From: Psychroserpens sp. Hel_I_66
GTDB lineage: Bacteria; Bacteroidota; Bacteroidia; Flavobacteriales; Flavobacteriaceae
Direction: 5' to 3'
NCBI RefSeq assembly: GCF_000799465.1
Contig: NZ_JUGU01000001.1
Coordinates: 868,001-932,000 of the forward strand
Length of the DNA: 64,000 nt
The notes under the pieces are model-generated. The model made no database searches. It was given only the letters and a program-made list of their open reading frames with translations, and had not been told where the DNA came from. Positions 1 to 64,000 of this stretch are shown here, piece by piece (positions within the stretch are counted from its first letter, which is position 1; each line of letters begins with the position of its first letter). A program made the position numbers and the translations under genes.

Positions 1-1
1 T

Positions 2-652
2 ATTTACGCTCCAAAAGGTTTGAAAGAAGTCATTACGATGCAAATGAAGTTATCAGATTCTTGGACAAATTATCAACTGATATTTCATGAGCTTACTTCC
101 AAAACTTCGGAAATGATCTACGAAGACGATAAAGTAGAAGTGCATACCATCCCTCTAGACCATAGAATTTATACCAATGGATTTCTGTTTAAGGAAAAAT
201 TAGGAGAACGTAAATTGGATATGAACGCAGTTTTAAACGAAGACATTGATGTTGCCTATTACCGAAAGTTAAAACAAGGGGCAGATGTGCCAGATAACAC
301 AGGCAAGATCATAAGAAACGAAACGGTTACTAAAAATCCCAATCCTCCAAAAAGTTATGCGTTTTGTAGTGATACAGCCTATAGTGAATCTATAATACCA
401 ATTATTGAAAATGCTACGGTGTTATATCATGAATCTACATTTCTTGAAAAAAATGAAGTGCTGGCTCTTCCCACAAAGCATTCAACAGCTAAACAAGCTG
501 CCACAATTGCGAAAAAAGCAAATGTAGGCACTTTAATTTTAGGGCATTATTCTACAAGATATGATAGTTTGGCTGAGTTTAAGACTGAAGCAGAAACCAT
601 ATTTACTAATGTGAAGCTTTCAAAAGATGGTAAAAAATTTAATTTTGATTAA
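2..652 (+). CDS. rnz: Ribonuclease Z, C-terminal part (5' end outside window)
   Basis: Zinc-dependent endonuclease of the metallo-beta-lactamase fold that trims tRNA 3' ends in the cytoplasm. The reading frame is open from base 2 (IYAPKGLKEV, a typical RNase Z stretch), so the gene enters from the left edge and its N-terminal HxHxDH half is not visible. What remains shows PLDHRIYTNGF, a central CSDTAY, HESTF, KHSTAKQAA and LGHYSTRY, which are the later metal-site and substrate motifs of RNase Z. The stop at 650-652 overlaps the restored end of the convergent STAS-like gene by about 14 nt. Family call is firm; only the 5' part is missing. Confidence 0.9.
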   Translation: MYAPKGLKEVITMQMKLSDSWTNYQLIFHELTSKTSEMIYEDDKVEVHTIPLDHRIYTNGFLFKEKLGERKLDMNAVLNEDIDVAYYRKLKQGADVPDNTGKIIRNETVTKNPNPPKSYAFCSDTAYSESIIPIIENATVLYHESTFLEKNEVLALPTKHSTAKQAATIAKKANVGTLILGHYSTRYDSLAEFKTEAETIFTNVKLSKDGKKFNFD

Positions 653-1057
653 ACTCATCTAAGTTAGAAATCCAATCTATTGCTTCCTCAAGACTTTGAC
701 AACGCTTTAAGCTTTTTTGAAGAAGTGTTTTTCCATTGAAGAATTCAAATAACTAAAATCTGAATAGGATACGATGGCAGAAGCAACCAAAAAATCATAT
801 TCCTTGTTAAATTCAGTCCACAATTGCGGATCAAAAGAATATGAATTAATGCGATTAGAGATGTATCCAAACTTATGTTCGCTTTTCATTTCTTCGGAAA
901 ATTGGGATATGATTTCCCCAGCTATTTCATGGTCAACATGTATGCCTTCATTTATTTCTGAAACTATAAAATTTTTGGTGATATAGAATTTTCCGAAGGG
1001 AAACTCCATTTTTTTATATTCTAAAAGTTTAGAATAATTACTATTTTCAAATGTCAT
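639..1057 (-). pseudogene. STAS/SpoIIAA-like small protein, frameshifted near the 3' end
   Basis: The intact frame from ATG 1055-1057 codes for 116 residues and stops at 707, just after a run of six A on the coding strand (T run 713-718). Shifting by one base there opens a frame that continues for 24 more residues (begins SLKRCQSLEEAIDWI) and stops at 639-641. That tail has the 'xLEEAIxWI' ending common in flavobacterial STAS-like proteins, and the restored length of about 139 residues fits better than 116. One extra A in the run would restore it. This could be a sequencing error, a real mutation or slippage. Function is unknown; such proteins are predicted cytoplasmic. Divergent from pdxH. 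Confidence 0.6.
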
Positions 1058-1139
1058 TAGTAGATTTTATTGTTTAAATTTAAAGTAATTTTCCCGACCT
1101 TTAAAAGATAAATCAAACAATTCTAAACACTTTTTTATA

Positions 1140-1787
1140 ATGAATACAGACTTAGGGAATTATAGAAAATCATACGAAAAACAAGAACTTTTAGAATCCA
1201 ATGTAAGCGATAACCCTATAGAGCTATTTCAAAAATGGTTTCATGAAGTTGATGAGAATTATGACGTGGGTGAAACAAATGCCATGACCATTAGTACGAT
1301 TGGTTTAGACGGTTTCCCAAAGAGTAGAGTTGTGCTCTTGAAAAAATTTACTCATGAAGGTTTTATATTTTATACAAATTATGAAAGCGAGAAAGGAAGA
1401 GCAATTGCAAATAATCCAAATGTTTGTTTATCTTTTTTTTGGCCTGCAGCAGAACGCCAAATCATAATAAAAGGAGCAGTAGAAAAAATAGCAGAAAATC
1501 TAAGTGATGGTTATTTTGAATCCCGACCTAGAGGAAGTAAGTTGGGCGCTCTTGTATCTCATCAAAGTGATATTATTGAAAATCGAACTGTGTTAGAAAA
1601 CCGTCTCAAAGATCTAGAGCTTAAGTATGAAGGTAAAGATATACCAAGACCAGATTTTTGGGGAGGGTTTATTGTTAAGCCTATAGAAATTGAATTTTGG
1701 CAAGGTCGCCCTAATCGTCTTCACGATAGATTACGCTATCAATTAGATCAAGATTTCAATTGGATTTTAGATCGATTATCTCCATAA
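1140..1787 (+). CDS. pdxH: Pyridoxamine 5'-phosphate oxidase
   Basis: FMN-dependent oxidase that converts pyridoxamine or pyridoxine 5'-phosphate to pyridoxal 5'-phosphate, the last step of vitamin B6 synthesis and salvage, in the cytoplasm. The protein has 215 residues, the usual length. It shows the FMN-binding split-barrel pattern: SRVVLLKKF around residue 62, FYTNYESEKG near 78, LSFFWPAAERQI near 98, ESRPRGSKLGALVSHQS, and the characteristic end with FWQGRPNRLHDR. Start is the ATG at 1140, in a divergent arrangement with the STAS-like gene. Nothing unusual is seen. Confidence 0.96.
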   Translation: MNTDLGNYRKSYEKQELLESNVSDNPIELFQKWFHEVDENYDVGETNAMTISTIGLDGFPKSRVVLLKKFTHEGFIFYTNYESEKGRAIANNPNVCLSFFWPAAERQIIIKGAVEKIAENLSDGYFESRPRGSKLGALVSHQSDIIENRTVLENRLKDLELKYEGKDIPRPDFWGGFIVKPIEIEFWQGRPNRLHDRLRYQLDQDFNWILDRLSP

Positions 1788-2019
1788 CCCATTCAAAAAT
1801 TAAAAACTTCGACCATCTACATATTTTGTAAGATAATTCATAATAAAAAATACACATAAACGAAAAATTATACACTTAAGCATCCTTTTTTCTAAATAGT
1901 GTGTATATTGTCGTCATAATTAGTGATTACATAGATAACCCCAAGTTTGAGTAATCATTTTTATTAACAAAACAATAAAGACCCCAAATCTAAAATTGTT
2001 TACAAATAAAAACCTACTT

Positions 2020-2514
2020 ATGAGACCTGCTAAATTCTTACTCTTGATGGTATTGACCGCAATGATGTCATTTTCTTGTTCTACGGAAGAATTTCCTAGT
2101 GAAACAATTGATAGTATGTCATTACCAGCTGCCCCTTCAGCTAAAATAATAGAAATTGAAATCTTAGAGCTAATCAATGCTCATAGAATTAGTGAAGGAT
2201 TGACGCCTTTAAATAATCACGGTGTAATTAAAGCTGTAGCATATACGCATACAGATTATATGGTAGAAGTAAACAATGTGTCTCACGATAATTTTTACCA
2301 ACGTAAAAACAGTTTAATCGATAATACAAGCGCAACTAAAGTTTCAGAAAATGTGGCTTATGCATACAGCTCTGCACAATCTGTAGTAAATGCGTGGTTA
2401 AATAGTGAAGGTCACAGACATAATATAGAAGGCGATTTTACCGATTTTGATATTTCCGCAGAACAAAATGCAGAAGGAAAATGGTATTTCACTAACATAT
2501 TTATAAAAAGATAA
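2020..2514 (+). CDS. CAP (SCP/PR1)-domain lipoprotein
   Basis: A 164-residue predicted lipoprotein. ATG 2020 is preferred over an in-frame TTG at 1996 because it directly precedes a classical signal (MRPAKFLLLMVL) and a lipobox ending FSC at about residue 20. The mature part has a short linker and then one CAP domain: ELINAHRISEGLTPL, then AYTHTDYM, VSHDNF, SENVAY, VNAWLNSEGHRHNI and a terminal WYFTNIF. The conserved His and Glu of the CAP cavity (HTDYM, SENVA, GHRHN) are present. CAP proteins in bacteria are secreted or envelope proteins of varied, mostly unproved function. Followed by a strong terminator. Confidence 0.85.
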   Translation: MRPAKFLLLMVLTAMMSFSCSTEEFPSETIDSMSLPAAPSAKIIEIEILELINAHRISEGLTPLNNHGVIKAVAYTHTDYMVEVNNVSHDNFYQRKNSLIDNTSATKVSENVAYAYSSAQSVVNAWLNSEGHRHNIEGDFTDFDISAEQNAEGKWYFTNIFIKR

Positions 2515-2555
2515 AAGTTTAAAAATTGATTAATAGCAAATCGTTATTTTTAAAG

Positions 2556-2580
2556 CCACAGTTTTACTGTGGTTTTTTTT
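2556..2580 (+). terminator. Rho-independent terminator after CAP lipoprotein
   Basis: Perfect 6-bp stem CCACAG/CTGTGG with a 5-nt loop (TTTTA), followed by eight T. It lies 40 nt after the stop codon of the CAP-domain gene and just before the convergent gene at 2588. Confidence 0.85.
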
Positions 2581-2587
2581 ATATCAA

Positions 2588-2986
2588 TCATTTATTTTGA
2601 TGTATAAAACGTAGTTTAATCTTTTTATCATCTATAAGTTTGTGTACTTCGGAAATATCATAGTGTTTAATATTCTCAACATCTAAATTAGTTTTGTAAA
2701 TCTCAAGTCTAGAATAATAGTTTTGCTTTGTTGCAAACGTGTACAAGTCCATACTATCTTTTTCTTTAGTGTTAACGTATAGCCTTGTCCAGCTTTTATC
2801 TACAATTCCAAATTCTGCAGTATCTATATTTAATATAATGTCTCCAGTTGAAGCATCATAAAAAACTTCTTGATAATCACCATATTGATCTTCTATATCC
2901 ATTAAGTAGAAGCCATAACCAATAAAAACTAAAATAAATAAAGCAACAAATAGAATAGCAGCAACCATCAATAAAATACTTCTCAT
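2588..2986 (-). CDS. Small membrane-anchored protein of unknown function
   Basis: A 132-residue protein that I do not recognise. Residues 1-28 form one hydrophobic helix (LLMVAAILFVALFILVFIGYGFYLM) with a single Arg before it. The rest is a soluble, acidic and aromatic-rich domain (DASTGDIILNI, KSWTRLYVN, DLYTFATKQNYYSRLEIY). This suggests an inner-membrane anchor with a periplasmic domain. It stands alone, convergent with the CAP lipoprotein gene and separated from the surface module upstream by a terminator. ATG start at 2984-2986. Real-gene status rests on length, codon use and the clean N-terminal helix. Confidence 0.65.
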   Translation of the reverse strand: MRSILLMVAAILFVALFILVFIGYGFYLMDIEDQYGDYQEVFYDASTGDIILNIDTAEFGIVDKSWTRLYVNTKEKDSMDLYTFATKQNYYSRLEIYKTNLDVENIKHYDISEVHKLIDDKKIKLRFIHQNK

Positions 2987-3037
2987 GGATATATATCGTT
3001 AGTTAGGTTAATTTATTTTGAATCTATTATACATATT

Positions 3038-3072
3038 AAAAAAGCAGACCCGAATGAACAAGTCTGCTTTTT
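3038..3072 (-). terminator. Terminator of the adhesin/SprF/OmpA operon
   Basis: Inverted repeat AAAAGCAGAC ... GTCTGCTTTT with a 12-nt loop. On the minus strand it ends in a T run and lies 27 nt after the stop of the OmpA-family gene, closing the three-gene module. Confidence 0.8.
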
Positions 3073-3098
3073 GAAGTATAGTTAGAGGGTAAAAATTT

Positions 3099-5024
3099 CT
3101 ATTCTTTAAGTATGTAGAAGTATGAACGTCTATTTAATTGGTGTTCTTCTTCACTACATTTAACGCCATTTGCACATTTATTAAGTAACTGTGTCTCTCC
3201 ATAACCGATAGCGCTTTCAATACGATCTTTGGCTAGACCTCTAGAAAGAATGTATTCCATTGTTGATTTTGCTCTACGGTCTGATAATTTCAAATTATAG
3301 GCATCTCGCCCACGACTATCTGTATGGGATTCTATTTTGATTACCATTTCTGGGTGAGCACGAAGTACATCTACCACATTTTCTAATTCATATTGTGCGT
3401 CTGTTCTAATATTTGATTTATCAAAATCAAAGAAGATAGGGTTAATTACAATTTGGTTGATTCTAACTAAAGGCTCTAAATAGAGATCAGCCTCGGTAAC
3501 TTTTTCGTGTTTGTTATCTGTAGTTACTTTCTTTTGATCGTCTTTAAAATCTTCTTTACTGCCAACAACGGTATATGTCTTATTACAATCTACTTTAAAC
3601 TCATAAGCGCCATCTTCAGCAGTTTCTTTTGTTGAAATTACTTTTCCAACTTCATTGATCAATTTCACGGTTACACCTGGCAGAATTTCATTGTCGTTTG
3701 AATTTCTGGTAATCCCCTTAATTGTTTGCTCACAAAAACTAGCGTCAAAAGCATAAATATCGTCACTACCTTGCCCATCTGGTCTATTAGATGAAAAATA
3801 TCCAGAGTTCTCATTTTTTTCTTCGGAAGCATTTTTAAAATAAGCAAAGTCGTCGTAACCACTATTATATGGTGCACCCAAATTTACAGGCTCTGCAGAC
3901 TCATCTTTTAAAAGATTAGATTTAAAGATATCTAAAAAACCTAAATTTAAGTGACCATCAGACGAGAAGTAAAACGTACTATCTTTCTCAATAAATGGAA
4001 ACATCTCGCGACCTTCAGTATTAATTTTTTCTCCAAGGTTTCTAGGTTGAGAGTAGGTGTTGCTACCTTCAATATCTACAACATAAATATCGGTTTCTCC
4101 TAAACCACCTTCTCGATCTGAAACAAAGTAAAGCTGTTTGTTATCTGGGCTCAATGCTGGATGACCAGTTGAGAATACCTCATCATTGATTGGTAATTCC
4201 ATAATATTGGTCCACTGTTCACCTACTAAAGTCGCTTTATATATTTTGAGGTGTGTTGTGCCTTTCTTGTCGTATTGTATTTTGTTCTTTTTCCCAACAT
4301 TATCTCTTGTGAAATACATCGTATTTCCGTCATTCGTAATTGCTATTGAAGCTTCATGGTACTCGGTATTTAGTTTTTCCGAAGGAATAAAATCAGGAGT
4401 TCCATAAGTCACCGAATCTACTTCTTTATCAACTTTAACTTGATAAATGTCTAAAAACGGTTCTTGGTTCCAACTGTATAATTTTTTCTCATCTGTATTT
4501 CTTGAGGATGCAAAGTACAATTGTCCATTATGGATGTACGATCCAAAATCTGAATATTTTGAATTAAAAGGTAAGCTTACAACCTTAACCACATTGTTCT
4601 TTTCTGTTTCTGCGAGTTCATTGAATTTTGCAATATTCTCTGGATTGTAGTCTTCGGTCCTGGTATCATTATTTTGGATAGCCATAAATTTTTTCATCCA
4701 AGAATCTGCTTCTTTATATTCACCTAAACTTCTTAAAGACTGGATGTACTTATAAATGTACTCTGGATTGATATCCTTTTCATCATAAGCTAAGGCTTTA
4801 CTGTACCAAAATGCTGCTTTTTCAGATTTTGAGTTGTTATAATAGCAATCTCCCAATCGTGTTAAAACATGCAGACTAGTATCGCCTTTTTTGAGAACTT
4901 CCTCATAAAGTTCTGTGGCCTTGATGTACCCGTAGTTGCTAAAAAACTTATCAGCAAGCTTTTCTTGGGCAATCGAAACTGTGCTTATTAACGCAAATAT
5001 TAAGATTAAAAACTTTGATTTCAT
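3099..5024 (-). CDS. OmpA-family protein with TPR, PD40 propeller and Cna-like domain (PorE type)
   Basis: A 641-residue envelope protein. In order: signal peptide ending SIAQ (about 1-19); TPR-like helices (about 25-120: YGYIKATELYEEVL, LGDCYYNNSKSEKAAFWYSKAL); a WD40-like PD40 beta-propeller (about 145-425, repeats such as ALSPDNKQLYFVSDR and YFSSNRPDGQGSDDIYAF); a carboxypeptidase-regulatory/Cna-B-like fold (about 435-515); and a C-terminal OmpA domain (about 525-641) with FFDFDKSNIR, HTDSRGRDAYNLKLSDRRA and the peptidoglycan-binding Asp/Arg. This architecture is that of PorE of the type IX secretion system and its many paralogues beside SprF/PorP genes. It probably ties the neighbouring adhesin machinery to peptidoglycan. 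It is 11 nt downstream of the sprF-like gene, so same operon. Confidence 0.88.
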   Translation of the reverse strand: MKSKFLILIFALISTVSIAQEKLADKFFSNYGYIKATELYEEVLKKGDTSLHVLTRLGDCYYNNSKSEKAAFWYSKALAYDEKDINPEYIYKYIQSLRSLGEYKEADSWMKKFMAIQNNDTRTEDYNPENIAKFNELAETEKNNVVKVVSLPFNSKYSDFGSYIHNGQLYFASSRNTDEKKLYSWNQEPFLDIYQVKVDKEVDSVTYGTPDFIPSEKLNTEYHEASIAITNDGNTMYFTRDNVGKKNKIQYDKKGTTHLKIYKATLVGEQWTNIMELPINDEVFSTGHPALSPDNKQLYFVSDREGGLGETDIYVVDIEGSNTYSQPRNLGEKINTEGREMFPFIEKDSTFYFSSDGHLNLGFLDIFKSNLLKDESAEPVNLGAPYNSGYDDFAYFKNASEEKNENSGYFSSNRPDGQGSDDIYAFDASFCEQTIKGITRNSNDNEILPGVTVKLINEVGKVISTKETAEDGAYEFKVDCNKTYTVVGSKEDFKDDQKKVTTDNKHEKVTEADLYLEPLVRINQIVINPIFFDFDKSNIRTDAQYELENVVDVLRAHPEMVIKIESHTDSRGRDAYNLKLSDRRAKSTMEYILSRGLAKDRIESAIGYGETQLLNKCANGVKCSEEEHQLNRRSYFYILKE

Positions 5025-5035
5025 GTGTTTGTTTT

Positions 5036-5953
5036 TTAGAAGTATCTAGGTGATTTTATACGCTTGCTCTTAAAGATCTCAAACATTAATAAGATTTCGT
5101 GAGTACCACTTGTGTAGGGTCTCAAGTCTGATATTGGATATTCATAAGCATAACCTATTCGTAATTGCTTTGAAACTTGAAAATCTGCAAGTGCACTCAA
5201 TGCTCCAGCACGCTCATCAATTCTATATCCTGCACCAGCCCAAAATTTTTCAAAGAATAAAAAGTTAGCTGTAAGGTCAAAAGATAGAGGTGCACCATTA
5301 GTTGCCTTTAGCAATGCTGCAGGTTTGAATTTTGTATTTTCGCTTAAATCAAAAACGTAGCCACCTGTAAAATAATAACTTATTCTTTCTAAGGCTTGAA
5401 ACTCTGCATCTCCAGTATAATCTGTATTTAAAATTCTAGGAGCAGATAAGCCTAAATACCATTTTTGACTGTGCCAATAGACACCAGTACCTATGTTTGG
5501 TTTCCAACGATCTTCAAAACCAAAAATTACTGGATCATTCGCTTGAGATTGCTGAAAATCGGCATCAAGACTATAACTTGTAAATCCAGCTTTTAGACCG
5601 AAAGCCAATTTACTTTCTAAACCAGTTGGGATGGTATAAGAAAAGTCACCATATAAATAAGAGAAATTTTGAAAACCTAGTTTATCATTAATAAACGATA
5701 CTCCTAAACCAACCCTTTCGTTTCTCATTGGTGCGTGAATAGAAAGTGTCTGTGTTTGTGGACCTCCTTCAAGACCTACCCATTGGCTTCTATGTAAACC
5801 AACAACACTAAGTGTTTCTCTACTTCCTGCGTAAGCTGGGTTTATAGAAATCGTATTATACATGTATTGAGTAAACTGCGGAAGCTGCTGCGCAACGCCC
5901 ATCCAACTACTCAGTAGTATAAATGCTATAATGTTAAACTTTACTAATTTCAT
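5036..5953 (-). CDS. PorP/SprF-family outer-membrane protein
   Basis: A 305-residue predicted outer-membrane beta-barrel with signal peptide ending GVAQ. It carries the family signature near the N terminus (QLPQFTQYMYNTISINPAYAG, residues about 23-43) followed by HRSQWVGLEGGPQTQ and alternating beta strands to an aromatic end (SPRYF). In Flavobacterium johnsoniae SprF is needed for secretion and surface attachment of SprB; PorP-family proteins bind type B C-terminal domains. It lies 12 nt after the giant adhesin gene, so it is very likely the dedicated outer-membrane partner of that adhesin. Whether it anchors or exports it is inference. Confidence 0.92.
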   Translation of the reverse strand: MKLVKFNIIAFILLSSWMGVAQQLPQFTQYMYNTISINPAYAGSRETLSVVGLHRSQWVGLEGGPQTQTLSIHAPMRNERVGLGVSFINDKLGFQNFSYLYGDFSYTIPTGLESKLAFGLKAGFTSYSLDADFQQSQANDPVIFGFEDRWKPNIGTGVYWHSQKWYLGLSAPRILNTDYTGDAEFQALERISYYFTGGYVFDLSENTKFKPAALLKATNGAPLSFDLTANFLFFEKFWAGAGYRIDERAGALSALADFQVSKQLRIGYAYEYPISDLRPYTSGTHEILLMFEIFKSKRIKSPRYF

Positions 5954-5965
5954 ATAGGTTAAGAT

Positions 5966-8900
5966 TTATTTTGTTGAGACGTAGATCGGTCCTGTTATTG
6001 GTCTCAGTCCACTATTCTTTATATTTAGTACATAATAATAAGTTCCTGTTGGAACAAAATCTGAATTTCCTACGGAAGCTTTAGATGAAGTACCATTCCA
6101 ATCATTTTGGTAATTGAAGTTCTCATATATTTTAGCTCCCCAACGATTGAATATTTGTAATTCATAAACAAATCCACAATCTTCGGTACCAGTAATTGTA
6201 AAGAACTCATTAACACCATCAAAGTTAGCTGTCACTGCTTTTGAGATCACTAAATCATCTTCTCCACAAGGTAATACAACACAATCATCATTTAACGTAA
6301 TGGTTACCGTTGCTTCACCAGGACAAATCCCTTCATAAGTATAAGTAAACTCATAATCTGTTAATTGATCGTCAGTATAATTCCCATCACTATCTAACAA
6401 AGAAGTAGGATTAAAGAAGCTACCGTCTATTATAGCACCTCCAGAGGTTACAGTCCAAACACCATCTGGATCATAATCTCCAGTTAATAAGCTAAACAAG
6501 TCGAAGTCAAAATCATCGCCAATACACAATTCACCTTCATTGGTTTCTATAGTATTTTCAACACTTACATTAACCGTTTGGGTAAATAAAGATTCGTTAC
6601 CACATTCATCAGATACAAACCAATCTCTTATAATTGTATAATCGGTTGCTGTACCATCAGACGATGACGTTTCGTTATATTCTACAGTGATATTCGTAGA
6701 ACAAGCATCTTCAAATACCAGTTCTGGAACTTCCGGAATTTCACTACAAACAACATCAATAGTTTCTACAAATTCACCAACCAATGTTGGAGCAGTTGAA
6801 TCAATCACGCTAATTATCTGCGTAGCTGTTGTTGTATTTTCACAATCATCTGTTAATGTCCAAGTTCTTGTAATAGTCAAATTATTAGGGCAATCGCCTT
6901 CTGTTACCTCATCTGTGAATGTCGCTTCAAGTTCTTCAGAACAATTATCATCTTCATCTGTCACATCTCCAGTTAAGTTAATATCAGATAGATCTTCATC
7001 ACATTCTAAAGTAACATCTGAAGGTACAGTAAACGTAGGAGCAGTAGTATCTTGAATGGTAATTGTCTGTACTAATGCAGTAGCATTGTCACAATCATCT
7101 GTTACTGTCCAAACTCTTGTAATAACATACTCATTTACACAACTACCATCTGTAATAGTATCAACAAATGTCGCTTCAAGTTCTTCGGAACAATTATCCG
7201 CTTCATCCGTCACATCTCCAGTTAAAGACACATCTGTAATATCTGCATCACATTCTAAAGCGATATCAGCTGGTACAGTAAATGTTGGTGCAGTGGTGTC
7301 TTCTAAAGTAATAGTCTGGATTGCTGTTGTAGTATTTCCACACTCATCGGTCAATGTCCAAGTTCTTATAATTACTGATTCGTTTGCACAGTTACCTTCT
7401 GAGATTTCATCAGTAAATATTGCTTCGATTTCTTCGGAACAGTTATCCGCTTCATCTATTACATCTCCAGTTAAAGACACATCTGTAATATCTGCATCAC
7501 ATTCTAAAGTCATGTCTGCTGGAACAGTAAATGTTGGAGCAGTGGTATCCTGAATTGTGATTGTCTGAACTAAAGTTGTCGTATTATCACAATCATCAGT
7601 TAACGTCCAGTTTCTTGTAATTACAGATTCGTTTGCGCAATCGCCATCAGTAATAGTATCCTCGTAACTTGCTTCCAAATCTGTAGAACAGTTATCAGCT
7701 TCATCGGTTACATTACCAGTTAAGGATGCATCGGTCAAGTCTGCATCACATTCAAGCGTTACATCTGCAGGCACATTAAATGTTGGAGCAGTGGTATCAT
7801 GAATAGTAATGGTTTGTATTTGATTTGTTACATTTCCGCAGTCATCAGTTAACGTCCAAGTTCTTGTAATTACAGATTCGTTTGCGCAATCGCCTTGGGC
7901 AACCGCATCCACAAATGTAGCTTCAAGATTTTCTGAACAGTTATCAGCTTCATTCGTCACGTCTCCAGTTAAGGATACATCAGTCAAGTCTGCATCACAT
8001 TCTAAAGTCACGTCTGCTGGCACAGTAAATGTTGGAGCAGTGGTATCTTGAATAGTAATGGTTTGTATTTGAGTTGTTACATTTCCGCAGTCATCAGTTA
8101 ACGTCCAAGTTCTTGTAATTACAGATTCGTTTGCGCAATCGCCTTGGGCAACCGCATCCACAAATGTAGCTTCAAGATTTTCTGAACAATTATCAGCTTC
8201 ATCCGTCACATCTCCAGTTAATGATACATCAGTCAAGTCTGCATCACATTCTAAAGTCACGTCTGCTGGCATAGTAAATGTTGGAGCAGTGGTATCTTGA
8301 ATAGTAATGGTTTGTATTTGAGTTGTTACATTTCCGCAGTCATCAGTTAACGTCCAAGTTCTTGTAATTACAGATTCGTTTGCGCAATCGCCATCAGCAA
8401 CTGTATCAAGATAACTAGCTTCTAATTCTCCTGAACATAAATCAGTTTCATCAGTGATGTCACCTGTTAAAGTAATATCGGTTGGATCTTGATCACATTC
8501 AATTGTAATATCTGCAGGCACCGTAAATGTTGGAGCTGTCGTATCTTCTATAGTCAAAGTCGCTGTTAAGGTTGCTGAGTTCTCACATTCGTCTGTTATG
8601 GTGTAAACAACGGTTAACGTTCCACTTTGCCCACAAGTCACTACATAATTATTAAAATCAAAATCTGAAGTCACTGTTACAGATATATCATCTGCACAGG
8701 CTTGTAATGCGACAATATTGTTATCGTTCCAATCGCTTGCGAGTGTTGCATTTTCATCACCAACACATTCTATAGTTTCGTCATCAACGTCACAATTAGA
8801 TAAATCTGGAATTGTTTCATCACCAAAAGTTAAAGTGGCAGTAAGAACTGTTGCATTTCCACAGTCGTCAGTAATGGTATAGTTTACAGTTATTGTTCCA

Positions 8901-11900
8901 CAAGGTCCACAAACCGTATTTAAATTGTTAAAGTCATAATCTGAAGTTACCTGACCAGTAAAATCTGTATCACAAGAATCTACAGCACAAACTTCAAGCG
9001 CAGCAATATTCGCAGCATTCCAAGCATCTGCTAATGATTCGTTCTCAGTTTCGTCACATTCTAAAGATGTATTTTCTACTGTACATCCAGTTACATCTGG
9101 AGCAGTGGTATCTTCTAAGGTTAAGGTCGCGGTTACTGTTGATGAGTTGCCACAATCGTCAGTTATTGTATACGTAACTTCGATTGTCCCACCCAAACCA
9201 CATGTTGTTACCAGGTTGGTGTAGGCAAAATCTGAGGTCACTTGATTATTAAAATCAATATCACAATTATCTGCTCCACAATTCTCTAACGCTGAAATAT
9301 TAGCAGTATTCCAATCGTTTGCCAATTGTTCATTATTATCGCCAGAACACTCTATTGATGTATCTATAACTGAACAATTATCTAAGTTTGGAGGCGTAGT
9401 ATCTTCTAAAGTTAATGTTGCATTTAATGTTGTAACATTATTACAATTGTCTGTAATTGTATAGACTACTGAAATTGTTCCACCTTGACCACATGTACTA
9501 ACCAGATTAGCATAAGCAAAATCAGAAGTGATCTGACCACTTAAATCTGTATCACAAGAATCACTAATACAGTTTTCCAATGCTGAAATATTGGCAGTAT
9601 TCCAATCGATTGCTAATTGTTCGTTATCATCACCAGAACATTCGATAGACTCATCTGTTACAGAACAGTTATCTAAGTTTGGAGGCGTTGTGTCTTCTAA
9701 AGTAAGCGTAGCTGTTAAAGTTGTCGTATTTCCGCAGTCATCAGTAATAGTATAGATAACAGCGATAGTTCCTCCTTGGCCACACGTTGTTACCAAGTTA
9801 GAATACGCATAATCTGTAGTCACTTGACCGTTCAAATCTGTATCACAAGAATCTGTTCCACAATCCTCTAAAGCAGCAATGTTAGCAGCATTCCAATCGT
9901 TTGCCAATTGTTGGTTATCAGTACCAGAACATTCAATAGCTGTATCAGTAACTGAACAGTTGTCCAAGTTTGGAGGCGTGGTATCTTCTAATGTAAGCGT
10001 AGCTGTTAATGTTGTTGCATTTCCGCAGTCATCGGTTATCGTGTACACTACAATGATATTTCCACCTAATCCACAAGTAGAAGTTAGATTAGTATAGTCG
10101 TAATTTGAAGTCACTGTGATCCCAAGATCATCGGCACAATTTTCTAATGCTGAAATATTAGCAGCATTCCAGTCGTTTGCTAACTGTTCATTATCAGTAC
10201 CAGAACATTCTATTGTGTCATTTTCAACTGAACAATTTGATAAGTCTGGAATTGTACCATCATCAAAAGTTAGGGTAGCTGTTAATGTTGTAGCATTACC
10301 ACAATCATCAGTAATGGTGTATGTAACGTTTATTGTACCACATGGACCACAAGTCGTATTTAAGTTTTCAAAATTATAATCTGAAGTCACTTGACCATTA
10401 AAGTCTGCATCACAAGCATCTAGAGCACAAGCTTCAAGCGCAGCAATATTCGCAGCATTCCAGGCATCGGCAAGTGATTCGTTTTCAGTTTCATCACATT
10501 CTAACGTTGTGTTTTCTACAGTACATCCTGTTAAGTCTGGAGCTACTGTATCTTCTAAAGTAAGCGTAGCTGTTAGTGTTGCTGTATTTCCGCAGTCATC
10601 ATTGATTGTGTAAATGACTTCGATTGTTCCGCCAAGACCACAAGTTGACACTAAATTAGTATAAGCGTAATCTGATGTGACCTGACCGTTAAAATCTGTA
10701 TCACAACTATCAGCACCACAATTTTCTAAAGCAGCGATGTTTGCAGCATTCCAATCGTTTGCCAATTGTTCGTTATCGTTACCTGAACATTCGATAGACT
10801 CATCAGTAACTGAGCAGTTATCTAAGTTTGGAGGCGTTGTATCTTCTATAGTTAACACTGCATTTAAAGTAGATGCGTTACCACAATCATCAGTGATGGT
10901 ATAAGTTACTTCAATCGTACCACCTTGACCACAAGTTGACACTAAATTAGTATAAGCGTAATCTGATGTGACCTGACCGTTAAAATCTGTATCACAACTA
11001 TCAGCACCACAATTTTCTAAAGCAGCAATGTTAGCAGCATTCCAATCGTTTGCCAATTGTTGGTTATCAGTACCAGAACATTCGATAGCTGTATCAGTAA
11101 CTGAGCAGTTATCCAAGTTTGGAGGTGTTGTGTCTTCTAAAGTTAAAACTGCATTTAAAGTAGATGCGTTACCACAGTCATCAGTAATTGTGTAAATCAC
11201 TTCGATTGTTCCACCTTGACCACATGTTGATACTAAGTTCGTGTATGCGAAATTTGAAGTCACTTGACCGTTAAAATCTGTATCACAACTATCAACACCA
11301 CAATCTTCTAAAGCAGCAATGTTAGCAGCATTCCAATCGTTGGCTAATTGCTCATTATCGTCACCAGAACACTCGATAGCAGTATCAGTAACTGAGCAGT
11401 TATCTAGGTTTGGAGGTGTTGTATCTTCCAATGTTAAGGTAGCTGTTAAGGTTGTTGCATTTCCGCAGTCATCTGTAATGGTGTATACCACGGTAATTGT
11501 GCCACCTAATCCACAAGTAGGGGTGAGATTAGTATAGTCGTAGTTTGAAGTCACCGTGATACCAAGATCATCAGCACAATTTTCTAATGCTGAAATGTTA
11601 GCAGCATTCCAATCGTTAGCCAATTGTTCGTTATCATTACCAGAACATTCAATTGAATCATCGGTTACTGAACAATTTGATACATCTGGAATTGTACCAT
11701 CATCAAAGGTAAGGGTAGCAGTTAAAGTTGTAGTATTGCCACAATCATCAAGAATGGTGTAGGTAACGTTTATTGTTCCACAAGGCCCACAAGTTGTGTT
11801 CAAATTGTCAAAGTCATAATCTGAAGTCACTTGACCAGTAAAATCTGTATCACAAGAATCAACAGCACAAGATTCAAGTGCAGCAATGTTTGCAGTATTC

Positions 11901-14900
11901 CAAGCATCTGCCAATGACTCATTTTCGGTTTCGTCACATTCTAAAGTGGTGTTTTCTACTGAGCATCCTGATAAATCTGGTGCTATAGTATCTTCTAAGG
12001 TCAACGTTGCTGTTAAGGTAGTTGCATTTCCGCAGTCATCGGTAATTGTATAAATAACTGGAATTGTACCACCTTGGCCACAGGTTGTTACCAAGTTAGA
12101 ATAATCAAAATCTGAAGTGACTTGACCATTAAAATCTGTATCACAAGTATCTGTTCCACACGATTCAAGAGCAGCAATGTTAGCAGCATCCCAATCGTTA
12201 GCTAGTTGTTCGTTATCGTCACCAGAACATTCAATAGATTGATCTGTAACTGAGCAGTTATCTAGGTTTGGAGGTGTTGTATCTTCTAGAGTTAATATTG
12301 CTGTAAGTCTTTCGAAATTACCACAATCATCTGTAATTGTGTACACGACTTCAATCGTTCCACCTTGACCACACGTTGATTCTAAATTAGAATACGCATA
12401 CGTTGAAGTGACTTGACCTGTGAAATCTGTATCGCAAGAGTCTGTTCCGCAATTTTCTAATGCTAAAATATTAGCAGCATTCCAATCGTTAGCCAGTTGT
12501 TCGTTATCATTACCAGAACATTCGATAGATGTATCGGTAACTGAACAGTTATCTAAATTTGGAGGCGTTGTATCTTCTAAAGTAAGCGTAGCTGTTAACG
12601 TTGTTGCATTTCCGCAGTTATCTGTAATTGTATATATTACCGTAATTGTACCACCTTGACCACAAGTAGACATTATATTGTCATATTCATAGTTAGACGT
12701 TACTACTACACCAAAATCATCAGCACAATTTTCTAATGCTAAAATATTAGCAGCATCCCAGTCGTTGGCTAATTGTTCGTTATCATCACCAGAACATTCT
12801 ATTGATTCATCGGTTACTGAACAGTTGGACAAATCTGGAATTGTACCGTCATCAAAAGTTAAGGTTGCAGTCACAGTTGATGCATTACCACAATCATCAG
12901 TAACTGTATATGTTACGTTTAGTGTTCCACATGGTCCACAAACAACGTTAAGATTATTATAGTCATAATCTGATGATACAGATAAATCACTATCACAAGT
13001 ATCTGTTGCACAAGCTTGCAATGTAGCGATGTTGGCAGCATTCCAAGCTTCTGATAGAGTTTCGTTGTTATTTTCTGTACACTCTAAAGTTGAATTTTCT
13101 ACGGAACAATTTGTCACATCTGGCGCAATTGTGTCCACTGTAGAAATTGTTTGCGTATCTGAAACCGTATTTCCGCAATCATCTGTAGCTGTCCAGGTTC
13201 TTGTTATTGTCTGGGTATTGCCACAATTTGCAATTGAGCTGTCTGTGTATGTGATCGTTACGTTTCCGCAGGTATCGTTAGCAGTTGCCTCACCTGTATT
13301 TGCAGGCTCTGTGCTTTCTGTACATTCTACGGTTACATCTGCTGGAACAGATAATGTTGGTGCTTCGTTATCTTCGATTACTACCATTTGAATCCCGGAA
13401 ACTGAGTTCCCACATTCGTCTGTAGCTGTCCATGTCCTCGTTATGGTCTGGGTATTGCCACAATTGTCAACAGTGGCATCTGTATAGTCAATGGTTACGT
13501 TTCCGCAGGTATCGCTAGCAGTTGCTGTTCCTGTATTTTGTGGATCTGTATCAGCTCCACATTCCATTGTCTTGTCTCCAGGAATTGTAATTGTTGGAGG
13601 TGTTGTGTCAAGGACATTTATGGTTTGCGTATCTGAAACCGTATTTCCGCAATCATCTGTAGCTGTCCAGGTTCTTGTTATGGTCTGGGTATTGCCACAA
13701 TTTGCAATTGAGCTGTCTGTGTATGTGATCGTTACGTTTCCGCAGGTATCGTTAGCAGTTGCCTCACCTGTATTTGCAGGCTCTGTGCTTTCTGTACATT
13801 CTACGGTTACATCTGCTGGAACAGATAATGTTGGTGCTTCGTTATCTTCGATTACTACCATTTGAATCCCGGAAACTGAGTTCCCACATTCGTCTGTAGC
13901 TGTCCATGTCCTCGTTATGGTCTGGGTATTGCCACAGTTGTCAACAGTGGCATCTGTATAGTCAATGGTTACGTTTCCGCAGGTATCGCTAGCAGTTGCT
14001 GTTCCTGTATTTTGTGGATCTGTATCAGCTCCACATTCCATTGTCTTGTCTCCAGGAATTGTAATTGTTGGAGGTGTTGTGTCAAGGACATTTATGGTTT
14101 GCGTATCTGAAACCGTATTTCCGCAATCATCTGTAGCTGTCCAGGTTCTTGTTATTGTCTGGGTATTGCCACAATTTGCAATTGAGCTATCTGTGTATGT
14201 GATCGTTACGTTTCCGCAGGTATCGTTAGCAGTTGCCTCACCTGTATTTGCAGGCTCTGTGCTTTCTGTACATTCTACGGTTACATCTGCTGGAACAGAT
14301 AATGTTGGTGCTTCGTTATCTTCGATTACTACCATTTGAATCCCGGAAACTGAGTTCCCACATTCGTCTGTAGCTGTCCATGTCCTCGTTATGGTCTGGG
14401 TATTGCCACAGTTGTCAACAGTGGCATCTGTATAGTCAATGGTTACGTTTCCGCAGGTATCGCTAGCAGTTGCTGTTCCTGTATTTTGTGGATCTGTATC
14501 AGCTCCACATTCCATTGTCTTGTCTCCAGGAATTGTAATTGTTGGAGGTGTTGTGTCAAGGACATTTATGGTTTGCGTATCTGAAACCGTATTTCCGCAA
14601 TCATCTGTAGCTGTCCAGGTTCTTGTTATGGTCTGGGTATTGCCACAATTTGCAATTGAGCTGTCTGTGTATGTGATCGTTACGTTTCCGCAGGTATCGT
14701 TAGCAGTTGCCTCACCTGTATTTGCAGGCTCTGTGCTTTCTGTACATTCTACGGTTACATCTGCTGGAATTGTTAAGTCTGGGGCAGACGTATCTGTTAT
14801 TGTAATATTTTGATTCTCTGTTGCTGTATTGCCACAATCATCTGTAACTGTAAAGGTTCTTCTTACCACTATAGTACAAGATGTAGAGGATAGAACAACA

Positions 14901-16684
14901 TCTATATATTTTACGTCTTGAATACCAAGATCATCACTAATGTTATAATTAGGATTAGAATCGAATGTAGATTTTACATTACCAGAAAGTGTTGTACTGA
15001 AAGGAAATAAAGCAGATGCACTGTTAATATCGTTTGTGCCACAACCAAATAAATCTAATTCCGAAGGTACAGAGATTGTTGGGTTTTCTGTATCTATTGA
15101 TTCAACTTCAAAAATTAATTCAGCTTCACATCCAGCAGAATCTGTAACAGTTACGGTATATGTTCCTTGTGATATACTTAATAAATCTTCTGACGTTGAA
15201 CCATTACTCCATGTATAATTATAAGGTAGCTGGCCTCCAGAAACTGTGATATCAATAGCTCCAGTATTATCATTCGGACAATTTGCGTTTGTAACACTAC
15301 CATTTAGAGTTAAGTCTTCTAATGAAATTGTTGTACCATTTGGAAACGTATTACAACCTGTGTATAAGTTATACACATAAACAGTATAAGTTCCTGCTGA
15401 TAGTCCAGTAAAATCTGGAGAGGATTGGTAATTAATGTTGTCTATAGAATATTGATATTCTTCACCCAATGGGGCAGTTACAGTGATTGTTTTATCATTG
15501 TTATTTGCATCACATTCAATTGTTAAAGATGGTGAATCTGGTTTATCAACAACATTAAGAGTTACTGTAGCACTATCACAGACCTCCTGATTAGGAGCAG
15601 GCAAACATACTTGATAATCGAAAGTAACTGGACCAACATAACCATTTGATGGCGTATATTGATAAGTCCCATCAGAATTCAATGTAAATGACTGCCCAGC
15701 TGGAGATGGTCCTGACGCCAATGAATACGTTGAGCCAATAGGAGAAGAATTAGCAGCATCTATTTTTCCGTTATAAGTGTTATCTATACAGCTAGTCTCA
15801 TTGTTATCTATTGCATACTTTTGTAAAATGAAAAATTTTCCATCAGCTGGATCGTTTGTAGCAGCTGTGAAAATGATCTTGGTTATTTTTGAACCTGTTG
15901 GAGCAATGTCATCAAGATAAAACAAAGCGATACCTATTGTACCATTGTTTTGATTCACTCTTCCAGATTTCCAATAATCAACTTGACCACTTGGAGGTGG
16001 TGGGGCAAATACAGGTCCCGATTGAGCAGGCCCATATGGTTGAACAAATGTTTGACCTAAAAGTGACTCAGGCCCACCACCAACAGGAATGCCATAAAGA
16101 GCGACGTGAATACAATTATTAGCATTTCTTTCGGTAACAGCAAAAATACCACCTTCATTTGAGGGGATAGCTGGACTATAAAAAATGGTTTGTTTCTGAG
16201 AATCTGTAGTTGCAATTTTATTATATTGTTTACAAATATTTCTACCATTTTTATTTGCTGTAAAATAATTGTTTAAGTTTTTTGATTGAAATGCTGCTGT
16301 AGCTTGACTATTCCAGTTTGGTAGGGCACTACTAGATGAAACTAATACTCCATTATTTAAAATACCATTATCGGAATGTCCAAAATGACCAAGTTGTGTC
16401 ATTTCATAAGAAGATGGAACGACAAATTTGTCAAAAACAGTTCCATCTATAGTAATGGATTGGATTGTAGCAGATTGTATAGGTAGGGTTTGGGTGTCTT
16501 CCCATTGAAATGTAACGCCAGATTGAATTGACTCTGCCTGAGCATTAAGTTTTGAAACAGAAAACAATGCCAAAAGTATAGATACATAAAGTACAGTAAT
16601 GCTTATATTTTTAAAATTAGTTTTGACACCAACTTTAGTATATACGTTTTTATGTAATTGGGAGAATTGAGTATTTTTTTTCAT
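5966..16684 (-). CDS. Giant repeat adhesin with SprB repeat, HYR-like arrays and type B T9SS C-terminal domain
   Basis: About 3572 residues from ATG 16682-16684 (an upstream TTG at 16720 would add 12). Order (numbered from this ATG): long-n-region signal ending KLNAQ; N-terminal region to about 290; Ig/cadherin-like segment (SDGTYQYTPSNGYVG); a SprB repeat (about 460-520, GQLPYNYTWSNGSTSEDLL); then 7 HYR-like 79-residue domains (634-1186), 16 domains of 92-97 residues (1187-2716) and 7 domains of 83 residues (2717-3297); and a C-terminal gliding-motility-type domain (about 3476-3572, FNRWGAKIYENFNYQNDW) used for T9SS export. Asp/Thr/Cys-rich and acidic, likely Ca-stiffened cell-surface filament. 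First gene of the adhesin-SprF-PorE operon. Role in adhesion or gliding is inferred from family. Confidence 0.93.
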   Translation of the reverse strand: MKKNTQFSQLHKNVYTKVGVKTNFKNISITVLYVSILLALFSVSKLNAQAESIQSGVTFQWEDTQTLPIQSATIQSITIDGTVFDKFVVPSSYEMTQLGHFGHSDNGILNNGVLVSSSSALPNWNSQATAAFQSKNLNNYFTANKNGRNICKQYNKIATTDSQKQTIFYSPAIPSNEGGIFAVTERNANNCIHVALYGIPVGGGPESLLGQTFVQPYGPAQSGPVFAPPPPSGQVDYWKSGRVNQNNGTIGIALFYLDDIAPTGSKITKIIFTAATNDPADGKFFILQKYAIDNNETSCIDNTYNGKIDAANSSPIGSTYSLASGPSPAGQSFTLNSDGTYQYTPSNGYVGPVTFDYQVCLPAPNQEVCDSATVTLNVVDKPDSPSLTIECDANNNDKTITVTAPLGEEYQYSIDNINYQSSPDFTGLSAGTYTVYVYNLYTGCNTFPNGTTISLEDLTLNGSVTNANCPNDNTGAIDITVSGGQLPYNYTWSNGSTSEDLLSISQGTYTVTVTDSAGCEAELIFEVESIDTENPTISVPSELDLFGCGTNDINSASALFPFSTTLSGNVKSTFDSNPNYNISDDLGIQDVKYIDVVLSSTSCTIVVRRTFTVTDDCGNTATENQNITITDTSAPDLTIPADVTVECTESTEPANTGEATANDTCGNVTITYTDSSIANCGNTQTITRTWTATDDCGNTVSDTQTINVLDTTPPTITIPGDKTMECGADTDPQNTGTATASDTCGNVTIDYTDATVDNCGNTQTITRTWTATDECGNSVSGIQMVVIEDNEAPTLSVPADVTVECTESTEPANTGEATANDTCGNVTITYTDSSIANCGNTQTITRTWTATDDCGNTVSDTQTINVLDTTPPTITIPGDKTMECGADTDPQNTGTATASDTCGNVTIDYTDATVDNCGNTQTITRTWTATDECGNSVSGIQMVVIEDNEAPTLSVPADVTVECTESTEPANTGEATANDTCGNVTITYTDSSIANCGNTQTITRTWTATDDCGNTVSDTQTINVLDTTPPTITIPGDKTMECGADTDPQNTGTATASDTCGNVTIDYTDATVDNCGNTQTITRTWTATDECGNSVSGIQMVVIEDNEAPTLSVPADVTVECTESTEPANTGEATANDTCGNVTITYTDSSIANCGNTQTITRTWTATDDCGNTVSDTQTISTVDTIAPDVTNCSVENSTLECTENNNETLSEAWNAANIATLQACATDTCDSDLSVSSDYDYNNLNVVCGPCGTLNVTYTVTDDCGNASTVTATLTFDDGTIPDLSNCSVTDESIECSGDDNEQLANDWDAANILALENCADDFGVVVTSNYEYDNIMSTCGQGGTITVIYTITDNCGNATTLTATLTLEDTTPPNLDNCSVTDTSIECSGNDNEQLANDWNAANILALENCGTDSCDTDFTGQVTSTYAYSNLESTCGQGGTIEVVYTITDDCGNFERLTAILTLEDTTPPNLDNCSVTDQSIECSGDDNEQLANDWDAANIAALESCGTDTCDTDFNGQVTSDFDYSNLVTTCGQGGTIPVIYTITDDCGNATTLTATLTLEDTIAPDLSGCSVENTTLECDETENESLADAWNTANIAALESCAVDSCDTDFTGQVTSDYDFDNLNTTCGPCGTINVTYTILDDCGNTTTLTATLTFDDGTIPDVSNCSVTDDSIECSGNDNEQLANDWNAANISALENCADDLGITVTSNYDYTNLTPTCGLGGTITVVYTITDDCGNATTLTATLTLEDTTPPNLDNCSVTDTAIECSGDDNEQLANDWNAANIAALEDCGVDSCDTDFNGQVTSNFAYTNLVSTCGQGGTIEVIYTITDDCGNASTLNAVLTLEDTTPPNLDNCSVTDTAIECSGTDNQQLANDWNAANIAALENCGADSCDTDFNGQVTSDYAYTNLVSTCGQGGTIEVTYTITDDCGNASTLNAVLTIEDTTPPNLDNCSVTDESIECSGNDNEQLANDWNAANIAALENCGADSCDTDFNGQVTSDYAYTNLVSTCGLGGTIEVIYTINDDCGNTATLTATLTLEDTVAPDLTGCTVENTTLECDETENESLADAWNAANIAALEACALDACDADFNGQVTSDYNFENLNTTCGPCGTINVTYTITDDCGNATTLTATLTFDDGTIPDLSNCSVENDTIECSGTDNEQLANDWNAANISALENCADDLGITVTSNYDYTNLTSTCGLGGNIIVVYTITDDCGNATTLTATLTLEDTTPPNLDNCSVTDTAIECSGTDNQQLANDWNAANIAALEDCGTDSCDTDLNGQVTTDYAYSNLVTTCGQGGTIAVIYTITDDCGNTTTLTATLTLEDTTPPNLDNCSVTDESIECSGDDNEQLAIDWNTANISALENCISDSCDTDLSGQITSDFAYANLVSTCGQGGTISVVYTITDNCNNVTTLNATLTLEDTTPPNLDNCSVIDTSIECSGDNNEQLANDWNTANISALENCGADNCDIDFNNQVTSDFAYTNLVTTCGLGGTIEVTYTITDDCGNSSTVTATLTLEDTTAPDVTGCTVENTSLECDETENESLADAWNAANIAALEVCAVDSCDTDFTGQVTSDYDFNNLNTVCGPCGTITVNYTITDDCGNATVLTATLTFGDETIPDLSNCDVDDETIECVGDENATLASDWNDNNIVALQACADDISVTVTSDFDFNNYVVTCGQSGTLTVVYTITDECENSATLTATLTIEDTTAPTFTVPADITIECDQDPTDITLTGDITDETDLCSGELEASYLDTVADGDCANESVITRTWTLTDDCGNVTTQIQTITIQDTTAPTFTMPADVTLECDADLTDVSLTGDVTDEADNCSENLEATFVDAVAQGDCANESVITRTWTLTDDCGNVTTQIQTITIQDTTAPTFTVPADVTLECDADLTDVSLTGDVTNEADNCSENLEATFVDAVAQGDCANESVITRTWTLTDDCGNVTNQIQTITIHDTTAPTFNVPADVTLECDADLTDASLTGNVTDEADNCSTDLEASYEDTITDGDCANESVITRNWTLTDDCDNTTTLVQTITIQDTTAPTFTVPADMTLECDADITDVSLTGDVIDEADNCSEEIEAIFTDEISEGNCANESVIIRTWTLTDECGNTTTAIQTITLEDTTAPTFTVPADIALECDADITDVSLTGDVTDEADNCSEELEATFVDTITDGSCVNEYVITRVWTVTDDCDNATALVQTITIQDTTAPTFTVPSDVTLECDEDLSDINLTGDVTDEDDNCSEELEATFTDEVTEGDCPNNLTITRTWTLTDDCENTTTATQIISVIDSTAPTLVGEFVETIDVVCSEIPEVPELVFEDACSTNITVEYNETSSSDGTATDYTIIRDWFVSDECGNESLFTQTVNVSVENTIETNEGELCIGDDFDFDLFSLLTGDYDPDGVWTVTSGGAIIDGSFFNPTSLLDSDGNYTDDQLTDYEFTYTYEGICPGEATVTITLNDDCVVLPCGEDDLVISKAVTANFDGVNEFFTITGTEDCGFVYELQIFNRWGAKIYENFNYQNDWNGTSSKASVGNSDFVPTGTYYYVLNIKNSGLRPITGPIYVSTK
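6794..8536 (-). repeat. Array C: seven tandem 83-residue (249-bp) HYR-like domains
   Basis: Exactly 1743 bp, equal to 7 x 249 bp, inside the giant adhesin. Each unit starts APTFTVPADVTLECD and ends WTLTDDCGNVTT...TIQDTT. Units 2 and 3 are nearly identical; the others differ at scattered sites, so the array is older than array A. One further diverged unit (APTLVGEFVETID) follows before the C-terminal domain. Confidence 0.9.
8537..13126 (-). repeat. Array B: sixteen tandem domains with a higher-order pattern
   Basis: Exactly 4590 bp = 1530 codons: one 95-residue, eleven 97-residue and four 92-residue units. Three classes recur in fixed order. A class starting APD with a CGPCGT motif (units 1, 5, 10, 15) is always followed by a 92-residue class starting IPD that lacks the CDTD segment (units 2, 6, 11, 16), then by two or three units starting PPNLDNCSV (3-4, 7-9, 12-14). 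So the array grew by copying blocks of four or five domains. Confidence 0.9.
13127..14785 (-). repeat. Array A: 3.5 copies of a nearly identical 474-bp tandem repeat
   Basis: The landmark TTTGCGTATCTG recurs at 13150, 13624, 14098 and 14572, giving an exact 474-bp period (two 79-residue HYR-like domains per unit, seven domains in all). Copies differ at only a few bases that I can find (for example 13459 region, 14187 region), so the units were homogenised or duplicated recently. Such a repeat is prone to copy-number change and to assembly collapse. Confidence 0.95.
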
Positions 16685-17121
16685 ACACCCTAAAAGTTTA
16701 TTTTTTAAAATTGTTTTCAAAATGAACAGGCAGTATATGCGTGACTATTTTGTTATTATTAACTTCATCAAAAATTTATCTACGTAAATTTTAAGGTTTA
16801 GGTTTAAAATTTGTTATGATAAAATTTTCTTTTCGCTTTGCGATTTTTTGTTTTGTTGGTTTAATATTTTAATTCAATCAAGCTAAATTGCTTAATGTGA
16901 TAAAAAAATATTCTGAGGGAAGTGTATTGGTATTGAATACCAACGTATTGGATTTATTAATATATTTTTGATTTGGGGTCATAAATATTATATTTAATGT
17001 GAACAAAAAAACTCATTACTAATGCATTTATCAAATATAAATGATAAAGGGCGCAAAATACTCGTTAAAACGGAATTATGCAACATTTTATCGATAAAAA
17101 ATGCATTTAATCGGATATGAT
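16685..17121. other. Divergent intergenic region between giant adhesin and sixA
   Basis: About 440 bp of very A+T-rich DNA without a credible gene. It must hold promoters for both directions. Matches to the Bacteroidota -7 element TAnnTTTG are TATTTTTG at 16963-16970 (plus strand, toward sixA) and CAAATATA at 17032-17039 (minus-strand TATATTTG, toward the adhesin); neither has a convincing -33 element at normal spacing. A perfect inverted repeat lies at 16927-16943. The adhesin leader would be over 300 nt if the 17032 site is used. No RNA gene was recognised. Confidence 0.5.
16927..16943. promoter_or_regulatory. 17-bp perfect inverted repeat, possible operator
   Basis: TTGGTATT-G-AATACCAA, eight-base arms around one base. 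A direct copy of GTATTGG flanks it on each side (16924-16930 and 16945-16951). It has no T run, so it is not a terminator. It sits in the divergent region some 240 bp before the adhesin start, upstream of a TAnnTTTG match for sixA. Binding by a dimeric regulator is inference. Confidence 0.4.
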
Positions 17122-17606
17122 ATGAAGACACTTATATTAGTTAGGCATGCAAAATCATCATGGGAATATGATGTGAGCGATAAAAAAAGACCATTAAAAA
17201 AAAGGGGGAAAAGCGATGCCAAGTTGGTGTCTAAGAGATTTCAGCAAAAATCAATAACACCAGATTTTGTATTCTCAAGTCCTGCAAATAGAGCATTAAC
17301 CACGTGTAGGATTTTTAGTAAAGTTCTAAATTTAAATGAAAACACCTTAAAAATTGAAGAGGAGTTGTATGATTTTGGAGGAGAGTCTGTAATTAATTTT
17401 ATTAAAACTATAGATAAAAAAATCAAGTTATTATGATTTTTGGACATAATCATGCTTTCACATCTATTTGCAATATATTTGGCAATAATTTTATTGATAA
17501 TCTGCCAACAAGTGGATTGGTTGTGATAGACTTTGATATAGATTCATGGGAAAATATCAAAAAAGGAGTGACAAGATTTTCAATATTTCCAAGAGATTTA
17601 AAATAA
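17122..17606 (+). pseudogene. sixA: SixA-type phosphohistidine phosphatase, frameshifted
   Basis: Histidine phosphatase superfamily protein; SixA removes phosphate from phosphohistidine. The N-terminal frame (ATG 17122, an alternative ATG at 17101) has MKTLILVRHAKSSWEYD and SSPANRALTTC, with the catalytic RHA, but stops at TGA 17434-17436. The -1 frame continues the family at once: VIMIFGHNHAFTSI, with the second catalytic His (GHN), then PTSGLVVIDFD and FPRDLK, stopping at 17604-17606. One additional A in the A7 run at 17416-17422 would join them as DKKNQVIMIFGHN. The TGA overlaps an ATG (ATGA, 17433-17436), so two coupled half-proteins are a formal alternative. The stop overlaps the ppk1 start (TAATG). 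Confidence 0.75.
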
Positions 17607-19657
17607 TGACAAAAGATAAAAATAGCTACATAAATAGAGAGTTAAGCTGGTTACAATTCAATGAACGTGTTTTACAAGAAGCAGCAGATGAAAGCGTCCC
17701 TTTAATTGAACGTTTTAGGTTTTTAGGGATATTCTCTAATAATCTTGACGAGTTTTTTAAAGTACGCTATGCTACTATCAAACGAATTGATGATGCTGGC
17801 AAAGGAGGAAAAAGTGAGTTGGGCATAAAGGCTTCAGAACTTTTAGACATCATCACCCAAGTTGTGATTAAGCATCAAAGTCAAAGTTTGGATATATTAA
17901 GCAACATCCAAAAAAAGTTGGAAAAAGAAGACATTTATATTATTGATGAATCTTGTGTTGAGGAAGTGCATCACGTATTTATAAAAAATTACTTTATCCA
18001 GCAGGTAAGTCCAGCTTTAGTGACCATAATTTTAAATGATTCTTTAGAGCTCCCTGTTTTGAAGGATATATCTGCCTATTTAGCAGTTAAAATGGAGCTT
18101 ACCAGCGGAAATAAACAATATGCACTTCTGGAAATTCCTAAATCTATGGATCGCTTTATTGAGCTTCCATCGGTCGGTGGAAAGAGTTATATTATGATTC
18201 TTGATGATTTATTGAGGTACTGCTTAGATGATATCTTTAATATTTTTAGTTATAAAAACATAACGTCTAATATGATCAAAATCACAAGAGATGGTGAGTT
18301 GGATTTTGATAGTGATTTAAGTAAAAGTTTTATTGAAAAAATATCTGACAGTGTAAAAGACCGTCAAATTGGCGATCCAGTGAGATTTGTTTACGATCAA
18401 ACCATTGATAAAGAAACGTTATCTTATCTTATGTCTAAAATGGGAATAGAATCTACAGATAGTGTTATACCTGGAGGTCGTTACCATAATAGACGTGATT
18501 ATATGGATTTTCCAAGTCTTGGTAGAACAGATTTGCTTTATAAAAAAATCAAGCCTTTACAGGTTAAAGATCTTAGTATCCAGAACAGTATTTTTACGTC
18601 TATAGCAAAAAAGGACTATCTCCTTCATACGCCTTATCAGACATTTTCTTATGTTGTAAAATTTTTAAGGGAAGCAGCACTTGATCCTCAAGTAAGATCT
18701 ATAAAAATTACAATCTATAGACTCGCTCAAATATCACACATCGCCAGTTCACTTATAAACGCAGCTAAAAACGGTAAAAAAGTTACGGTTGTTATAGAAT
18801 TGAGAGCACGTTTTGACGAGCAGGCAAATATTGATTATGCAGAGCAAATGCAAGATGAAGGTGTGAATCTTTTATTTGGCGTTGCAGGATTAAAAGTTCA
18901 TAGTAAAATTTGTGTTATCGAACGAGAAGAAACTAATGTTCTCAAAAAATATGGTTTTATAAGTACTGGTAATTTTAATGAATCTACAGCAAAGGTTTAT
19001 ACAGATTTCACATTATTTACTTCAGATCAAAAAATATTAAAAGACGTCAACAAAGTATTTAGCTTCTTTGATATCAATTATAAAATATATCGTTACAAAC
19101 ATATTATAACCTCTCCACATTATACAAAATCAAAATTGTTTGCTCTTGTAGATACTGAAATTGAAAATGTAAAAAAAGGAAAACCAGCTTTCATCAAACT
19201 GAAGCTCAACAGTATTTCAAGTTATAAGATGATCGATAAACTTTATGAAGCTAGTAGAGCAGGAGTAAAAATCCAGATGATTGTTAGAGGTATTTGTTGT
19301 TTGATTCCTGGGGTTAAGGGAATGAGCGAAAACATAGAGGTCATAAGTATTGTAGACAAATTTTTAGAGCACACGCGATTATATGTATTTTGCAATAATA
19401 ATGATCCTAAGGTTTACATTTCTTCAGCAGATTGGATGTCCAGGAATATTGAAAATAGAGTGGAAGTGAGTTGCCCAATTTATCAAGAAGACATAAAAAC
19501 AGATTTACTTGAAGTTTTTGATATCTGTTGGAAAGATAATGTCAAAGCTAGAATTATTGATAGTGAACAAAGTAATGACTATAGAAAAAACAATAAACCT
19601 AAAGTAAGAGCTCAATTTGCGCTTTATGATTATTTTAAAGAAAAACTGAATTCATAA
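17606..19657 (+). CDS. ppk1: Polyphosphate kinase 1
   Basis: Makes long-chain inorganic polyphosphate from ATP, reversibly, at the membrane-cytoplasm interface. ATG 17606, overlapping the sixA stop by one base, gives 683 residues, normal for PPK1; an upstream in-frame start would lie within sixA. N terminus shows YINRELSWLQFNERVLQEA and NNLDEFFKVRYA. The catalytic histidines are in GLKVHSKICVIE (His about 432, the phosphorylated residue) and FLEHTRLYVF (His about 589), and the C-terminal PLD-like motif STGNFNESTAKVYTD is present. It forms an operon with sixA before it and ppx one base after it. Confidence 0.96.
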   Translation: MTKDKNSYINRELSWLQFNERVLQEAADESVPLIERFRFLGIFSNNLDEFFKVRYATIKRIDDAGKGGKSELGIKASELLDIITQVVIKHQSQSLDILSNIQKKLEKEDIYIIDESCVEEVHHVFIKNYFIQQVSPALVTIILNDSLELPVLKDISAYLAVKMELTSGNKQYALLEIPKSMDRFIELPSVGGKSYIMILDDLLRYCLDDIFNIFSYKNITSNMIKITRDGELDFDSDLSKSFIEKISDSVKDRQIGDPVRFVYDQTIDKETLSYLMSKMGIESTDSVIPGGRYHNRRDYMDFPSLGRTDLLYKKIKPLQVKDLSIQNSIFTSIAKKDYLLHTPYQTFSYVVKFLREAALDPQVRSIKITIYRLAQISHIASSLINAAKNGKKVTVVIELRARFDEQANIDYAEQMQDEGVNLLFGVAGLKVHSKICVIEREETNVLKKYGFISTGNFNESTAKVYTDFTLFTSDQKILKDVNKVFSFFDINYKIYRYKHIITSPHYTKSKLFALVDTEIENVKKGKPAFIKLKLNSISSYKMIDKLYEASRAGVKIQMIVRGICCLIPGVKGMSENIEVISIVDKFLEHTRLYVFCNNNDPKVYISSADWMSRNIENRVEVSCPIYQEDIKTDLLEVFDICWKDNVKARIIDSEQSNDYRKNNKPKVRAQFALYDYFKEKLNS

Positions 19658-19658
19658 T

Positions 19659-20564
19659 ATGTTAACCATCAAAAAATATGCTGCAATAGATATTGGTTCT
19701 AACGCAGTAAGGCTTTTAATTTCTAGTATTATTGAACAAAAGGACCGACCCGTAAAGTTTAAAAAAACATCTTTGGTTCGTGTGCCTATCAGGTTAGGGT
19801 CTGATGTGTTTTTAAACGGAGAAATTTCCGAAGAAAATAAAAAACGCATGCTCGACACCATGATTGCGTTTAAATTATTGATGAAATCCCATAAGGTTGT
19901 GGCCTATAAAGCTTGCGCAACATCTGCAATGCGTGAAGCAAATAACGGGAGCGAGGTGGCAAAACTTATTAAAAAAACAGCCAAAATTAATATTGATATC
20001 ATTGGAGGTGAAGAAGAAGCAGCTATAATCGCTGCTACAGATTTACACTCGTACATAAAAGAGGACAAAACGTATTTATACGTTGATGTAGGAGGTGGTA
20101 GTACTGAATTTTCTGTAATACATTTGGGAAATACCGTTGCATCAAAATCCTTTAAGATAGGAACTGTAAGATTGCTTAACGATATTGTAAAGAAAGAAGA
20201 TTGGATAGAGCTGGAAAATTGGATCAAAGCAAATACAAAAGGTTACGACGTAGTCGATTTAATAGGCTCGGGTGGCAACATTAATAAGATTTTCAAGATT
20301 TCTGGTAAAATGTTAGGTAAGCCATTAACTTACTTCTACCTAACATCCTATTATAATAAACTTCAAACATATTCTTACGAGGAGCGTATAACAGAACTGG
20401 AGCTCAACCAGGATAGGGCAGATGTGATTATACCTGCAACGAGAATTTATTTATCTGCGATGAAATGGAGTGGGGCAAAAGATATTTACGTCCCAAAAAT
20501 CGGTCTTGCAGATGGTATTATCAAGAGCGTTTATTTTAAAACTGTATCTAGTGTAGCGCTTTGA
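19659..20564 (+). CDS. ppx: Ppx/GppA-family exopolyphosphatase
   Basis: A 301-residue actin-like ATPase-fold phosphatase (ASKHA superfamily) that degrades polyphosphate or pppGpp. Phosphate-1 motif AAIDIGSNAVRLLI is at residues 7-20, ACATSAMREA near 88, and phosphate-2 motif YVDVGGGSTEFSVI near 146, followed by GSGGNINKIF. At about 300 residues it is the short Bacteroidota form without the extra C-terminal HD domains of E. coli Ppx. It starts one base after the ppk1 stop, so synthesis and breakdown of polyphosphate are co-expressed. Polyphosphate versus pppGpp preference cannot be read from sequence. Confidence 0.9.
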   Translation: MLTIKKYAAIDIGSNAVRLLISSIIEQKDRPVKFKKTSLVRVPIRLGSDVFLNGEISEENKKRMLDTMIAFKLLMKSHKVVAYKACATSAMREANNGSEVAKLIKKTAKINIDIIGGEEEAAIIAATDLHSYIKEDKTYLYVDVGGGSTEFSVIHLGNTVASKSFKIGTVRLLNDIVKKEDWIELENWIKANTKGYDVVDLIGSGGNINKIFKISGKMLGKPLTYFYLTSYYNKLQTYSYEERITELELNQDRADVIIPATRIYLSAMKWSGAKDIYVPKIGLADGIIKSVYFKTVSSVAL

Positions 20565-20721
20565 TTTTTTTTGTTTCTTCTGAATAATTTAGTGACTCAA
20601 AACCAATTATAGTTTTTTAGTTTTAAATTTCATCATATATTTACACTCTCAAATCTTTGCTAAAAGCTAGCACAACTTTGAGGTTAATCACTTTAAAATG
20701 ATAAACCTAATTTAAAATACC

Positions 20722-21258
20722 ATGAAAATAAAATCATTTTTACTTACAGTTTTATTTATCTCAGTAACGACTTTATCCTTTTCACAGGAAGTAAGTTACG
20801 GTGTTAGATGCGGATTGAATATCTCTAATCTAGACTTTGAGCCAGATGCGACTTTTGATAACCAACACAGAAACGGATTTGCCTTTGGAGGCTTCGTTGA
20901 CTACGGAATTTCAGATAATTTTTCCATTCAACTGGAAATACAATATTCTGCTGAAGGCGGAAAGTCAGACGAGTTAAGAGCAGATTATATTCAAATGCCA
21001 ATCATGGCGCGTATTGGATTAGGTGATAAATTTACGATAGGCGTTGGCCCAATGGCGAGTTTAAAGACTTGGGAGGATCGTGATGGTTTTGCAACATTTA
21101 CATTCTCTGGAGTTGGAGGTATCGAATATATGATTACAGATGAGCTGTTCGTTGACGCAAGAGTGCACTACGGTTTAAGCAATATTCTTGATGAGGATTT
21201 AACCGATTTGGAAGCACAAAACACGACATTCCAATTTGGATTTGGAATTAGAATCTAA
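20722..21258 (+). CDS. Outer-membrane beta-barrel protein
   Basis: A 178-residue secreted protein with signal peptide ending TLSFSQ (about 1-22). The mature protein begins EVSYGVRCGLNISNL and continues as alternating amphipathic strands (FSIQLEIQYSAEGG, IQMPIMARIGLGDKFTIGVGP, VDARVHYGLSNI) to an end FQFGFGIRI. This is the PorT/OMP_b-brl_2 type eight-stranded barrel found in many copies in Bacteroidota. Substrate or role is unknown. Monocistronic, with a shared terminator after it. Confidence 0.82.
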   Translation: MKIKSFLLTVLFISVTTLSFSQEVSYGVRCGLNISNLDFEPDATFDNQHRNGFAFGGFVDYGISDNFSIQLEIQYSAEGGKSDELRADYIQMPIMARIGLGDKFTIGVGPMASLKTWEDRDGFATFTFSGVGGIEYMITDELFVDARVHYGLSNILDEDLTDLEAQNTTFQFGFGIRI

Positions 21259-21280
21259 ATAAAGAAACATTTATAAAATT

Positions 21281-21315
21281 AAAAAAGCTTCAGTAATGTA
21301 CTGAAGCTTTTTTTT
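21281..21315. terminator. Bidirectional terminator
   Basis: Stem GCTTCAGTA/TACTGAAGC with 3-nt loop ATG (21287-21307), flanked by six A on the left and a T run on the right, between convergent genes ending at 21258 and 21339. Confidence 0.9.
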
Positions 21316-21338
21316 GTCTATTTTTTTCTTCGGAAAGA

Positions 21339-22844
21339 TTATTCCTTTATAAATTTTACTGTTTCATAAACATTGTTTTCCGAAGATACTTTTAAAAAGT
21401 ATAATCCAGACTGTAATTGATTCACATTTATTGAATTGGAGTTTAATAAACCATTAGAAACGCGTTGTCCAGTCATTGAGAAAATCTCGTAATTGGAACC
21501 TAGTACATTTTGATTGACTAAAAGCTCTAAATGGTTTGTAACAGGGTTTTTGATCAATTGTAATTTTGATGAATTAAAATCATTTTCATCTGTTGATAAT
21601 GCTTGTCTGCCATAAAAAGCCTGATTTCCGTTGGAGACATTAGTGACTATTAAGGTAGCATCATCGCCAGTTCCAATGATTTCATAGTCTAATTCTGTAG
21701 AATTATCGTCAGGATTATCTAAAACAGAATAAAAATACAAATCTTCAAATGTGTTTTCTTCGTTTGTATCACAAGGGTCCCCTAAAGTCGTGTTGAAATA
21801 AACAGCATCAAAAGTTTGTTGAGGGTTAAAATTATAGCTTCCGCCATAACCTGTACATGCAACAATACCTCCAAAATAAAAACCTTCGCCATCAGGAACA
21901 GTAGTAAATTCAATTATTGGCAAAGTCCCCTCTGGTCTATTTGTTTGATTACCATCAACTATGACATAATATAAAAACCAATTATTAATAATACCTGGTG
22001 GTGGAGCTTGTTCTCCAAATGTTAGTACTTCTCCAATTTGATTAGTTAAAATAAGGGTATTACCATCATCTTGAAGTTCGTAACTAAAAGTGTTATTTGT
22101 TTCATTACTGAGAACAGAAAAATAGGTGGGTTCATAAAAATTATCATCACAGTTTAACAGGGTTTGATCAAATATAGAAATATCAAATTCATTCTCGTTA
22201 GACGAATAAATATTGTGATATGCATTAAAGTCATTACAGCCACCAGAACCATTGGCAACTAAACCAGAAACCACATCATAGTTTGTTGGCGATATCTCAA
22301 ATGTTGTAGGCTCTAAAGGAGATGGGTAAAAAATGCCATCGGCTTTTTCTGTACTGAAAGAATACCAAGTTTGAAAAATGGTTTCTGTTGGAATTTGTTT
22401 GCCATAAACAATAAAATCTCCATTGTTGCTAAATAGCGTCAAAATTTGATCCAAGCCTTCACCAGTTATAGTATAAGTTAAATCCTGATAGGTAAGATCT
22501 GTAGAGAAAATGTCTCTATATTTATCCCAATACTTACCGTGAGCGGTACTAAAATCGCAAGTAGCCAATTCATTTAAGTCATAGATAGTTAGCGCACTAC
22601 CTGATGCAGAATAGCTCCCTAAATATGGGCTACATAAACCACCTTCAAAAGTGAAAATAGACTCATTTTCAGGAAGTGGATTAGTCTCTGTGAAATTTAA
22701 TGGAACTTCGCCAAAGTAATTATCATGTTGTACGCCATTGGTAGTTATAGATTGTAAAAACCATTCTCCTAACAACATTTCATCTTGCGCAGAGACTAAA
22801 TTAAAAGAAACCAAAAATGTAAGTAGTATGTAAAAATTTTTCAT
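21339..22844 (-). CDS. Secreted three-repeat protein with type A T9SS sorting domain
   Basis: A 501-residue secreted protein. Signal peptide ends NLVSAQ (about 1-19). Three diverged repeats of about 125-135 residues follow; each starts with a W (GEWFLQSI, QTWYSFST, NNWFLYYV), has a central Cys-containing SG/YGGSYNF or LGSYSAS segment, and ends with an 'YGKQ/FGEQ/YGRQ' strand. They look like small lipocalin/META-type barrels, which is inference. The C-terminal 70 residues (NPVTNHLELLVN ... GLYFLKVSSENNVYETVKFIKE) are a type A T9SS sorting domain. Exported to the cell surface or medium; function unknown. ATG at 22842-22844. Confidence 0.85.
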   Translation of the reverse strand: MKNFYILLTFLVSFNLVSAQDEMLLGEWFLQSITTNGVQHDNYFGEVPLNFTETNPLPENESIFTFEGGLCSPYLGSYSASGSALTIYDLNELATCDFSTAHGKYWDKYRDIFSTDLTYQDLTYTITGEGLDQILTLFSNNGDFIVYGKQIPTETIFQTWYSFSTEKADGIFYPSPLEPTTFEISPTNYDVVSGLVANGSGGCNDFNAYHNIYSSNENEFDISIFDQTLLNCDDNFYEPTYFSVLSNETNNTFSYELQDDGNTLILTNQIGEVLTFGEQAPPPGIINNWFLYYVIVDGNQTNRPEGTLPIIEFTTVPDGEGFYFGGIVACTGYGGSYNFNPQQTFDAVYFNTTLGDPCDTNEENTFEDLYFYSVLDNPDDNSTELDYEIIGTGDDATLIVTNVSNGNQAFYGRQALSTDENDFNSSKLQLIKNPVTNHLELLVNQNVLGSNYEIFSMTGQRVSNGLLNSNSINVNQLQSGLYFLKVSSENNVYETVKFIKE

Positions 22845-22878
22845 AAGCAGATTGTATTTTCACCTAATATATAAAAAA

Positions 22879-23460
22879 TCACCCATGTATTGTCTCACTC
22901 TTACTCAAACTTTTCATGATATCTGCCTCATAGTCTAAGAGTTGTTGCCATTTTTCATCCACTTCCTTGCGATCGCCATATTGTCTGGCAAAACCTAAAA
23001 ACATAGTGTAGTGATTAGCTTCACTAACCATTAATTTTCTGTAAAACTCAGCGAGTTCCTTATCTTTTAATTCTTCGGAAAGTAATCTAAAGCGCTCACA
23101 GCTTCTCGCCTCAATTAAAGCTGCATAAAGCAACCGATGTACTAATTGCGTCGTTCTACTACCACCTTTTGGGAAGAACTTGAGCAATTGAATCACATAA
23201 TCATCCTTACGATCTCTACCCAAAACCCAACCATTGGCAATGATCTTATCATGTACCATTTTAAAATGGCTAATTTCCTCTTTAACGAGCGCAGTCATTT
23301 CGGTGACTAACTCGGTATATTCCGGAAAGCTAACAATTAAGGAAATGGCAGTACTCGTCGCCTTTTGTTCACAATACGCGTGATCTGTTAGAATATCCTC
23401 TATATTTTTTTCTACGATATTGACCCAGCGTGGATCTGTTGGTAATTTTAATCCTAACAT
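22879..23460 (-). CDS. miaE: tRNA-(ms2io6A)-hydroxylase
   Basis: Diiron, ferritin-like monooxygenase that hydroxylates the isopentenyl group of ms2i6A37 in tRNA. ATG 23458-23460 gives 193 residues; a TTG six codons upstream would overlap the previous gene. It begins MLGLKLPTDPRWVNIVEKN, as MiaE proteins do, and has the iron ligands in helices: HAYCEQKATSTA, KEEISHFKMVHDKI, EARSCERFRLL and SEANHYTMFLGFA. Only one base separates its ATG from the stop of the upstream lipoprotein gene, so translation is probably coupled. Confidence 0.93.
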   Translation of the reverse strand: MLGLKLPTDPRWVNIVEKNIEDILTDHAYCEQKATSTAISLIVSFPEYTELVTEMTALVKEEISHFKMVHDKIIANGWVLGRDRKDDYVIQLLKFFPKGGSRTTQLVHRLLYAALIEARSCERFRLLSEELKDKELAEFYRKLMVSEANHYTMFLGFARQYGDRKEVDEKWQQLLDYEADIMKSLSKSETIHG

Positions 23461-23461
23461 G

Positions 23462-24025
23462 CTAACTATGATCTTCAATTAATAATAAACGTTCGTTACC
23501 CAATCTATCAATAAGAAGTTCGTATAATCTGAATGCCTTATTTGTCGGATTTATTACCGAAACACCTAAGGATAAATACTCACTATTTGATTGTTCCTGG
23601 TTGACCCATACATGCTCTAAAGTCGCATTATTCCAAAATTCGGAAGATTTTAAATCCCTAATTTTTTCTACGGAAATCTGCCTGTCATAAATAATTTTCT
23701 CTTCTACAGAAACAACAATATTAGATACAAATACACGGTGAACTTTTGAGGTTCTATTTAAATTTTTAATAGATTGATTTAATACAATGCCTTGATCTTT
23801 TAAAGTGAAATTTTTAACGCTAACCTTAAAAGTGTTAGAAATTATGGAGTCTGTTTTTATTTCAGTATAATCTTTTGGATAGTAATCAATTAAGTCTATT
23901 GACTTCTGGTTATTGTTAAACTCTGAAACCGAGTTTTTTAATCGGTCAATCTTACTTTTCCTGCTATCGCAAGAAGACACTATTAACAACAAAATCACAG
24001 GAATAAAAAGAGCTAGTTTTTTCAT
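23462..24025 (-). CDS. Lipoprotein of unknown function
   Basis: A 187-residue predicted lipoprotein: MKKLALFIPVILLLIVSSC with the lipidated Cys at 19, followed by DSRKSK, without an acidic export signal, so it may stay on the periplasmic side. The mature part is rich in beta-strand-like segments (FKVSVKNFTLKDQGIVL, VFVSNIVVSVEEKIIYDR, LSLGVSVINPTNKAFRLYELLIDRLGNE). I do not recognise the family. It sits between dnaX (9 nt upstream) and miaE (1 bp downstream), so it is part of that operon; the two neighbours say nothing about its role. Confidence 0.75.
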   Translation of the reverse strand: MKKLALFIPVILLLIVSSCDSRKSKIDRLKNSVSEFNNNQKSIDLIDYYPKDYTEIKTDSIISNTFKVSVKNFTLKDQGIVLNQSIKNLNRTSKVHRVFVSNIVVSVEEKIIYDRQISVEKIRDLKSSEFWNNATLEHVWVNQEQSNSEYLSLGVSVINPTNKAFRLYELLIDRLGNERLLLIEDHS

Positions 24026-24034
24026 AATTATAAT

Positions 24035-25777
24035 TTAAATATCCAATCCAAATGTGCGTCTCAATAAGTCAATGTTTGGGTTTTTCTCTTTAAGTTTTTC
24101 GTACTTGTCTTGAGCAGTAAAGGCAAACTTTTTAGTGATTTCTTCATTAACGGTAATCACTAATTTCAAGTCAAAATTTTGAAGGGATTTCTTTAAAAAT
24201 TCCATTAATGGATATTGCGCTCTTTCCAATTCAATTTTTAAAGTTTCGTTGGGATAGGAAAGTAATATATCTGTTCCTTTTAATTTAGGCTTATCCATTT
24301 CTAGAATTGATGCCATTATTTTTTCCCCTTTTTTATGGAGCTTATTTATATAATCATTCCATAATTCGTAAAATTGTTCTTCTGTGAATTCTTCGGTAGG
24401 TAAATCATCAACATCAATAACCACTTCCATTTGTCTTATTTGATGTTCTTTTTTTGCCCTAATACTCTTTAAAGATAATCCAGAGGTACGTTGGTCTTTC
24501 TTAAGATCAATAACGGGTTGAGGCTCTTTAGCAAAAGAAGGTTTTTGTTTTGTTTTTTCTTCCGAAGAAGAAGTACTTAGCTCAACATTTTTCTCCTTAG
24601 AAGTAGTATTTATTTCTTCGGTTTTTTGCTTTGTATCTATTGAAACAGGAATAGGGGTAATTCCCTTAGCTTTAAAGTACGATGGCGGAATTATGTAATA
24701 TTTGCTATTTTTTTTTTCTCCATCAAAAGTGATAGAGGCAAGCTGCATAAGACAAAGTTCAACCAGAAGTCGCTGGTTTTTACTGCCTTTGTACTTTAAA
24801 TCGCAATCATTTGCAAACTCGATGCCTTTTATAAGAAATGTGTGAGATGCTTTCTTGGATTGTTCTAAGTATTTGACTTTGGTGTCATCACCAACTTCTA
24901 GTAACTCTATGGTTTTTTCATTTTGACAGACGAGTAAGTCCCTAAAATGGGAGGCAAGACCTGCGATGTAGTGGTGACCATCAAATCCTTTTGATAAGGT
25001 TGTATTGAACTGTACTAATAATTCTGGAATTTTATTTTCCAAAATTAAGTCTGTACTTGTAAAATAAGTCTCGTAATCCAGTACATTTAAATTCTCTGTA
25101 ACCGCTTGTCTAGTCAGCTCTTTTCCAGAGAAACTAACCACCCGATCAAATATAGAAAGCGCGTCACGCATGGCTCCATCTGCCTTTTGAGCGATGATAT
25201 GTAAGGCATCATCCTCTGCATTGATACCTTGTTCTTTGGCAATGTATTTTAAATACTCTTTGGCATCCTTGACGGTAATTCGCTTAAAATCAAAAATCTG
25301 GCAACGTGATAAAATGGTTGGTATGATTTTGTGCTTTTCGGTAGTTGCTAGAATAAAAATACAATGTTTTGGTGGTTCCTCTAACGTTTTTAAAAACGCA
25401 TTAAACGCTGCTTGAGAGAGCATGTGTACCTCATCAATAATATAAACCTTGTATTTGCCAACTTGCGGTGGAATACGAACTTGATCGGTCAAATTTCTTA
25501 TATCGTCAACCGAGTTGTTTGATGCTGCATCCAACTCAAAAATATTGAAGGCAAAATCTTCATCTTCGGTTTCATTGCCATCGCTATTGATCATTTTTGC
25601 CAAAATACGTGCGCATGTGGTTTTACCAACTCCTCTTGGACCGGTAAATAAAAGCGCCTGGGCTAAATGGTTGTTTTCTATTGCATTGAGTAACGTATTG
25701 GTAATAGCTTGTTGCCCAACAACATCCTTAAATGTCTCGGGTCTGTATTTACGAGCTGATACAACAAAATGTTCCAA
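24035..25777 (-). CDS. dnaX: DNA polymerase III subunit gamma/tau
   Basis: AAA+ clamp-loader subunit that loads the sliding clamp and, in its long tau form, links the replicase to the helicase. The 580 residues start at TTG 25775-25777; an in-frame stop five codons upstream rules out an earlier start and MEHFVVSARKYRP is the normal N terminus. Walker A GPRGVGKT (46-53), Walker B YIIDEVHML (112-120), sensor LATTEKHKIIPTILSRCQ (143-160); domain III ends near 350; then a charged linker and a C-terminal tau-like domain (about 450-580). The four Cys of the usual zinc module between Walker A and B are absent. A run of ten A after codon 353 can give a short gamma-like product (see separate entry). 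Confidence 0.96.
   Translation of the reverse strand: MEHFVVSARKYRPETFKDVVGQQAITNTLLNAIENNHLAQALLFTGPRGVGKTTCARILAKMINSDGNETEDEDFAFNIFELDAASNNSVDDIRNLTDQVRIPPQVGKYKVYIIDEVHMLSQAAFNAFLKTLEEPPKHCIFILATTEKHKIIPTILSRCQIFDFKRITVKDAKEYLKYIAKEQGINAEDDALHIIAQKADGAMRDALSIFDRVVSFSGKELTRQAVTENLNVLDYETYFTSTDLILENKIPELLVQFNTTLSKGFDGHHYIAGLASHFRDLLVCQNEKTIELLEVGDDTKVKYLEQSKKASHTFLIKGIEFANDCDLKYKGSKNQRLLVELCLMQLASITFDGEKKNSKYYIIPPSYFKAKGITPIPVSIDTKQKTEEINTTSKEKNVELSTSSSEEKTKQKPSFAKEPQPVIDLKKDQRTSGLSLKSIRAKKEHQIRQMEVVIDVDDLPTEEFTEEQFYELWNDYINKLHKKGEKIMASILEMDKPKLKGTDILLSYPNETLKIELERAQYPLMEFLKKSLQNFDLKLVITVNEEITKKFAFTAQDKYEKLKEKNPNIDLLRRTFGLDI
24708..24717 (-). promoter_or_regulatory. A10 slippage site in dnaX with immediate out-of-frame stop
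   Basis: On the coding strand ten A follow GATGGAG, read GAA AAA AAA AAT (E354-N357). Insertion of one A in the mRNA, or a -1 ribosomal slip, gives GAA AAA AAA AAA TAG, an immediate stop, and a product of 357 residues that ends exactly after clamp-loader domain III. This mirrors the known dnaX recoding in E. coli (-1 frameshift) and Thermus thermophilus (transcriptional slippage on an A run). Use here is inferred. Confidence 0.65.
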
Positions 25778-25827
25778 TTTTACTTTACGTTTTTAAGCAT
25801 CTTTTAGGATACTTTCTGAAGGAATAA

Positions 25828-25835
25828 CAAAGTTA
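25828..25835 (-). promoter_or_regulatory. Possible -7 element for dnaX
   Basis: Minus-strand TAACTTTG fits the Bacteroidota TAnnTTTG element and lies 50 bp before the dnaX start. No clear -33 element. Such matches occur by chance roughly every 1.6 kb per strand, so only the position supports it. Confidence 0.35.
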
Positions 25836-25900
25836 AAAATTCAGTATAAAAATAGGAATTATGAAGCTAACATTTAAAAGGAGTTATTAACAATTAATTG

Positions 25901-25908
25901 TACTTTTG
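25901..25908 (+). promoter_or_regulatory. -7 promoter element of rnpB
   Basis: TACTTTTG matches TAnnTTTG and ends 5 bp before the inferred 5' end of RNase P RNA, the expected distance for transcription to start at the P1 helix. Confidence 0.6.
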
Positions 25909-25913
25909 CCACC

Positions 25914-26229
25914 AGCAAATCGCCTTATCGCTGTTTCGATTTATCGAGATGGAGGAAAGTCCGAACACCATAGTGCAATCATAGTGGCTAACAGCCATCC
26001 ATCGTAAGGTGAGGAAAAGTGCAACAGAAAGTATGTACAGGTCATGCTGTAGTGAAACCAGGTAAACTCTATGTGGTGCAATGTCATGTAAACTAGTGCT
26101 TGAGCGTGCACGCGCGATGCTAGAGGGTAGGCAGCTAAAGTTTGCTGGTAACAGTAAACGCAGATAAATGATAAGGGTTTTGATTTGATTTATCAACTCA
26201 AAATACAGGATTCGGCTTATAGATTTGCT
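25914..26229 (+). ncRNA. rnpB: RNase P RNA (bacterial class A)
   Basis: Catalytic RNA that removes tRNA 5' leaders. The 5' conserved block GAGGAAAGTCCGAACACC lies at 25952-25969, followed by the ACAGAAAG (26025-26032) and AAACTCTATGTGGTGCAA (26063-26080) conserved segments, GAGGGTAGGCAG... and the 3' block ACAGGATTCGGCTTATAG. The ends pair as helix P1: AGCAAATC at 25914-25921 with GATTTGCT at 26222-26229, giving about 316 nt. A -7 element precedes it and a strong terminator follows. The apparent reading frame on the other strand here is not a gene. Confidence 0.93.
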
Positions 26230-26236
26230 TAATTAA

Positions 26237-26267
26237 AAACCCTTTACAAATTTGTAAAGGGTTTTTT
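26237..26267. terminator. Terminator of rnpB, also serving the convergent gene
   Basis: Perfect 14-bp inverted repeat AAACCCTTTACAAA/TTTGTAAAGGGTTT (26237-26264) ending in a T run on the plus strand and preceded by A-rich sequence for the other direction. It lies 7 nt after rnpB. Confidence 0.9.
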
Positions 26268-26284
26268 ATTTAGTAAAAATGAAT

Positions 26285-26818
26285 TTACTGTTTTGGTGGT
26301 GCTAATGTAAAACCTTGTGAGGTAGCAATATTTAGCATATCATAGTAATAACGCATAAATACAATTTTCCCATTTTCAATTAAAGATGCGCTGTGATAAG
26401 GTATTATCATTTCTTTTTTGGTCTTTTTATCGGTAACAGTATTTGTTCCCCAAGATAGGAGCCATTCGCCTTCGTTCCAGTTATTTTCAACCTTTACTGG
26501 TAAATATAAATCGGAAGTAATGGAGTGTGTGTATTGATCTGTACTTTGTTTGAAGTAATCTTTGTGTTGTGTAATATTTAAAGAGTCTAATGCTCCACCA
26601 AGACCGTATATCATAGCCTTTTCGTGCAATTGGGCATTCATTTTATCTACATCTCCATTTTGTAATGCTTTTGTATAATCCCGTAAGACCTGATGGGCGG
26701 TTTTAGCATTTTCAAAATCTAAAGTGATTTTGGGCTCATTATCTTGAGCATTGATTTGCATTGGTAATACTAGCAGCAAAATGATTGCTGCAAATAGCGT
26801 GCTTTTTAAAGTTTTCAT
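26285..26818 (-). CDS. Secreted NTF2-like (SnoaL-fold) protein
   Basis: A 177-residue protein with signal peptide MKTLKSTLFAAIILLLVLP...INAQ (about 1-24). The mature protein has the NTF2-like pattern: an N-terminal helix (TAHQVLRDYTKALQNGDVDKM), HEKAMIYG, a 'DYFKQSTDQY' helix, then strands with WNEGEWLLSWGTNTVTDKKTKK and a final HSASLIENGKIVFMRYYYDML. Proteins of this fold bind small molecules or act as subunits; no active-site assignment is possible. Convergent with rnpB and without operon partners. Confidence 0.75.
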   Translation of the reverse strand: MKTLKSTLFAAIILLLVLPMQINAQDNEPKITLDFENAKTAHQVLRDYTKALQNGDVDKMNAQLHEKAMIYGLGGALDSLNITQHKDYFKQSTDQYTHSITSDLYLPVKVENNWNEGEWLLSWGTNTVTDKKTKKEMIIPYHSASLIENGKIVFMRYYYDMLNIATSQGFTLAPPKQ

Positions 26819-27049
26819 AATAATTGATTTAAGTTAATATATTGTTTGCATGTATTGCCAAATATTAACCATAGCATAGATTAGATAATTGCTGTAAATC
26901 GAGGGACTACTTTAATTTTGAAAATGTTTTACCCTAAATGGCAGACCTTTAAGTTATTTAAAAATCTAATTGGGATTTATACTACAAATTAAGTGGTTAA
27001 CCAGAACCTAAAATAGAGGAGTTTTACTGAGATTTAAAATCAGGTAGAT

Positions 27050-27583
27050 TTACTTGAAAAAGCTAAACATATTGCCTCCATAATTTCTCGAGTTGGAGTA
27101 GTGTTCAAGATGAGATAAATCGGTGTGTTTTGAATGTTCTACGATTAAGACTCCATCGGTTTCCAATAATTTATTCTGAAATACTAACTGCGGAATTTTA
27201 GCAAATTCTTCCGTAGGAAATTCATAAGGAGGATCTGCAAAGATAATCGTATGTTGCTGCTGTGAACGCTCGAGGTATTTAAAAACATCGCTTTTTATTG
27301 CTGAAATTTGCATTTCGAAACTTTCGGCAGTTTCGTTGATAAATTTAATGCATCCAAAATTTTCATCAACTGCTGTTATTTGTTCTGTTCCGCGAGAAGC
27401 GAACTCATAGCTTATATTTCCTGTTCCAGAAAAAAGGTCCAATACCGAAATATCATCAAAGTAATATTGATTATTCAAAATATTGAAAAGAGACTCCTTT
27501 GCCATATCGGTTGTAGGTCTCACAGGTAATTTTTTTGGAGCAGTAATTCGTCTTCCTTTATATAATCCAGATATAATTCGCAT
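27050..27583 (-). CDS. rsmD: 16S rRNA (guanine966-N2)-methyltransferase
   Basis: SAM-dependent Rossmann-fold methyltransferase that modifies G966 of 16S rRNA. The 177 residues show MRIISGLYKGRRI and RPTTDMAKESLFNIL (family N terminus), the SAM motif VLDLFSGTGNISYEFASRG (about 47-65), the acidic DEN of motif II, and catalytic motif IV ADPPYEF near residue 117. The start codon overlaps the stop of the DUF3822 gene (TAATG), so the two are translationally coupled. Confidence 0.94.
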   Translation of the reverse strand: MRIISGLYKGRRITAPKKLPVRPTTDMAKESLFNILNNQYYFDDISVLDLFSGTGNISYEFASRGTEQITAVDENFGCIKFINETAESFEMQISAIKSDVFKYLERSQQQHTIIFADPPYEFPTEEFAKIPQLVFQNKLLETDGVLIVEHSKHTDLSHLEHYSNSRNYGGNMFSFFK

Positions 27584-28380
27584 TAGCTAAAACTGTTTAT
27601 GAGTACAAAATTATTATGATCTTGATTGTTTGTAGTTGCATATCTGTGATCTGATTTCAAAAATTCTACAAACCTTATATATCTATAGAGAATTTTAAAA
27701 AATTGGTCGTCTTCATTAATTTGACCCATAAGATAAGTTTTTACAATTTCAGGATTTAATTTTAATTGCTCGATAGTAAATAATATATAGTAGATAAAAT
27801 CTTCTTTCGTTGTATAATCAAATGTATTGTAAAATTCTAATTCTTTATTTTTAATAACCACTATCTCAAAAGTGGTAGTATTTACGTTGATAAACACTTT
27901 ACTTGTTGCATCTTCGTAAGTTCTTTGTAATAAGCTTTCTATTAAAATTGTTGATGCGTGTTTATAATCAAAACTTCCAAAGGTTTCAAAAATATAATTA
28001 TTGATGTTGATTAAGGGCACATAAATATTTACGCTGTCATTAACTGGCAAATTATCATAATTTATGAAATCTGTCTTCAAAATCTTAGCGTTGAACTTTA
28101 AATAATCTGCCATATTATTTTCATCAAATAATTCCTTCGGAACAAGGCAAGACAGCTCATTTTGATAGATACAAAGCACAGAATCAAATTCTTGATTAAA
28201 TTCAGATTTAGATTCTATTAACAGCTTTAATTCATTGAGTAATTCGTAGGGAGTTGCTTTTTTGTCCAAATCGATATGTTCAATAATTTCGATAGAGTTA
28301 TTGGTGCGGTTTAGAATACAAAAAGAAAGTCCACTCAAACGAATTTGAATGGACAATGCTTTAATACTATTTTGTTTCAA
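27583..28380 (-). CDS. DUF3822-family protein
   Basis: A 265-residue protein starting at TTG 28378-28380 (no in-frame ATG between the upstream stop and it). It has the flavobacterial DUF3822 appearance: SIQIRLSGLSFCILN at the N terminus, CLVPKELFDENNMADYLKFN near 93, then LLQRTYEDATSKVFINV and FEIVVIKNKELEFYNTFDYTTKEDFIYYILFTIEQL. The family is thought to have a PilM-like actin fold, and the strand pattern fits, but no nucleotide-binding motif is evident by eye. Function unknown. Placed 5 nt after a two-helix membrane protein and overlapping rsmD. Confidence 0.8.
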   Translation of the reverse strand: MKQNSIKALSIQIRLSGLSFCILNRTNNSIEIIEHIDLDKKATPYELLNELKLLIESKSEFNQEFDSVLCIYQNELSCLVPKELFDENNMADYLKFNAKILKTDFINYDNLPVNDSVNIYVPLININNYIFETFGSFDYKHASTILIESLLQRTYEDATSKVFINVNTTTFEIVVIKNKELEFYNTFDYTTKEDFIYYILFTIEQLKLNPEIVKTYLMGQINEDDQFFKILYRYIRFVEFLKSDHRYATTNNQDHNNFVLINSFS

Positions 28381-28385
28381 TTTTT

Positions 28386-29123
28386 TTATTCTTTACTTAA
28401 GTTTTTAGGCCAGTTACCTTTTGTATCTGCTTCTTCCATAGAACCTACTTGTAATTTAGGACCTCTAACGCCATCTACAGACATTACTTCTTTTTCTTTA
28501 CCTACTAAATTAGCATTTTGATCATATAAGATAACATCTTTATCTACCCATGCAGCAAAAATTGGAATATTAGACTCTGGTAAAACTCCAGCATCTAAAT
28601 TAATTTTGTCACCTGGTTTCCCAATACCTTCTGGAAGTTCCATCATCGTTTTGTAACGTGTATCTGCACCAAATAAGGAATCTTTTACAGAGACATAACC
28701 TAAAGTATCAATTAATACCATTGATTTTGTCATTTCTACTCCACCAAATCGTTTTGTCAACTCCTCATCAATTACCGTAGTATCTCTACGTTGTGTAATT
28801 GTGAATTTAGCAGTTTCAATAAAGTTGACCAATTTATTATAATCACTAGTAAATTGACCCTTAACAGATTTATGGGCCAACTCTGCATCTCTAATATCTT
28901 TAAGCTTAACAATTACTTTTCTGTAACGCTCATCTTTAAGTTTATTAAATTTGATTTCACCATAAACAGACATGAATGTGAAATAACCTAGAACTAATAT
29001 GATACCCCAAAGCAGTATATTAAGAACCGGTTTGAAACTTTTAGGCACAAATTTATCGATTAGCCAAACGATACCAATTGTTAGGAATATAAGGCCAACA
29101 ACTATAAGAATTACTGTTAACAT
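28386..29123 (-). CDS. Two-helix membrane protein of unknown function
   Basis: A 245-residue protein: helix 1 about 3-24 (VILIVVGLIFLTIGIVWLI), a short PKSFKP turn, helix 2 about 33-54 (LNILLWGIILVLGYFTFMSVY), then a soluble domain. The part after helix 2 (KLKDIRDAELAHKSVKGQFTSDYNKLVNFI) resembles the first helix and turn of pseudopilins that follow a membrane stem, and the next gene belongs to a PilM-like family; a link is inference. No enzymatic motif seen. First gene of the operon with DUF3822 and rsmD, with a TAGATTTG promoter match at 29158-29165 upstream. Confidence 0.7.
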   Translation of the reverse strand: MLTVILIVVGLIFLTIGIVWLIDKFVPKSFKPVLNILLWGIILVLGYFTFMSVYGEIKFNKLKDERYRKVIVKLKDIRDAELAHKSVKGQFTSDYNKLVNFIETAKFTITQRRDTTVIDEELTKRFGGVEMTKSMVLIDTLGYVSVKDSLFGADTRYKTMMELPEGIGKPGDKINLDAGVLPESNIPIFAAWVDKDVILYDQNANLVGKEKEVMSVDGVRGPKLQVGSMEEADTKGNWPKNLSKE

Positions 29124-29327
29124 AGTTAGTGTTTTTTTATTTTGTTAAGGATTTACACAAATCTACAATTTTTTTTCAATGGTTAAAACATTGTATAAAA
29201 AAATCAATCAAAGGTGAAAGATATAAAATTACTTTGATATTAAATAAGAAAATTTGTTTTGTTAATCCATAAAAACAATTCCTTATTAAACCTTATCTTG
29301 CGTATTAATTGCATATCAATTCTTTAG

Positions 29328-30752
29328 ATGATTCCATCAAATTTTTATAAACTACTAATTACCAAGTTTCCTTTCACACCAACACTCAAACAAAAAATTG
29401 CTTTAGAGCAATTGTCAAATTTTGTTTTTGATGAGGCGCCTAACACATTATACTTATTAAAGGGTTTTGCAGGTACAGGTAAAACCAGTATTATTGGTAC
29501 ATTGGTTTCTAATCTCTGGGAAACTAAAAAGAGTGCAGTTTTATTAGCTCCAACGGGTAGAGCAGCAAAGGTAATTTCTAATTATTCTAAAAAGGAAGCT
29601 TTTACGATTCACAAGAAAATCTATTTTCCGAAGAAAGATAAAGGAGGAGGCGTAAAATTTGTGTTACAGCCCAATAAGCATCGTAATACCATATTTATTG
29701 TCGATGAAGCTTCAATGATCCCAGATACATCTTCAGATTCTAAAAGTTTTGACAGCTCGTCCTTATTAGATGATCTAATGAGCTATGTGTACTCTGGTCA
29801 TAAATGTAAATTGTTGCTCATTGGAGATAAAGCGCAGCTGCCTCCCGTAAAATCAGATTTGTCACCAGCTTTAAACTCGGGGAATTTAGAGTTGAGTTTC
29901 AATAAAAATGTAATTAGCATCGAGTTGGATGAAGTGGTAAGACAAGATCAAGAATCTGGTATTTTAAGTAATGCAACCCGAATGAGGGAAGTAATCGAAA
30001 ACGAGTTTTTTGAGTCTTTTAAATTCAATCTTCATGGTTTTGATGATATCGTTAGGCTTATAGATGGTCATGAGGTGATGGACGCCATAAACGATTCTTA
30101 CAGTGAAAACGGTCACGAAGATACTGCCATAATAGTAAGAAGTAACAAACGTGCTAATTTGTATAACCAGCAAATTAGAAACCGTATTCTTTTTAATGAA
30201 AACGAACTTACAGTTGGTGATTTTTTAATGGTGGTCAAGAATAACTATTTTTGGATCAAGCCCACAACCGAAGCTGGTTTTATCGCAAATGGTGATATCA
30301 TTCAGGTTTTGGAAATTTTCTCGATCATTACACTTTACGGTTTCAGGTTTGCAGAGGTGAAAATCCAAATGGTAGATTATCCAAAAATGCAACCTTTTGA
30401 AACCGTATTGCTTTTGGACACTATTGAGGCCGAAACACCTTCACTCACCTATGAGGATAGTAATCGCCTATATCAAGAAGTCCAAAAGGATTATGAAGAC
30501 GAAACGTCCAATTATAAAAAATTCTTAAAGATTAAGGGCAACAAACATTTTAATGCCTTGCAGGTCAAGTTTTCTTATGCGATCACATGTCACAAATCTC
30601 AGGGTGGACAGTGGAATACCATTTTTGTGGAGCAACCCTATTTGCCAAATGGAGTCGATAAGGATTACATGAGATGGCTCTACACTGCTGCAACGAGAGC
30701 AAAAGAAAAATTGTATCTTATTGGCTTTAAGGATGAGTTTTTTGAGGAATAA
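29328..30752 (+). CDS. RecD-like ATP-dependent DNA helicase (SF1B)
   Basis: A 474-residue superfamily 1 helicase. Walker A GFAGTGKTSIIGTL is at about 44-57, motif Ia APTGRAAKVI near 77, Walker B FIVDEASMIPD near 124, motif III LLIGDKAQLPPVKS near 163, the VRQDQ arginine region near 205, and the UvrD-like C-terminal motif AITCHKSQGGQW near 423 followed by YTAATRAKEKLYLIG. It is the short Bacteroidota RecD/Dda-like type, lacking RecBCD partners here. It probably acts in DNA repair or recombination; the exact role is unknown. ATG 29328, apparently monocistronic. Confidence 0.88.
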   Translation: MIPSNFYKLLITKFPFTPTLKQKIALEQLSNFVFDEAPNTLYLLKGFAGTGKTSIIGTLVSNLWETKKSAVLLAPTGRAAKVISNYSKKEAFTIHKKIYFPKKDKGGGVKFVLQPNKHRNTIFIVDEASMIPDTSSDSKSFDSSSLLDDLMSYVYSGHKCKLLLIGDKAQLPPVKSDLSPALNSGNLELSFNKNVISIELDEVVRQDQESGILSNATRMREVIENEFFESFKFNLHGFDDIVRLIDGHEVMDAINDSYSENGHEDTAIIVRSNKRANLYNQQIRNRILFNENELTVGDFLMVVKNNYFWIKPTTEAGFIANGDIIQVLEIFSIITLYGFRFAEVKIQMVDYPKMQPFETVLLLDTIEAETPSLTYEDSNRLYQEVQKDYEDETSNYKKFLKIKGNKHFNALQVKFSYAITCHKSQGGQWNTIFVEQPYLPNGVDKDYMRWLYTAATRAKEKLYLIGFKDEFFEE

Positions 30753-30818
30753 ATTTTTTACTTCGGAAATTGGAAAACATCAAAATCTCACAGTAAATTG
30801 CAATGATTAGAATTTTAA

Positions 30819-30836
30819 TCCCGATAGCTATCGGGA
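30819..30836. repeat. 18-bp perfect palindrome TCCCGATAGCTATCGGGA
   Basis: Nine-base arms with no spacer, much more G+C-rich than the surroundings, 24 bp before the ATG of the DUF4126 gene and 67 bp after the helicase gene. No T run follows, so it is not a standard terminator. It looks like a REP-type or dispersed palindromic element; I see only one copy in this window. Confidence 0.6.
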
Positions 30837-30859
30837 CCGAAGAAAGATTAATATACTAT

Positions 30860-31426
30860 ATGACTACAGAAACCATAATTAGTATTTTTTTAGGAATTGG
30901 TTTATCCGCATCAGTAGGATTTCGAGTATTTGTCCCTTTATTCGCATTAAGTCTTGCAGCCTATTTTAATTTATGGGAACTCAATGAGTCTTGGCAATGG
31001 ATAGGAAGTTTAACCGCAGTCGTAACTTTAGGCGTTGCAACAGTTGTTGAAATATTTGGTTATTACATACCTTATATAGACAACCTGCTGGACACAGTAG
31101 CAATCCCTTTGGCAACCATTGCAGGAACAGCGGTTATGGTATCTACGGTTGCCGATTTAAGTCCAGCTATAACTTGGGCGTTGGCAATCATTGCAGGTGG
31201 AGGTACAGCAGCTGCTGTTGCGGGAAGTTCTGGAATAACGAGATTAGCATCAACCTCTGCGACTGGCGGACTGGCAAATCCTGTGGTTACTACCCTAGAA
31301 ACAGGAAGTTCTTTAGTGATGTCTGTCATATCCTTATTTATCCCAGTGCTCGCCTTCATTTTTGTACTTATACTTTTATATGTCATTTTTAGAGTTTATA
31401 AAAAGATTAAGAGAAGTAAGACCTAA
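30860..31426 (+). CDS. DUF4126-family integral membrane protein
   Basis: A 188-residue inner-membrane protein; ATG 30860 is chosen because upstream in-frame codons run through the palindrome. It has about five hydrophobic segments: TIISIFLGIGLSASVGFRVFVPLF, WIGSLTAVVTLGVATVVEIFGYYI, a Gly/Ala-rich pair around IPLATIAGTAVM and WALAIIAGGGTAAAVAG, and SVISLFIPVLAFIFVLILLYVIF, ending in a basic tail. The SASVGFRVFVPL and YYIPYIDNLLD motifs are typical of DUF4126. Transport or structural role unknown. It ends 46 nt before kdsB. Confidence 0.8.
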   Translation: MTTETIISIFLGIGLSASVGFRVFVPLFALSLAAYFNLWELNESWQWIGSLTAVVTLGVATVVEIFGYYIPYIDNLLDTVAIPLATIAGTAVMVSTVADLSPAITWALAIIAGGGTAAAVAGSSGITRLASTSATGGLANPVVTTLETGSSLVMSVISLFIPVLAFIFVLILLYVIFRVYKKIKRSKT

Positions 31427-31442
31427 ATTATATTAAAAGTTT

Positions 31443-31450
31443 TATTTTTG
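31443..31450 (+). promoter_or_regulatory. Possible -7 element for kdsB
   Basis: TATTTTTG fits TAnnTTTG and lies 22 bp before the kdsB ATG. The same octamer precedes kdnB and the MBL hydrolase at similar places. Confidence 0.45.
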
Positions 31451-31472
31451 ATTCACCACCAATAATGGTCCA

Positions 31473-32201
31473 ATGAAGATAATATCAATGATTCCTGCAC
31501 GATACAGTGCATCTCGTTTCCCAGCTAAACTTATGCAAGATTTAGAAGGTAAGACGGTAATTTTAAGAACTTATGAAGCAACGGTGGCAACACAATTATT
31601 TGATGATGTTTATGTGGTGACCGATAGTGATATTATATTTAATGAGATTACCTCAAATGGAGGAAAAGCCATTATGAGCAAAAAAGAACACCAGTCTGGC
31701 AGTGACCGTATTGCAGAAGCTGTTGAGGATTTGGATGTTGATATTGTGGTTAATGTACAAGGAGACGAGCCTTTCACAGAACGCGAAAGTTTAGAAAAAG
31801 TGCTCAAAGCATTTCAGGATGATCATAATAAAGAGATTGATTTAGCATCTCTTATGGTAGAAATACATGATTGGGATGAAATCAATAATCCAAATACCGT
31901 AAAAGTAATTGTAGATCAAAATAACTTTGCGCTTTATTTTTCTAGAAGTCCAATTCCTTTTCCAAGAGATAAAGAAGCTGGTGCTCGCTATTTTAAGCAT
32001 AAAGGTATTTATGCCTTTAGAAAACAAGCCTTATTGGATTTTTATAAACTCCCAATGCAATTTATTGAAGCGACCGAAAAAATTGAATGCATCAGATATC
32101 TTGAATATGGCAAGAAAATAAAAATGGTAGAAACGACAATTGAAGGGGTAGAAATTGATACTCCCGAAGATTTAGAACGCGCAAAAAAACTTTGGAAATA
32201 A
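31473..32201 (+). CDS. kdsB: 3-deoxy-manno-octulosonate (or 8-amino-Kdo) cytidylyltransferase
   Basis: Activates Kdo with CTP to CMP-Kdo for attachment to lipid A, in the cytoplasm. The 242 residues show [18 protein letters not shown] (nucleotide-binding, 7-24), [26 protein letters not shown] (about 93-101), [12 protein letters not shown], and YRYLEYG-like [15 protein letters not shown] near the end. With kdnB 1.4 kb downstream, the true substrate may be 8-amino-3,8-dideoxy-Kdo as in Shewanella, where KdsB has that specificity; this is inference. First gene of a run kdsB-HAD-CAT-kdnB-acyltransferase on the same strand. Confidence 0.94.
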
Positions 32202-32202
32202 A

Positions 32203-32907
32203 TTGAGCCATAACTACCAACATATTAAAGTCATCGGTTTTGATGCAGATGATACACTTTGGGTAAATGAAACCTATTTTAGGGAAGCAGAATTAGAATT
32301 CGCCAAATTAATGGCACCTTACGAAACTGCAAATAAAATAGATCAAGAATTATTTAAGGCTGAAATTAAAAATCTCCCGTTATATGGCTACGGAATTAAA
32401 GGATTTGTCCTTTCAATGGTAGAGCTAGCAGTAGAAATCTCAAATAATCAAGTATCAAACAAGACCATTACTAAAATTTTGAACATTGGGAAGTATATGC
32501 TAGACGCACCGGTAGAATTACTCGATGGTATTGAAGATGTCTTGAAGTTTTTATCACCAAATTATAAGTTAATAGTATTGACAAAAGGTGACTTATTAGA
32601 TCAAGAACGAAAGCTGGAAAAATCTAATTTGAACTCTTATTTTCACCACATTGAAGTCATGAGTGATAAGCAAGAAGCCAACTATACTAAGGTATTGCAA
32701 CATTTAGATATAAAACCTTCAGAGTTTTTGATGATAGGTAATTCTCTAAAGTCAGATATCTTGCCATTAGTGAATATTGGAGCAAAAGCCATTCACATTC
32801 CGTTTCACACCACTTGGTTGCATGAGCAAGTGACAGAACAAGAGACAAAAAATAAAGCATACAAAACGATAACGAGTTTGTCAGAATTAAATAAGATATT
32901 AAACTAG
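32203..32907 (+). CDS. HAD-family hydrolase (putative phosphatase)
   Basis: A 234-residue haloacid dehalogenase-like hydrolase. No ATG precedes the catalytic motif; the TTG at 32203, one base after the kdsB stop, is the only start that keeps motif I intact. Motif I GFDADDTLWVNE (about 13-24), cap helices, motif II VLTKGD (Thr near 126), motif III Lys in VMSDKQE region and motif IV MIGNSLKSDILP (about 178-189). It lies between kdsB and kdnB. A role in Kdo phosphate metabolism is possible (KdsC is also a HAD enzyme, but short and tetrameric without this cap), though unproved. Its stop overlaps the next start by one base. Confidence 0.85.
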   Translation: MSHNYQHIKVIGFDADDTLWVNETYFREAELEFAKLMAPYETANKIDQELFKAEIKNLPLYGYGIKGFVLSMVELAVEISNNQVSNKTITKILNIGKYMLDAPVELLDGIEDVLKFLSPNYKLIVLTKGDLLDQERKLEKSNLNSYFHHIEVMSDKQEANYTKVLQHLDIKPSEFLMIGNSLKSDILPLVNIGAKAIHIPFHTTWLHEQVTEQETKNKAYKTITSLSELNKILN

Positions 32908-33527
32908 TGGAAGTTATCGACATAAATAATTGGAAGCGAAAGCAGCATTACCATCATTTTAAGACATTAAAAGATCCTTACTTTGCGGTAACAATTCCTT
33001 ATGATGTTACTAAAGCTTATCAATTTTCAAAAGTAAAAAAGGTTTCTTTCTTCGGAAAATACCTCCACGATTGCATGAAAGCAATTAATGAAATTGACGA
33101 ATTTAAGCTTAGAATAGATGGAGATGAAGTAATTAAATACGACATGATCAACGCATCTGCCACTTTAATGCGATCAAACAAAACCTTTGGGTTTTCGTAT
33201 ATAGAATTTGACTCTAATTTAGAACAGTTTTTGAGTCATATCATTTCAGAAAAAAACAGAATAGAATCTACGGGAGCATTGTATCCATTGCGTAATGATT
33301 TGCAATGTATTCATTGTTCTGCAATGCCTTGGGTGAATTTTACAGGTCATAAAGAACCGGTTTCTGGAAAAATGGATTCAATTCCTAAACTAGCATTTAG
33401 TAAAGTTTTAAAAAATAAAGAAGAACAATTAATGATGAATGTATCTATAAATGTCAATCACGCATTGTTAGATGGTTATCACATAGGATTGTTCTCTGAA
33501 AAATTTCAACATTATTTAAATAATTAA
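32907..33527 (+). CDS. CatA-like (chloramphenicol acetyltransferase family) acyltransferase
   Basis: A 206-residue protein of the trimeric CAT family. GTG start at 32907 overlaps the HAD stop (TAGTG). It begins MEVIDINNWKRKQHYHHFKT, has FSYIEFD near 93, the conserved NPxxPI-like AMPWVNFTGH segment near 140 and the catalytic signature VNHALLDGYHIGLF (His about 188, HxxxDG). Chromosomal CAT-like proteins of Bacteroidota usually have no proven drug target; the surrounding genes suggest a housekeeping acyl transfer, possibly of an envelope sugar. Resistance cannot be assumed. Confidence 0.8.
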   Translation: MEVIDINNWKRKQHYHHFKTLKDPYFAVTIPYDVTKAYQFSKVKKVSFFGKYLHDCMKAINEIDEFKLRIDGDEVIKYDMINASATLMRSNKTFGFSYIEFDSNLEQFLSHIISEKNRIESTGALYPLRNDLQCIHCSAMPWVNFTGHKEPVSGKMDSIPKLAFSKVLKNKEEQLMMNVSINVNHALLDGYHIGLFSEKFQHYLNN

Positions 33528-33548
33528 AGATAAATCCAACTATGTTTT

Positions 33549-33556
33549 TATTTTTG
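33549..33556 (+). promoter_or_regulatory. Possible -7 element for kdnB
   Basis: TATTTTTG, a TAnnTTTG match, 17 bp before the ATG of kdnB and 21 bp after the CAT-like gene. It suggests that kdnB and the acyltransferase have their own promoter. Confidence 0.4.
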
Positions 33557-33573
33557 TTACAGAAGAAGAATAA

Positions 33574-34656
33574 ATGAATTATAAAAATTATCCAATGGTG
33601 TCCAGAGTTGTTTTTGGACGAGGTAGCTTTAATCAATTAGGAGACATTATTGCTCCAAAGCGATTAAACCGTAAAGCACCATTTATATTTTTAGTGGATG
33701 ACGTTTTTAAGGGTAATCCTTTAATTACTTCTCGAATTTCATTATCGTATGATGATCAACTAATATTCGTATCTGCGAACGAAGAACCAAAGACATCTCA
33801 AGTTGATGAAATGGTTGAGCAAATTATTTTAACGCATAAAGATAGACCATCGGGAATTATTGGTATTGGAGGAGGTACCGTAATGGACCTTGCCAAAGCA
33901 GTTGCCATCATGATCAATAATGAAGGTGAAGCAAAAGACTATCAAGGATGGGATTTGGTGAAAAATCCTGCAATATATCACGTTGGCATACCTACAATAT
34001 CTGGCACAGGAGCAGAAGTTTCCAGAACAACGATATTAACCGGACCAGAAAGAAAACTCGGTATCAATAGTGACTTCACACCGTTTGATCAAGTAATTTT
34101 AGATCCAGAATTAACACAAGACGTACCAAAAGACCAGTGGTTTTACACAGGTATGGATTGTTTTGTACACTGTATTGAATCATTAAAAGGCACATACCTA
34201 AATGCATTTAGTCAAAGTTATGGCGAAAAATCACTGCAACTCTGTAAGGAAATTTTTTTAGAAGACTCTCTATCTGTTGAAGAGGCACAAGATAAATTAA
34301 TGATGGCATCCTGGCATGGTGGGATGAGTATTGCCTACTCTCAAGTTGGCGTAGCACACGCTATGAGCTATGGTTTGGGATATTTACTTGGCGTCAAGCA
34401 TGGTATTGGAAACTGCATAGTTTTTGAACATCTTGAAGAGTATTACCCAGAAGGTGTTGCCATGTACAAAGCCATGAGAAAAAAACATAACATCAGTATT
34501 CCACAAGGTATCTGTTCACATTTACATGATGATGAATTTGACATCATGATAGACGTTGCATTGAGTTTAACTCCCCTTTGGGAAAATGCCATTGGTAAAA
34601 ATTGGGAAAAAACAATTACCAGAGAGAAGCTAAAATCATTATACCAAAAAATGTAA
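33574..34656 (+). CDS. kdnB: 3-deoxy-D-manno-octulosonate 8-oxidase, iron-type alcohol dehydrogenase family
   Basis: Group III metal-dependent alcohol dehydrogenase. In Shewanella KdnB oxidises the C8 alcohol of Kdo so that KdnA can aminate it to 8-amino-Kdo. The 360 residues show the NAD motif GIGGGTVMDLAKAVAIM (about 97-113), PTISGTGAEVSRTTIL (about 145-160), the metal-binding region TGMDCFVHCIESLKG (Asp near 194, His near 198) and HAMSYGLGYLLGVKHGIGN with two more His. Length and the 'MVSRVVFGRGSF' start match KdnB. The aminotransferase KdnA is not in the window. Two bases separate it from the acyltransferase gene. Confidence 0.85.
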   Translation: MNYKNYPMVSRVVFGRGSFNQLGDIIAPKRLNRKAPFIFLVDDVFKGNPLITSRISLSYDDQLIFVSANEEPKTSQVDEMVEQIILTHKDRPSGIIGIGGGTVMDLAKAVAIMINNEGEAKDYQGWDLVKNPAIYHVGIPTISGTGAEVSRTTILTGPERKLGINSDFTPFDQVILDPELTQDVPKDQWFYTGMDCFVHCIESLKGTYLNAFSQSYGEKSLQLCKEIFLEDSLSVEEAQDKLMMASWHGGMSIAYSQVGVAHAMSYGLGYLLGVKHGIGNCIVFEHLEEYYPEGVAMYKAMRKKHNISIPQGICSHLHDDEFDIMIDVALSLTPLWENAIGKNWEKTITREKLKSLYQKM

Positions 34657-34657
34657 T

Positions 34658-35206
34658 ATGCGATGGCTGGCAAAGTTTATCTATTTCAATTTATTAGGTT
34701 GGAAGATTACAGGAAACACTAATTTTTCACAGGACACAGTAAAAAAAGCAGTTATTATTGCATTGCCACACACAAGTTGGCAAGATTTTTTCATCGGACT
34801 TTTACTTCGGAAAATCACTCGTATCAAAACAAACTTCGTAGGAAAAAAAGAATTGTTTGTTTGGCCATTTGGATATTATTTTAGAGCAGTTGGAGGAGCC
34901 CCTTTAGATAGAACTTCTGGTCAAAATAAAGTAGAAGCGATAGCCAAATTATTTGAAGATAAAGAAGAGTTTAGACTAACTCTGGCTCCAGAGGGAACTC
35001 GCAAAAAAGTAGAAGAGTGGAGAACAGGATTCTACTATATCGCTAAAGCTGCAAATGTGCCAATTATCATGTTTACTTTAGATTTTAAGAACAAACAAAA
35101 CCACATTTCCCAACCTTTTTATCTAACAGAAGATATTGATGCAGATTTTGCAAAAATGAAAGCTTTTTATAAAGGTGTCGTGGGTAAAAAACCGGAGTAT
35201 TCTTGA
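34658..35206 (+). CDS. 1-acyl-sn-glycerol-3-phosphate acyltransferase-like protein
   Basis: A 182-residue PlsC-family acyltransferase, short and without an evident second membrane helix. Catalytic HX4D block LPHTSWQDFF (about 36-45), the FVGKKELFVWPFG segment, VGGAPLDRTSG, and the APEGTRKK block (about 108-115) are all present. It likely transfers an acyl chain to lysophosphatidate or a related lipid at the inner membrane. It follows kdnB by one base, which may mean a role with lipid A-linked lipids, but that is inference. A terminator follows. Confidence 0.85.
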   Translation: MRWLAKFIYFNLLGWKITGNTNFSQDTVKKAVIIALPHTSWQDFFIGLLLRKITRIKTNFVGKKELFVWPFGYYFRAVGGAPLDRTSGQNKVEAIAKLFEDKEEFRLTLAPEGTRKKVEEWRTGFYYIAKAANVPIIMFTLDFKNKQNHISQPFYLTEDIDADFAKMKAFYKGVVGKKPEYS

Positions 35207-35328
35207 TTTTAATTAATATAAAGTCAAGATTTTTGGCATAAATTTTGAATATAATAATATGTAATTAATACTGAAACATAAAGTAAACTTAAGTCCCTAA
35301 AAAGAAACAGCATTAATTATTACAGAAG

Positions 35329-35357
35329 CTACTCTAGAAATAGAGTAGTTTTTTTTT
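35329..35357. terminator. Terminator between convergent genes
   Basis: Stem CTACTCT/AGAGTAG with loop AGAAAT (35329-35348) followed by ten T. It lies about 120 nt after the acyltransferase stop and directly before the end of the convergent NTF2-like gene. Confidence 0.85.
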
Positions 35358-35820
35358 ATATGCCATCCTCATAATTTAACAATAATATATTAGTTTGGGC
35401 ATTTAACTTATTCTTAAAAAAAGAAGTACCTCCTAATAAAAGACCTTTCATGCCAAATGCTTGTTTTGCCCATTTGTGTAGATTGAAAAAATCGGTATGT
35501 TTTATAATTTTATCATCTCTAAATTCAAAATGCGCTCTAACCTTATTATGCACGGGTCTGTTAGTCTTACTAAAAACGTAGCGAGCTTCCCATTTGGCAC
35601 TTCCGATACCATTTTCAAAATCAATTTCTGAATAGTCAATAATAAAATTCTTTCCTTTTTGTGTTTCACATAGCATTCGCCACATGTTTTTTGCATGTTC
35701 GCCTTTTAGAACACCAAAAGCGGGATCTTCAAAAACAACGTCATCATGATAGTTTGAAATCATTGTTTCAGCATCTAAATTGCTAAAAGCTTGGTAAAAA
35801 TTTATTATAGTAGATTTCAT
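35356..35820 (-). CDS. NTF2-like (SnoaL-fold) protein
   Basis: A 154-residue cytoplasmic protein; ATG 35818-35820 is chosen over an upstream in-frame ATG at 35868 because it begins directly with the fold (MKSTIINFYQAFSNLDAETMISNY). The NTF2/SnoaL pattern continues with HDDVVFEDPAFGVLKG, a MWRML helix, IIDYSEIDFENGIGSAKWEARYVFS and HNKVRAHFEFRDDKIIKHTDFFNLHKWA, ending with a tail GMKGLLLGG. This 'limonene-epoxide-hydrolase-like' group is common in Flavobacteriaceae; substrate is unknown. Not similar enough to the secreted gene at 26285 to call them paralogues. Confidence 0.78.
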   Translation of the reverse strand: MKSTIINFYQAFSNLDAETMISNYHDDVVFEDPAFGVLKGEHAKNMWRMLCETQKGKNFIIDYSEIDFENGIGSAKWEARYVFSKTNRPVHNKVRAHFEFRDDKIIKHTDFFNLHKWAKQAFGMKGLLLGGTSFFKNKLNAQTNILLLNYEDGI

Positions 35821-35972
35821 ATTTAAAGATACTAGAATAATCAAATTATCTATACATCTCTGTATCAAAATAATGTAAAAATCGAATTGTTAAGGTTTTG
35901 GTAAAACTGAATCGATCATAAACTAAAGGTTCCTTGTGTACGTAAATACAACATAACAATAAACTTAAATTT

Positions 35973-37013
35973 ATGAATTATTTAAAATCAATTAAACTAT
36001 TATCAATTATTTTGGCAGGATCATTAATATCATACTCTTGTAGTGATGATGATGACGCCAATGGAGGTGGAGGTGATACAGATACATCTGTAAGATTATT
36101 TGCTTCCAATAACTCAAATGGAAACATAACTATTTATGATGTAACCGATCAATCAAGTATTACTTCAAAAACTTTAATTACAACGTCTACAGCTGCAGAC
36201 GGTGTGTATTACAATAGCAGTACAGATGCGGTTATCCAAGCTTCACGTTCTGGATTATCATTAGAAGGATTTAATGATACTACAGATTTATTAAGTGGTG
36301 TTACCGTAGACGTCGATCTATCGGGAACTAACGATATGGATTCTCCAAGGGAGGTTGCTGTTAATGGCAATTTTTACGTGGTAGCCGATAACGCAGATGT
36401 TGATGGAAACGATCTTACTGCTGATGGAAGATTATTTGTTTATGAATTGAACGGTAATGCTTTTACTCTTAGAAACGTTATTACTACAGATTTCAAACTT
36501 TGGGGAATAACATTTATCAACAATAATCTTTATGCTGTTGTTGATGCAACAAATCAATTAGCTGTTTTTAATAGCTTTTTAACGAATACTACAGATGCAA
36601 CTGTTCCAGCATCAAAAACAATTGAAATTGAAGGTATCGTTAGAACTCATGGATTGACTTATGATTCAGCATCTAATGTTATGATCTTAACAGACATTGG
36701 TAGTGCAATGAATACTCAAGATGATGGTGGTTTTCATATTATTGAAAATTTCTCAAATAAATTCTCTAACACAACAGATGGTGGTATTTTAAGTGTAACC
36801 GAGCAAACTAGAGTTTCTGGCGCTTCTACACAATTAGGTAACCCTGTAGATGTTGCTTATGATAGTGAAAGCGAAACAGTATTTATTGCTGAAGCTGGAA
36901 ACAATGGAGGTAGAATTTTAGCTTTCAATAACATAGGTTCTGGAGGAGATATAGCTCCTGCTGTAAATAATAGCTTGGCATCTGCATCTGCTGTTTATTT
37001 ATCAAAAGATTAA
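35973..37013 (+). CDS. Surface lipoprotein with beta-propeller-like body
   Basis: A 346-residue lipoprotein: signal with lipobox ISYSC (Cys 23) followed by SDDDDANGGGGDTD. Ser plus several Asp directly after the Cys fits the Bacteroidota lipoprotein export signal, so it is probably displayed on the outer surface. The body has repeated strands of the kind seen in YncE/NHL-like propellers (VRLFASNNSNGNITIYDV, VYYNSSTDAVIQASR, LWGITFINNNLYAVVDATNQLAVFN, GNPVDVAYDSESETVFIAEAG). No enzymatic motif; ligand unknown. Monocistronic and followed by a terminator. Confidence 0.8.
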   Translation: MNYLKSIKLLSIILAGSLISYSCSDDDDANGGGGDTDTSVRLFASNNSNGNITIYDVTDQSSITSKTLITTSTAADGVYYNSSTDAVIQASRSGLSLEGFNDTTDLLSGVTVDVDLSGTNDMDSPREVAVNGNFYVVADNADVDGNDLTADGRLFVYELNGNAFTLRNVITTDFKLWGITFINNNLYAVVDATNQLAVFNSFLTNTTDATVPASKTIEIEGIVRTHGLTYDSASNVMILTDIGSAMNTQDDGGFHIIENFSNKFSNTTDGGILSVTEQTRVSGASTQLGNPVDVAYDSESETVFIAEAGNNGGRILAFNNIGSGGDIAPAVNNSLASASAVYLSKD

Positions 37014-37035
37014 TAACGATATTTTACATTCGTTT

Positions 37036-37062
37036 AAAGCACCTCTTTGAGGTGCTTTTTTT
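37036..37062 (+). terminator. Terminator after surface lipoprotein
   Basis: Stem AAAGCACCTC/GAGGTGCTTT with a 3-nt loop TTT and a following T run, 23 nt after the stop codon. Confidence 0.9.
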
Positions 37063-37155
37063 ATGGCGTTTAATTATTATGAAACCAAAACACAAGATTA
37101 TACGTAAATAGGAGTATAGTAATAAACCGCTTATAAATATTGCTATGAAAAAGAG

Positions 37156-37184
37156 AAAAGACCATCAGAAGTGATGGTCTTTTT
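37156..37184 (-). terminator. Terminator of the minus-strand aroE/DUF349 side
   Basis: Perfect 12-bp stem AAAAGACCATCA/TGATGGTCTTTT with 4-nt loop GAAG. On the minus strand it ends in TTTT, 33 nt after the DUF349 gene stop. Confidence 0.85.
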
Positions 37185-37215
37185 ATTTATGTGGTATATA
37201 ATATATAATGAAAGA

Positions 37216-39321
37216 TTAATACATATCTTTTATCTTTCTTAACTTATCTTCCCAGATCGTTAAGCCCTTTTTGTGATTGTTTATATTTTTAATCACATCT
37301 TTAACTAAAGGATTACTTTCATCAACATTAGAGAAAAACTGCATATTGTTTTCCAATTGAATGATTTCGCCTTTAATTTCAGTAATCTTCTTTCTTATAA
37401 AATTTTGTTCATTATCCAAAAGTCTTGTGTCGCCTGGTTGAGCTAAATTTTCTAATTTATTTTCAAACTTGATCATTTCAAGTTTAGCTCTGTCCATATC
37501 TAATTTTCCAAATAAAACATCTAAAGCCTTATTGAATTTCCCATCAATATATCTTTTGTTTGATGGTACATGACCTATAGCTTTCCATGCAGCAATCCTT
37601 TCTTTAATGGTAACAAGATCTTTTTTTGAATCTCCCGATAATTCTAAAGCATTAACCTCTTTGAGCAGTATGTTTTTTTTCTCATAAGCCTCCATCAATT
37701 CTTTATTGGCTTCATCACGTTCAGCATGAAGTCTATCAAAAAAAGCATTACAGGCACTCCTAAATTGCTTCCATATTTTATCGCTATCTTTTCGTGGTAC
37801 ATGCCCGATTTTTTTCCAATCGCTCTGTATTTTCTTCATCAAAGAAACTGTCCCAGCCACATCTTCGTTATCCTTATTATCTATTGCAATTTGGATTAAA
37901 GCCTTCTTTTTCTCAAGATTATCATATTGATCTTTCTTTAAACTCTTGTAAAACGAGTTCTTTTGGCGGTTAAATGTTCTAACAGCATCCTTAAATTTAG
38001 ACCAAGTAGCTTCATTTGATTTCTGCGGAACTTTACCTGCATTAAAAAACTCTTCTCTTAAGCCCTCAATGGATTTAATTTTATTTTGCCAAGCTTTATG
38101 AGAACTGGTATCATCATTTGCAATAGCTTCAATTTTAGAAATTATAGCTTCTTTTGCTTCAAGATTTTTTTCGCGCGCTTTATCTAAATCCGCATAATAA
38201 GCTTGACGCTTATCGTGAATTGTTTTTGTAGCATTGCTAAAACGCTCCCAAACCTCTTCTCTGTGTTCTCTACCAACAGGTCCAAGTTCTTCTTTCCACA
38301 TTTTATGTAATACCTGTAATTCTCTAAAAGAACGGTTGATATTATCATCTGCAGCTAATTCTTCGGCACGCTCAATAATTTTTAGTTTTTGATCGAGATT
38401 ATGTTTGAAATCCAAGTCACGCAAATCACGATTTAAATGCAGTACATCATAAAAAACCTCAACTTGGTGGTGGTAAGAATTCCAGGCATTATTATAGCGA
38501 TCTCTTGGTATAGGTCCAGCATTTCGCCATTGTTCCTGTAAATCCTTAAACGTTTTGTAAGTAGTATTTATATTTTCCTCATCGTTGACCAAATCCTTGA
38601 TTTGCTCAATTATTTGTAATCTATTCTCTAGATTTGCCTTGAGATTATTTTCCCTTTGTTTGTAATAAGCACCTAAGTTATTTCTGTAGGTTTTAAAAAC
38701 GCTGTTGAAATGCTTTTTGACTGGAGAAGAATAGTAAAAATCAATTTCATTACCACCTTCACTTAAAAATTCCTCTTTTTTCTCATCTAATAACGCATCA
38801 AATTTAGAATTGAATTCAGATTTTAGATCGTCAACCTGCGATTTTATATTTTGTATTTTATTGTTTTCGAGAAGATTTTCAAACTCTATAGTCAATTGCT
38901 CCATAGACATTGAGGAGTAATCCTTAGACTCTAAGTTGTGACGTTCAGCATTTTCATCGTCCTCTGCATCTTCAGCATTAGATTCATCAATTTCCTCAAC
39001 GTGGGCATCTGCTTTTTTTGTTTCAGCAACTTTTTTGTCTTCACGGTTTTCACCTTCACTGTTTTTAGGTTCCCCATTTTCAGGCTCAAACTCATTTGAG
39101 GTTTCTGCTGGTTCGGGATTTTCTAGTGTTTCGCTTGTGCCGACAGAAGTCTCGTCTTCAGTAACCTCTAGTGGCTCTTTAACCGTTGTGCTTTCTATAA
39201 CTTCGTTTTCTTCGGAAATTTGCTCACTCTCAACGTGTTCAGTTTTGGGCGCTTTAGTAGTTTCGGTAGCTAATTTTTCTTTGTTTCCATCTGCTTCTTG
39301 CAGGTTATCATTCTCAGACAT
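37216..39321 (-). CDS. DUF349-repeat protein
   Basis: A 701-residue, very charged cytoplasmic protein. Residues 1-130 are low-complexity and strongly acidic (many E, T, S). From about 140 on it consists of about five helical DUF349 repeats, each with a W-containing 'W+..G.vPr...d.lW..F+.a...f' pattern: WRNAGPIPRDRYNNAWNSYH, WKEELGPVGREHREEVWERF, FFNAGKVPQKSNEATWSKF, WKKIGHVPRKDSDKIWKQF and WKAIGHVPSNKRYIDGKF. A coiled coil closes it. DUF349 proteins are long, helical and of unproved function, in some bacteria linked to nucleic-acid binding. It lies 80 nt after aroE, at the end of the operon. Confidence 0.9.
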   Translation of the reverse strand: MSENDNLQEADGNKEKLATETTKAPKTEHVESEQISEENEVIESTTVKEPLEVTEDETSVGTSETLENPEPAETSNEFEPENGEPKNSEGENREDKKVAETKKADAHVEEIDESNAEDAEDDENAERHNLESKDYSSMSMEQLTIEFENLLENNKIQNIKSQVDDLKSEFNSKFDALLDEKKEEFLSEGGNEIDFYYSSPVKKHFNSVFKTYRNNLGAYYKQRENNLKANLENRLQIIEQIKDLVNDEENINTTYKTFKDLQEQWRNAGPIPRDRYNNAWNSYHHQVEVFYDVLHLNRDLRDLDFKHNLDQKLKIIERAEELAADDNINRSFRELQVLHKMWKEELGPVGREHREEVWERFSNATKTIHDKRQAYYADLDKAREKNLEAKEAIISKIEAIANDDTSSHKAWQNKIKSIEGLREEFFNAGKVPQKSNEATWSKFKDAVRTFNRQKNSFYKSLKKDQYDNLEKKKALIQIAIDNKDNEDVAGTVSLMKKIQSDWKKIGHVPRKDSDKIWKQFRSACNAFFDRLHAERDEANKELMEAYEKKNILLKEVNALELSGDSKKDLVTIKERIAAWKAIGHVPSNKRYIDGKFNKALDVLFGKLDMDRAKLEMIKFENKLENLAQPGDTRLLDNEQNFIRKKITEIKGEIIQLENNMQFFSNVDESNPLVKDVIKNINNHKKGLTIWEDKLRKIKDMY

Positions 39322-39401
39322 TTCTCAATGTTTTATATGTTAGAAGGCTAAGATACTAACAAGAGGCTGATTTACAAAAAAGAAGTCGTTGTTTAGACTG
39401 C

Positions 39402-40142
39402 TTAAAAGGTTGAATTCCATATTTTCCAAGCTTTTTCTGCTTGAAATTCCAACATTTTGTAACCGTTGCAGGTTTGTGCTCCCTTAGATTTTCCCAATTT
39501 TAAAAACGTTGTTTCACTGGGATTGTAGATCAAATCATACAATAGGTGTTGATCTGTTATGCCATCATAAGGAATATCTGGGGACTCCGCAATATTAGGA
39601 TGGGTCCCGATTGGAGTACAATTTATAACGATAGCGTACTTGCTTAAAATTTCCGAAGAAAGTGTATCATAGGTAAACGTAACACCTGTTTTTTTTGTTC
39701 TTGAAACGTAATCAAATTCGATTTTAAGTTTTTTAAGCGTATATGCAATAGCTTTAGAAGCGCCTCCAGTACCTAGTATGAGTGCTTTTTTGTGATGCGG
39801 TTTTAGATATGGTTTTATGGATTTTTTAAAACCGTAGCAATCTGTATTAAATCCCGTAAGAACACCTTCTTTATCAATTGTAATGGTATTTACAGCGCCA
39901 ATTTTTTCGGCTTTTTTATTTAAGCGATGCAAGTAAGGGATTATTTGTTCTTTATAAGGGATCGTAACATTAAAACCAACAATGCTGTGATTATTGGTTA
40001 ATAGTTTCGGGAATTCTGAAATGTGTTCCAAATCAAAATTCTCGTAGTTGAAAGCCAGTTTCTCATTTTTAAACTTTTCAGTAAAAAATTGTTTTGAAAA
40101 CGAATATGAAATATCCTTACCTATTAATCCTAATCTAAGCAT
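39402..40142 (-). CDS. aroE: Shikimate dehydrogenase
   Basis: NADP-dependent reduction of 3-dehydroshikimate to shikimate in aromatic amino-acid synthesis. The 246 residues begin RLGLIGKDISYSFSKQFF (substrate-binding Ser-x-Ser), with FNVTIPYKEQI (catalytic Lys, about 65), VNTI (near 86), GFNTDCYGF (catalytic Asp near 101), the NADP loop LGTGGASKAIAYTL (about 127-140), NCTPIGTHP and a C-terminal NGYKMLEFQAEKAW. The ATG overlaps the end of the upstream DUF368 gene by 8 bp, so it is co-translated. Confidence 0.95.
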   Translation of the reverse strand: MLRLGLIGKDISYSFSKQFFTEKFKNEKLAFNYENFDLEHISEFPKLLTNNHSIVGFNVTIPYKEQIIPYLHRLNKKAEKIGAVNTITIDKEGVLTGFNTDCYGFKKSIKPYLKPHHKKALILGTGGASKAIAYTLKKLKIEFDYVSRTKKTGVTFTYDTLSSEILSKYAIVINCTPIGTHPNIAESPDIPYDGITDQHLLYDLIYNPSETTFLKLGKSKGAQTCNGYKMLEFQAEKAWKIWNSTF

Positions 40143-41154
40143 GTGTTTTTGTCGTTTGTTGACCGTACCTCTCCAGAGCTAATACTACGATTATGCCCAA
40201 AATTATAAATCCAATGGCGATATAAGTTTCATACTGAAATTCAGGGATAAAACGCTCATAGTTCTTGATGATTTTTTCACCTCTAGAATCTAATAGAAAA
40301 TCACCTTTGATAGTTGTCTTAAAAATTGTTGTTTTCCATGGCCAGACAACGCCCAGCGAACCAACAATAAAACCTATAATAGATGCGGTTGTTATGCTTT
40401 TATAGTTTTTGAGCACGTAGCTTAATACATGTGAAAAAGAGACCAATCCCACGACTGATCCCAAAGTAAATACTCCAAGAACTTTTAAGAGTTTGACTCT
40501 TAATTCGTTTTCAATAAAACTAAAATCTCCTATTATAACTTCGGAAAACGTATCGTAAAGTGCATTAACTGAGTCGACTAAGAGCAGTATGTAATTGCCC
40601 AATAAAATAAGTATGAACGACCCTGAAAACCCAGGAAGAGTCATACCAGAAACGCTTACTATTCCGCAGAAAAAAACAAAAAATAAATTATCATTTTCTT
40701 TGGCAGGATCCAAAAAACTGATGGCAATACCAAGTGAAACACCAATAATTAGAGCGATTACGCTTTTGTAGGTCCAATCATTAAAATCTTTATTTATGTA
40801 ATAGATGGAGCCAATGATCATCCCAAAAAACAAACTCCAAACGTAAAGCTCGTGGGTTTTAAGAAAATAGTCCAAAATTTTAGAAACACTAAAATAACTA
40901 ACAATCATCCCTAAGAATAAGAGTGATAAAAATTTTCCGTTTATATATCTATAAAAGCTTCTAAAACGTCCACTAATGAGAAGCTTGAGCGCGTTTTTAT
41001 TTACACGTTGTAAAGAATAGATAAACTCTTCATAAAAACCAGCAACAAATGCAACAACGCCTCCAGAAACTCCAGGGACTTTATTTGCAGCTCCCATGCC
41101 TAGTCCTTTAATGACCAAGAAAATTTTATCTCCTAAAGTTCTAGTGCTTTGCAT
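40135..41154 (-). CDS. DUF368-family polyprenyl-phosphate transporter, copy 2
   Basis: Polytopic inner-membrane protein (339 residues from ATG 41152-41154; a longer frame begins inside the previous gene). DUF368 proteins have been identified as translocases that return C55-P (undecaprenyl phosphate) to the cytoplasmic side. Inverted-repeat family motifs: GMGAANKVPGVSGGVVAFVAGFYE (about 20-43) and SVSGMTLPGFSGSFILILLGNY in the middle, plus VVGLVSFSHVLSYVLK and a final helix. In copy 2 a lysine (NKVPGVSGG) stands where copy 1 has D (DAVPGVSGG). It is 4 nt after copy 1 and overlaps aroE. Confidence 0.88.
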   Translation of the reverse strand: MQSTRTLGDKIFLVIKGLGMGAANKVPGVSGGVVAFVAGFYEEFIYSLQRVNKNALKLLISGRFRSFYRYINGKFLSLLFLGMIVSYFSVSKILDYFLKTHELYVWSLFFGMIIGSIYYINKDFNDWTYKSVIALIIGVSLGIAISFLDPAKENDNLFFVFFCGIVSVSGMTLPGFSGSFILILLGNYILLLVDSVNALYDTFSEVIIGDFSFIENELRVKLLKVLGVFTLGSVVGLVSFSHVLSYVLKNYKSITTASIIGFIVGSLGVVWPWKTTIFKTTIKGDFLLDSRGEKIIKNYERFIPEFQYETYIAIGFIILGIIVVLALERYGQQTTKTHA

Positions 41155-41158
41155 GTTT

Positions 41159-42151
41159 TTATTTCTTAGAGCCCACTTTCTCAAGAATGAAAATCGTTAA
41201 AAAACCAAATATCATTAATGCGATAGCTTGCCAAACTTGAGCGTCTCCAAGATAAGTATTTGGTAGTATACTTTCTTCTAAAACTGTTTTATAAGTTTCA
41301 AAATCATTAGTTTGCTGTTGGTAGATGGATAGTGTGCCAACATCTGAAATATTAATGAAATCTTCAACATTTCCTGTTTGGTCATCTAATACAGATATTG
41401 TTTTTTTCCAAGGCCATACTTTATTAAGAGATCCGATTATGAATCCAGTGAGCAATGCCATTGTTAGATTATAGTGGCGTTTAAATAACCATTTTAGAAC
41501 ACGACTAAATGTAAGTAAGCCAATTACAGCTCCTGCCATAAAAATAGCGATCTTCTTAATGTCAAAATCATGAAGTGCATCACTTAGAGTTTTGTAAGCT
41601 CCAAGAATAACAAGAATGAAAGACCCAGATATGCCTGGCAAAATCATAGCACAAATTGCAATTGATCCAGCTAAGAATAAAAAATAAGGGCTATTATTTG
41701 CCCCAAGCGATGGAAGAGTAGAGATATAATATGCAGCAATTGCTCCAATTATGAGTGATAATACGATTGGTACAGTCCACTTATTTATTTGCTTGCCTAC
41801 AAACCAAATACTAGCGATTATTAGTCCGAAGAAAAAAGACCAAATCAATATAGGATGTTGTTCTAACAAATATTTTGCAATACGCATAAAAACGACAAAA
41901 CTTACTGCAATACCAGTAAGTAACGCGAGTAGAAAATTCCCGTTTAATTTTGCCCAAAAAGCTTTAAAACCTTCTTTTCTAAGGGTGGTTATGAGTGAAA
42001 AATTGACACCAGCAATAGTGGAGATCAATTCTTCGTATATTCCAGAGATAAGGGCTATTGTTCCTCCAGATACACCAGGAACTGCGTCTGCAGCACCCAT
42101 TGCTATTCCTTTTAATGAGATTAAAAAATAATCTTTAAATGTTCTTTGCAT
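41159..42151 (-). CDS. DUF368-family polyprenyl-phosphate transporter, copy 1
   Basis: A 330-residue membrane protein, paralogue of the next gene. Motifs: GIAMGAADAVPGVSGGTIALISGIYEEL at 14-41 and ICAMILPGISGSFILVILGAYK in the second half, with VIGLLTFSRVLKWLFKRHYN; about eight to nine hydrophobic helices. The ADAVPGVSGG form is the family consensus, so this copy is probably the canonical undecaprenyl-phosphate carrier needed for recycling during peptidoglycan and LPS synthesis. First of a three-gene translationally linked set (copy 1, copy 2, aroE). Confidence 0.9.
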   Translation of the reverse strand: MQRTFKDYFLISLKGIAMGAADAVPGVSGGTIALISGIYEELISTIAGVNFSLITTLRKEGFKAFWAKLNGNFLLALLTGIAVSFVVFMRIAKYLLEQHPILIWSFFFGLIIASIWFVGKQINKWTVPIVLSLIIGAIAAYYISTLPSLGANNSPYFLFLAGSIAICAMILPGISGSFILVILGAYKTLSDALHDFDIKKIAIFMAGAVIGLLTFSRVLKWLFKRHYNLTMALLTGFIIGSLNKVWPWKKTISVLDDQTGNVEDFINISDVGTLSIYQQQTNDFETYKTVLEESILPNTYLGDAQVWQAIALMIFGFLTIFILEKVGSKK

Positions 42152-42319
42152 ATGTTAATGATGTATAACCAAGCGTAAAGGTATGAAATACATCGAGTTT
42201 TTTTAATCTCACGTACTTTTTTTCATCTTAAGAGAACACCTAAAAAATCAAGTTGCTACTGTTATTATGATGTACTTAATAATAGTTGAACGCTTACTAC
42301 TGCTGCGGAAAGTAACAAA

Positions 42320-43723
42320 TTACTTTTTAGCTCCTAAAAATATTTGTTTTACTGAAGGTTTTTGCATCACATTTGGAAATAGCTCTTCAATTATATAATT
42401 GAATTCCTGGTTTAGTAACATACCGTTTTTAAGGTGGTAGTGTCCTTTATTGTGTTCGTGAAGGGTGAAATTTAAACCAGCTAACCGAAATTCTATTTCC
42501 GCAGTATCTGGATAAAACTCTGAAGCTTGAATTAAATTTAAAATAGAGGCTTCGTATTCACCTAAAGTGATCAATACATCTGCTCTAGATAACCAAGTTT
42601 GCAGTTCGTAGTTACCTAAATCTAGTGTCTTTTTAAAACCACGCTCTGCTTCTTCAAGAAAATTGAGGCGTAAGTTTATTTGTGCATAAAGTTTCCAATA
42701 CACTACATTTTCGCTATCAATATTAATCGCTTTATTAATATAATTAAGCGCTTTTTGATAGTTTTTCTGTCTGTTATAAAATTTCGTAATAGCAATCCAG
42801 CCTTTATCTAACAAGGGATCTTCATGAACTGTTTTATAGTAATATTGTACAGCAAGATCATACTTTTCTAATTTGTCGTAACAGTGACCTATTCTAAGTA
42901 AAGCAAATGACGTTGGCTCTTCTAAAGCTAAAGTGATTTTATAATTTTCTATAGCTTCATGATATAGTTTTTTCTTTTCTAATACTTTTCCTTTTTCTAA
43001 ATAGGCTCCAACAAAACTGTCATCAGATATAATGGCAAATTCAAAAGCAGCAAGTGCTTTGTCCTGTTCATTGACGGTTACATATTGGCGTCCCAATTGG
43101 TGCCAAGCGACTTCGCAATAAGGGTTTTTATCTAGATACTTATTTAAAAAGGTAATGGCTTCCTCATTTTCCCCTAAAAAATCATAACAGTAAACAATAT
43201 TGTAAAGTGCCGAATAATCTTCTATATCAATATCTAGACATTTCTTAAAATAGGTTTTAGCATTTTCAAATTGATCTAAAAAAAGATATTCCATTCCAAT
43301 TAGAGCATATAAGTCGCCAATTCCATCATCGTTACTAGATAAGTCTAAAGCAATTAATAAGGTGTGAACTGCTTTTTCATGCTGATCTTGTTTAGAAAGT
43401 ACATTCGCTTTTTGAATATATATTTCTTCATTATCGGGTTCTAAACTGTGGATTGTTTCAAGGATTTTATTCGCTTCATCAAATCTGTTTTCGAGTACAA
43501 AAATTTCAGTTTGAAATAATTTTAAATTGGTAGAAGATGGATGCTGGTCAAGGCCTAGTTTGATCGCTTTTTTTGCTAATACTATTTTTCCTATTTCTAA
43601 ATAGTGATGAATTATATTTTCAAATTCATTAGAATCAAAAAACAAAACATTATTCGTTTTGAGCATTGATTCAAACTTTTTAAGCGAAATATTATTGTTG
43701 TCGTCAGGTAGACCAAACTCCAT
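42320..43723 (-). CDS. TPR-repeat protein
   Basis: A 467-residue cytoplasmic protein from ATG 43721-43723 (an in-frame TTG two codons earlier is less likely). After an N-terminal helix region (SMLKTNNVLFFDSNEFENIIHHYLEIGK) it is built almost wholly from tetratricopeptide repeats, roughly 11, for example AIFVLENRFDEANKIL-like units, DQFENAKTYFKKCLDIDIEDYSALY, DKALAAFEFAIISDDSFVGAYLEKGKVL and YQKALNYINKAINIDSENVVYW. It has no signal peptide. A scaffold role is likely; partner unknown. Common just upstream of the DUF368 pair in flavobacteria as far as I recall. Confidence 0.85.
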   Translation of the reverse strand: MEFGLPDDNNNISLKKFESMLKTNNVLFFDSNEFENIIHHYLEIGKIVLAKKAIKLGLDQHPSSTNLKLFQTEIFVLENRFDEANKILETIHSLEPDNEEIYIQKANVLSKQDQHEKAVHTLLIALDLSSNDDGIGDLYALIGMEYLFLDQFENAKTYFKKCLDIDIEDYSALYNIVYCYDFLGENEEAITFLNKYLDKNPYCEVAWHQLGRQYVTVNEQDKALAAFEFAIISDDSFVGAYLEKGKVLEKKKLYHEAIENYKITLALEEPTSFALLRIGHCYDKLEKYDLAVQYYYKTVHEDPLLDKGWIAITKFYNRQKNYQKALNYINKAINIDSENVVYWKLYAQINLRLNFLEEAERGFKKTLDLGNYELQTWLSRADVLITLGEYEASILNLIQASEFYPDTAEIEFRLAGLNFTLHEHNKGHYHLKNGMLLNQEFNYIIEELFPNVMQKPSVKQIFLGAKK

Positions 43724-43893
43724 AAGCAATTTACATTCTTGGTTTAAATAAAAGTACAGTTATCAATGTTGGAATTAGGTTTTTGAAGTTCAATGTTTTC
43801 AACAAAATAGTTAACAGTTGTTAATTTAGTTGAAATAAGGTGTTTTTACAATCTGAAAATCAAAATGTTACTACAACATTTTATAATTATAAA

Positions 43894-45075
43894 TTATCCA
43901 TGAATACAATCTAAAATGCGTATTATGATCTTACAACCTTCCATAATCTCATCATTTGAAATAGTCAAAGGAGGTGTAATACGGATCGCCTTAGACTCAA
44001 AAAGCAACCAAAAAAGAATTAATCCTTCATCTTGAGCTCTCAAAATAACTTCATTTGTAATCTCTGCGGAATTTGTAATCGCAGCCAACATTAACCCTCT
44101 ACCTCGAATTTCAGAAATTAAAGGATGCTTTAAATGCTCACGAATTATTTGCTCTTTTTCCAGGGCTTGAGCCATTAAATGACTTTCTGTGATTTCTTTA
44201 ACTGTTGCCAATGCAGCAGCAGCAATTACTGGGTGGCCTCCAAATGTCGTGATATGCCCAAGTTTGGGGTTATCTTGAAGAAGGTCCATATATTCCGAAG
44301 AAGATGTAAAAGCACCGATTGGCATTCCGCCACCTAGACCCTTGCCAGTGACCAAGATATCCGGAGAGCAATCATAATGCTCAAAACCAAACAGTTTACC
44401 GGTTCGCCCAATTCCTGGTTGTATTTCATCTAAAATAAGTAGAGCGCCAACAGACTCACATTTTTCTTTAACCAGTTTTAAATATCCATTTTGAGGTTCT
44501 ATAAATCCAGCTCCTCCTTGAATGGTTTCTAAAATAACACCAGCAGTTTTTGTTGTAATCTGCTCAATATCAATACTATTATTAAAGTTGATAAACTTCA
44601 CATCTGGAATTAACGGTCTAAAAGCTTGCTTGCGTTCTTCAAAACCCATCACGCTCAATGCTCCCATAGTATTTCCATGATAAGCATGATGTGCAGAGAT
44701 CATTTCACTTCTTCCTGTGACACGTCGAGCAAGTTTTATCGCGCCTTCAATAGCTTCGGTACCAGAATTGGTGAGGTATGTTTTTTCTAAATGCTTCGGA
44801 AGATGAGCTGCCAGCAGTTTTGTCAACTCTACAGCAGGTTCTTGAATATATTCACCATAGACCATCACGTGTAGATATTTGTCTAATTGATCTTTGATCG
44901 CCTTCACGACTTTAGGATGCTTATGCCCCAAACTACAAGCGGAAACTCCAGCAACAAAATCTAAATACGCTTTGTTATTAGTATCGTAAATGTAAGAACC
45001 TTCAGCATGTGAAATGTTCAATGCCAATGGGTGAGGCGTAGTCTGCGCTTGATATTTGTAAAAATCTGTTGACAT
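43894..45075 (-). CDS. Class III aminotransferase (acetylornithine/ornithine type)
   Basis: PLP enzyme of fold type I, 393 residues from ATG 45073-45075. Motifs: YLDFVAGVSACSLGHKHP near 38, LTNSGTEAIEGAIKLAR (about 102-118), HHAYHGNTMGALSVMG, the LDEIQPGIGRTGKLFGFEHYD block (Asp near 215), and the PLP lysine in LVTGKGLGGGMPIGAF (about 240). HITTFGGHPVIAAAALAT follows. Substrate specificity cannot be settled; the usual annotation is aspartate aminotransferase family. It is 13 nt after the OstA-like gene. It is not of the KdnA (DegT-like) family. Confidence 0.85.
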   Translation of the reverse strand: MSTDFYKYQAQTTPHPLALNISHAEGSYIYDTNNKAYLDFVAGVSACSLGHKHPKVVKAIKDQLDKYLHVMVYGEYIQEPAVELTKLLAAHLPKHLEKTYLTNSGTEAIEGAIKLARRVTGRSEMISAHHAYHGNTMGALSVMGFEERKQAFRPLIPDVKFINFNNSIDIEQITTKTAGVILETIQGGAGFIEPQNGYLKLVKEKCESVGALLILDEIQPGIGRTGKLFGFEHYDCSPDILVTGKGLGGGMPIGAFTSSSEYMDLLQDNPKLGHITTFGGHPVIAAAALATVKEITESHLMAQALEKEQIIREHLKHPLISEIRGRGLMLAAITNSAEITNEVILRAQDEGLILFWLLFESKAIRITPPLTISNDEIMEGCKIIIRILDCIHG

Positions 45076-45088
45076 CAATTACCTTTTT

Positions 45089-46861
45089 TTACCAAAGGAG
45101 TGAGCGTTTTTTTGTGGTTTTATCTATTGTTTTTTTATTTGTGGTCGGTTTTAGAAGTTGGCGTCCAGCCTTATTGACTTCATCTTTATCTTTTTCTCCA
45201 GCTTTTTCTACACGTTTTAAAAGTGCTTCGTCAATAAATTCCTCATCCTCAACGTAAGGATCTAATCCTTTTATGATGGGCAGATCTAAAGGCGGATCTT
45301 CACTAAATAAGTCTTTAACGCTTTTTGGCTGTTCCTCTCCGCGCCAATCAAAACCCCTAAATAGTCTGGCATTCTTTGGGAATTGGCTTTCAGGATAAAT
45401 CTCACCGTCTACCTGATTGAGCAGTGTTACTATTTTATAAGGTCCATCAAATTTAAGATTGATGCTTCCAGATTTTGATTTATTAATCCCAACCAGCGTA
45501 TCATTATCATCTCTACTGTAAAAAATGATTTCCGCATTTTTGATGATATCAACATTGTAGAGTTCATTGTTCTCAAAAAGTCCGATTAATTTCTGACCTT
45601 TTATTTGATTGTAACCATCACCCAAAGTGTCCTTACTTATCAAAAAAGCATTGTCAAAAACCTTTAAGGAGTCGAGTTCCTCTTTTTCTACATTAGAAAT
45701 AAGATGTATGGAATCTCCCGTCATTTGATTATCTAAGTTCCATATTACTGGTCTTCGCTTTGCAGAAAAAGCATCTCCCACATTAAATCTTTTGAGGTTT
45801 ATGAGTTGCGTTAATCCAGATTTATGATCTGCATGAATGGAATCTGCCTTACCACTCATATCACTTTTATACATTTTAGCTTTGTAAAAGGCTCTGGTAA
45901 TGCGATGCTCAGGCTTACCTGTTACCATTAAGGTATCTGCATGAATGTATAGGGAATCTTTTTCTTGAACCGTTATTGCCAAAGCACGTTTTGTAATAAA
46001 CAAAGAATCCTTAGCTCTAAATACTTCACCATGGTGGCCTCTAATAATGGTCTTGTTTACGGTATCTGTAATTGTAATATTATTATCTGCAGAGGCAAAA
46101 CTCCGGTTTCTATCAAAGTATAAACTGTCACCTTCTATTTGAAGATTGTTATAATCAATTTTTGAATTTTTTATAAAATGCCCAAGATCATTATTGGTGT
46201 CGTAAAATCCACGTTCTGAATATACTTTACTTGCCTCACCTGTAATTGTAGAAGGACCATACATGTAAGCATGGCCTGTTTCAGAATAAAAATCAAGCTG
46301 ATTGGTTTCAAGCGTGTATTCAGGATTTACCAAAACCACGTTTTGTAAAAAGCGATATTTGCTATCGTTCATGTAATATCTGCCAATTTGGCTCGTAATT
46401 GTTCCTGAAGAATCTCTCACCACCTTACCTTTACTTTTATAATAAGCCTGTTGTTTTGTACGATCAAAATAAAGTGTATCTGTAGTTAATGTAGACTGAG
46501 GGTCGGTTAACACAACATCGCCAGCAGCAAAAGCTAGTTGCGTAATACCACTATATTCGACATATTTTGAAGTCATGTTAATTGTATCACCTTGCTTCAT
46601 TCTCACATTGCTAAATGCCTCAATAAAATCTTCATTTTGATAATACAAAGCTTTATCGCACCACATATCTATCCCTTCATGAATGATATGAATTTGACCT
46701 TGGTCACTACGTACAAATGTGGTTACGTTATCACCTTTAAGCGAATCTCTAACTGTAAAACCAGAATATTCAATATAGATTTTTTTTGGTTGCTGCGAAT
46801 AGGAGAGAAGCGTTGAGAAACAACAAACTAAAATGAGTAAATATCTAAGCGTTAGATTCAA
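45089..46861 (-). CDS. OstA/LptA-like envelope protein
   Basis: A 590-residue periplasmic protein with signal peptide MNLTLRYLLILVCCFSTLLSYSQ; TTG 46859-46861 is used as start because no in-frame ATG lies near. The N-terminal half holds repeated beta strands of the OstA/LptA fold (DKALYYQNEDFIEAFSNVRMKQGDTINMTSKYVEYSG, LTTDTLYFDRTKQQAYYKSKGKVVRD, LETNQLDFYSETGHAYMYG), the jelly-roll slide that carries LPS. Similar strands run to about 500; the C-terminal tail is Lys/Asp-rich. In Bacteroidota this large form probably replaces LptA or part of LptC. It heads an operon with the aminotransferase gene. Confidence 0.85.
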   Translation of the reverse strand: MNLTLRYLLILVCCFSTLLSYSQQPKKIYIEYSGFTVRDSLKGDNVTTFVRSDQGQIHIIHEGIDMWCDKALYYQNEDFIEAFSNVRMKQGDTINMTSKYVEYSGITQLAFAAGDVVLTDPQSTLTTDTLYFDRTKQQAYYKSKGKVVRDSSGTITSQIGRYYMNDSKYRFLQNVVLVNPEYTLETNQLDFYSETGHAYMYGPSTITGEASKVYSERGFYDTNNDLGHFIKNSKIDYNNLQIEGDSLYFDRNRSFASADNNITITDTVNKTIIRGHHGEVFRAKDSLFITKRALAITVQEKDSLYIHADTLMVTGKPEHRITRAFYKAKMYKSDMSGKADSIHADHKSGLTQLINLKRFNVGDAFSAKRRPVIWNLDNQMTGDSIHLISNVEKEELDSLKVFDNAFLISKDTLGDGYNQIKGQKLIGLFENNELYNVDIIKNAEIIFYSRDDNDTLVGINKSKSGSINLKFDGPYKIVTLLNQVDGEIYPESQFPKNARLFRGFDWRGEEQPKSVKDLFSEDPPLDLPIIKGLDPYVEDEEFIDEALLKRVEKAGEKDKDEVNKAGRQLLKPTTNKKTIDKTTKKRSLLW

Positions 46862-46878
46862 GGTAAAATAATTTGATT

Positions 46879-46886
46879 CAAAAATA
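46879..46886 (-). promoter_or_regulatory. Possible -7 element for the OstA-like gene
   Basis: Minus-strand TATTTTTG (TAnnTTTG), 18 bp before the TTG start; it supports the TTG as start by leaving a very short leader. A CTTCGGAA octamer lies just upstream (46897-46904). Confidence 0.4.
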
Positions 46887-46972
46887 ACTATTATCTCTTC
46901 GGAAATGTAACTGTTAACAGATTTTTAGTAGAGTAGTTGTATTTTGGGAAGTTATTGCTAAAATTCATATTA

Positions 46973-47003
46973 AAAAAGGTATCCTATTTCTAGAATACCT
47001 TTT
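46973..47003 (-). terminator. Terminator after purA
   Basis: Inverted repeat AAAAAGGTAT ... ATACCTTTT around a 12-nt interval, ending in a T run on the minus strand, 22 nt after the purA stop. It separates the relA-fur-purA group from the OstA-like operon. Confidence 0.75.
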
Positions 47004-47024
47004 AAATTTTTTTTAATTTATTTC

Positions 47025-48296
47025 TTATCTATTTATCGTCTGAGTCCTATCTGGACCTACAGAAACAATAGTAATAGGAATTTCTAGTTCCTTTTCTAAA
47101 AAGGCGATGTAGTCATTAAGTTCCGAAGGAAATTGAGATACATTTCTCATTTTGGTTAAGTCGTCTTTCCACCCTTTAAACTCGGTATAAATTGGAGTCA
47201 CGTTTTCTTCTTCAATATTAAACGGTAAATGTGTAATTGTTTCTCCTTTGTATTTATAAGCGGTACATACCTTTAAGGTTTTAAACCCTGAAAGCACGTC
47301 TCCTTTCATCATGCTCAATTGCGTGACTCCATTGACTTGGCAAGCATATTTAAGCGCTACGAGATCTAACCATCCGCAACGTCTTGGTCGTCCTGTAACT
47401 GCTCCAAACTCATGACCAATACGAGCCATATTTGCTCCAATCTCGTCAAATAATTCTGTTGGAAATGGCCCAGAACCGACACGAGTTGTGTAAGCCTTAA
47501 AAATTCCGAAGACTTCTCCAATTCTATTTGGTGCAACACCTAAACCTGTACATGCTCCAGAAGCAGTGGTATTTGAGGATGTTACAAACGGATAGGTCCC
47601 AAAGTCAATATCTAACAGAGAACCTTGTGCACCTTCTGCTAAAATAGATTTCCCAGCTTTTAGGGCTTGGTTTAAATATTCTTCGCTATCAATAAACTGT
47701 AATTCTTTTAAACGCTCAACAGCTGCAAAGAATTCGTTTTCCATTTCGTTTAAATCATATTGAATATCTACATTGTAGAACCCAATCATTGCTTCATGTT
47801 TGTTTGCTAAAGCTCTGTATTTTTCTTTCCAGTTTGGTAATTCTAAATCTCCAATACGAATCCCATTACGACCGGTTTTGTCCATATATGTTGGTCCAAT
47901 TCCCTTTAATGTCGATCCAATTTTGGCCTTACCTTTTGAGGTTTCGGAAGCTGCATCTAACAAACGATGGGTTGGTAAAATGACATGCGCTTTTCTAGAA
48001 ATAATCAATTTGGATTTGTAATCTAAGTCAAACTTATCTAAACCATCTAATTCCTGCACAAATACAACGGGATCAATAACCACTCCATTACCAATTACAT
48101 TAATCGAATCGTCATGAAAAATACCTGAGGGTATCGTTCTCAATACATGCTTTATACCGTCAAATTCTAATGTGTGACCAGCATTTGGCCCACCTTGAAA
48201 ACGTGCAATAATGTTGTATTTGGAGGTGAGTACATCAACAATTTTTCCTTTGCCTTCGTCGCCCCATTGTAGTCCTAGTAGTAAATCTACTGCCAT
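47025..48296 (-). CDS. purA: Adenylosuccinate synthase
   Basis: GTP-dependent ligation of aspartate to IMP, first step from IMP to AMP. The 423 residues begin with MAVDLLLGLQWGDEGKGKIVD (GDEGKGK P-loop-like at 12-18), then FQGGPNAGHT (about 34-43), KGIGPTYMDKTGRNGIRIGD, EGAQGSLLDIDFGTYPFVTSSNTT, GVFGIFKAY-like IGEVFGIFKAYTTRVGSGPFPTE, RRCGWLDLVAL and a final VSVGPDRTQTI. All IMP/GTP motifs are present. It starts 9 nt after fur, so probably one transcript. Confidence 0.97.
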   Translation of the reverse strand: MAVDLLLGLQWGDEGKGKIVDVLTSKYNIIARFQGGPNAGHTLEFDGIKHVLRTIPSGIFHDDSINVIGNGVVIDPVVFVQELDGLDKFDLDYKSKLIISRKAHVILPTHRLLDAASETSKGKAKIGSTLKGIGPTYMDKTGRNGIRIGDLELPNWKEKYRALANKHEAMIGFYNVDIQYDLNEMENEFFAAVERLKELQFIDSEEYLNQALKAGKSILAEGAQGSLLDIDFGTYPFVTSSNTTASGACTGLGVAPNRIGEVFGIFKAYTTRVGSGPFPTELFDEIGANMARIGHEFGAVTGRPRRCGWLDLVALKYACQVNGVTQLSMMKGDVLSGFKTLKVCTAYKYKGETITHLPFNIEEENVTPIYTEFKGWKDDLTKMRNVSQFPSELNDYIAFLEKELEIPITIVSVGPDRTQTINR

Positions 48297-48305
48297 TTTG
48301 TAAAA

Positions 48306-48761
48306 TTAGTTAGTTGGTTTATTTTTTGTTCCGTAGAAATAAAGAGAGTGGTTGGAGATAGAAATATCAAAAACCTCTTCAATTGTTTTTTTGATGGATT
48401 GAATTCGTGGATCACAAAATTCTATAACCTCACCGGTATCTGTCATGATTACATGATCGTGCTGTTTATCAAAATACGATTTTTCGTAATGCGCTTGGTT
48501 TTGACCAAATTGGTGCTTTCTTACGAGTGCACATTCCATTAAAATCTCTATTGTATTGTAAAGTGTTGCACGACTAACCCGATAGTTTTTGTTTTTCATT
48601 TTGATGTACAAAGATTCGATATCAAAATGCTCTTCGCTATCATAAATTTCTTGGAGAATGGCATAACGCTCTGGTGTTTTTCTATGACCTTTGTCTTCTA
48701 AAAACTTAGTAAAAACGTTTTTTACAATCTCTTGGTTAGTATGTTCAGTTTTATCGCTCAT
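48306..48761 (-). CDS. fur: Fur-family transcriptional regulator
   Basis: Metal-responsive winged-helix repressor. ATG 48759-48761 gives 151 residues; a TTG start at 48800 would overlap the likely promoter. DNA-binding domain: [29 protein letters not shown] with recognition helix [20 protein letters not shown]. Dimer domain: [22 protein letters not shown], then [17 protein letters not shown]. The CxxC pair that holds the structural zinc in many Fur proteins is replaced (MTDTG), leaving one Cys; the His-rich HDH metal site stays. The ferric-uptake role is thus likely but metal choice is uncertain. Confidence 0.9.
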
Positions 48762-48797
48762 GTTTAACTCGTGTGGAGTTTTCTTTTCATCAAGTTT

Positions 48798-48805
48798 CAA
48801 ATTTA
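48798..48805 (-). promoter_or_regulatory. Possible -7 element for fur
   Basis: Minus-strand TAAATTTG (TAnnTTTG), 36 bp before the ATG. It covers the alternative TTG start, which argues for the ATG. Confidence 0.45.
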
Positions 48806-48866
48806 CATATTTTTAAACCAAATAGTTTATAATTTTTAGCTAAAATATAGTGTAGTTTTTAACAAT

Positions 48867-51071
48867 TTAAACTCTTGTTACTTTATCGATACCGTTAATC
48901 TTTTTGAGATTGTCGATTAGCTTTTTGAGCATTGTGCTATTTGGAACAACGACATTGATTTTTCCCGTAAAAATGCCATCATCAGATTCAAAACTTATAC
49001 TCTTCATATTGACATGCATATTAGAGGATATGACTTGAGTGATGTTATTTACAAGTCCTAAATTGTCTATGCCAGATAATTTTATCTGCGTTGCAAACTC
49101 TTGCTGAGAGGAATCAATCCATTTTGCCTGCATTACTCTATAAGCATAATTAGATTGCATACTCAAAGCGTTAGGACAATTCTTTTTATGAACTTTAATA
49201 CCTTCATTAATTGTTAAAAATCCAAATACAGGATCTCCAGGAATTGGATTGCAACATGTAGATAATTTGTAATCTAGTTTTTCTTCTTCTTTACCAAAAA
49301 CGAGTTGATCATATTTTGCTGTAATTTCATCTTTGTCTATGTCTGGAGCAGTGCTAGGCCTACGAATTTTATTTTTAATATAACTCATAAACATATTACT
49401 ACGTGATGACGCGTAATCTTTTAGCATTGCGTTATCAATAGTACCAATACCAACACGATAAAATAAATCTAAACTGGTTTTAAGTTTGAAATGGGTGACC
49501 ATTTCATTGACCGATTTTTCATCGAGCGAAATTTTAAGCTGCTTCAGCTTGCGTCTTAATATTTCTTTGCCATCTTCTGCAATGTCTTTTTTATCTGCTT
49601 TTAATGCAGACTTTATTTTACTTAAAGCTCTGGCGGTAGTTGCGTAATCAAGCCAATTGCGATTGGGTTTTATGTTTTCCGCAGTTAAAATCTCAACTTG
49701 ATCGCCACTGTTGAGTTCGTGACTTAAAGGTACAAGTCTCCCGTTAACCTTCGCGCCTTTTGTTTTCATACCAACCTCTGTATGAACACTAAATGCAAAA
49801 TCTAAAGGTGTAGCGCCTTTTGGTAAGGATTTCAAATCCCCTTTTGGTGAGAACACAAAGATTTCTTTAGAATATAGATTGAGTTTAAACTGCTCGACAA
49901 AATCGACCGCATTGTTCTCGTTACCTTCTAGTGCTTCCTGTAATTTATTGATCCATGCGTCTAGAGCATCTTCTGCATTTCCTTGTTTGTATTTATAATG
50001 TGCTGCGTAACCCTTTTCTGCAATTTCATTCATGCGCTCACTGCGCACTTGCACTTCTACCCATCTGTTTTTAGGACCCATTACCGTAATATGGAGCGCT
50101 TCATAACCTGTGGATTTTGGTGATGAAATCCAATCTCTAAGTCGTATTGGGTTGGGGACAAAATGATCGGTTACGATAGAGTATATTTTCCAGGCAAGAA
50201 ATTTTTCGTTCGCATAATCAGATTTATAGATGATGCGAACCGCAAACTTATCGTACACTTCATCAAAATCGACCCCTTGCTTTTGCATCTTTTTTCTAAT
50301 GGAAAAAATTGATTTTGGTCGCCCTTTGATTTCGTAATTTAAACCTTCCTTGTCCAGAGAATCAACAATGACCTTTGAGAATGCTTTGATGTATTCATCT
50401 TGTTCCTGTTTGCTTTCTTGCATCTTTTCTAAGATGTCGTTGTAAACTTCGGGTTCGGTATATTTCATACCGAGATCCTCGAGTTCGGTCTTGATGTTGT
50501 ACAAACCTATTCGGTGGGCGAGAGGAGCGTAAATGTATAAGGTTTCCGAAGCAATCTTCTCTTGCTTATCTGGTCGCATAGAGTCCATTGTTTGCATATT
50601 ATGAAGACGGTCTGCGATCTTTATGATGATCACGCGCACGTCATCATTGAGCGTCAATAGCATTTTACGGAAATTCTCTGCCTGAGTTGAAACATCGGTC
50701 TCTTTACTCAATGAGGATATTTTGGTGAGACCATCAACAATGCGAGCTACGGTTTCTCCAAAGAGGCGTTCAATATCACTTTTGGTATAATTGGGATTGT
50801 CCTCAACAACATCGTGGAGTAGAGCAGAGGCAATGCTTGTTGCATCCATACCAATTTCACTTGCCACAATTCGTGCTACAGCAATTGGGTGGAAAATATA
50901 GGCTTCTCCAGATTTACGACGCTGGTCTTTATGGGCATCTAAAGCGACCTCAAACGCATGCCGAATGAGTTTCTTGTCTTCATCTGTAAGTGTCCTGTAA
51001 CTTACCTTTAGAAGATTTTTATAGGCCTTTGCAATATCTGCATTTTCTTTTTCTATGGCTTCCTCTGTCAT
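48867..51071 (-). CDS. Bifunctional (p)ppGpp synthetase/hydrolase (RelA/SpoT)
   Basis: Stringent-response enzyme of 734 residues. HD hydrolase domain: FHPIAVARIVA, HDVVEDNPNY (His-Asp near 86-87) and ADRLHNMQTM, all intact. Synthetase domain: KKMQKQGVDFDEVYDKFAVRIIY (about 250-272), STGYEALHITVMGP, and VEVQVRSERMNEIAEKGYAAHYKYK. Then TGS (VFSPKGDLKSLPKGATPLDFAFSVH), helical region, a Cys-containing CCNPIPGDPVFGFL motif and a C-terminal ACT domain. Both activities look functional, as expected for a single Rsh. It is the first gene of the minus-strand fur-purA group. Confidence 0.95.
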   Translation of the reverse strand: MTEEAIEKENADIAKAYKNLLKVSYRTLTDEDKKLIRHAFEVALDAHKDQRRKSGEAYIFHPIAVARIVASEIGMDATSIASALLHDVVEDNPNYTKSDIERLFGETVARIVDGLTKISSLSKETDVSTQAENFRKMLLTLNDDVRVIIIKIADRLHNMQTMDSMRPDKQEKIASETLYIYAPLAHRIGLYNIKTELEDLGMKYTEPEVYNDILEKMQESKQEQDEYIKAFSKVIVDSLDKEGLNYEIKGRPKSIFSIRKKMQKQGVDFDEVYDKFAVRIIYKSDYANEKFLAWKIYSIVTDHFVPNPIRLRDWISSPKSTGYEALHITVMGPKNRWVEVQVRSERMNEIAEKGYAAHYKYKQGNAEDALDAWINKLQEALEGNENNAVDFVEQFKLNLYSKEIFVFSPKGDLKSLPKGATPLDFAFSVHTEVGMKTKGAKVNGRLVPLSHELNSGDQVEILTAENIKPNRNWLDYATTARALSKIKSALKADKKDIAEDGKEILRRKLKQLKISLDEKSVNEMVTHFKLKTSLDLFYRVGIGTIDNAMLKDYASSRSNMFMSYIKNKIRRPSTAPDIDKDEITAKYDQLVFGKEEEKLDYKLSTCCNPIPGDPVFGFLTINEGIKVHKKNCPNALSMQSNYAYRVMQAKWIDSSQQEFATQIKLSGIDNLGLVNNITQVISSNMHVNMKSISFESDDGIFTGKINVVVPNSTMLKKLIDNLKKINGIDKVTRV

Positions 51072-51384
51072 AGAACTAAAGTAAGCATAAGATATGTATT
51101 GTGCAACGGGTTTTCTGGGTTTTGTATTAGGAAATGAATTTTTGAATTATTTCTTCGGAAATGTGAATGCTTTATTTTTAGGGATTGGATTTTTGGTTTT
51201 CGCTAACGTGTTCGTGTTATGGCTAGTTGCGTTGGTTGGAACTAATTTAGTAAAAGAAAACGAACCAGAGGAAAATTCGGAGAATTTTCCGAGTACACAC
51301 AAAACGAGCAATTAGTTATACACGTTGTTGTGCAACGTTTTTTGTATCTTTACAATCAGGCTTAAATTTATAAAAAAATAAAAT
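51072..51384. other. Accessory region between relA/spoT and the orphan sensor gene
   Basis: No confident gene. An open frame of 73 codons on the plus strand (51094-51315, MYCATGFLGFVLGNEFL) is hydrophobic and has a Glu/Asn-rich tail, but shows no recognisable domain and no promoter. The DNA contains CGCTAACGTG (51201-51210) and GGCTAGTTGCG (51221-51231), sequences of a kind I associate with exchangeable gene cassettes in Bacteroidota, and the inverted repeat at 51322-51338. Its base composition looks richer in G than the neighbours. Confidence 0.4.
51322..51338. repeat. Inverted repeat flanking the orphan sensor gene, left
   Basis: ACGTTG-TTGTG-CAACGT, a 6-bp stem. Its core GTTGTGCAAC (51327-51336) has its exact reverse complement GTTGCACAAC at 52013-52022, so the two bracket the gene at 51385-51984 as terminal inverted repeats of a small unit of about 700 bp. 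Confidence 0.5.
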
Positions 51385-51984
51385 ATGGCATTCTATAATA
51401 AGATAAAATGGATACTCGGAATACTGATAATTTTTATTCTAATCATTGCTACAAACTTAATTGATAAGAACAATTTTGTTAGAGTTCGTGATTCAGTAGT
51501 TACAATTTATGAAGATAGGTTAATCGCTAAAGGCTTATTATTTGAAATGCTTAAGTCTGTTCAGCGAAAGGAATTAGCTATATCATTATCCGACACCACT
51601 TTTTACAACACAGAAAATTCAAAAGTCAACGAAAATATACAGTCTCTAGTTTCTAGATTTGAGCAAACAAAATTGACAAAAGCGGAGGCTAAGGTATTCA
51701 ATGATTTAAAGATAAATGTTCAGTCATTGTTAGATTCCGAAAGTCAGCTTTTAATTTCTGATTACAATAATAATTCGCAAGTTTTAAATCAAATAACAAA
51801 TTTGAAAACAAATCTTAACGATTTATCAAAAATTCAGCTTAGTGAGGGAAGTAGGCAAATGTCAATTAGTAAACGTGCTCTTGACACAGTCGAATTATTT
51901 ACTCAAATCGAGATTTATATATTGGTTTTCTTGGCTATTATAATTCAGGTTATTGTAATGTATAAGCCCAAAGAAGAGTCCTAG
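51385..51984 (+). CDS. Orphan MCP-type four-helix-bundle membrane protein
   Basis: A 199-residue membrane protein. Helix 1 at about 8-25 (IKWILGILIIFILIIATNLI), then a periplasmic helical domain of about 145 residues (VRDSVVTIYEDRLIAKGLLFEMLKS ... SEGSRQMSISKRALDTVELF), then helix 2 at about 174-192 (IYILVFLAIIIQVIVMY) and a 7-residue cytoplasmic tail. This is the layout of the 4HB_MCP ligand-binding module of chemoreceptors, but with no HAMP or signalling domain. It stands alone on the plus strand in an accessory region between inverted repeats. It may pair with a separate signalling protein; none is nearby. Family call is moderately sure. Confidence 0.65.
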   Translation: MAFYNKIKWILGILIIFILIIATNLIDKNNFVRVRDSVVTIYEDRLIAKGLLFEMLKSVQRKELAISLSDTTFYNTENSKVNENIQSLVSRFEQTKLTKAEAKVFNDLKINVQSLLDSESQLLISDYNNNSQVLNQITNLKTNLNDLSKIQLSEGSRQMSISKRALDTVELFTQIEIYILVFLAIIIQVIVMYKPKEES

Positions 51985-52012
51985 ATTCAATTTTCCAGCA
52001 TTTTTGTTAAAT

Positions 52013-52022
52013 GTTGCACAAC
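52013..52022. repeat. Inverted repeat flanking the orphan sensor gene, right
   Basis: GTTGCACAAC, reverse complement of the left core at 51327-51336, 29 bp after the sensor stop. Followed by AGTCGTTAGCGAAG (52058-52071), which contains the reverse complement of the CGCTAAC at 51201. Confidence 0.45.
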
Positions 52023-52092
52023 TTTATGATATGAGTCCGTTTTAATGACTTATATCAGTCGTTAGCGAAGTTCGACAATTTTTATGAGAATC

Positions 52093-52221
52093 TCAATACG
52101 TAGTTCTACATAAATCCCTAACCCACTCAAGCAAGGTCGGATGCGAATAATGCGCCACCACATAAGTAGGATGAGGCGTTAAATTGCTCAAACTGTTTTT
52201 AGATAATTTTTTGAGATAAGT
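52093..52221 (-). pseudogene. Detached copy of the M48 protease gene 3' end
   Basis: The minus-strand frame here reads [20 protein letters not shown] and [13 protein letters not shown], nearly the same as the last 37 residues of the M48 protease ending at 54622 (...[22 protein letters not shown]). There is no start codon and nothing of the rest of the gene, so it is a fragment. It lies beyond the stop of the surface lipoprotein gene, so that gene is flanked by two copies of the protease end. Confidence 0.85.
52118..52221 (-). repeat. 104-bp direct repeat, distal copy
   Basis: Aligns without gaps with 54635-54738; I count 8 differences in 104 positions, five of them in the first 21 bases, and 3 in the remaining 83. 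It marks one edge of an inserted segment of about 2.5 kb. Confidence 0.85.
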
Positions 52222-52261
52222 TAATAGGATAATTTTTTTAAAATGCACATAAAATGTTTGC

Positions 52262-54538
52262 TTATTGGCTACAGTTACCATCAATAATGTCTTGTGATGA
52301 TGGGTTGTAAGCATTATTTTCAATTAAATACTCAATTGATGTACCGTTACCATTTATAAATAGATTTTCCAGAGCACAATAATTTGTTAGATTAGGACAT
52401 GGACCGGTTTCAAAACCAGTATCTGTGCGCTCAAATCCAATTAGAAGTGCTGGAAAATATTGAGAACCAATATTTGTAAATGTAATTAAGTTTTGTAAAC
52501 CATCAAGATTTGTTAAAGATTGATTTCCAGATATTTCTAAGTTTCCTAATTGTGTTATTTGCTCAAATCCTACTAAAGATGTTAATGCGTTATTATAATG
52601 AATATATAGACCGTTTAATTCAATCAAATTCCCAAATCCATTAAGAGTAGTTAGAGAACTATTACCTCTTACTTTTAAGGTTATTAAATTAGTAATGTTC
52701 TCAAAACTTTCAATAGAAACTAATGCCTCATTATTTGCTATCCGTAATCCAGAACCTATATTTACGAGACTATTTAATCCATTTGTTGTAGCAAGGTTTT
52801 GATTAAATGTGACTTGTAAATTGCCTACACTGGCTAAATTATCTAAACCGGTAAGTGATGTTATATTAGTATTACCAGATATTTGTAAATTAGAACCAAT
52901 GTTGACTACATTATTTAGGCCATTTAAATTTTCTAATAGAGGATTTTGAGTAACACTTACATAGCCAGTAATACTTTCTAAACTATTTAAAGGTGTTAAA
53001 TCATGAATATTTGATGAAGCATCATCATTAGAAATCCTTAAATAACCATTAATGCTAGAATAATTAAAAAGACCAAAATTATCTACTTCAGATTGATTCT
53101 TCAAATGGACATCTCCATTATAAACATCACCTATATTCTCACATGTGCTTAATGACCCAAGATTTACACTTGCTCCTGTAAAATTCACATCGTTAACAAC
53201 AGTTAATTGTCCAGCGTCAAAATCAAATATTTGTATAGGTTTTGTATAACTATTGCAATACTGAACACCAAAATTTATGATACCATCTGTTACACTAAAA
53301 GCATTATTTTCATCTATAAACACATAACCATTAGTTAAAGGGTTATCACTACAGTCTGTTACTGAGCCAGTCAAAAGCGTTGTTTGAATATCTTCAGAAA
53401 ATGAAATATTTACACTACTATTAGAATTAAGACCTCCTATTACCTCTTCGTGAATTAGTGTATTGCTACAATCTCCCGTTAAAGCATGTATAGAAACTTT
53501 GGTTTCCTCATTTTGCGGAATCAAACCACATTCTTCAGTAACTCCTGACAGCATAGTACCGCTATAAATGAGTTGATTATTTGTAACACGTGTTATATTG
53601 ACATTATAAGGAATTGCAAAATCAGTATCTGTAGCATTAATTGTCAAACAAAGGTTTACAAAATCAATAGGTAAATCACAGTTCCACCATGTGAAATGAG
53701 TCACTTCTCCAATATATTTGTTTTCATTTTTAGTTGCTACTCCTTGTTCTTTCCAATACCCAACAGTTTCGTCAAAATACCATAGGCTCATTACTTCTGG
53801 TGCAATGTCCGTTTGAGTAATGTCTATAGGGAATTCTATAATTGCTGGAGTATTTTCATCTATATTTAATTCTTCACCAGATGGCGACAATAATATAACA
53901 GAAAGCATCCCATAAGTTTCTAAACCAACAGCATTGTTTGTTGATGTTTGTGCAAATAAACTTCCTGGCATTTCAATAAAAGTAGATGCTCTATTTGGTT
54001 TTAAATAATGAGAAACAATTTCTACTTGTCCATCATAAGGATTTCCTTCTTGTGTAATAAAATTTCCAGTGAAAGTAACTTTAGACCCGTTTTGTAGAGA
54101 CACCGTTGTTGACTCACCAGAATTTACAGTTGCTGTCACCTCTTTTTCCAGTAAAACAATATTTATTCTATTAAAACCATCTGTTTTTGGCACCACAACT
54201 CTAGATCCTTTAACATATCCATCTTTGTATGCTTCGATATATGCGAAATTTTCAAAAACTTCAACGCCATTTGAAATAAAAAAACCATTTTGATCGGTAT
54301 ATATAATTACGTTGCCGATTGTAATTTGAACATTTGAAAGATTTTCACCATTTTCGTTTTTTACATGACCAATAAAATTACCTGTTGTGGTAGTGCCAAA
54401 ATTTTCATTTTGAAAAACGAGATCATTCGTATTTAAATCTGTATTGTCATCGTTTTGATTTATGGTATCATCATTATCACAATTGTGGATTGTTAACGAC
54501 AATAATAACAGTAAAAATAGTTTAGAGAAGTTGCTCAT
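52262..54538 (-). CDS. Surface lipoprotein with regulatory-like beta domain and receptor-L/leucine-rich repeats
   Basis: A 758-residue lipoprotein. Signal and lipobox LTIHNC (Cys 20) followed by DNDD, an acidic surface-export signal. Domains: carboxypeptidase-regulatory-like fold (about 50-130, [19 protein letters not shown]); a beta domain with [13 protein letters not shown] and [15 protein letters not shown] (about 135-300), of a type seen in CILP/FAM171-like proteins; another Cys-containing regulatory-like fold (about 385-470); and receptor L-domain-type leucine-rich repeats (about 490-700, [38 protein letters not shown]). Extracellular binding protein, partner unknown. It is flanked by direct repeats of the neighbouring gene's end, which indicates acquisition as an insert. 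Confidence 0.8.
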
Positions 54539-54621
54539 AATAGTAGATGGTTTTTTTAAAGATACAAAAACACAAAAAAGGTTGCGTAAGAAATTACTTT
54601 ATTTTGAAACTTAAAATATTA

Positions 54622-55851
54622 TCACATCAAATTTCTAACCCGATCCAGCAACGTAGGATGCGAATAATGCGCCACCACATAAGCAGGATGAGGCGTTAAA
54701 TTACTCAAACTGTTTTTAGATAATTTTTTGAGAGAAGTGACTAAAGGTTCTGCTTTGTAAGTGTTTTTTGCGTAGTCATCTGCTTGGTATTCAAATTTGC
54801 GTGACAATTGATTCATCACTAAACTCGTTACTTCGCTAATTGGTGAATACAACAACCCAAAAGCAATCAATCCCACATGAAAACTTGGGATTTCAACACC
54901 GAGCGCATTGGATAATAACTGATTTGAAATAAACACAGACAATATATAAAACGTCAATCCTGTTAATGCGATAGAAGCTATCAAATTATAGATGATGTGT
55001 TTCTTTTTATAGTGTCCAACCTCGTGAGCGAGAACAGCAACAATCTCTTCTTCGTCTAACTCATTAACCAGCGTATCATAAAGTGTTACTCTTTTTTCAC
55101 TCCCAAACCCAGAAAAGTACGCATTGGCTTTCGTGCTGCGTTTTGATCCATCAATAATGAAAATTTTATCAAGATTAAATCCAACCGATGTTGCATATGC
55201 TGAAATTTTATCACGCAAAGTACCGTCTTCTAAAGGCGTTTGTTTATTAAATAACGGAACAACCAATTTGGAATAAAACATATTCATAAACACGGTAAAA
55301 ACCGTAACAATCGCCCAAGCATAGAGCCAAAACAACTCTTGTGTTTGTTGGTAGAACCAAATGATTAGTGCTAAAATCCCACCACCAATAATAGCCATCA
55401 TCAATAACCCTTTAATCTTGTCTAGGATAAATGTCTTTTTAGTGGTTTTGTTGAACCCAAAACGCTCTTCAATTACAAATGTTCTGTAATAACTAAAAGG
55501 GGTTGAGATGATATCACTTGCAAGCATAATTATTCCGAAGAAAATCAAAGCCACAATTATCGGGTTATCACTATAGCTTCTTGCTATGTTATCTACAAAT
55601 TCAAATCCGTCGAAAACTAAAAATCCTAAAGTGAAAAAAAGAGAAAAGAGAGAACTCCAAATCCCGAACTTGTAATTCGTTTTTTTGTAAGCTTGTGATT
55701 TCTTGTATTCGGTGTCATCGTAAACATCCTTTAATTCATCAGGAACTGGATTGTCGTAATTTTTGGCATTGAGATGATCTAAAACTTTATCAATAACAAA
55801 ACTGATAACGATAATGAAAATGATGATATAAAATAGAGTAGTAGCTGTCAT
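54622..55851 (-). CDS. M48-family metallopeptidase (Ste24/CAAX prenyl protease type)
   Basis: Integral-membrane zinc protease of 409 residues with about seven hydrophobic segments. Zinc motif AHEVGHYKKKH with His 276, Glu 277 and His 280; third ligand Glu in the EYQADDYAKNT block near 360. The N-terminal half carries the Ste24-like NYDNPVPDE, KSQAYKKTNYKFG and YRTFVIEERFGFN motifs. Likely a quality-control or peptide-processing enzyme of the inner membrane. Its last 37 codons recur as a fragment at 52093-52221; the sequence [11 protein letters not shown] is the usual end of this family, so the gene itself is complete. Confidence 0.92.
   Translation of the reverse strand: MTATTLFYIIIFIIVISFVIDKVLDHLNAKNYDNPVPDELKDVYDDTEYKKSQAYKKTNYKFGIWSSLFSLFFTLGFLVFDGFEFVDNIARSYSDNPIIVALIFFGIIMLASDIISTPFSYYRTFVIEERFGFNKTTKKTFILDKIKGLLMMAIIGGGILALIIWFYQQTQELFWLYAWAIVTVFTVFMNMFYSKLVVPLFNKQTPLEDGTLRDKISAYATSVGFNLDKIFIIDGSKRSTKANAYFSGFGSEKRVTLYDTLVNELDEEEIVAVLAHEVGHYKKKHIIYNLIASIALTGLTFYILSVFISNQLLSNALGVEIPSFHVGLIAFGLLYSPISEVTSLVMNQLSRKFEYQADDYAKNTYKAEPLVTSLKKLSKNSLSNLTPHPAYVVAHYSHPTLLDRVRNLM
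54635..54738 (-). repeat. 104-bp direct repeat, copy within the M48 gene
   Basis: Covers nearly the whole last 39 codons of the M48 protease gene; partner of 52118-52221. The lipoprotein gene lies entirely between the two copies. Confidence 0.85.
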
Positions 55852-55967
55852 GTATTGGTTTTGCGGTTGTAAATATAATAGCTATTTATCATATTTGTTT
55901 TTATAAATAAAATCTATTTGGTTCTGGGATTAGAGTTGCTCACTAACGTGATTTATTTTAATTTTAA

Positions 55968-56768
55968 TCACTTAAAATCACGCTGCCTTTTAACCTCAAA
56001 AATTAAAATACCAGCAGCTACCGAAACGTTCATACTATCAATTTCGCCCTGCATTGGGATTTTGATATTTTGTGTTGATGCCTCTCGCCAAGCCTCACTT
56101 AAACCAATAGCTTCTGTGCCAACAACAACAGCTGTAGGTTTTGTAAAATCCTGTTCGTGATAATTTACTGCATCTTGTAAAATGGCACTATAAATACCAA
56201 TGTTTTTATCCTTTAAAAACTGAATGATCTCAGTGGTTTCTCCCATCGCAATTTGCGTTGTGAAAACGCAACCCACACTGGATCTTATAATATTTGAATT
56301 GTACAAATCACCTTTGGGATTGGCAATAATCACCGCATCTACATTTGCAGCATCGGCAGTTCGAAGCAATGCACCGATATTACCAGGTTTTTCTGGTGCT
56401 TCTGCAACTAAGATTAATTGGTTTTCCTTCGGAAATTTTAAATCTTGCAAGTTATGCTGTTTCATTTGAGCAATGGCGATGACACCTTCCGTAGAACTGC
56501 GATGGGCCAATTTTTCAAATACTTCTCTTGAGATTTGGATGTGTTCAGTTTCCGAAGATATAAAGCTTTTTAGTTCTTCATTAGAAACTAAATCTTCATA
56601 GTATAGAATTGTTTGTATTTTATAATTTGCTTTTATGGACAATTGCAATTCGCGAATCCCTTCTATAATAAAAAGACCGGTTTTTTTACGCTCACGGGAT
56701 TTTTCTTTTAAAACTAAGATTTGTTTTATGAGTTTATTTTGTGTGCTCGTAATTTCTTTTTGGTGCAT
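55968..56768 (-). CDS. TrmH/SpoU-family RNA 2'-O-methyltransferase
   Basis: A 266-residue SPOUT methyltransferase that probably 2'-O-methylates rRNA or tRNA. N-terminal substrate-binding domain (SpoU_sub_bind-like: RERKKTGLFIIEGIRELQLSI, ISREVFEKLAHRSSTEGVIAI). C-terminal knot motifs: I AEAPEKPGNIGALLRTADAA (about 130-149), II SSVGCVFTTQIA with VVGTEAIGL, III IPMQGEIDSMNVSVAAGILI. RlmB-like in layout, but the target nucleotide cannot be named. ATG 56766-56768. Confidence 0.9.
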   Translation of the reverse strand: MHQKEITSTQNKLIKQILVLKEKSRERKKTGLFIIEGIRELQLSIKANYKIQTILYYEDLVSNEELKSFISSETEHIQISREVFEKLAHRSSTEGVIAIAQMKQHNLQDLKFPKENQLILVAEAPEKPGNIGALLRTADAANVDAVIIANPKGDLYNSNIIRSSVGCVFTTQIAMGETTEIIQFLKDKNIGIYSAILQDAVNYHEQDFTKPTAVVVGTEAIGLSEAWREASTQNIKIPMQGEIDSMNVSVAAGILIFEVKRQRDFK

Positions 56769-56918
56769 TCTATTTACGTTTTCTAGTTTGTAAATTTACA
56801 TTTAATCGAGCATATACAGTATGATTCTTTATTTGTAATTTATTTTAGATAATCAAAAAGTAGGAAAAACATAAACTTACTTGTTATAGTATTGAGGTAA
56901 ATCTTTACTCATTAAAAA

Positions 56919-56926
56919 TACATTTG
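56919..56926 (+). promoter_or_regulatory. Possible -7 element for the large T9SS cargo gene
   Basis: TACATTTG fits TAnnTTTG and lies 31 bp before the ATG at 56958. A TTG at 56892-56894 is 24 bp further upstream, slightly too far for a normal -33 element. Confidence 0.45.
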
Positions 56927-56957
56927 TAAATTTAAACAACCAATCAAACTCTTATTT

Positions 56958-59900
56958 ATGAAACAAAAAATACTCTTTCCGCTAATAGCCCTTCTTTTTT
57001 CGATGTCCTCATTTGCACAATTTGTAATTAATGAACCCTCTGATTATATTTTATGTGATGACAATAATGATGGTTTTGCTTTGTTTTTTCTGAATACAAA
57101 AGACGCAGAAATATTGGGATCTATGCCTTCTAACGGTTTTGAAGTCACATACTACATGTCGCAAGAAGACGCAGACAATCAAATTAACGCATTATCAAGT
57201 TCGTTTACAAACACGACCAATCCACAAACTGTTTTTGCAAATGTTGTGGAATTGTCGAGTGGTAATTTAGAGCGAACAACCTTTGATTTACTAGTAGTTG
57301 CAACGCCTCAACCAAATTTATTGGATGTTTACGAAATATGTGATGGATCTACTCTTTTAGTTGATTCTGGATTAACAGATCCAAGTTATAGCTATAGTTG
57401 GTATTTGGATGGGATTATTTTAGAAGGAGAGGTAAATCCGTTGTTAGAAGTATCCCAAACTGGTAATTATTTATTACAGGTTTTTTCTGGCGAAGATTGT
57501 ACTTCTTTTACAGAATTTGAAGTGATTGTTAGTGACTTTGAAGATATAGAAACACCATCACCTTTGGTGGTTTGTGATGATAATGATGATGGGTTTGCAT
57601 CTTTTGATTTAGACAGCGCAACTGTTGACATATTAAACGGAATTGATAACGCATCACTAATCGTTACTTTTTATGACACTGAAGCTGATGCTTTTGGTCA
57701 AGTGGATCCATTAACGTCTCCATACAATAATAGTGTTCAATATAATCAAATTCTTTATGTAAGAATTTCCAACATATCGGGAGATTGCTTTACGGTTTTA
57801 CCAATTGAATTGATTGTACAAATCAACTGTTTTGGTGCGCAATCTACTTCTATAGAAATATGTGATAATGATCCCGTTTTTACTGGTTTGTTTGATTTGA
57901 CCTCCCAAAACGAAAACATAGTTAATGGTGAAGATGTTTCAAATTATAATTTCTCCTATCATTTAACAATTGGCGAGGCAGATAATGATACAAATGAAAT
58001 AACCGATATAACTTCATATCCTCATACTGTTGGAGTACAAATTCTTTATGTGAGAGTAGAGGAAATAGTCTCTGGAGATTATGAAATTGTGCAATTATCA
58101 TTAATCATAAATGAAGCTCCAGTAATACCAGAACCACAGGAATATACCATTTGTGGAGGTGATGAGATTGTGATTGATGCAGGAATTTTCAATAGTAATT
58201 TAAATTTCCAATGGAGTACAGGAGAGACTGATCCAGAAATTATTGTGTTTGAATCAGGAACTTATAGCGTTACAATTACAGATGATGCTACGGGTTGTTC
58301 AAGTTCCGTAGAAATAATAGTAAATCAAGGTGAAACAGCAAATATTAACGACCCGCAAGATTTAGTGTCGTGTGATACCAATGGTGTTTTTGATTTAACG
58401 AGCGTCATACCAGATGTCTTAAATGGTTTAGATCCTAATAATTATGAGATTACTTTTTATGTGAATTTCTCAGATGTTTTCAATCAAGTTAATGCCATCG
58501 CATCACCAAATGCATATACTGCATTTTTAATTCCGCAAACTGTTTACATTAGAGTAGGTAACCTAAATGATGAATGTTTTGCTTTTGGGGCTTTTGATCT
58601 TATTTCAGAAAATTGCCCAATCGAAGTCGTATGTGGAGAAGAGCCAATCAATACGACATATTGTTATGAGCTCGAAAGTGCAACACAATATACTTATACG
58701 AGTTCAGACGGTTCTCCATTGCAGGTTGTTTTTAATTCTGGCCAAGTAGAGGATGAATGGGATGAATTGACTGTTATTGATACTGACGGTACAATTTTAT
58801 ACAGCGGTTATGGCAATAGTGGAGATTTAACAGGTTTAAGTTTTGCTTCAAGCGGAGATACGATTACAGTTTTTGTGGATTCTGATGATGTTTTTGCTTG
58901 TGCAGATCAAAATTATGATCCATTAGATTATGATGTGACTTGTTTAAGTGATTTTGGTTTGATTAGGATTAATGCTTTTAAGGATACGAACGCCAATTCT
59001 ATTTTTGATTTTACAGAAGCTAATTTTGCAAATGGTTATTTTACATATGAGGTCAACAATGATGGTGTTGTTAATACGGTTAATTCATCAACAGGTACGT
59101 TTAGTATTTTAAGCGAAGATCCTGCGGATACTTATGATATAACATTCAATTTATATGAAGAATCTGCAAACTGTTTTGATATTACAACAAGTAGTTTTGA
59201 AAACGTTTCTGTCACGACAGGAAACGTTGTGACTTTAGATTTTCCGGTAGTAGAAGATAATTCTTGTGAAGATTTAGGAGTGTATCTGGTCAATTACTCT
59301 GTTCCACCAAGACCAGGCTTTCAGCATTACAACTATTTAATATTAGAAAACTACGGGTTTACTACAATTGCATCTGGAACCGTTGAGTTTACGGTAGATC
59401 CACTTTTGATTTTTGATAACACATTTGGTGTAAACTCCAGTTATACCATAAACACGACATCAAATGGTTTTACAGTAGATTTTGTAAACTTAGAACCGGG
59501 AGAAGTCGCTAATATCGGGATTACGTTAACTTGCCCATCAAGTGTAGAGTTAGATGATATTGTAACTAATACCGCAACCTATTTAACTGATGAAAACGAC
59601 TTAGTTACAAGTAACAATTACTCAACTTTATCTGAGGTAGTTGTAGGATCTTGGGACCCTAACGATAAGCGAGAATCTCACGGACCGGAAGTAGATTATG
59701 AAGCGTTCTCAACATCAGATGAGTGGTTGTATTACACCATCCGTTTTCAAAATCTAGGAACATTTTTCGCAGAAACGGTTAGAATTGAAGATGCACTGGA
59801 TAGTCAACTGGACGAAACTACCTTTCAGATGTTGAGATCAAGCCATGATAATGTGGTTACTTTGACAGATAGAGATTTAGAATGGTCTTTTGAGAATATC

Positions 59901-60341
59901 AATTTACCAGCAGCTCAAGATGATGAAGAGGGAAGCCAGGGATTTGTATATTTCAGGATCAAACCAAATCCAGGTTACGCCATTGGAGACATCATCCCAA
60001 ATACAGCATCTATTTTCTTTGATTTTAATGCACCTGTAATCACAAATACCTTTACTACAGAATTTGTTGAAGAAAATTTATCGGTCAATGAAGCAGGCTT
60101 TACATCTTTCAATCTCTACCCAAATCCTGCAAAAGATAAAGTAACGATTAGATTAAATACTAATAACTTCGGAAATTTGACCGTTAACATCACTGACCTC
60201 CAAGGAAAATTGATCTTGGAACAGCAAATTTCCGAAGAAAATAATATGGAATTGGATATTGCAGCCTTACAAAGCGGATTATATTTTGTGAAACTGAACA
60301 ACAATAATAAAAGTTTCGTTAAAAAACTGATTATAGAATAG
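56958..60341 (+). CDS. Large secreted surface protein with type A T9SS sorting domain
   Basis: A 1127-residue secreted protein. Signal peptide ends SSFAQ (about 1-20). The first 560 residues hold several Ig-like or PKD-like units that start with a short Cys motif such as ILCDDNNDGFALF, VVCDDNDDGFASF and EICDNDPVFTGLF (about 100-130 residues each). A region with VNNDGVVNTVNSSTGTF follows, then a DUF11/DUF7619-like segment with WDPNDKRESHGP and YTIRFQNLGTFFAETVRIED (about 900-1030), and a C-terminal type A sorting domain (FNLYPNPAKDKVTIRLN ... SGLYFVKLNN, last 70 residues). Exported by the type IX system to the surface. Likely adhesive; function not shown by sequence. Terminator follows. Confidence 0.87.
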   Translation: MKQKILFPLIALLFSMSSFAQFVINEPSDYILCDDNNDGFALFFLNTKDAEILGSMPSNGFEVTYYMSQEDADNQINALSSSFTNTTNPQTVFANVVELSSGNLERTTFDLLVVATPQPNLLDVYEICDGSTLLVDSGLTDPSYSYSWYLDGIILEGEVNPLLEVSQTGNYLLQVFSGEDCTSFTEFEVIVSDFEDIETPSPLVVCDDNDDGFASFDLDSATVDILNGIDNASLIVTFYDTEADAFGQVDPLTSPYNNSVQYNQILYVRISNISGDCFTVLPIELIVQINCFGAQSTSIEICDNDPVFTGLFDLTSQNENIVNGEDVSNYNFSYHLTIGEADNDTNEITDITSYPHTVGVQILYVRVEEIVSGDYEIVQLSLIINEAPVIPEPQEYTICGGDEIVIDAGIFNSNLNFQWSTGETDPEIIVFESGTYSVTITDDATGCSSSVEIIVNQGETANINDPQDLVSCDTNGVFDLTSVIPDVLNGLDPNNYEITFYVNFSDVFNQVNAIASPNAYTAFLIPQTVYIRVGNLNDECFAFGAFDLISENCPIEVVCGEEPINTTYCYELESATQYTYTSSDGSPLQVVFNSGQVEDEWDELTVIDTDGTILYSGYGNSGDLTGLSFASSGDTITVFVDSDDVFACADQNYDPLDYDVTCLSDFGLIRINAFKDTNANSIFDFTEANFANGYFTYEVNNDGVVNTVNSSTGTFSILSEDPADTYDITFNLYEESANCFDITTSSFENVSVTTGNVVTLDFPVVEDNSCEDLGVYLVNYSVPPRPGFQHYNYLILENYGFTTIASGTVEFTVDPLLIFDNTFGVNSSYTINTTSNGFTVDFVNLEPGEVANIGITLTCPSSVELDDIVTNTATYLTDENDLVTSNNYSTLSEVVVGSWDPNDKRESHGPEVDYEAFSTSDEWLYYTIRFQNLGTFFAETVRIEDALDSQLDETTFQMLRSSHDNVVTLTDRDLEWSFENINLPAAQDDEEGSQGFVYFRIKPNPGYAIGDIIPNTASIFFDFNAPVITNTFTTEFVEENLSVNEAGFTSFNLYPNPAKDKVTIRLNTNNFGNLTVNITDLQGKLILEQQISEENNMELDIAALQSGLYFVKLNNNNKSFVKKLIIE

Positions 60342-60360
60342 TAAAATCTCAATCATAAAA

Positions 60361-60393
60361 AAAAGCCTCAAGAATTTCTTGAGGCTTTTTTAT
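60361..60393. terminator. Bidirectional terminator
   Basis: Stem AAAAGCCTCAAGAA/TTCTTGAGGCTTTT with a minimal loop, followed by T on the plus strand and preceded by A, between convergent genes ending at 60341 and 60417. Confidence 0.9.
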
Positions 60394-60416
60394 ATATAAA
60401 TCTTATTTCTAATCTT

Positions 60417-61868
60417 TTATTCTCCTGAATGTATTTCTTCAGTTTCACAACCAAACAAGCATTTTTCTTTTATGAGTTTTGAAACACCTGGAGGCAACAT
60501 ATGCTCCCAGTCATCTTTACCGTCAGAAATTGCTTTTAGTACTGTTCTCGAGAAAATAGTAAGGATAGAATCATCGTAATCGGTAATATCCACAACTTTC
60601 CCATTGTATTTAAAGAACTTGTAAAGTTCTTTCATCCTTGGATGTACTTTTAAGTTTTCACTATCTGTAATGGTACCATCATCATTTTTCATTGGGTACA
60701 AGTAAACCCTAAGATCCTTGAAGAATAATTTCCCAAAGGCCTCCAAAATACCACCACTTAGATGACGGTAATATTTCTCGTCAAAGATGTCCACCAAGTT
60801 ATTGACACCCATTGCTAATCCCATACGTGCTTTGGTATATTGAGAGAAGTACTCAACAAGTTTATAATATTCCTGAAAATTAGAGATCAATACGGTTTGC
60901 CCTAAAGAGCACAACAGTTTTGCACGATCCATAAAATCCTGCTCATCAATTTCTCCTTCAGCTCTTAAATTGGAAAGGGTAATCTCAAAAATAACCTGGG
61001 TTTTATCGAGATCGACCTTGTTTTCTTTTATAAACATGTCGTAAGATTTCTTATACATGTCCATATTTACTTTGGTCACTGGTCTAAAACTACCACGCAG
61101 TGCTAAAATATTCTTTTTATAAAGTACTCTCGCTGGTAACACATTATTACCATCTGGCGCAAACATGACTGCATCTGTCATTCCGTTTTTAACGAGTTGT
61201 AAACTCATTAATCGGTTATCGACATCTGCAAAGACAGGTCCGCTAAAATTAATGGTATCAATTTCTACTTGATCTTTATCTAAATGATCGTATAGATAGC
61301 GTAGTAACTTTTTAGGCTCGTTATATTTATAATAAGCGCCATAAATTAAATTTGTACCTAAAACACCTAAAGTTTCTTGTTGTAATCTGGCATCGTTTTC
61401 CTTAAATCTAAGGTGTAGAACAATCTCGTTATAGCCTTGCTCAGGATCTACTTGATATTTAATGCCAACCCAACCGTGTCCTTTATATTTTTTAGCAAAG
61501 TCAATAGTAGCAACAGTATTTGCGTAAGCAAAAAACATTTTATGAGGATGCGTTTCTCTCAAAATACGCTCTTCAACCAAATTGATTTCGTGATTAAGCA
61601 TTTTACGAAGTCTAGCTTCGGTCACATAACGCTTATCATCTTCAATCCCATAAATGGCATCACTAAAAGCCTTATCATAGGCAGACATTGCTTTCGCAAT
61701 AGTACCAGATCCACCTCCAGCTCTAAAAAACTGGCGAACAGTTTCCTGTCCAGCTCCAATCTCAGCAAAGGTTCCGTAAATATTTTCATTCAAGTTGATG
61801 CGTAAACATTTCGTCCTCAACGACGGAATCTCATCAAACTCTTTATCTCCTTTTAAGGTTATTTCCAT
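60417..61868 (-). CDS. Conserved flavobacterial protein of unknown function
   Basis: A 483-residue cytoplasmic protein, no signal peptide or membrane helix. Segments that look conserved: EIPSLRTKCLRINLNENIYGTFAEIGAGQETVRQFFRAGGGSGTIAKAMSAYD in pieces near 14-66, RYVTEARLRKMLNHE, KMFFAYANTVATIDFAKKYKGHGWVGIKYQ, VLGTNLIYGAYYKY, VFADVDNRLMSLQLVKNGMTDAVMFAPDG, LALRGSFRPVT, and a Cys pair near the end (KCLFGCE). I recall near-identical proteins throughout Flavobacteriaceae with misleading names such as TonB receptor, which this sequence does not support. Real gene for certain; role unknown. A TACCTTTG promoter match lies 26 bp upstream. Confidence 0.8.
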   Translation of the reverse strand: MEITLKGDKEFDEIPSLRTKCLRINLNENIYGTFAEIGAGQETVRQFFRAGGGSGTIAKAMSAYDKAFSDAIYGIEDDKRYVTEARLRKMLNHEINLVEERILRETHPHKMFFAYANTVATIDFAKKYKGHGWVGIKYQVDPEQGYNEIVLHLRFKENDARLQQETLGVLGTNLIYGAYYKYNEPKKLLRYLYDHLDKDQVEIDTINFSGPVFADVDNRLMSLQLVKNGMTDAVMFAPDGNNVLPARVLYKKNILALRGSFRPVTKVNMDMYKKSYDMFIKENKVDLDKTQVIFEITLSNLRAEGEIDEQDFMDRAKLLCSLGQTVLISNFQEYYKLVEYFSQYTKARMGLAMGVNNLVDIFDEKYYRHLSGGILEAFGKLFFKDLRVYLYPMKNDDGTITDSENLKVHPRMKELYKFFKYNGKVVDITDYDDSILTIFSRTVLKAISDGKDDWEHMLPPGVSKLIKEKCLFGCETEEIHSGE

Positions 61869-61893
61869 TTTAATCTGGGTTTTGTCAACTACA

Positions 61894-61901
61894 CAAAGGT
61901 A
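61894..61901 (-). promoter_or_regulatory. Possible -7 element for the conserved unknown gene
   Basis: Minus-strand TACCTTTG (TAnnTTTG), 26 bp before the ATG at 61866-61868. Confidence 0.45.
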
Positions 61902-61935
61902 TTAAAATAGGAGGTCAAACTAAAAAAAATAGTTT

Positions 61936-61943
61936 TATTTTTG
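61936..61943 (+). promoter_or_regulatory. Possible -7 element for the MBL hydrolase gene
   Basis: TATTTTTG, a TAnnTTTG match, 77 bp before the TTG start at 62020. With the minus-strand element at 61894 it makes a divergent promoter pair. Confidence 0.4.
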
Positions 61944-62019
61944 CACAGCTAGTCAATTCAGAAAAAGATAATATGTAATTACTAGAATTGAGACAATTGG
62001 TTATTAAAATAAATAAGCT

Positions 62020-62781
62020 TTGAAAGTTACTTTTTTGGGTACTGGAACATCACAAGGAATTCCCGTAATTGGGAGCGATCATCCTGTATGCCTAAGCAAA
62101 AATCCAAAAGATAAACGACTAAGAGTTTCGGTTTTGATAGAATGGGAGGATTATGTGTACGTTATTGATTGTGGTCCAGATTTTAGACAACAAATGCTGC
62201 GCACCAACTGTCACAAAATTGATGGCATCGTTTTTACGCACGAACATGCAGATCATACAGCTGGCTTGGATGATATCCGTCCGTTTTATTTCCGTCAAGG
62301 TGACATTCCATTTTACGCACACAAACGTGTTTTGGGAGAACTCGCAAAACGGTTTAATTACATTTTTACTTCGGAAATTAAATATCCAGGCGTGCCAGGC
62401 GTCATCAAGCATGAAATAAAAAACGAACCTTTTCTCCTCGGAAATTTGCCAGTCATGCCAATTAATGGCTATCACCATAAACTTCAGGTTTTTGGGTTTA
62501 GATTTGGAGATTTCGCATATCTCACAGATATGAAAACCGTTGCAGATAAAGAAATAGAAAAATTAAAAGGAGTAAAGGTTTTGGTTGTAAACGCGTTACG
62601 TGAAAAAGAACATATATCACATTTTAACCTCGAGGAAGCCTTACAATTTATAAATAAAGTAAAACCCAAAACCGCATATTTAACACATATAAGCCATTAT
62701 CTTGGCTTTCATGATGATGTGCAAAAAACTTTGCCAGAAAACGTTTATTTAGCTTACGACAACTTACAAATAGAAATATAG
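62020..62781 (+). CDS. MBL-fold metallohydrolase (PhnP-like phosphodiesterase)
   Basis: A 253-residue metallo-beta-lactamase-fold hydrolase. TTG 62020 is the first possible start, as an in-frame stop (62014-62016) is two codons upstream and the family begins with KVTFLGTGTSQGIP. Metal motif THEHADHTAGLDDIRPF (HxHxDH at about 74-79), DCGPDFRQQM near 52, and a final HISHYLGFHDD with further ligands. PhnP-type enzymes cleave cyclic ribose phosphates, but this set of Bacteroidota proteins is not biochemically defined to my knowledge. The next gene follows after 3 bp. Confidence 0.9.
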   Translation: MKVTFLGTGTSQGIPVIGSDHPVCLSKNPKDKRLRVSVLIEWEDYVYVIDCGPDFRQQMLRTNCHKIDGIVFTHEHADHTAGLDDIRPFYFRQGDIPFYAHKRVLGELAKRFNYIFTSEIKYPGVPGVIKHEIKNEPFLLGNLPVMPINGYHHKLQVFGFRFGDFAYLTDMKTVADKEIEKLKGVKVLVVNALREKEHISHFNLEEALQFINKVKPKTAYLTHISHYLGFHDDVQKTLPENVYLAYDNLQIEI

Positions 62782-62784
62782 ATT

Positions 62785-63288
62785 ATGAAGAGTAGAATTT
62801 TTATGTACCTGTTTATTTTCACGCTTTTGCTCGTGATTTTTCAATTCGTTAATTCAAAAAGCATCATTGAAAGTTATGATGAAAAGTTAACGAATTATAT
62901 GAAAGTAAATACCGAATTAAAAGATTCTATCCAGCAAATTGAGGATCAAAAAAGCACCGATTTATATACCTTTAGATTTGACACCAATGACGATGCCATG
63001 ACGTATTGGGAGAATCAAGGCTATCGCATTTCTGAGTTTGTGCCTTTTATAAAAGATGAACTCATGAGCTTAAATGTTTACGATACAGAAGATCATCCTT
63101 TAGTGCCTTACGCTTCAATGACCGAAAATAAGATGTTAATAGATCAAATACGAATGCTCAATCACAAATGGATCATCGCCAGTTTTACAGATGGCACCTA
63201 TTGGGGCGAAATGATACTAAGCTACGAGATTGAAGATAAAAAGAGTTTGAAATTTAAGGTGCTGGAGTCTATTTTGTATCAGCCTTAA
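62785..63288 (+). CDS. Small membrane-anchored protein of unknown function
   Basis: A 167-residue protein with one N-terminal helix (MYLFIFTLLLVIFQFVN, about 7-23), a short coiled coil (SYDEKLTNYMKVNTELKDSIQQIEDQ, about 30-55) and a soluble domain with FRFDTNDDAMTYWENQGYRI, VYDTEDHPLVPYAS and HKWIIASFTDGTYWGEMILSYE. Conserved-looking, but not known to me. It is 3 nt after the MBL hydrolase gene, so it is co-translated with it. The final part resembles a hydrolase-associated or lipocalin-like fold only vaguely; I assign no function. Confidence 0.72.
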   Translation: MKSRIFMYLFIFTLLLVIFQFVNSKSIIESYDEKLTNYMKVNTELKDSIQQIEDQKSTDLYTFRFDTNDDAMTYWENQGYRISEFVPFIKDELMSLNVYDTEDHPLVPYASMTENKMLIDQIRMLNHKWIIASFTDGTYWGEMILSYEIEDKKSLKFKVLESILYQP

Positions 63289-63370
63289 ATCATATTAAAA
63301 GGTCTATCTAAGTATTCTAAACTTTTTAAAAAAAATAAGATATCAATTTAAGATTAGAAAAATAAAAGGC

Positions 63371-63904
63371 TCATCTATTTTTCAACCATGTCTCACGAGT
63401 AATACTAAACACGTTAAATTCATCAATTTGATTTTCTAAGGACATTCCGTTTTTTATGGCGACGATTTCCGAAGCAATATTATCTACATGCATCATTGAT
63501 ATAACGTTCTCCGCCAGGTTATGTTCAAAACAAAAATCTCTACATTTTTGTGCAGCTTCTTGCGCGTAACCTTTTCCCCAATAGTTTGGCAAAATTGAAT
63601 AACCAACTTCTAAACGCTCTTCGTCTTCAACGGTTTGAATTAGCAATCCGCTTTGTCCAATAAATGCTCCTGTTTGTTTATCTATGAGTGCATTCATACC
63701 ACCAAGATTATTCTCGTATCTATGCCAAACTTTGTTGAACCAAAAGTCACATTGTTCGGTTTGTGATAAACCGGTTGGCATTCCTAGAAATTTATCCACG
63801 TTTTTTTCTGAAAAAAGAGGTAACCATAAAATGTAGTCTTCTTTGGTGACTAATCTAAATTGCAAACGTTTTGTTTCTTGATCTGTAAGGAGGTATTTGT
63901 TCAT
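63371..63904 (-). CDS. GNAT-family N-acetyltransferase (RimJ/RimL type)
   Basis: A 177-residue acetyl-CoA-dependent acetyltransferase. Begins TKRLQFRLVTKEDYILWLPLF, with FIGQSGLLIQTVEDEERLEVGYSILPNYWGKGYAQEAAQKCRDFCFEH (about 75-125) containing the acetyl-CoA-binding GKGYAQEA loop, and NIASEIVAIKNGMSLE at the end. This is the ribosomal-protein or small-molecule acetyltransferase type; substrate is unknown. ATG 63902-63904. Confidence 0.88.
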   Translation of the reverse strand: MNKYLLTDQETKRLQFRLVTKEDYILWLPLFSEKNVDKFLGMPTGLSQTEQCDFWFNKVWHRYENNLGGMNALIDKQTGAFIGQSGLLIQTVEDEERLEVGYSILPNYWGKGYAQEAAQKCRDFCFEHNLAENVISMMHVDNIASEIVAIKNGMSLENQIDEFNVFSITRETWLKNR

Positions 63905-63944
63905 CGTTTTGTTTGATCTAAATTCCTTGCAAGACGCAATAAAA

Positions 63945-64000
63945 TTAAATACGTGTCTCTAACCAAGCCTTAAGTTCGTAAAAATTTTGAGGAGCGACAC
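63945..64000 (-). CDS. C-terminal end of an unidentified gene running off the window
   Basis: An open minus-strand frame enters from the right edge and ends VAPQNFYELKAWLETRI with a TAA at 63945-63947, 40 bp before the GNAT start. The amino-acid mix looks like a real protein end, but 18 codons are too few to assign a family. Confidence 0.45.
   Translation of the reverse strand, partial: VAPQNFYELKAWLETRI

Follow-up and report, generated by a model that had tools for sequence, protein, structure and literature searches.

A strongly over-represented octamer that looks like a genome-wide DNA-level signal word in Psychroserpens and a subset of other Flavobacteriaceae

To our knowledge, uptake words are described in two proteobacterial families, both of which use type IV pili. 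Their accumulation by molecular drive is an idea put forward for the uptake sequences of Haemophilus and Neisseria. Among other short words, Chi sites typically prefer the leading strand and can have one degenerate letter, while the sites of restriction-modification systems tend to be avoided rather than enriched. We know of no earlier strong Chi candidate for Flavobacteriaceae. For Haemophilus, the available part of PMC7811141 gives a mean spacing of about 1,000 bp between uptake sequences and describes AT-tracts adjoining them. In the available part of PMC1939737, uptake sequences are reported to lack orientation bias round the chromosome, 65% of those of H. influenzae lie within reading frames with non-coding DNA above expectation, and Haemophilus uptake is independent of site orientation. 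Many cyanobacterial genomes are rich in the HIP1 word, although some are exceptions (PMC4390886, from the portion available). In Riemerella, the adjacent genes RS04915 and RS04920 are both essential for pilus-free transformation, according to the accessible sections of PMC8459023. R. columbina is reported to prefer its own DNA, and raw most-frequent k-mers have been tabulated, with AT-rich words in the part of the table available (PMC7965970, accessible sections). No described flavobacterial signal word of the kind reported below was found in the literature searched, in agreement with a sequence-only reading of this DNA, whose author knew of none.

The window analysed here is a stretch of 64,000 nucleotides (positions 868001-932000) of the genome of Psychroserpens sp. 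Hel_I_66 (G000; 3,842,990 bases, one contig), with a G+C content of 34.1%. It holds 36 exact copies of CTTCGGAA, spanning 105 to 63474, compared with 1.26 (sd 1.22, maximum 5) in 100 dinucleotide shuffles, which bears out the count and the strong excess given by the sequence-only reading. Twenty copies read as CTTCGGAA on the forward strand (105..112, 892..899, 2647..2654, 3821..3828, 7183..7190, 7432..7439, 21328..21335, 23073..23080, 28135..28142, 30761..30768, 33050..33057, 34805..34812, 39210..39217, 40539..40546, 44794..44801, 46897..46904, 51153..51160, 56427..56434, 60167..60174 and 62369..62376), and 16 as TTCCGAAG, that is, on the reverse strand (991..998, 4377..4384, 15059..15066, 19826..19833, 21378..21385, 24560..24567, 29626..29633, 39651..39658, 44293..44300, 47121..47128, 47504..47511, 50544..50551, 55533..55540, 56550..56557, 60230..60237 and 63467..63474). 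The copies at 30761 and 46897, previously called intergenic, do lie between ORFs, as do those at 21328 and 51153. Convergent pairs are formed by 892 and 991, 21328 and 21378, 46897 and 47121, 56427 and 56550, and 60167 and 60230. The copies at 7183 and 7432 are within a repetitive adhesin gene, and the flanks of the first resemble those of the second. The variant TTCCGTAG is in excess as proposed, with 10 copies in the window rather than the eight originally counted. TTCCGCAG recurs as well (25 copies), although its excess in the window is inflated because 16 of the 25 sit in the one repetitive adhesin gene (5966-16720). The excess of TTCCGCAG persists beyond the window (167 copies in 1.2 Mb; 587 versus 49 for its control genome-wide), and thus the suggested consensus TTCCGNAG holds. 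A fourth variant, TTCCGGAG, is weakly raised (29 versus 10.2 in a 1.264-Mb sample). Position 3 of CTTCGGAA, corresponding to the sixth letter (N) of TTCCGNAG, is degenerate, in the order T>G>A>C.

Across the whole genome there are 2174 copies of CTTCGGAA (1085 and 1089 on the two strands; 1 per 1.77 kb) and 118 of the control, the same word read backwards, an excess on a larger scale than had been claimed from the window. With the T, G and A variants pooled, the density is 1 per 1.2 kb (1051 in the 1.264-Mb sample). In the Markov check, named beforehand as decisive, CTTCGGAA ranks top of all octamers (700 versus 34.9; order-3, 1.264 Mb), even with an expectation that is inflated by the word's own copies. 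Against synonymous-codon shuffles of the same sample, the sense frames hold 22 versus 0.8, 155 versus 5.8 and 140 versus 4.5 copies, and the antisense frames 8 versus 0.4, 64 versus 1.8 and 200 versus 15.8. Each of the six frames is thus 12.7- to 36-fold over expectation (8- to 37-fold in a repeat run with fewer shuffles), and the excess is not that of one codon pair or one frame. The excess across frames is likewise seen in the relatives G279 and G101. With genes called mechanically as the longest non-overlapping ORFs of at least 100 aa, density is 0.54 per kb in coding and 0.65 per kb in intergenic DNA, and genic copies are divided 317:272 between sense and antisense. The sequence-only reading had proposed selection or drive at the DNA level because copies were independent of frame; frame independence and the chromosome-wide spread support this.

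It is very improbable that the word arises as a side effect of RNA structure, such as the cUNCGg tetraloop, or of codon or codon-pair usage. Many copies do occur in Ser-Glu contexts, CTNCGG spells the UNCG tetraloop class, and CTTCAGAA and TTTCAGAA are also over-represented in this genome, less strongly and in a way that looks largely codon-bound. However, a codon-pair or protein explanation is ruled out by the synonymous-codon shuffles in all three genomes, with all six frames in excess, and intergenic density is no lower than coding density. A tetraloop would require copies in the sense orientation and is ruled out by the strand balance, together with the required 3' AA of the word, which has no pairing role. 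Thousands of copies over the chromosome might also suggest a dispersed repeat or mobile element with the word at its end, but this is practically untenable, as flanks are shared (at most 12 differences in 40) in only 16 of 698 sites. Conservation beyond the core is confined to the T-tract, a single A and slight skews that reach no further than about 35 bp.

The fuller motif consists of a T-rich tract, CTNCGGAA (N = T>G>A>>C) and an A; the T-rich flank covers some 12 bp on the 5' side of the core and has no counterpart on the other side. The third position varies in dialect among relatives, with T:G from 21:1 in G279 (2678:128) to 1.3:1 in G100 (526:416). The comparison pool of low relatives held two Psychroserpens, L156 and L107, of which L156 was left out of the flank analysis and the repeat codon-shuffle run and L107 was kept in both. 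Sites are conserved in place: in the four nearest relatives (L090-L093), 6/13, 7/14, 5/10 and 7/13 homologous sites keep the exact word, roughly five times the rate for control octamers (9-10%). Sampled acquired islands are poor in the word, with no copies in two 20 kb stretches carrying restriction or primase genes and one in a third (10 of 37 ORFs scanned in the three stretches). Taken together, CTTCGGAA looks like a genome-wide signal word that some Flavobacteriaceae maintain at the DNA level and that a DNA-handling machine would read.

The comparison with related genera that had been called for finds the excess in some relatives. With the backwards word as a rough yardstick (median ratio 0.70), 28 of the 299 family genomes, from 19 of 236 genera, reach a ratio of 3 or more, and the distribution is patchy. 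In an AddB tree of the 30 genomes with AddB loci retrieved, there are at least four state changes of enrichment on well-supported branches, and therefore gain or loss of enrichment has been repeated. For gene-presence searches, 29 high and 32 low genomes were hand-picked from the 299; the high set includes three with ratios of 1.9-2.5 (G077, G256 and G266) and omits G259 and G287, which are at 3 or above.

The two strands are evenly used in both skew halves of the 1.264-Mb sample (162/156 and 182/200), so replichore bias, and with it a leading-strand polarity of the Chi or KOPS type, is absent. Spacing nevertheless depends on direction. Under a gene-preserving null in this genome, same-orientation pairs within 1 kb are depleted (124 versus 187 +- 13; lowest of 200 draws 156), convergent pairs within 1 kb show no depletion, and divergent pairs within 400 bp are depleted (22 versus 37 +- 6). 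Convergent to divergent pairs within 400 bp stand at 79:22; three relatives give 68:24, 29:7 and 9:4, of which 9:4 is not significant. Gene position was rejected as the source of the convergent pairs (38 +- 6 under a position-keeping null versus 79 observed), as was base skew as the source of direction dependence, clear skew near sites being limited to about 35 bp. In this genome, then, sites facing the same way avoid each other over about 1 kb, and both here and in relatives there is a surplus of closely spaced convergent pairs. The reading of the word may be polar, with the machine acting from one side of the site.

The dependence of spacing on direction would be compatible with a Chi-like site, an octamer that turns AddAB from degradation to recombination when met in one orientation from a DNA end. 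Each orientation would then need its own regular supply, and sites of like orientation would repel; the depletion of same-orientation but not convergent pairs in this genome agrees with this. The non-palindromic octamer with one degenerate letter and the conservation of sites in place among near relatives are also in keeping with Chi. Of 61 genomes, 60 have an AddB-sized frame with a PDDEXK_1 match, and 53, including G000, have a second match, mostly in an AddA-sized frame (gene names assigned by domain and frame size); RecC has no match in any of the 61. However, the AddB-like gene is equally common where the word is unenriched (32/32 low genomes), a single PDDEXK_1 match occurs in 6/32 low versus 2/29 high genomes, and low-group pools (3 to 22 loci, five groups) contain no non-repetitive octamer with an excess on that scale; highest is the triplet-repeat word CAGCAGCA (84 versus 12 in Lacinutrix/Olleya/Bizionia). 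The missing leading-strand preference and the one-sided T-rich tract, which we do not know as a Chi feature, also count against it. In G279, G101 and G012 the shortfall of same-direction pairs is no more than mild, and Chi alone leaves the convergent-over-divergent excess and the divergent depletion unexplained. A search by sequence for a solved relative of AddB on which to map a Chi pocket found none. On balance a Chi-like role is unlikely.

Less likely again is a role like that of HIP1, in which a putative intracellular protein (an orphan methyltransferase, or a nucleoid or chromosome-organising protein) would bind to the word or modify it, and selection acting on chromosome structure or marking would keep it frequent. 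The large excess in both coding and non-coding DNA and the patchiness among related genera would agree with this, and the preponderance of convergent pairs at distances up to 400 bp could reflect the meeting of two bound proteins. Against it, CTTCGGAA is no palindrome, unlike HIP1, restriction-modification sites tend to be avoided, and we know of no chromosome-segregation motif that fits 2174 sites without terminus or origin bias.

The reading we prefer, with a probability of about 0.4, is that CTTCGGAA is an uptake-type sequence of a pilus-free flavobacterial transformation system. It fits most features of the word, including the strong, frame-independent excess on both strands of the whole genome, a density close to that of Haemophilus uptake sequences, the even use of strands round the chromosome, the presence in coding and non-coding DNA, the T-rich flank, the third-position dialects, the conservation of sites in near relatives and their scarcity in the sampled acquired islands. 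The reported preference of R. columbina for its own DNA also speaks for it. In the searches of G000, ComEC is present (profile match E 7.1e-60), which does not discriminate, and a 950-aa protein with a carboxypeptidase-regulatory-like domain is encoded 56 bp from a DUF5689 protein. The domain order of this pair is that of Riemerella RS04915/RS04920, as given in the available part of the Riemerella source. A Pfam scan of the whole 950-aa frame found the carboxypeptidase-regulatory-like domain and no TonB-receptor family, and a scan of the 146-aa tail of this gene, which precedes DUF5689, gave no match. A link to type IV pili was rejected: the only PilB/GspE ATPase candidate in G000 is a weak PF00437 match (E 4.8e-4, partial profile, below cut-off), so no type IV pilus uptake machine was found there, and strong PF00437 matches show no association (8/29 high versus 7/32 low). 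ComEC and DUF5689 are each found in 28/29 high and 31/32 low genomes (the DUF5689 match in G058 is weak), and because almost every genome has them, enriched or not, their presence is no predictor of enrichment. The unenriched G030 (100% complete, 91 versus 209) matches neither, and its congener G256 (516 versus 219) matches both. ComEC has no match in 33 of the 299 family genomes (13 of the 33 identified by elimination from the list); the 11 that are at least 90% complete all have ratios below 0.75, with enrichment too rare for a test, and the incomplete genomes G202 (68% complete, ratio 7.2) and G149 (87%, 2.0) do not fit. DUF5689 as a variable reader was rejected, as its pairwise divergence is not correlated with enrichment (partial Mantel -0.14, permutation p 0.93, 20 genomes).

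Under the uptake-type reading, the word would be a self-tag marking DNA for preferential uptake by a pilus-independent transformation system of the Riemerella type. The machine would comprise the carboxypeptidase-regulatory-like outer-membrane protein with the DUF5689 protein, followed by the HHH protein, ComF, ComEC and DprA, and would work from one side of the site, as the spacing suggests. Copies would pile up because word-bearing fragments enter cells and recombine more frequently than others. The direction-dependent spacing counts against a plain uptake sequence, because Haemophilus uptake is reported, in the part of PMC1939737 available, to be orientation-independent; the dependence seen for CTTCGGAA is one of spacing only. 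A broader proposal is more doubtful than the uptake-type reading itself: that Bacteroidota have their own sequence-specific DNA self-recognition, in which a pilus-free machine round the outer-membrane carboxypeptidase-regulatory-like/DUF5689 pair reads the T-tract and CTNCGGAA one-sidedly, with third-letter dialects and thousands of sites of direction-dependent spacing in several genera.

If CTTCGGAA is an uptake word, an equally strong one exists in another phylum, where transformation can be pilus-free; such words would then evolve with unrelated machines, and this one would offer a direct handle on DNA-exchange partners among Flavobacteriaceae. If it is a Chi site instead, it would be the first strong candidate known for the family, and unusual in having no leading-strand bias. 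Whichever reading holds, the direction-dependent spacing and the convergent-pair excess newly constrain the ways in which such words can act.

Compared with known systems, CTTCGGAA resembles HIP1 (GCGATCGC) as a strongly over-represented octamer with exceptions among related genomes, but HIP1 is palindromic and tied to methyltransferases, whereas CTTCGGAA is non-palindromic with a degenerate letter. With the Chi sites of RecBCD and AddAB it shares the form of a non-palindromic octamer, a seeming importance of direction and the presence of AddAB-like genes; it differs in the lack of leading-strand bias, the T-rich 5' tract and the many AddB-bearing relatives that are unenriched. The pilus-independent transformation of Riemerella (ComEC, DprA, ComF, and the DUF5689, carboxypeptidase-regulatory-like, HHH and DUF1343 proteins) is matched in G000 by ComEC and the adjacent carboxypeptidase-regulatory-like/DUF5689 pair, although no sequence-specific uptake word has been demonstrated there in the literature searched. 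Relative to the USS (AAGTGCGGT) of Pasteurellaceae and the DUS of Neisseriaceae, CTTCGGAA is found in a phylum without a described uptake sequence in the literature searched and in a genome without the type IV pilus ATPase, its spacing depends on direction, and its convergent pairs are separated by 50-400 bp instead of overlapping as hairpin pairs. Like them, however, it is a short non-palindromic word at roughly one per 1-2 kb on both strands, with no chromosome-level orientation bias, coding and non-coding copies, an AT-rich flank and letter dialects between related taxa.

The window contains 36 copies of the octamer CTTCGGAA (forward strand 20, reverse strand 16; shuffles give 1.26), the same count as in the sequence-only reading. 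The whole genome of Psychroserpens sp. Hel_I_66, a single 3.84-Mb contig in which the window spans 868001-932000, has 2174 copies, split 1085 and 1089 between the strands, and 118 copies of the backwards control, the same letters in reverse order. In an own-genome sample of 61 stretches, the window among them (1.264 Mb, of which 10 kb was masked), the word shows the largest excess of any octamer under an order-3 Markov model (700 vs 34.9), which bears out the excess first claimed from the window. It ranks first again in samples from three relatives: G012 (127 kb, 67 vs 10.3), G279 (600 kb, 380 vs 42.7) and G101 (420 kb, 173 vs 28.5). G279 and G101 carry a second over-represented group of TTCAGAA-type octamers (TTCAGAAA, 308 vs 85.3 in G279), raised in several frames in G279 and mainly in a few coding frames in the own genome and in relatives without enrichment of the word. 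The own genome has almost no ACGGC words compared with named relatives (AACGGCAA 3 vs 74.6, AAAACGGC 1 vs 65.5 and GCCGTAAA 1 vs 54.6); they may be targets of restriction, or may have been lost in the lineage.

The strongly raised one-letter neighbours in the own-genome sample are the position-3 variants CTGCGGAA (192), CTACGGAA (159) and CTCCGGAA (29), with 10-18 expected. CTTCCGAA is also raised (141 vs 20.5), mostly because its complement TTCGGAAG overlaps CTTCGGAA; 127 of the 141 copies sit in CTTCGGAAG. Five further words exceed the Markov model, CTTCGGTA (64 vs 17.3), CTTCGGGA (33 vs 6.9), CTTCGGCA (24 vs 10.5), CTTCGTAA (69 vs 36.3) and CTTCAGAA (105 vs 61.6), but are not or barely above named relatives (63.7, 27.3, 76.4, 101.9 and 181 on the same scale), and some near misses are depleted relative to these (TTTCGGAA 34 vs 105, CTTCGGCA 24 vs 76, CTTCGGAT 5 vs 23). 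Upstream of own-genome sites T is favoured at -1 to -3 (60-74%) and more weakly to -12, and the ninth letter is A in 62%. The unit is therefore about 20 bp long, a T-rich tract followed by CTNCGGAA and A; G279 and G101 share the tract, and G012 has a weaker one.

A repetitive gene at window 5966-16720, on the reverse strand, encodes a protein of 3584 aa that has HYR-like domains and the type IX secretion signal CHU_C; PorP/SprF and OmpA/PD40 protein genes lie next to it (5036-5953 and 3099-5024). Tandem repeats in the repetitive gene measure 249, 291 and 237/474 bp, with 99% matches in the 474-bp array. Sixteen of the 25 window copies of CTGCGGAA sit within this gene, between 7834 and 14686, all on one strand.

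The frame independence and intergenic copies noticed in the window hold more widely. In mechanically called genes of the own genome, the word lies above synonymous-codon shuffles in all six frames (by 12.7 to 36 times in one run, 8 to 37 times in another), as it does in G279 (8.5- to 68-fold) and G101 (3.6- to 11-fold); in the pooled low named relatives the excess is confined to some of the frames. Density is 0.65 per kb between genes and 0.54 per kb within them. A dispersed repeat was ruled out, as only 16 of 698 sites share flanks with another site. That the word is HIP1-like, or a binding or methylation site, seems quite improbable to us.

Sites are conserved among close relatives. The nearest named relatives by RelA/SpoT protein are Psychroserpens and Arcticiflavibacter (94-95% identity). 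Across 22 loci of the syntenic region, own sites are exact in 6/13, 7/14, 5/10 and 7/13 cases in the four nearest, where control octamers with four G/C and a CG are kept at 9-10%; in 0 to 7 of 9-14 in 11 other Psychroserpens-group loci (controls 3-10%); and in 0 to 2 of 9-14 in seven outer loci, one of them also Psychroserpens (L107; controls 3-6%). Thus, the conservation excess fades with distance. The ratio of word to backwards control has a median of 0.70 over 299 family genomes; it reaches 3 or more in 28 of them (19 of 236 genera) and 5 or more in 11. A search of 48 named genomes gave 278-1520 copies for those labelled Psychroserpens, 96-209 for Gelidibacter and 57-271 for Winogradskyella. 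Outside the family, the 246 sampled genomes of the order have at most 564 copies (G579, control 275); in those with more than 100 copies, the ratio is at most 3.5 (G610, 275 vs 79). In many of the genomes the T and G variants are raised together, but their proportion at position 3 differs: T:G is 2678:128 in G279 and 2174:587 in the own genome, and falls to 1255:664 in G007 and 526:416 in G100. An AddB tree of 30 genomes has at least four changes of enrichment on well-supported branches, and two genera are split. Two genomes of one genus, G010 and G242, have the word as a rarity (7 and 5 copies vs control 54 and 60).

Among the 61 own-genome stretches, the word is absent from those at 1728001 and 2624001, occurs once in the one at 2880001 and three times in each of three others. 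In the three poorest, the scanned ORFs (10 of 37) include genes for type I restriction, GmrSD, type ISP and primase, and these stretches are read as acquired DNA. This scarcity in acquired islands, together with the density, the occurrence on both strands and both within and between genes, the asymmetric AT flank, the dialects and the site conservation, fits the profile of an uptake sequence, a reading to which we give a probability of roughly 0.4.

Cumulative GC skew has an origin-like minimum near 2.9 Mb, far from dnaA at 1.52 Mb (C1:1520668), and a terminus-like maximum near 0.86 Mb. The word has no orientation bias in either skew half (162/156 and 182/200, own-genome sample), and the overall distribution of gaps is Poisson-like. 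However, neighbours alternate: adjacent sites are opposite in 394/641 cases against 335 ± 12 by shuffling, in agreement with G101 (98/153 vs 80.9 ± 5.6), while G279 (184/350 vs 182.0 ± 9.0) and G012 (36/62 vs 32.5 ± 3.6) are not above shuffling. Same-direction to opposite pairs within 1250 bp number 160:289 in the own genome, 147:206 in G279, 41:73 in G101 and 25:52 in G012. This is mainly a same-direction deficit in the own genome (160 vs 260 expected from density) and mainly an opposite-pair excess in the relatives (same-direction 147 vs 156, 41 vs 50 and 25 vs 33). Within 400 bp, convergent pairs outnumber divergent ones 79:22 in the own genome, where a null preserving the positions of sites within genes gives 38:37, and 68:24, 29:7 and 9:4 (the last not significant) in the relatives. 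Direction-dependent spacing is the most unexpected property of the word. It is closer to selection by an enzyme translocating from DNA ends at a Chi-like site, a reading we consider rather unlikely; AddB- and AddA-like matches are present in the own genome, with no RecC. The papers listed in open-licence PMC for Chi with Bacteroidetes or Flavobacterium do not name the word in title or abstract.

Neither CTTCGGAA nor TTCCGAAG was found in the full text of open-licence PMC papers, although an earlier description elsewhere is possible. The same collection gave no uptake signal sequence in Bacteroidetes, the sole match concerning, by its title and abstract, type VI secretion; for DNA uptake sequences with natural transformation in Flavobacteriaceae it gave only an R. 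columbina paper, sections of which tabulate raw frequent k-mers (PMC7965970). The own genome has no strong PilB/GspE match. It does have ComEC and a DUF5689 protein, whose start looks lipoprotein-like by eye; this protein follows, at a distance of 56 bp, one of 950 aa that carries a carboxypeptidase-regulatory-like domain. ComEC and DUF5689 are about equally frequent in genomes hand-picked with (29) and without (32) enrichment, and therefore permit but do not explain it; nor does DUF5689 divergence track it. A contrast within one genus is suggestive, as G030 (rated 100% complete) has neither match and no enrichment, whereas its congener G256 has both, with enrichment.

In Haemophilus, according to passages of PMC1939737, uptake is independent of site orientation; these cite an older report that uptake sequences are significantly evenly spaced, while the paper's own result is that they are less even than a compaction role would need. 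The carboxypeptidase-regulatory-like/DUF5689 pair has the same domain order as the adjacent Riemerella genes RS04915 and RS04920, both described in excerpts of PMC8459023 as essential for pilus-free transformation.
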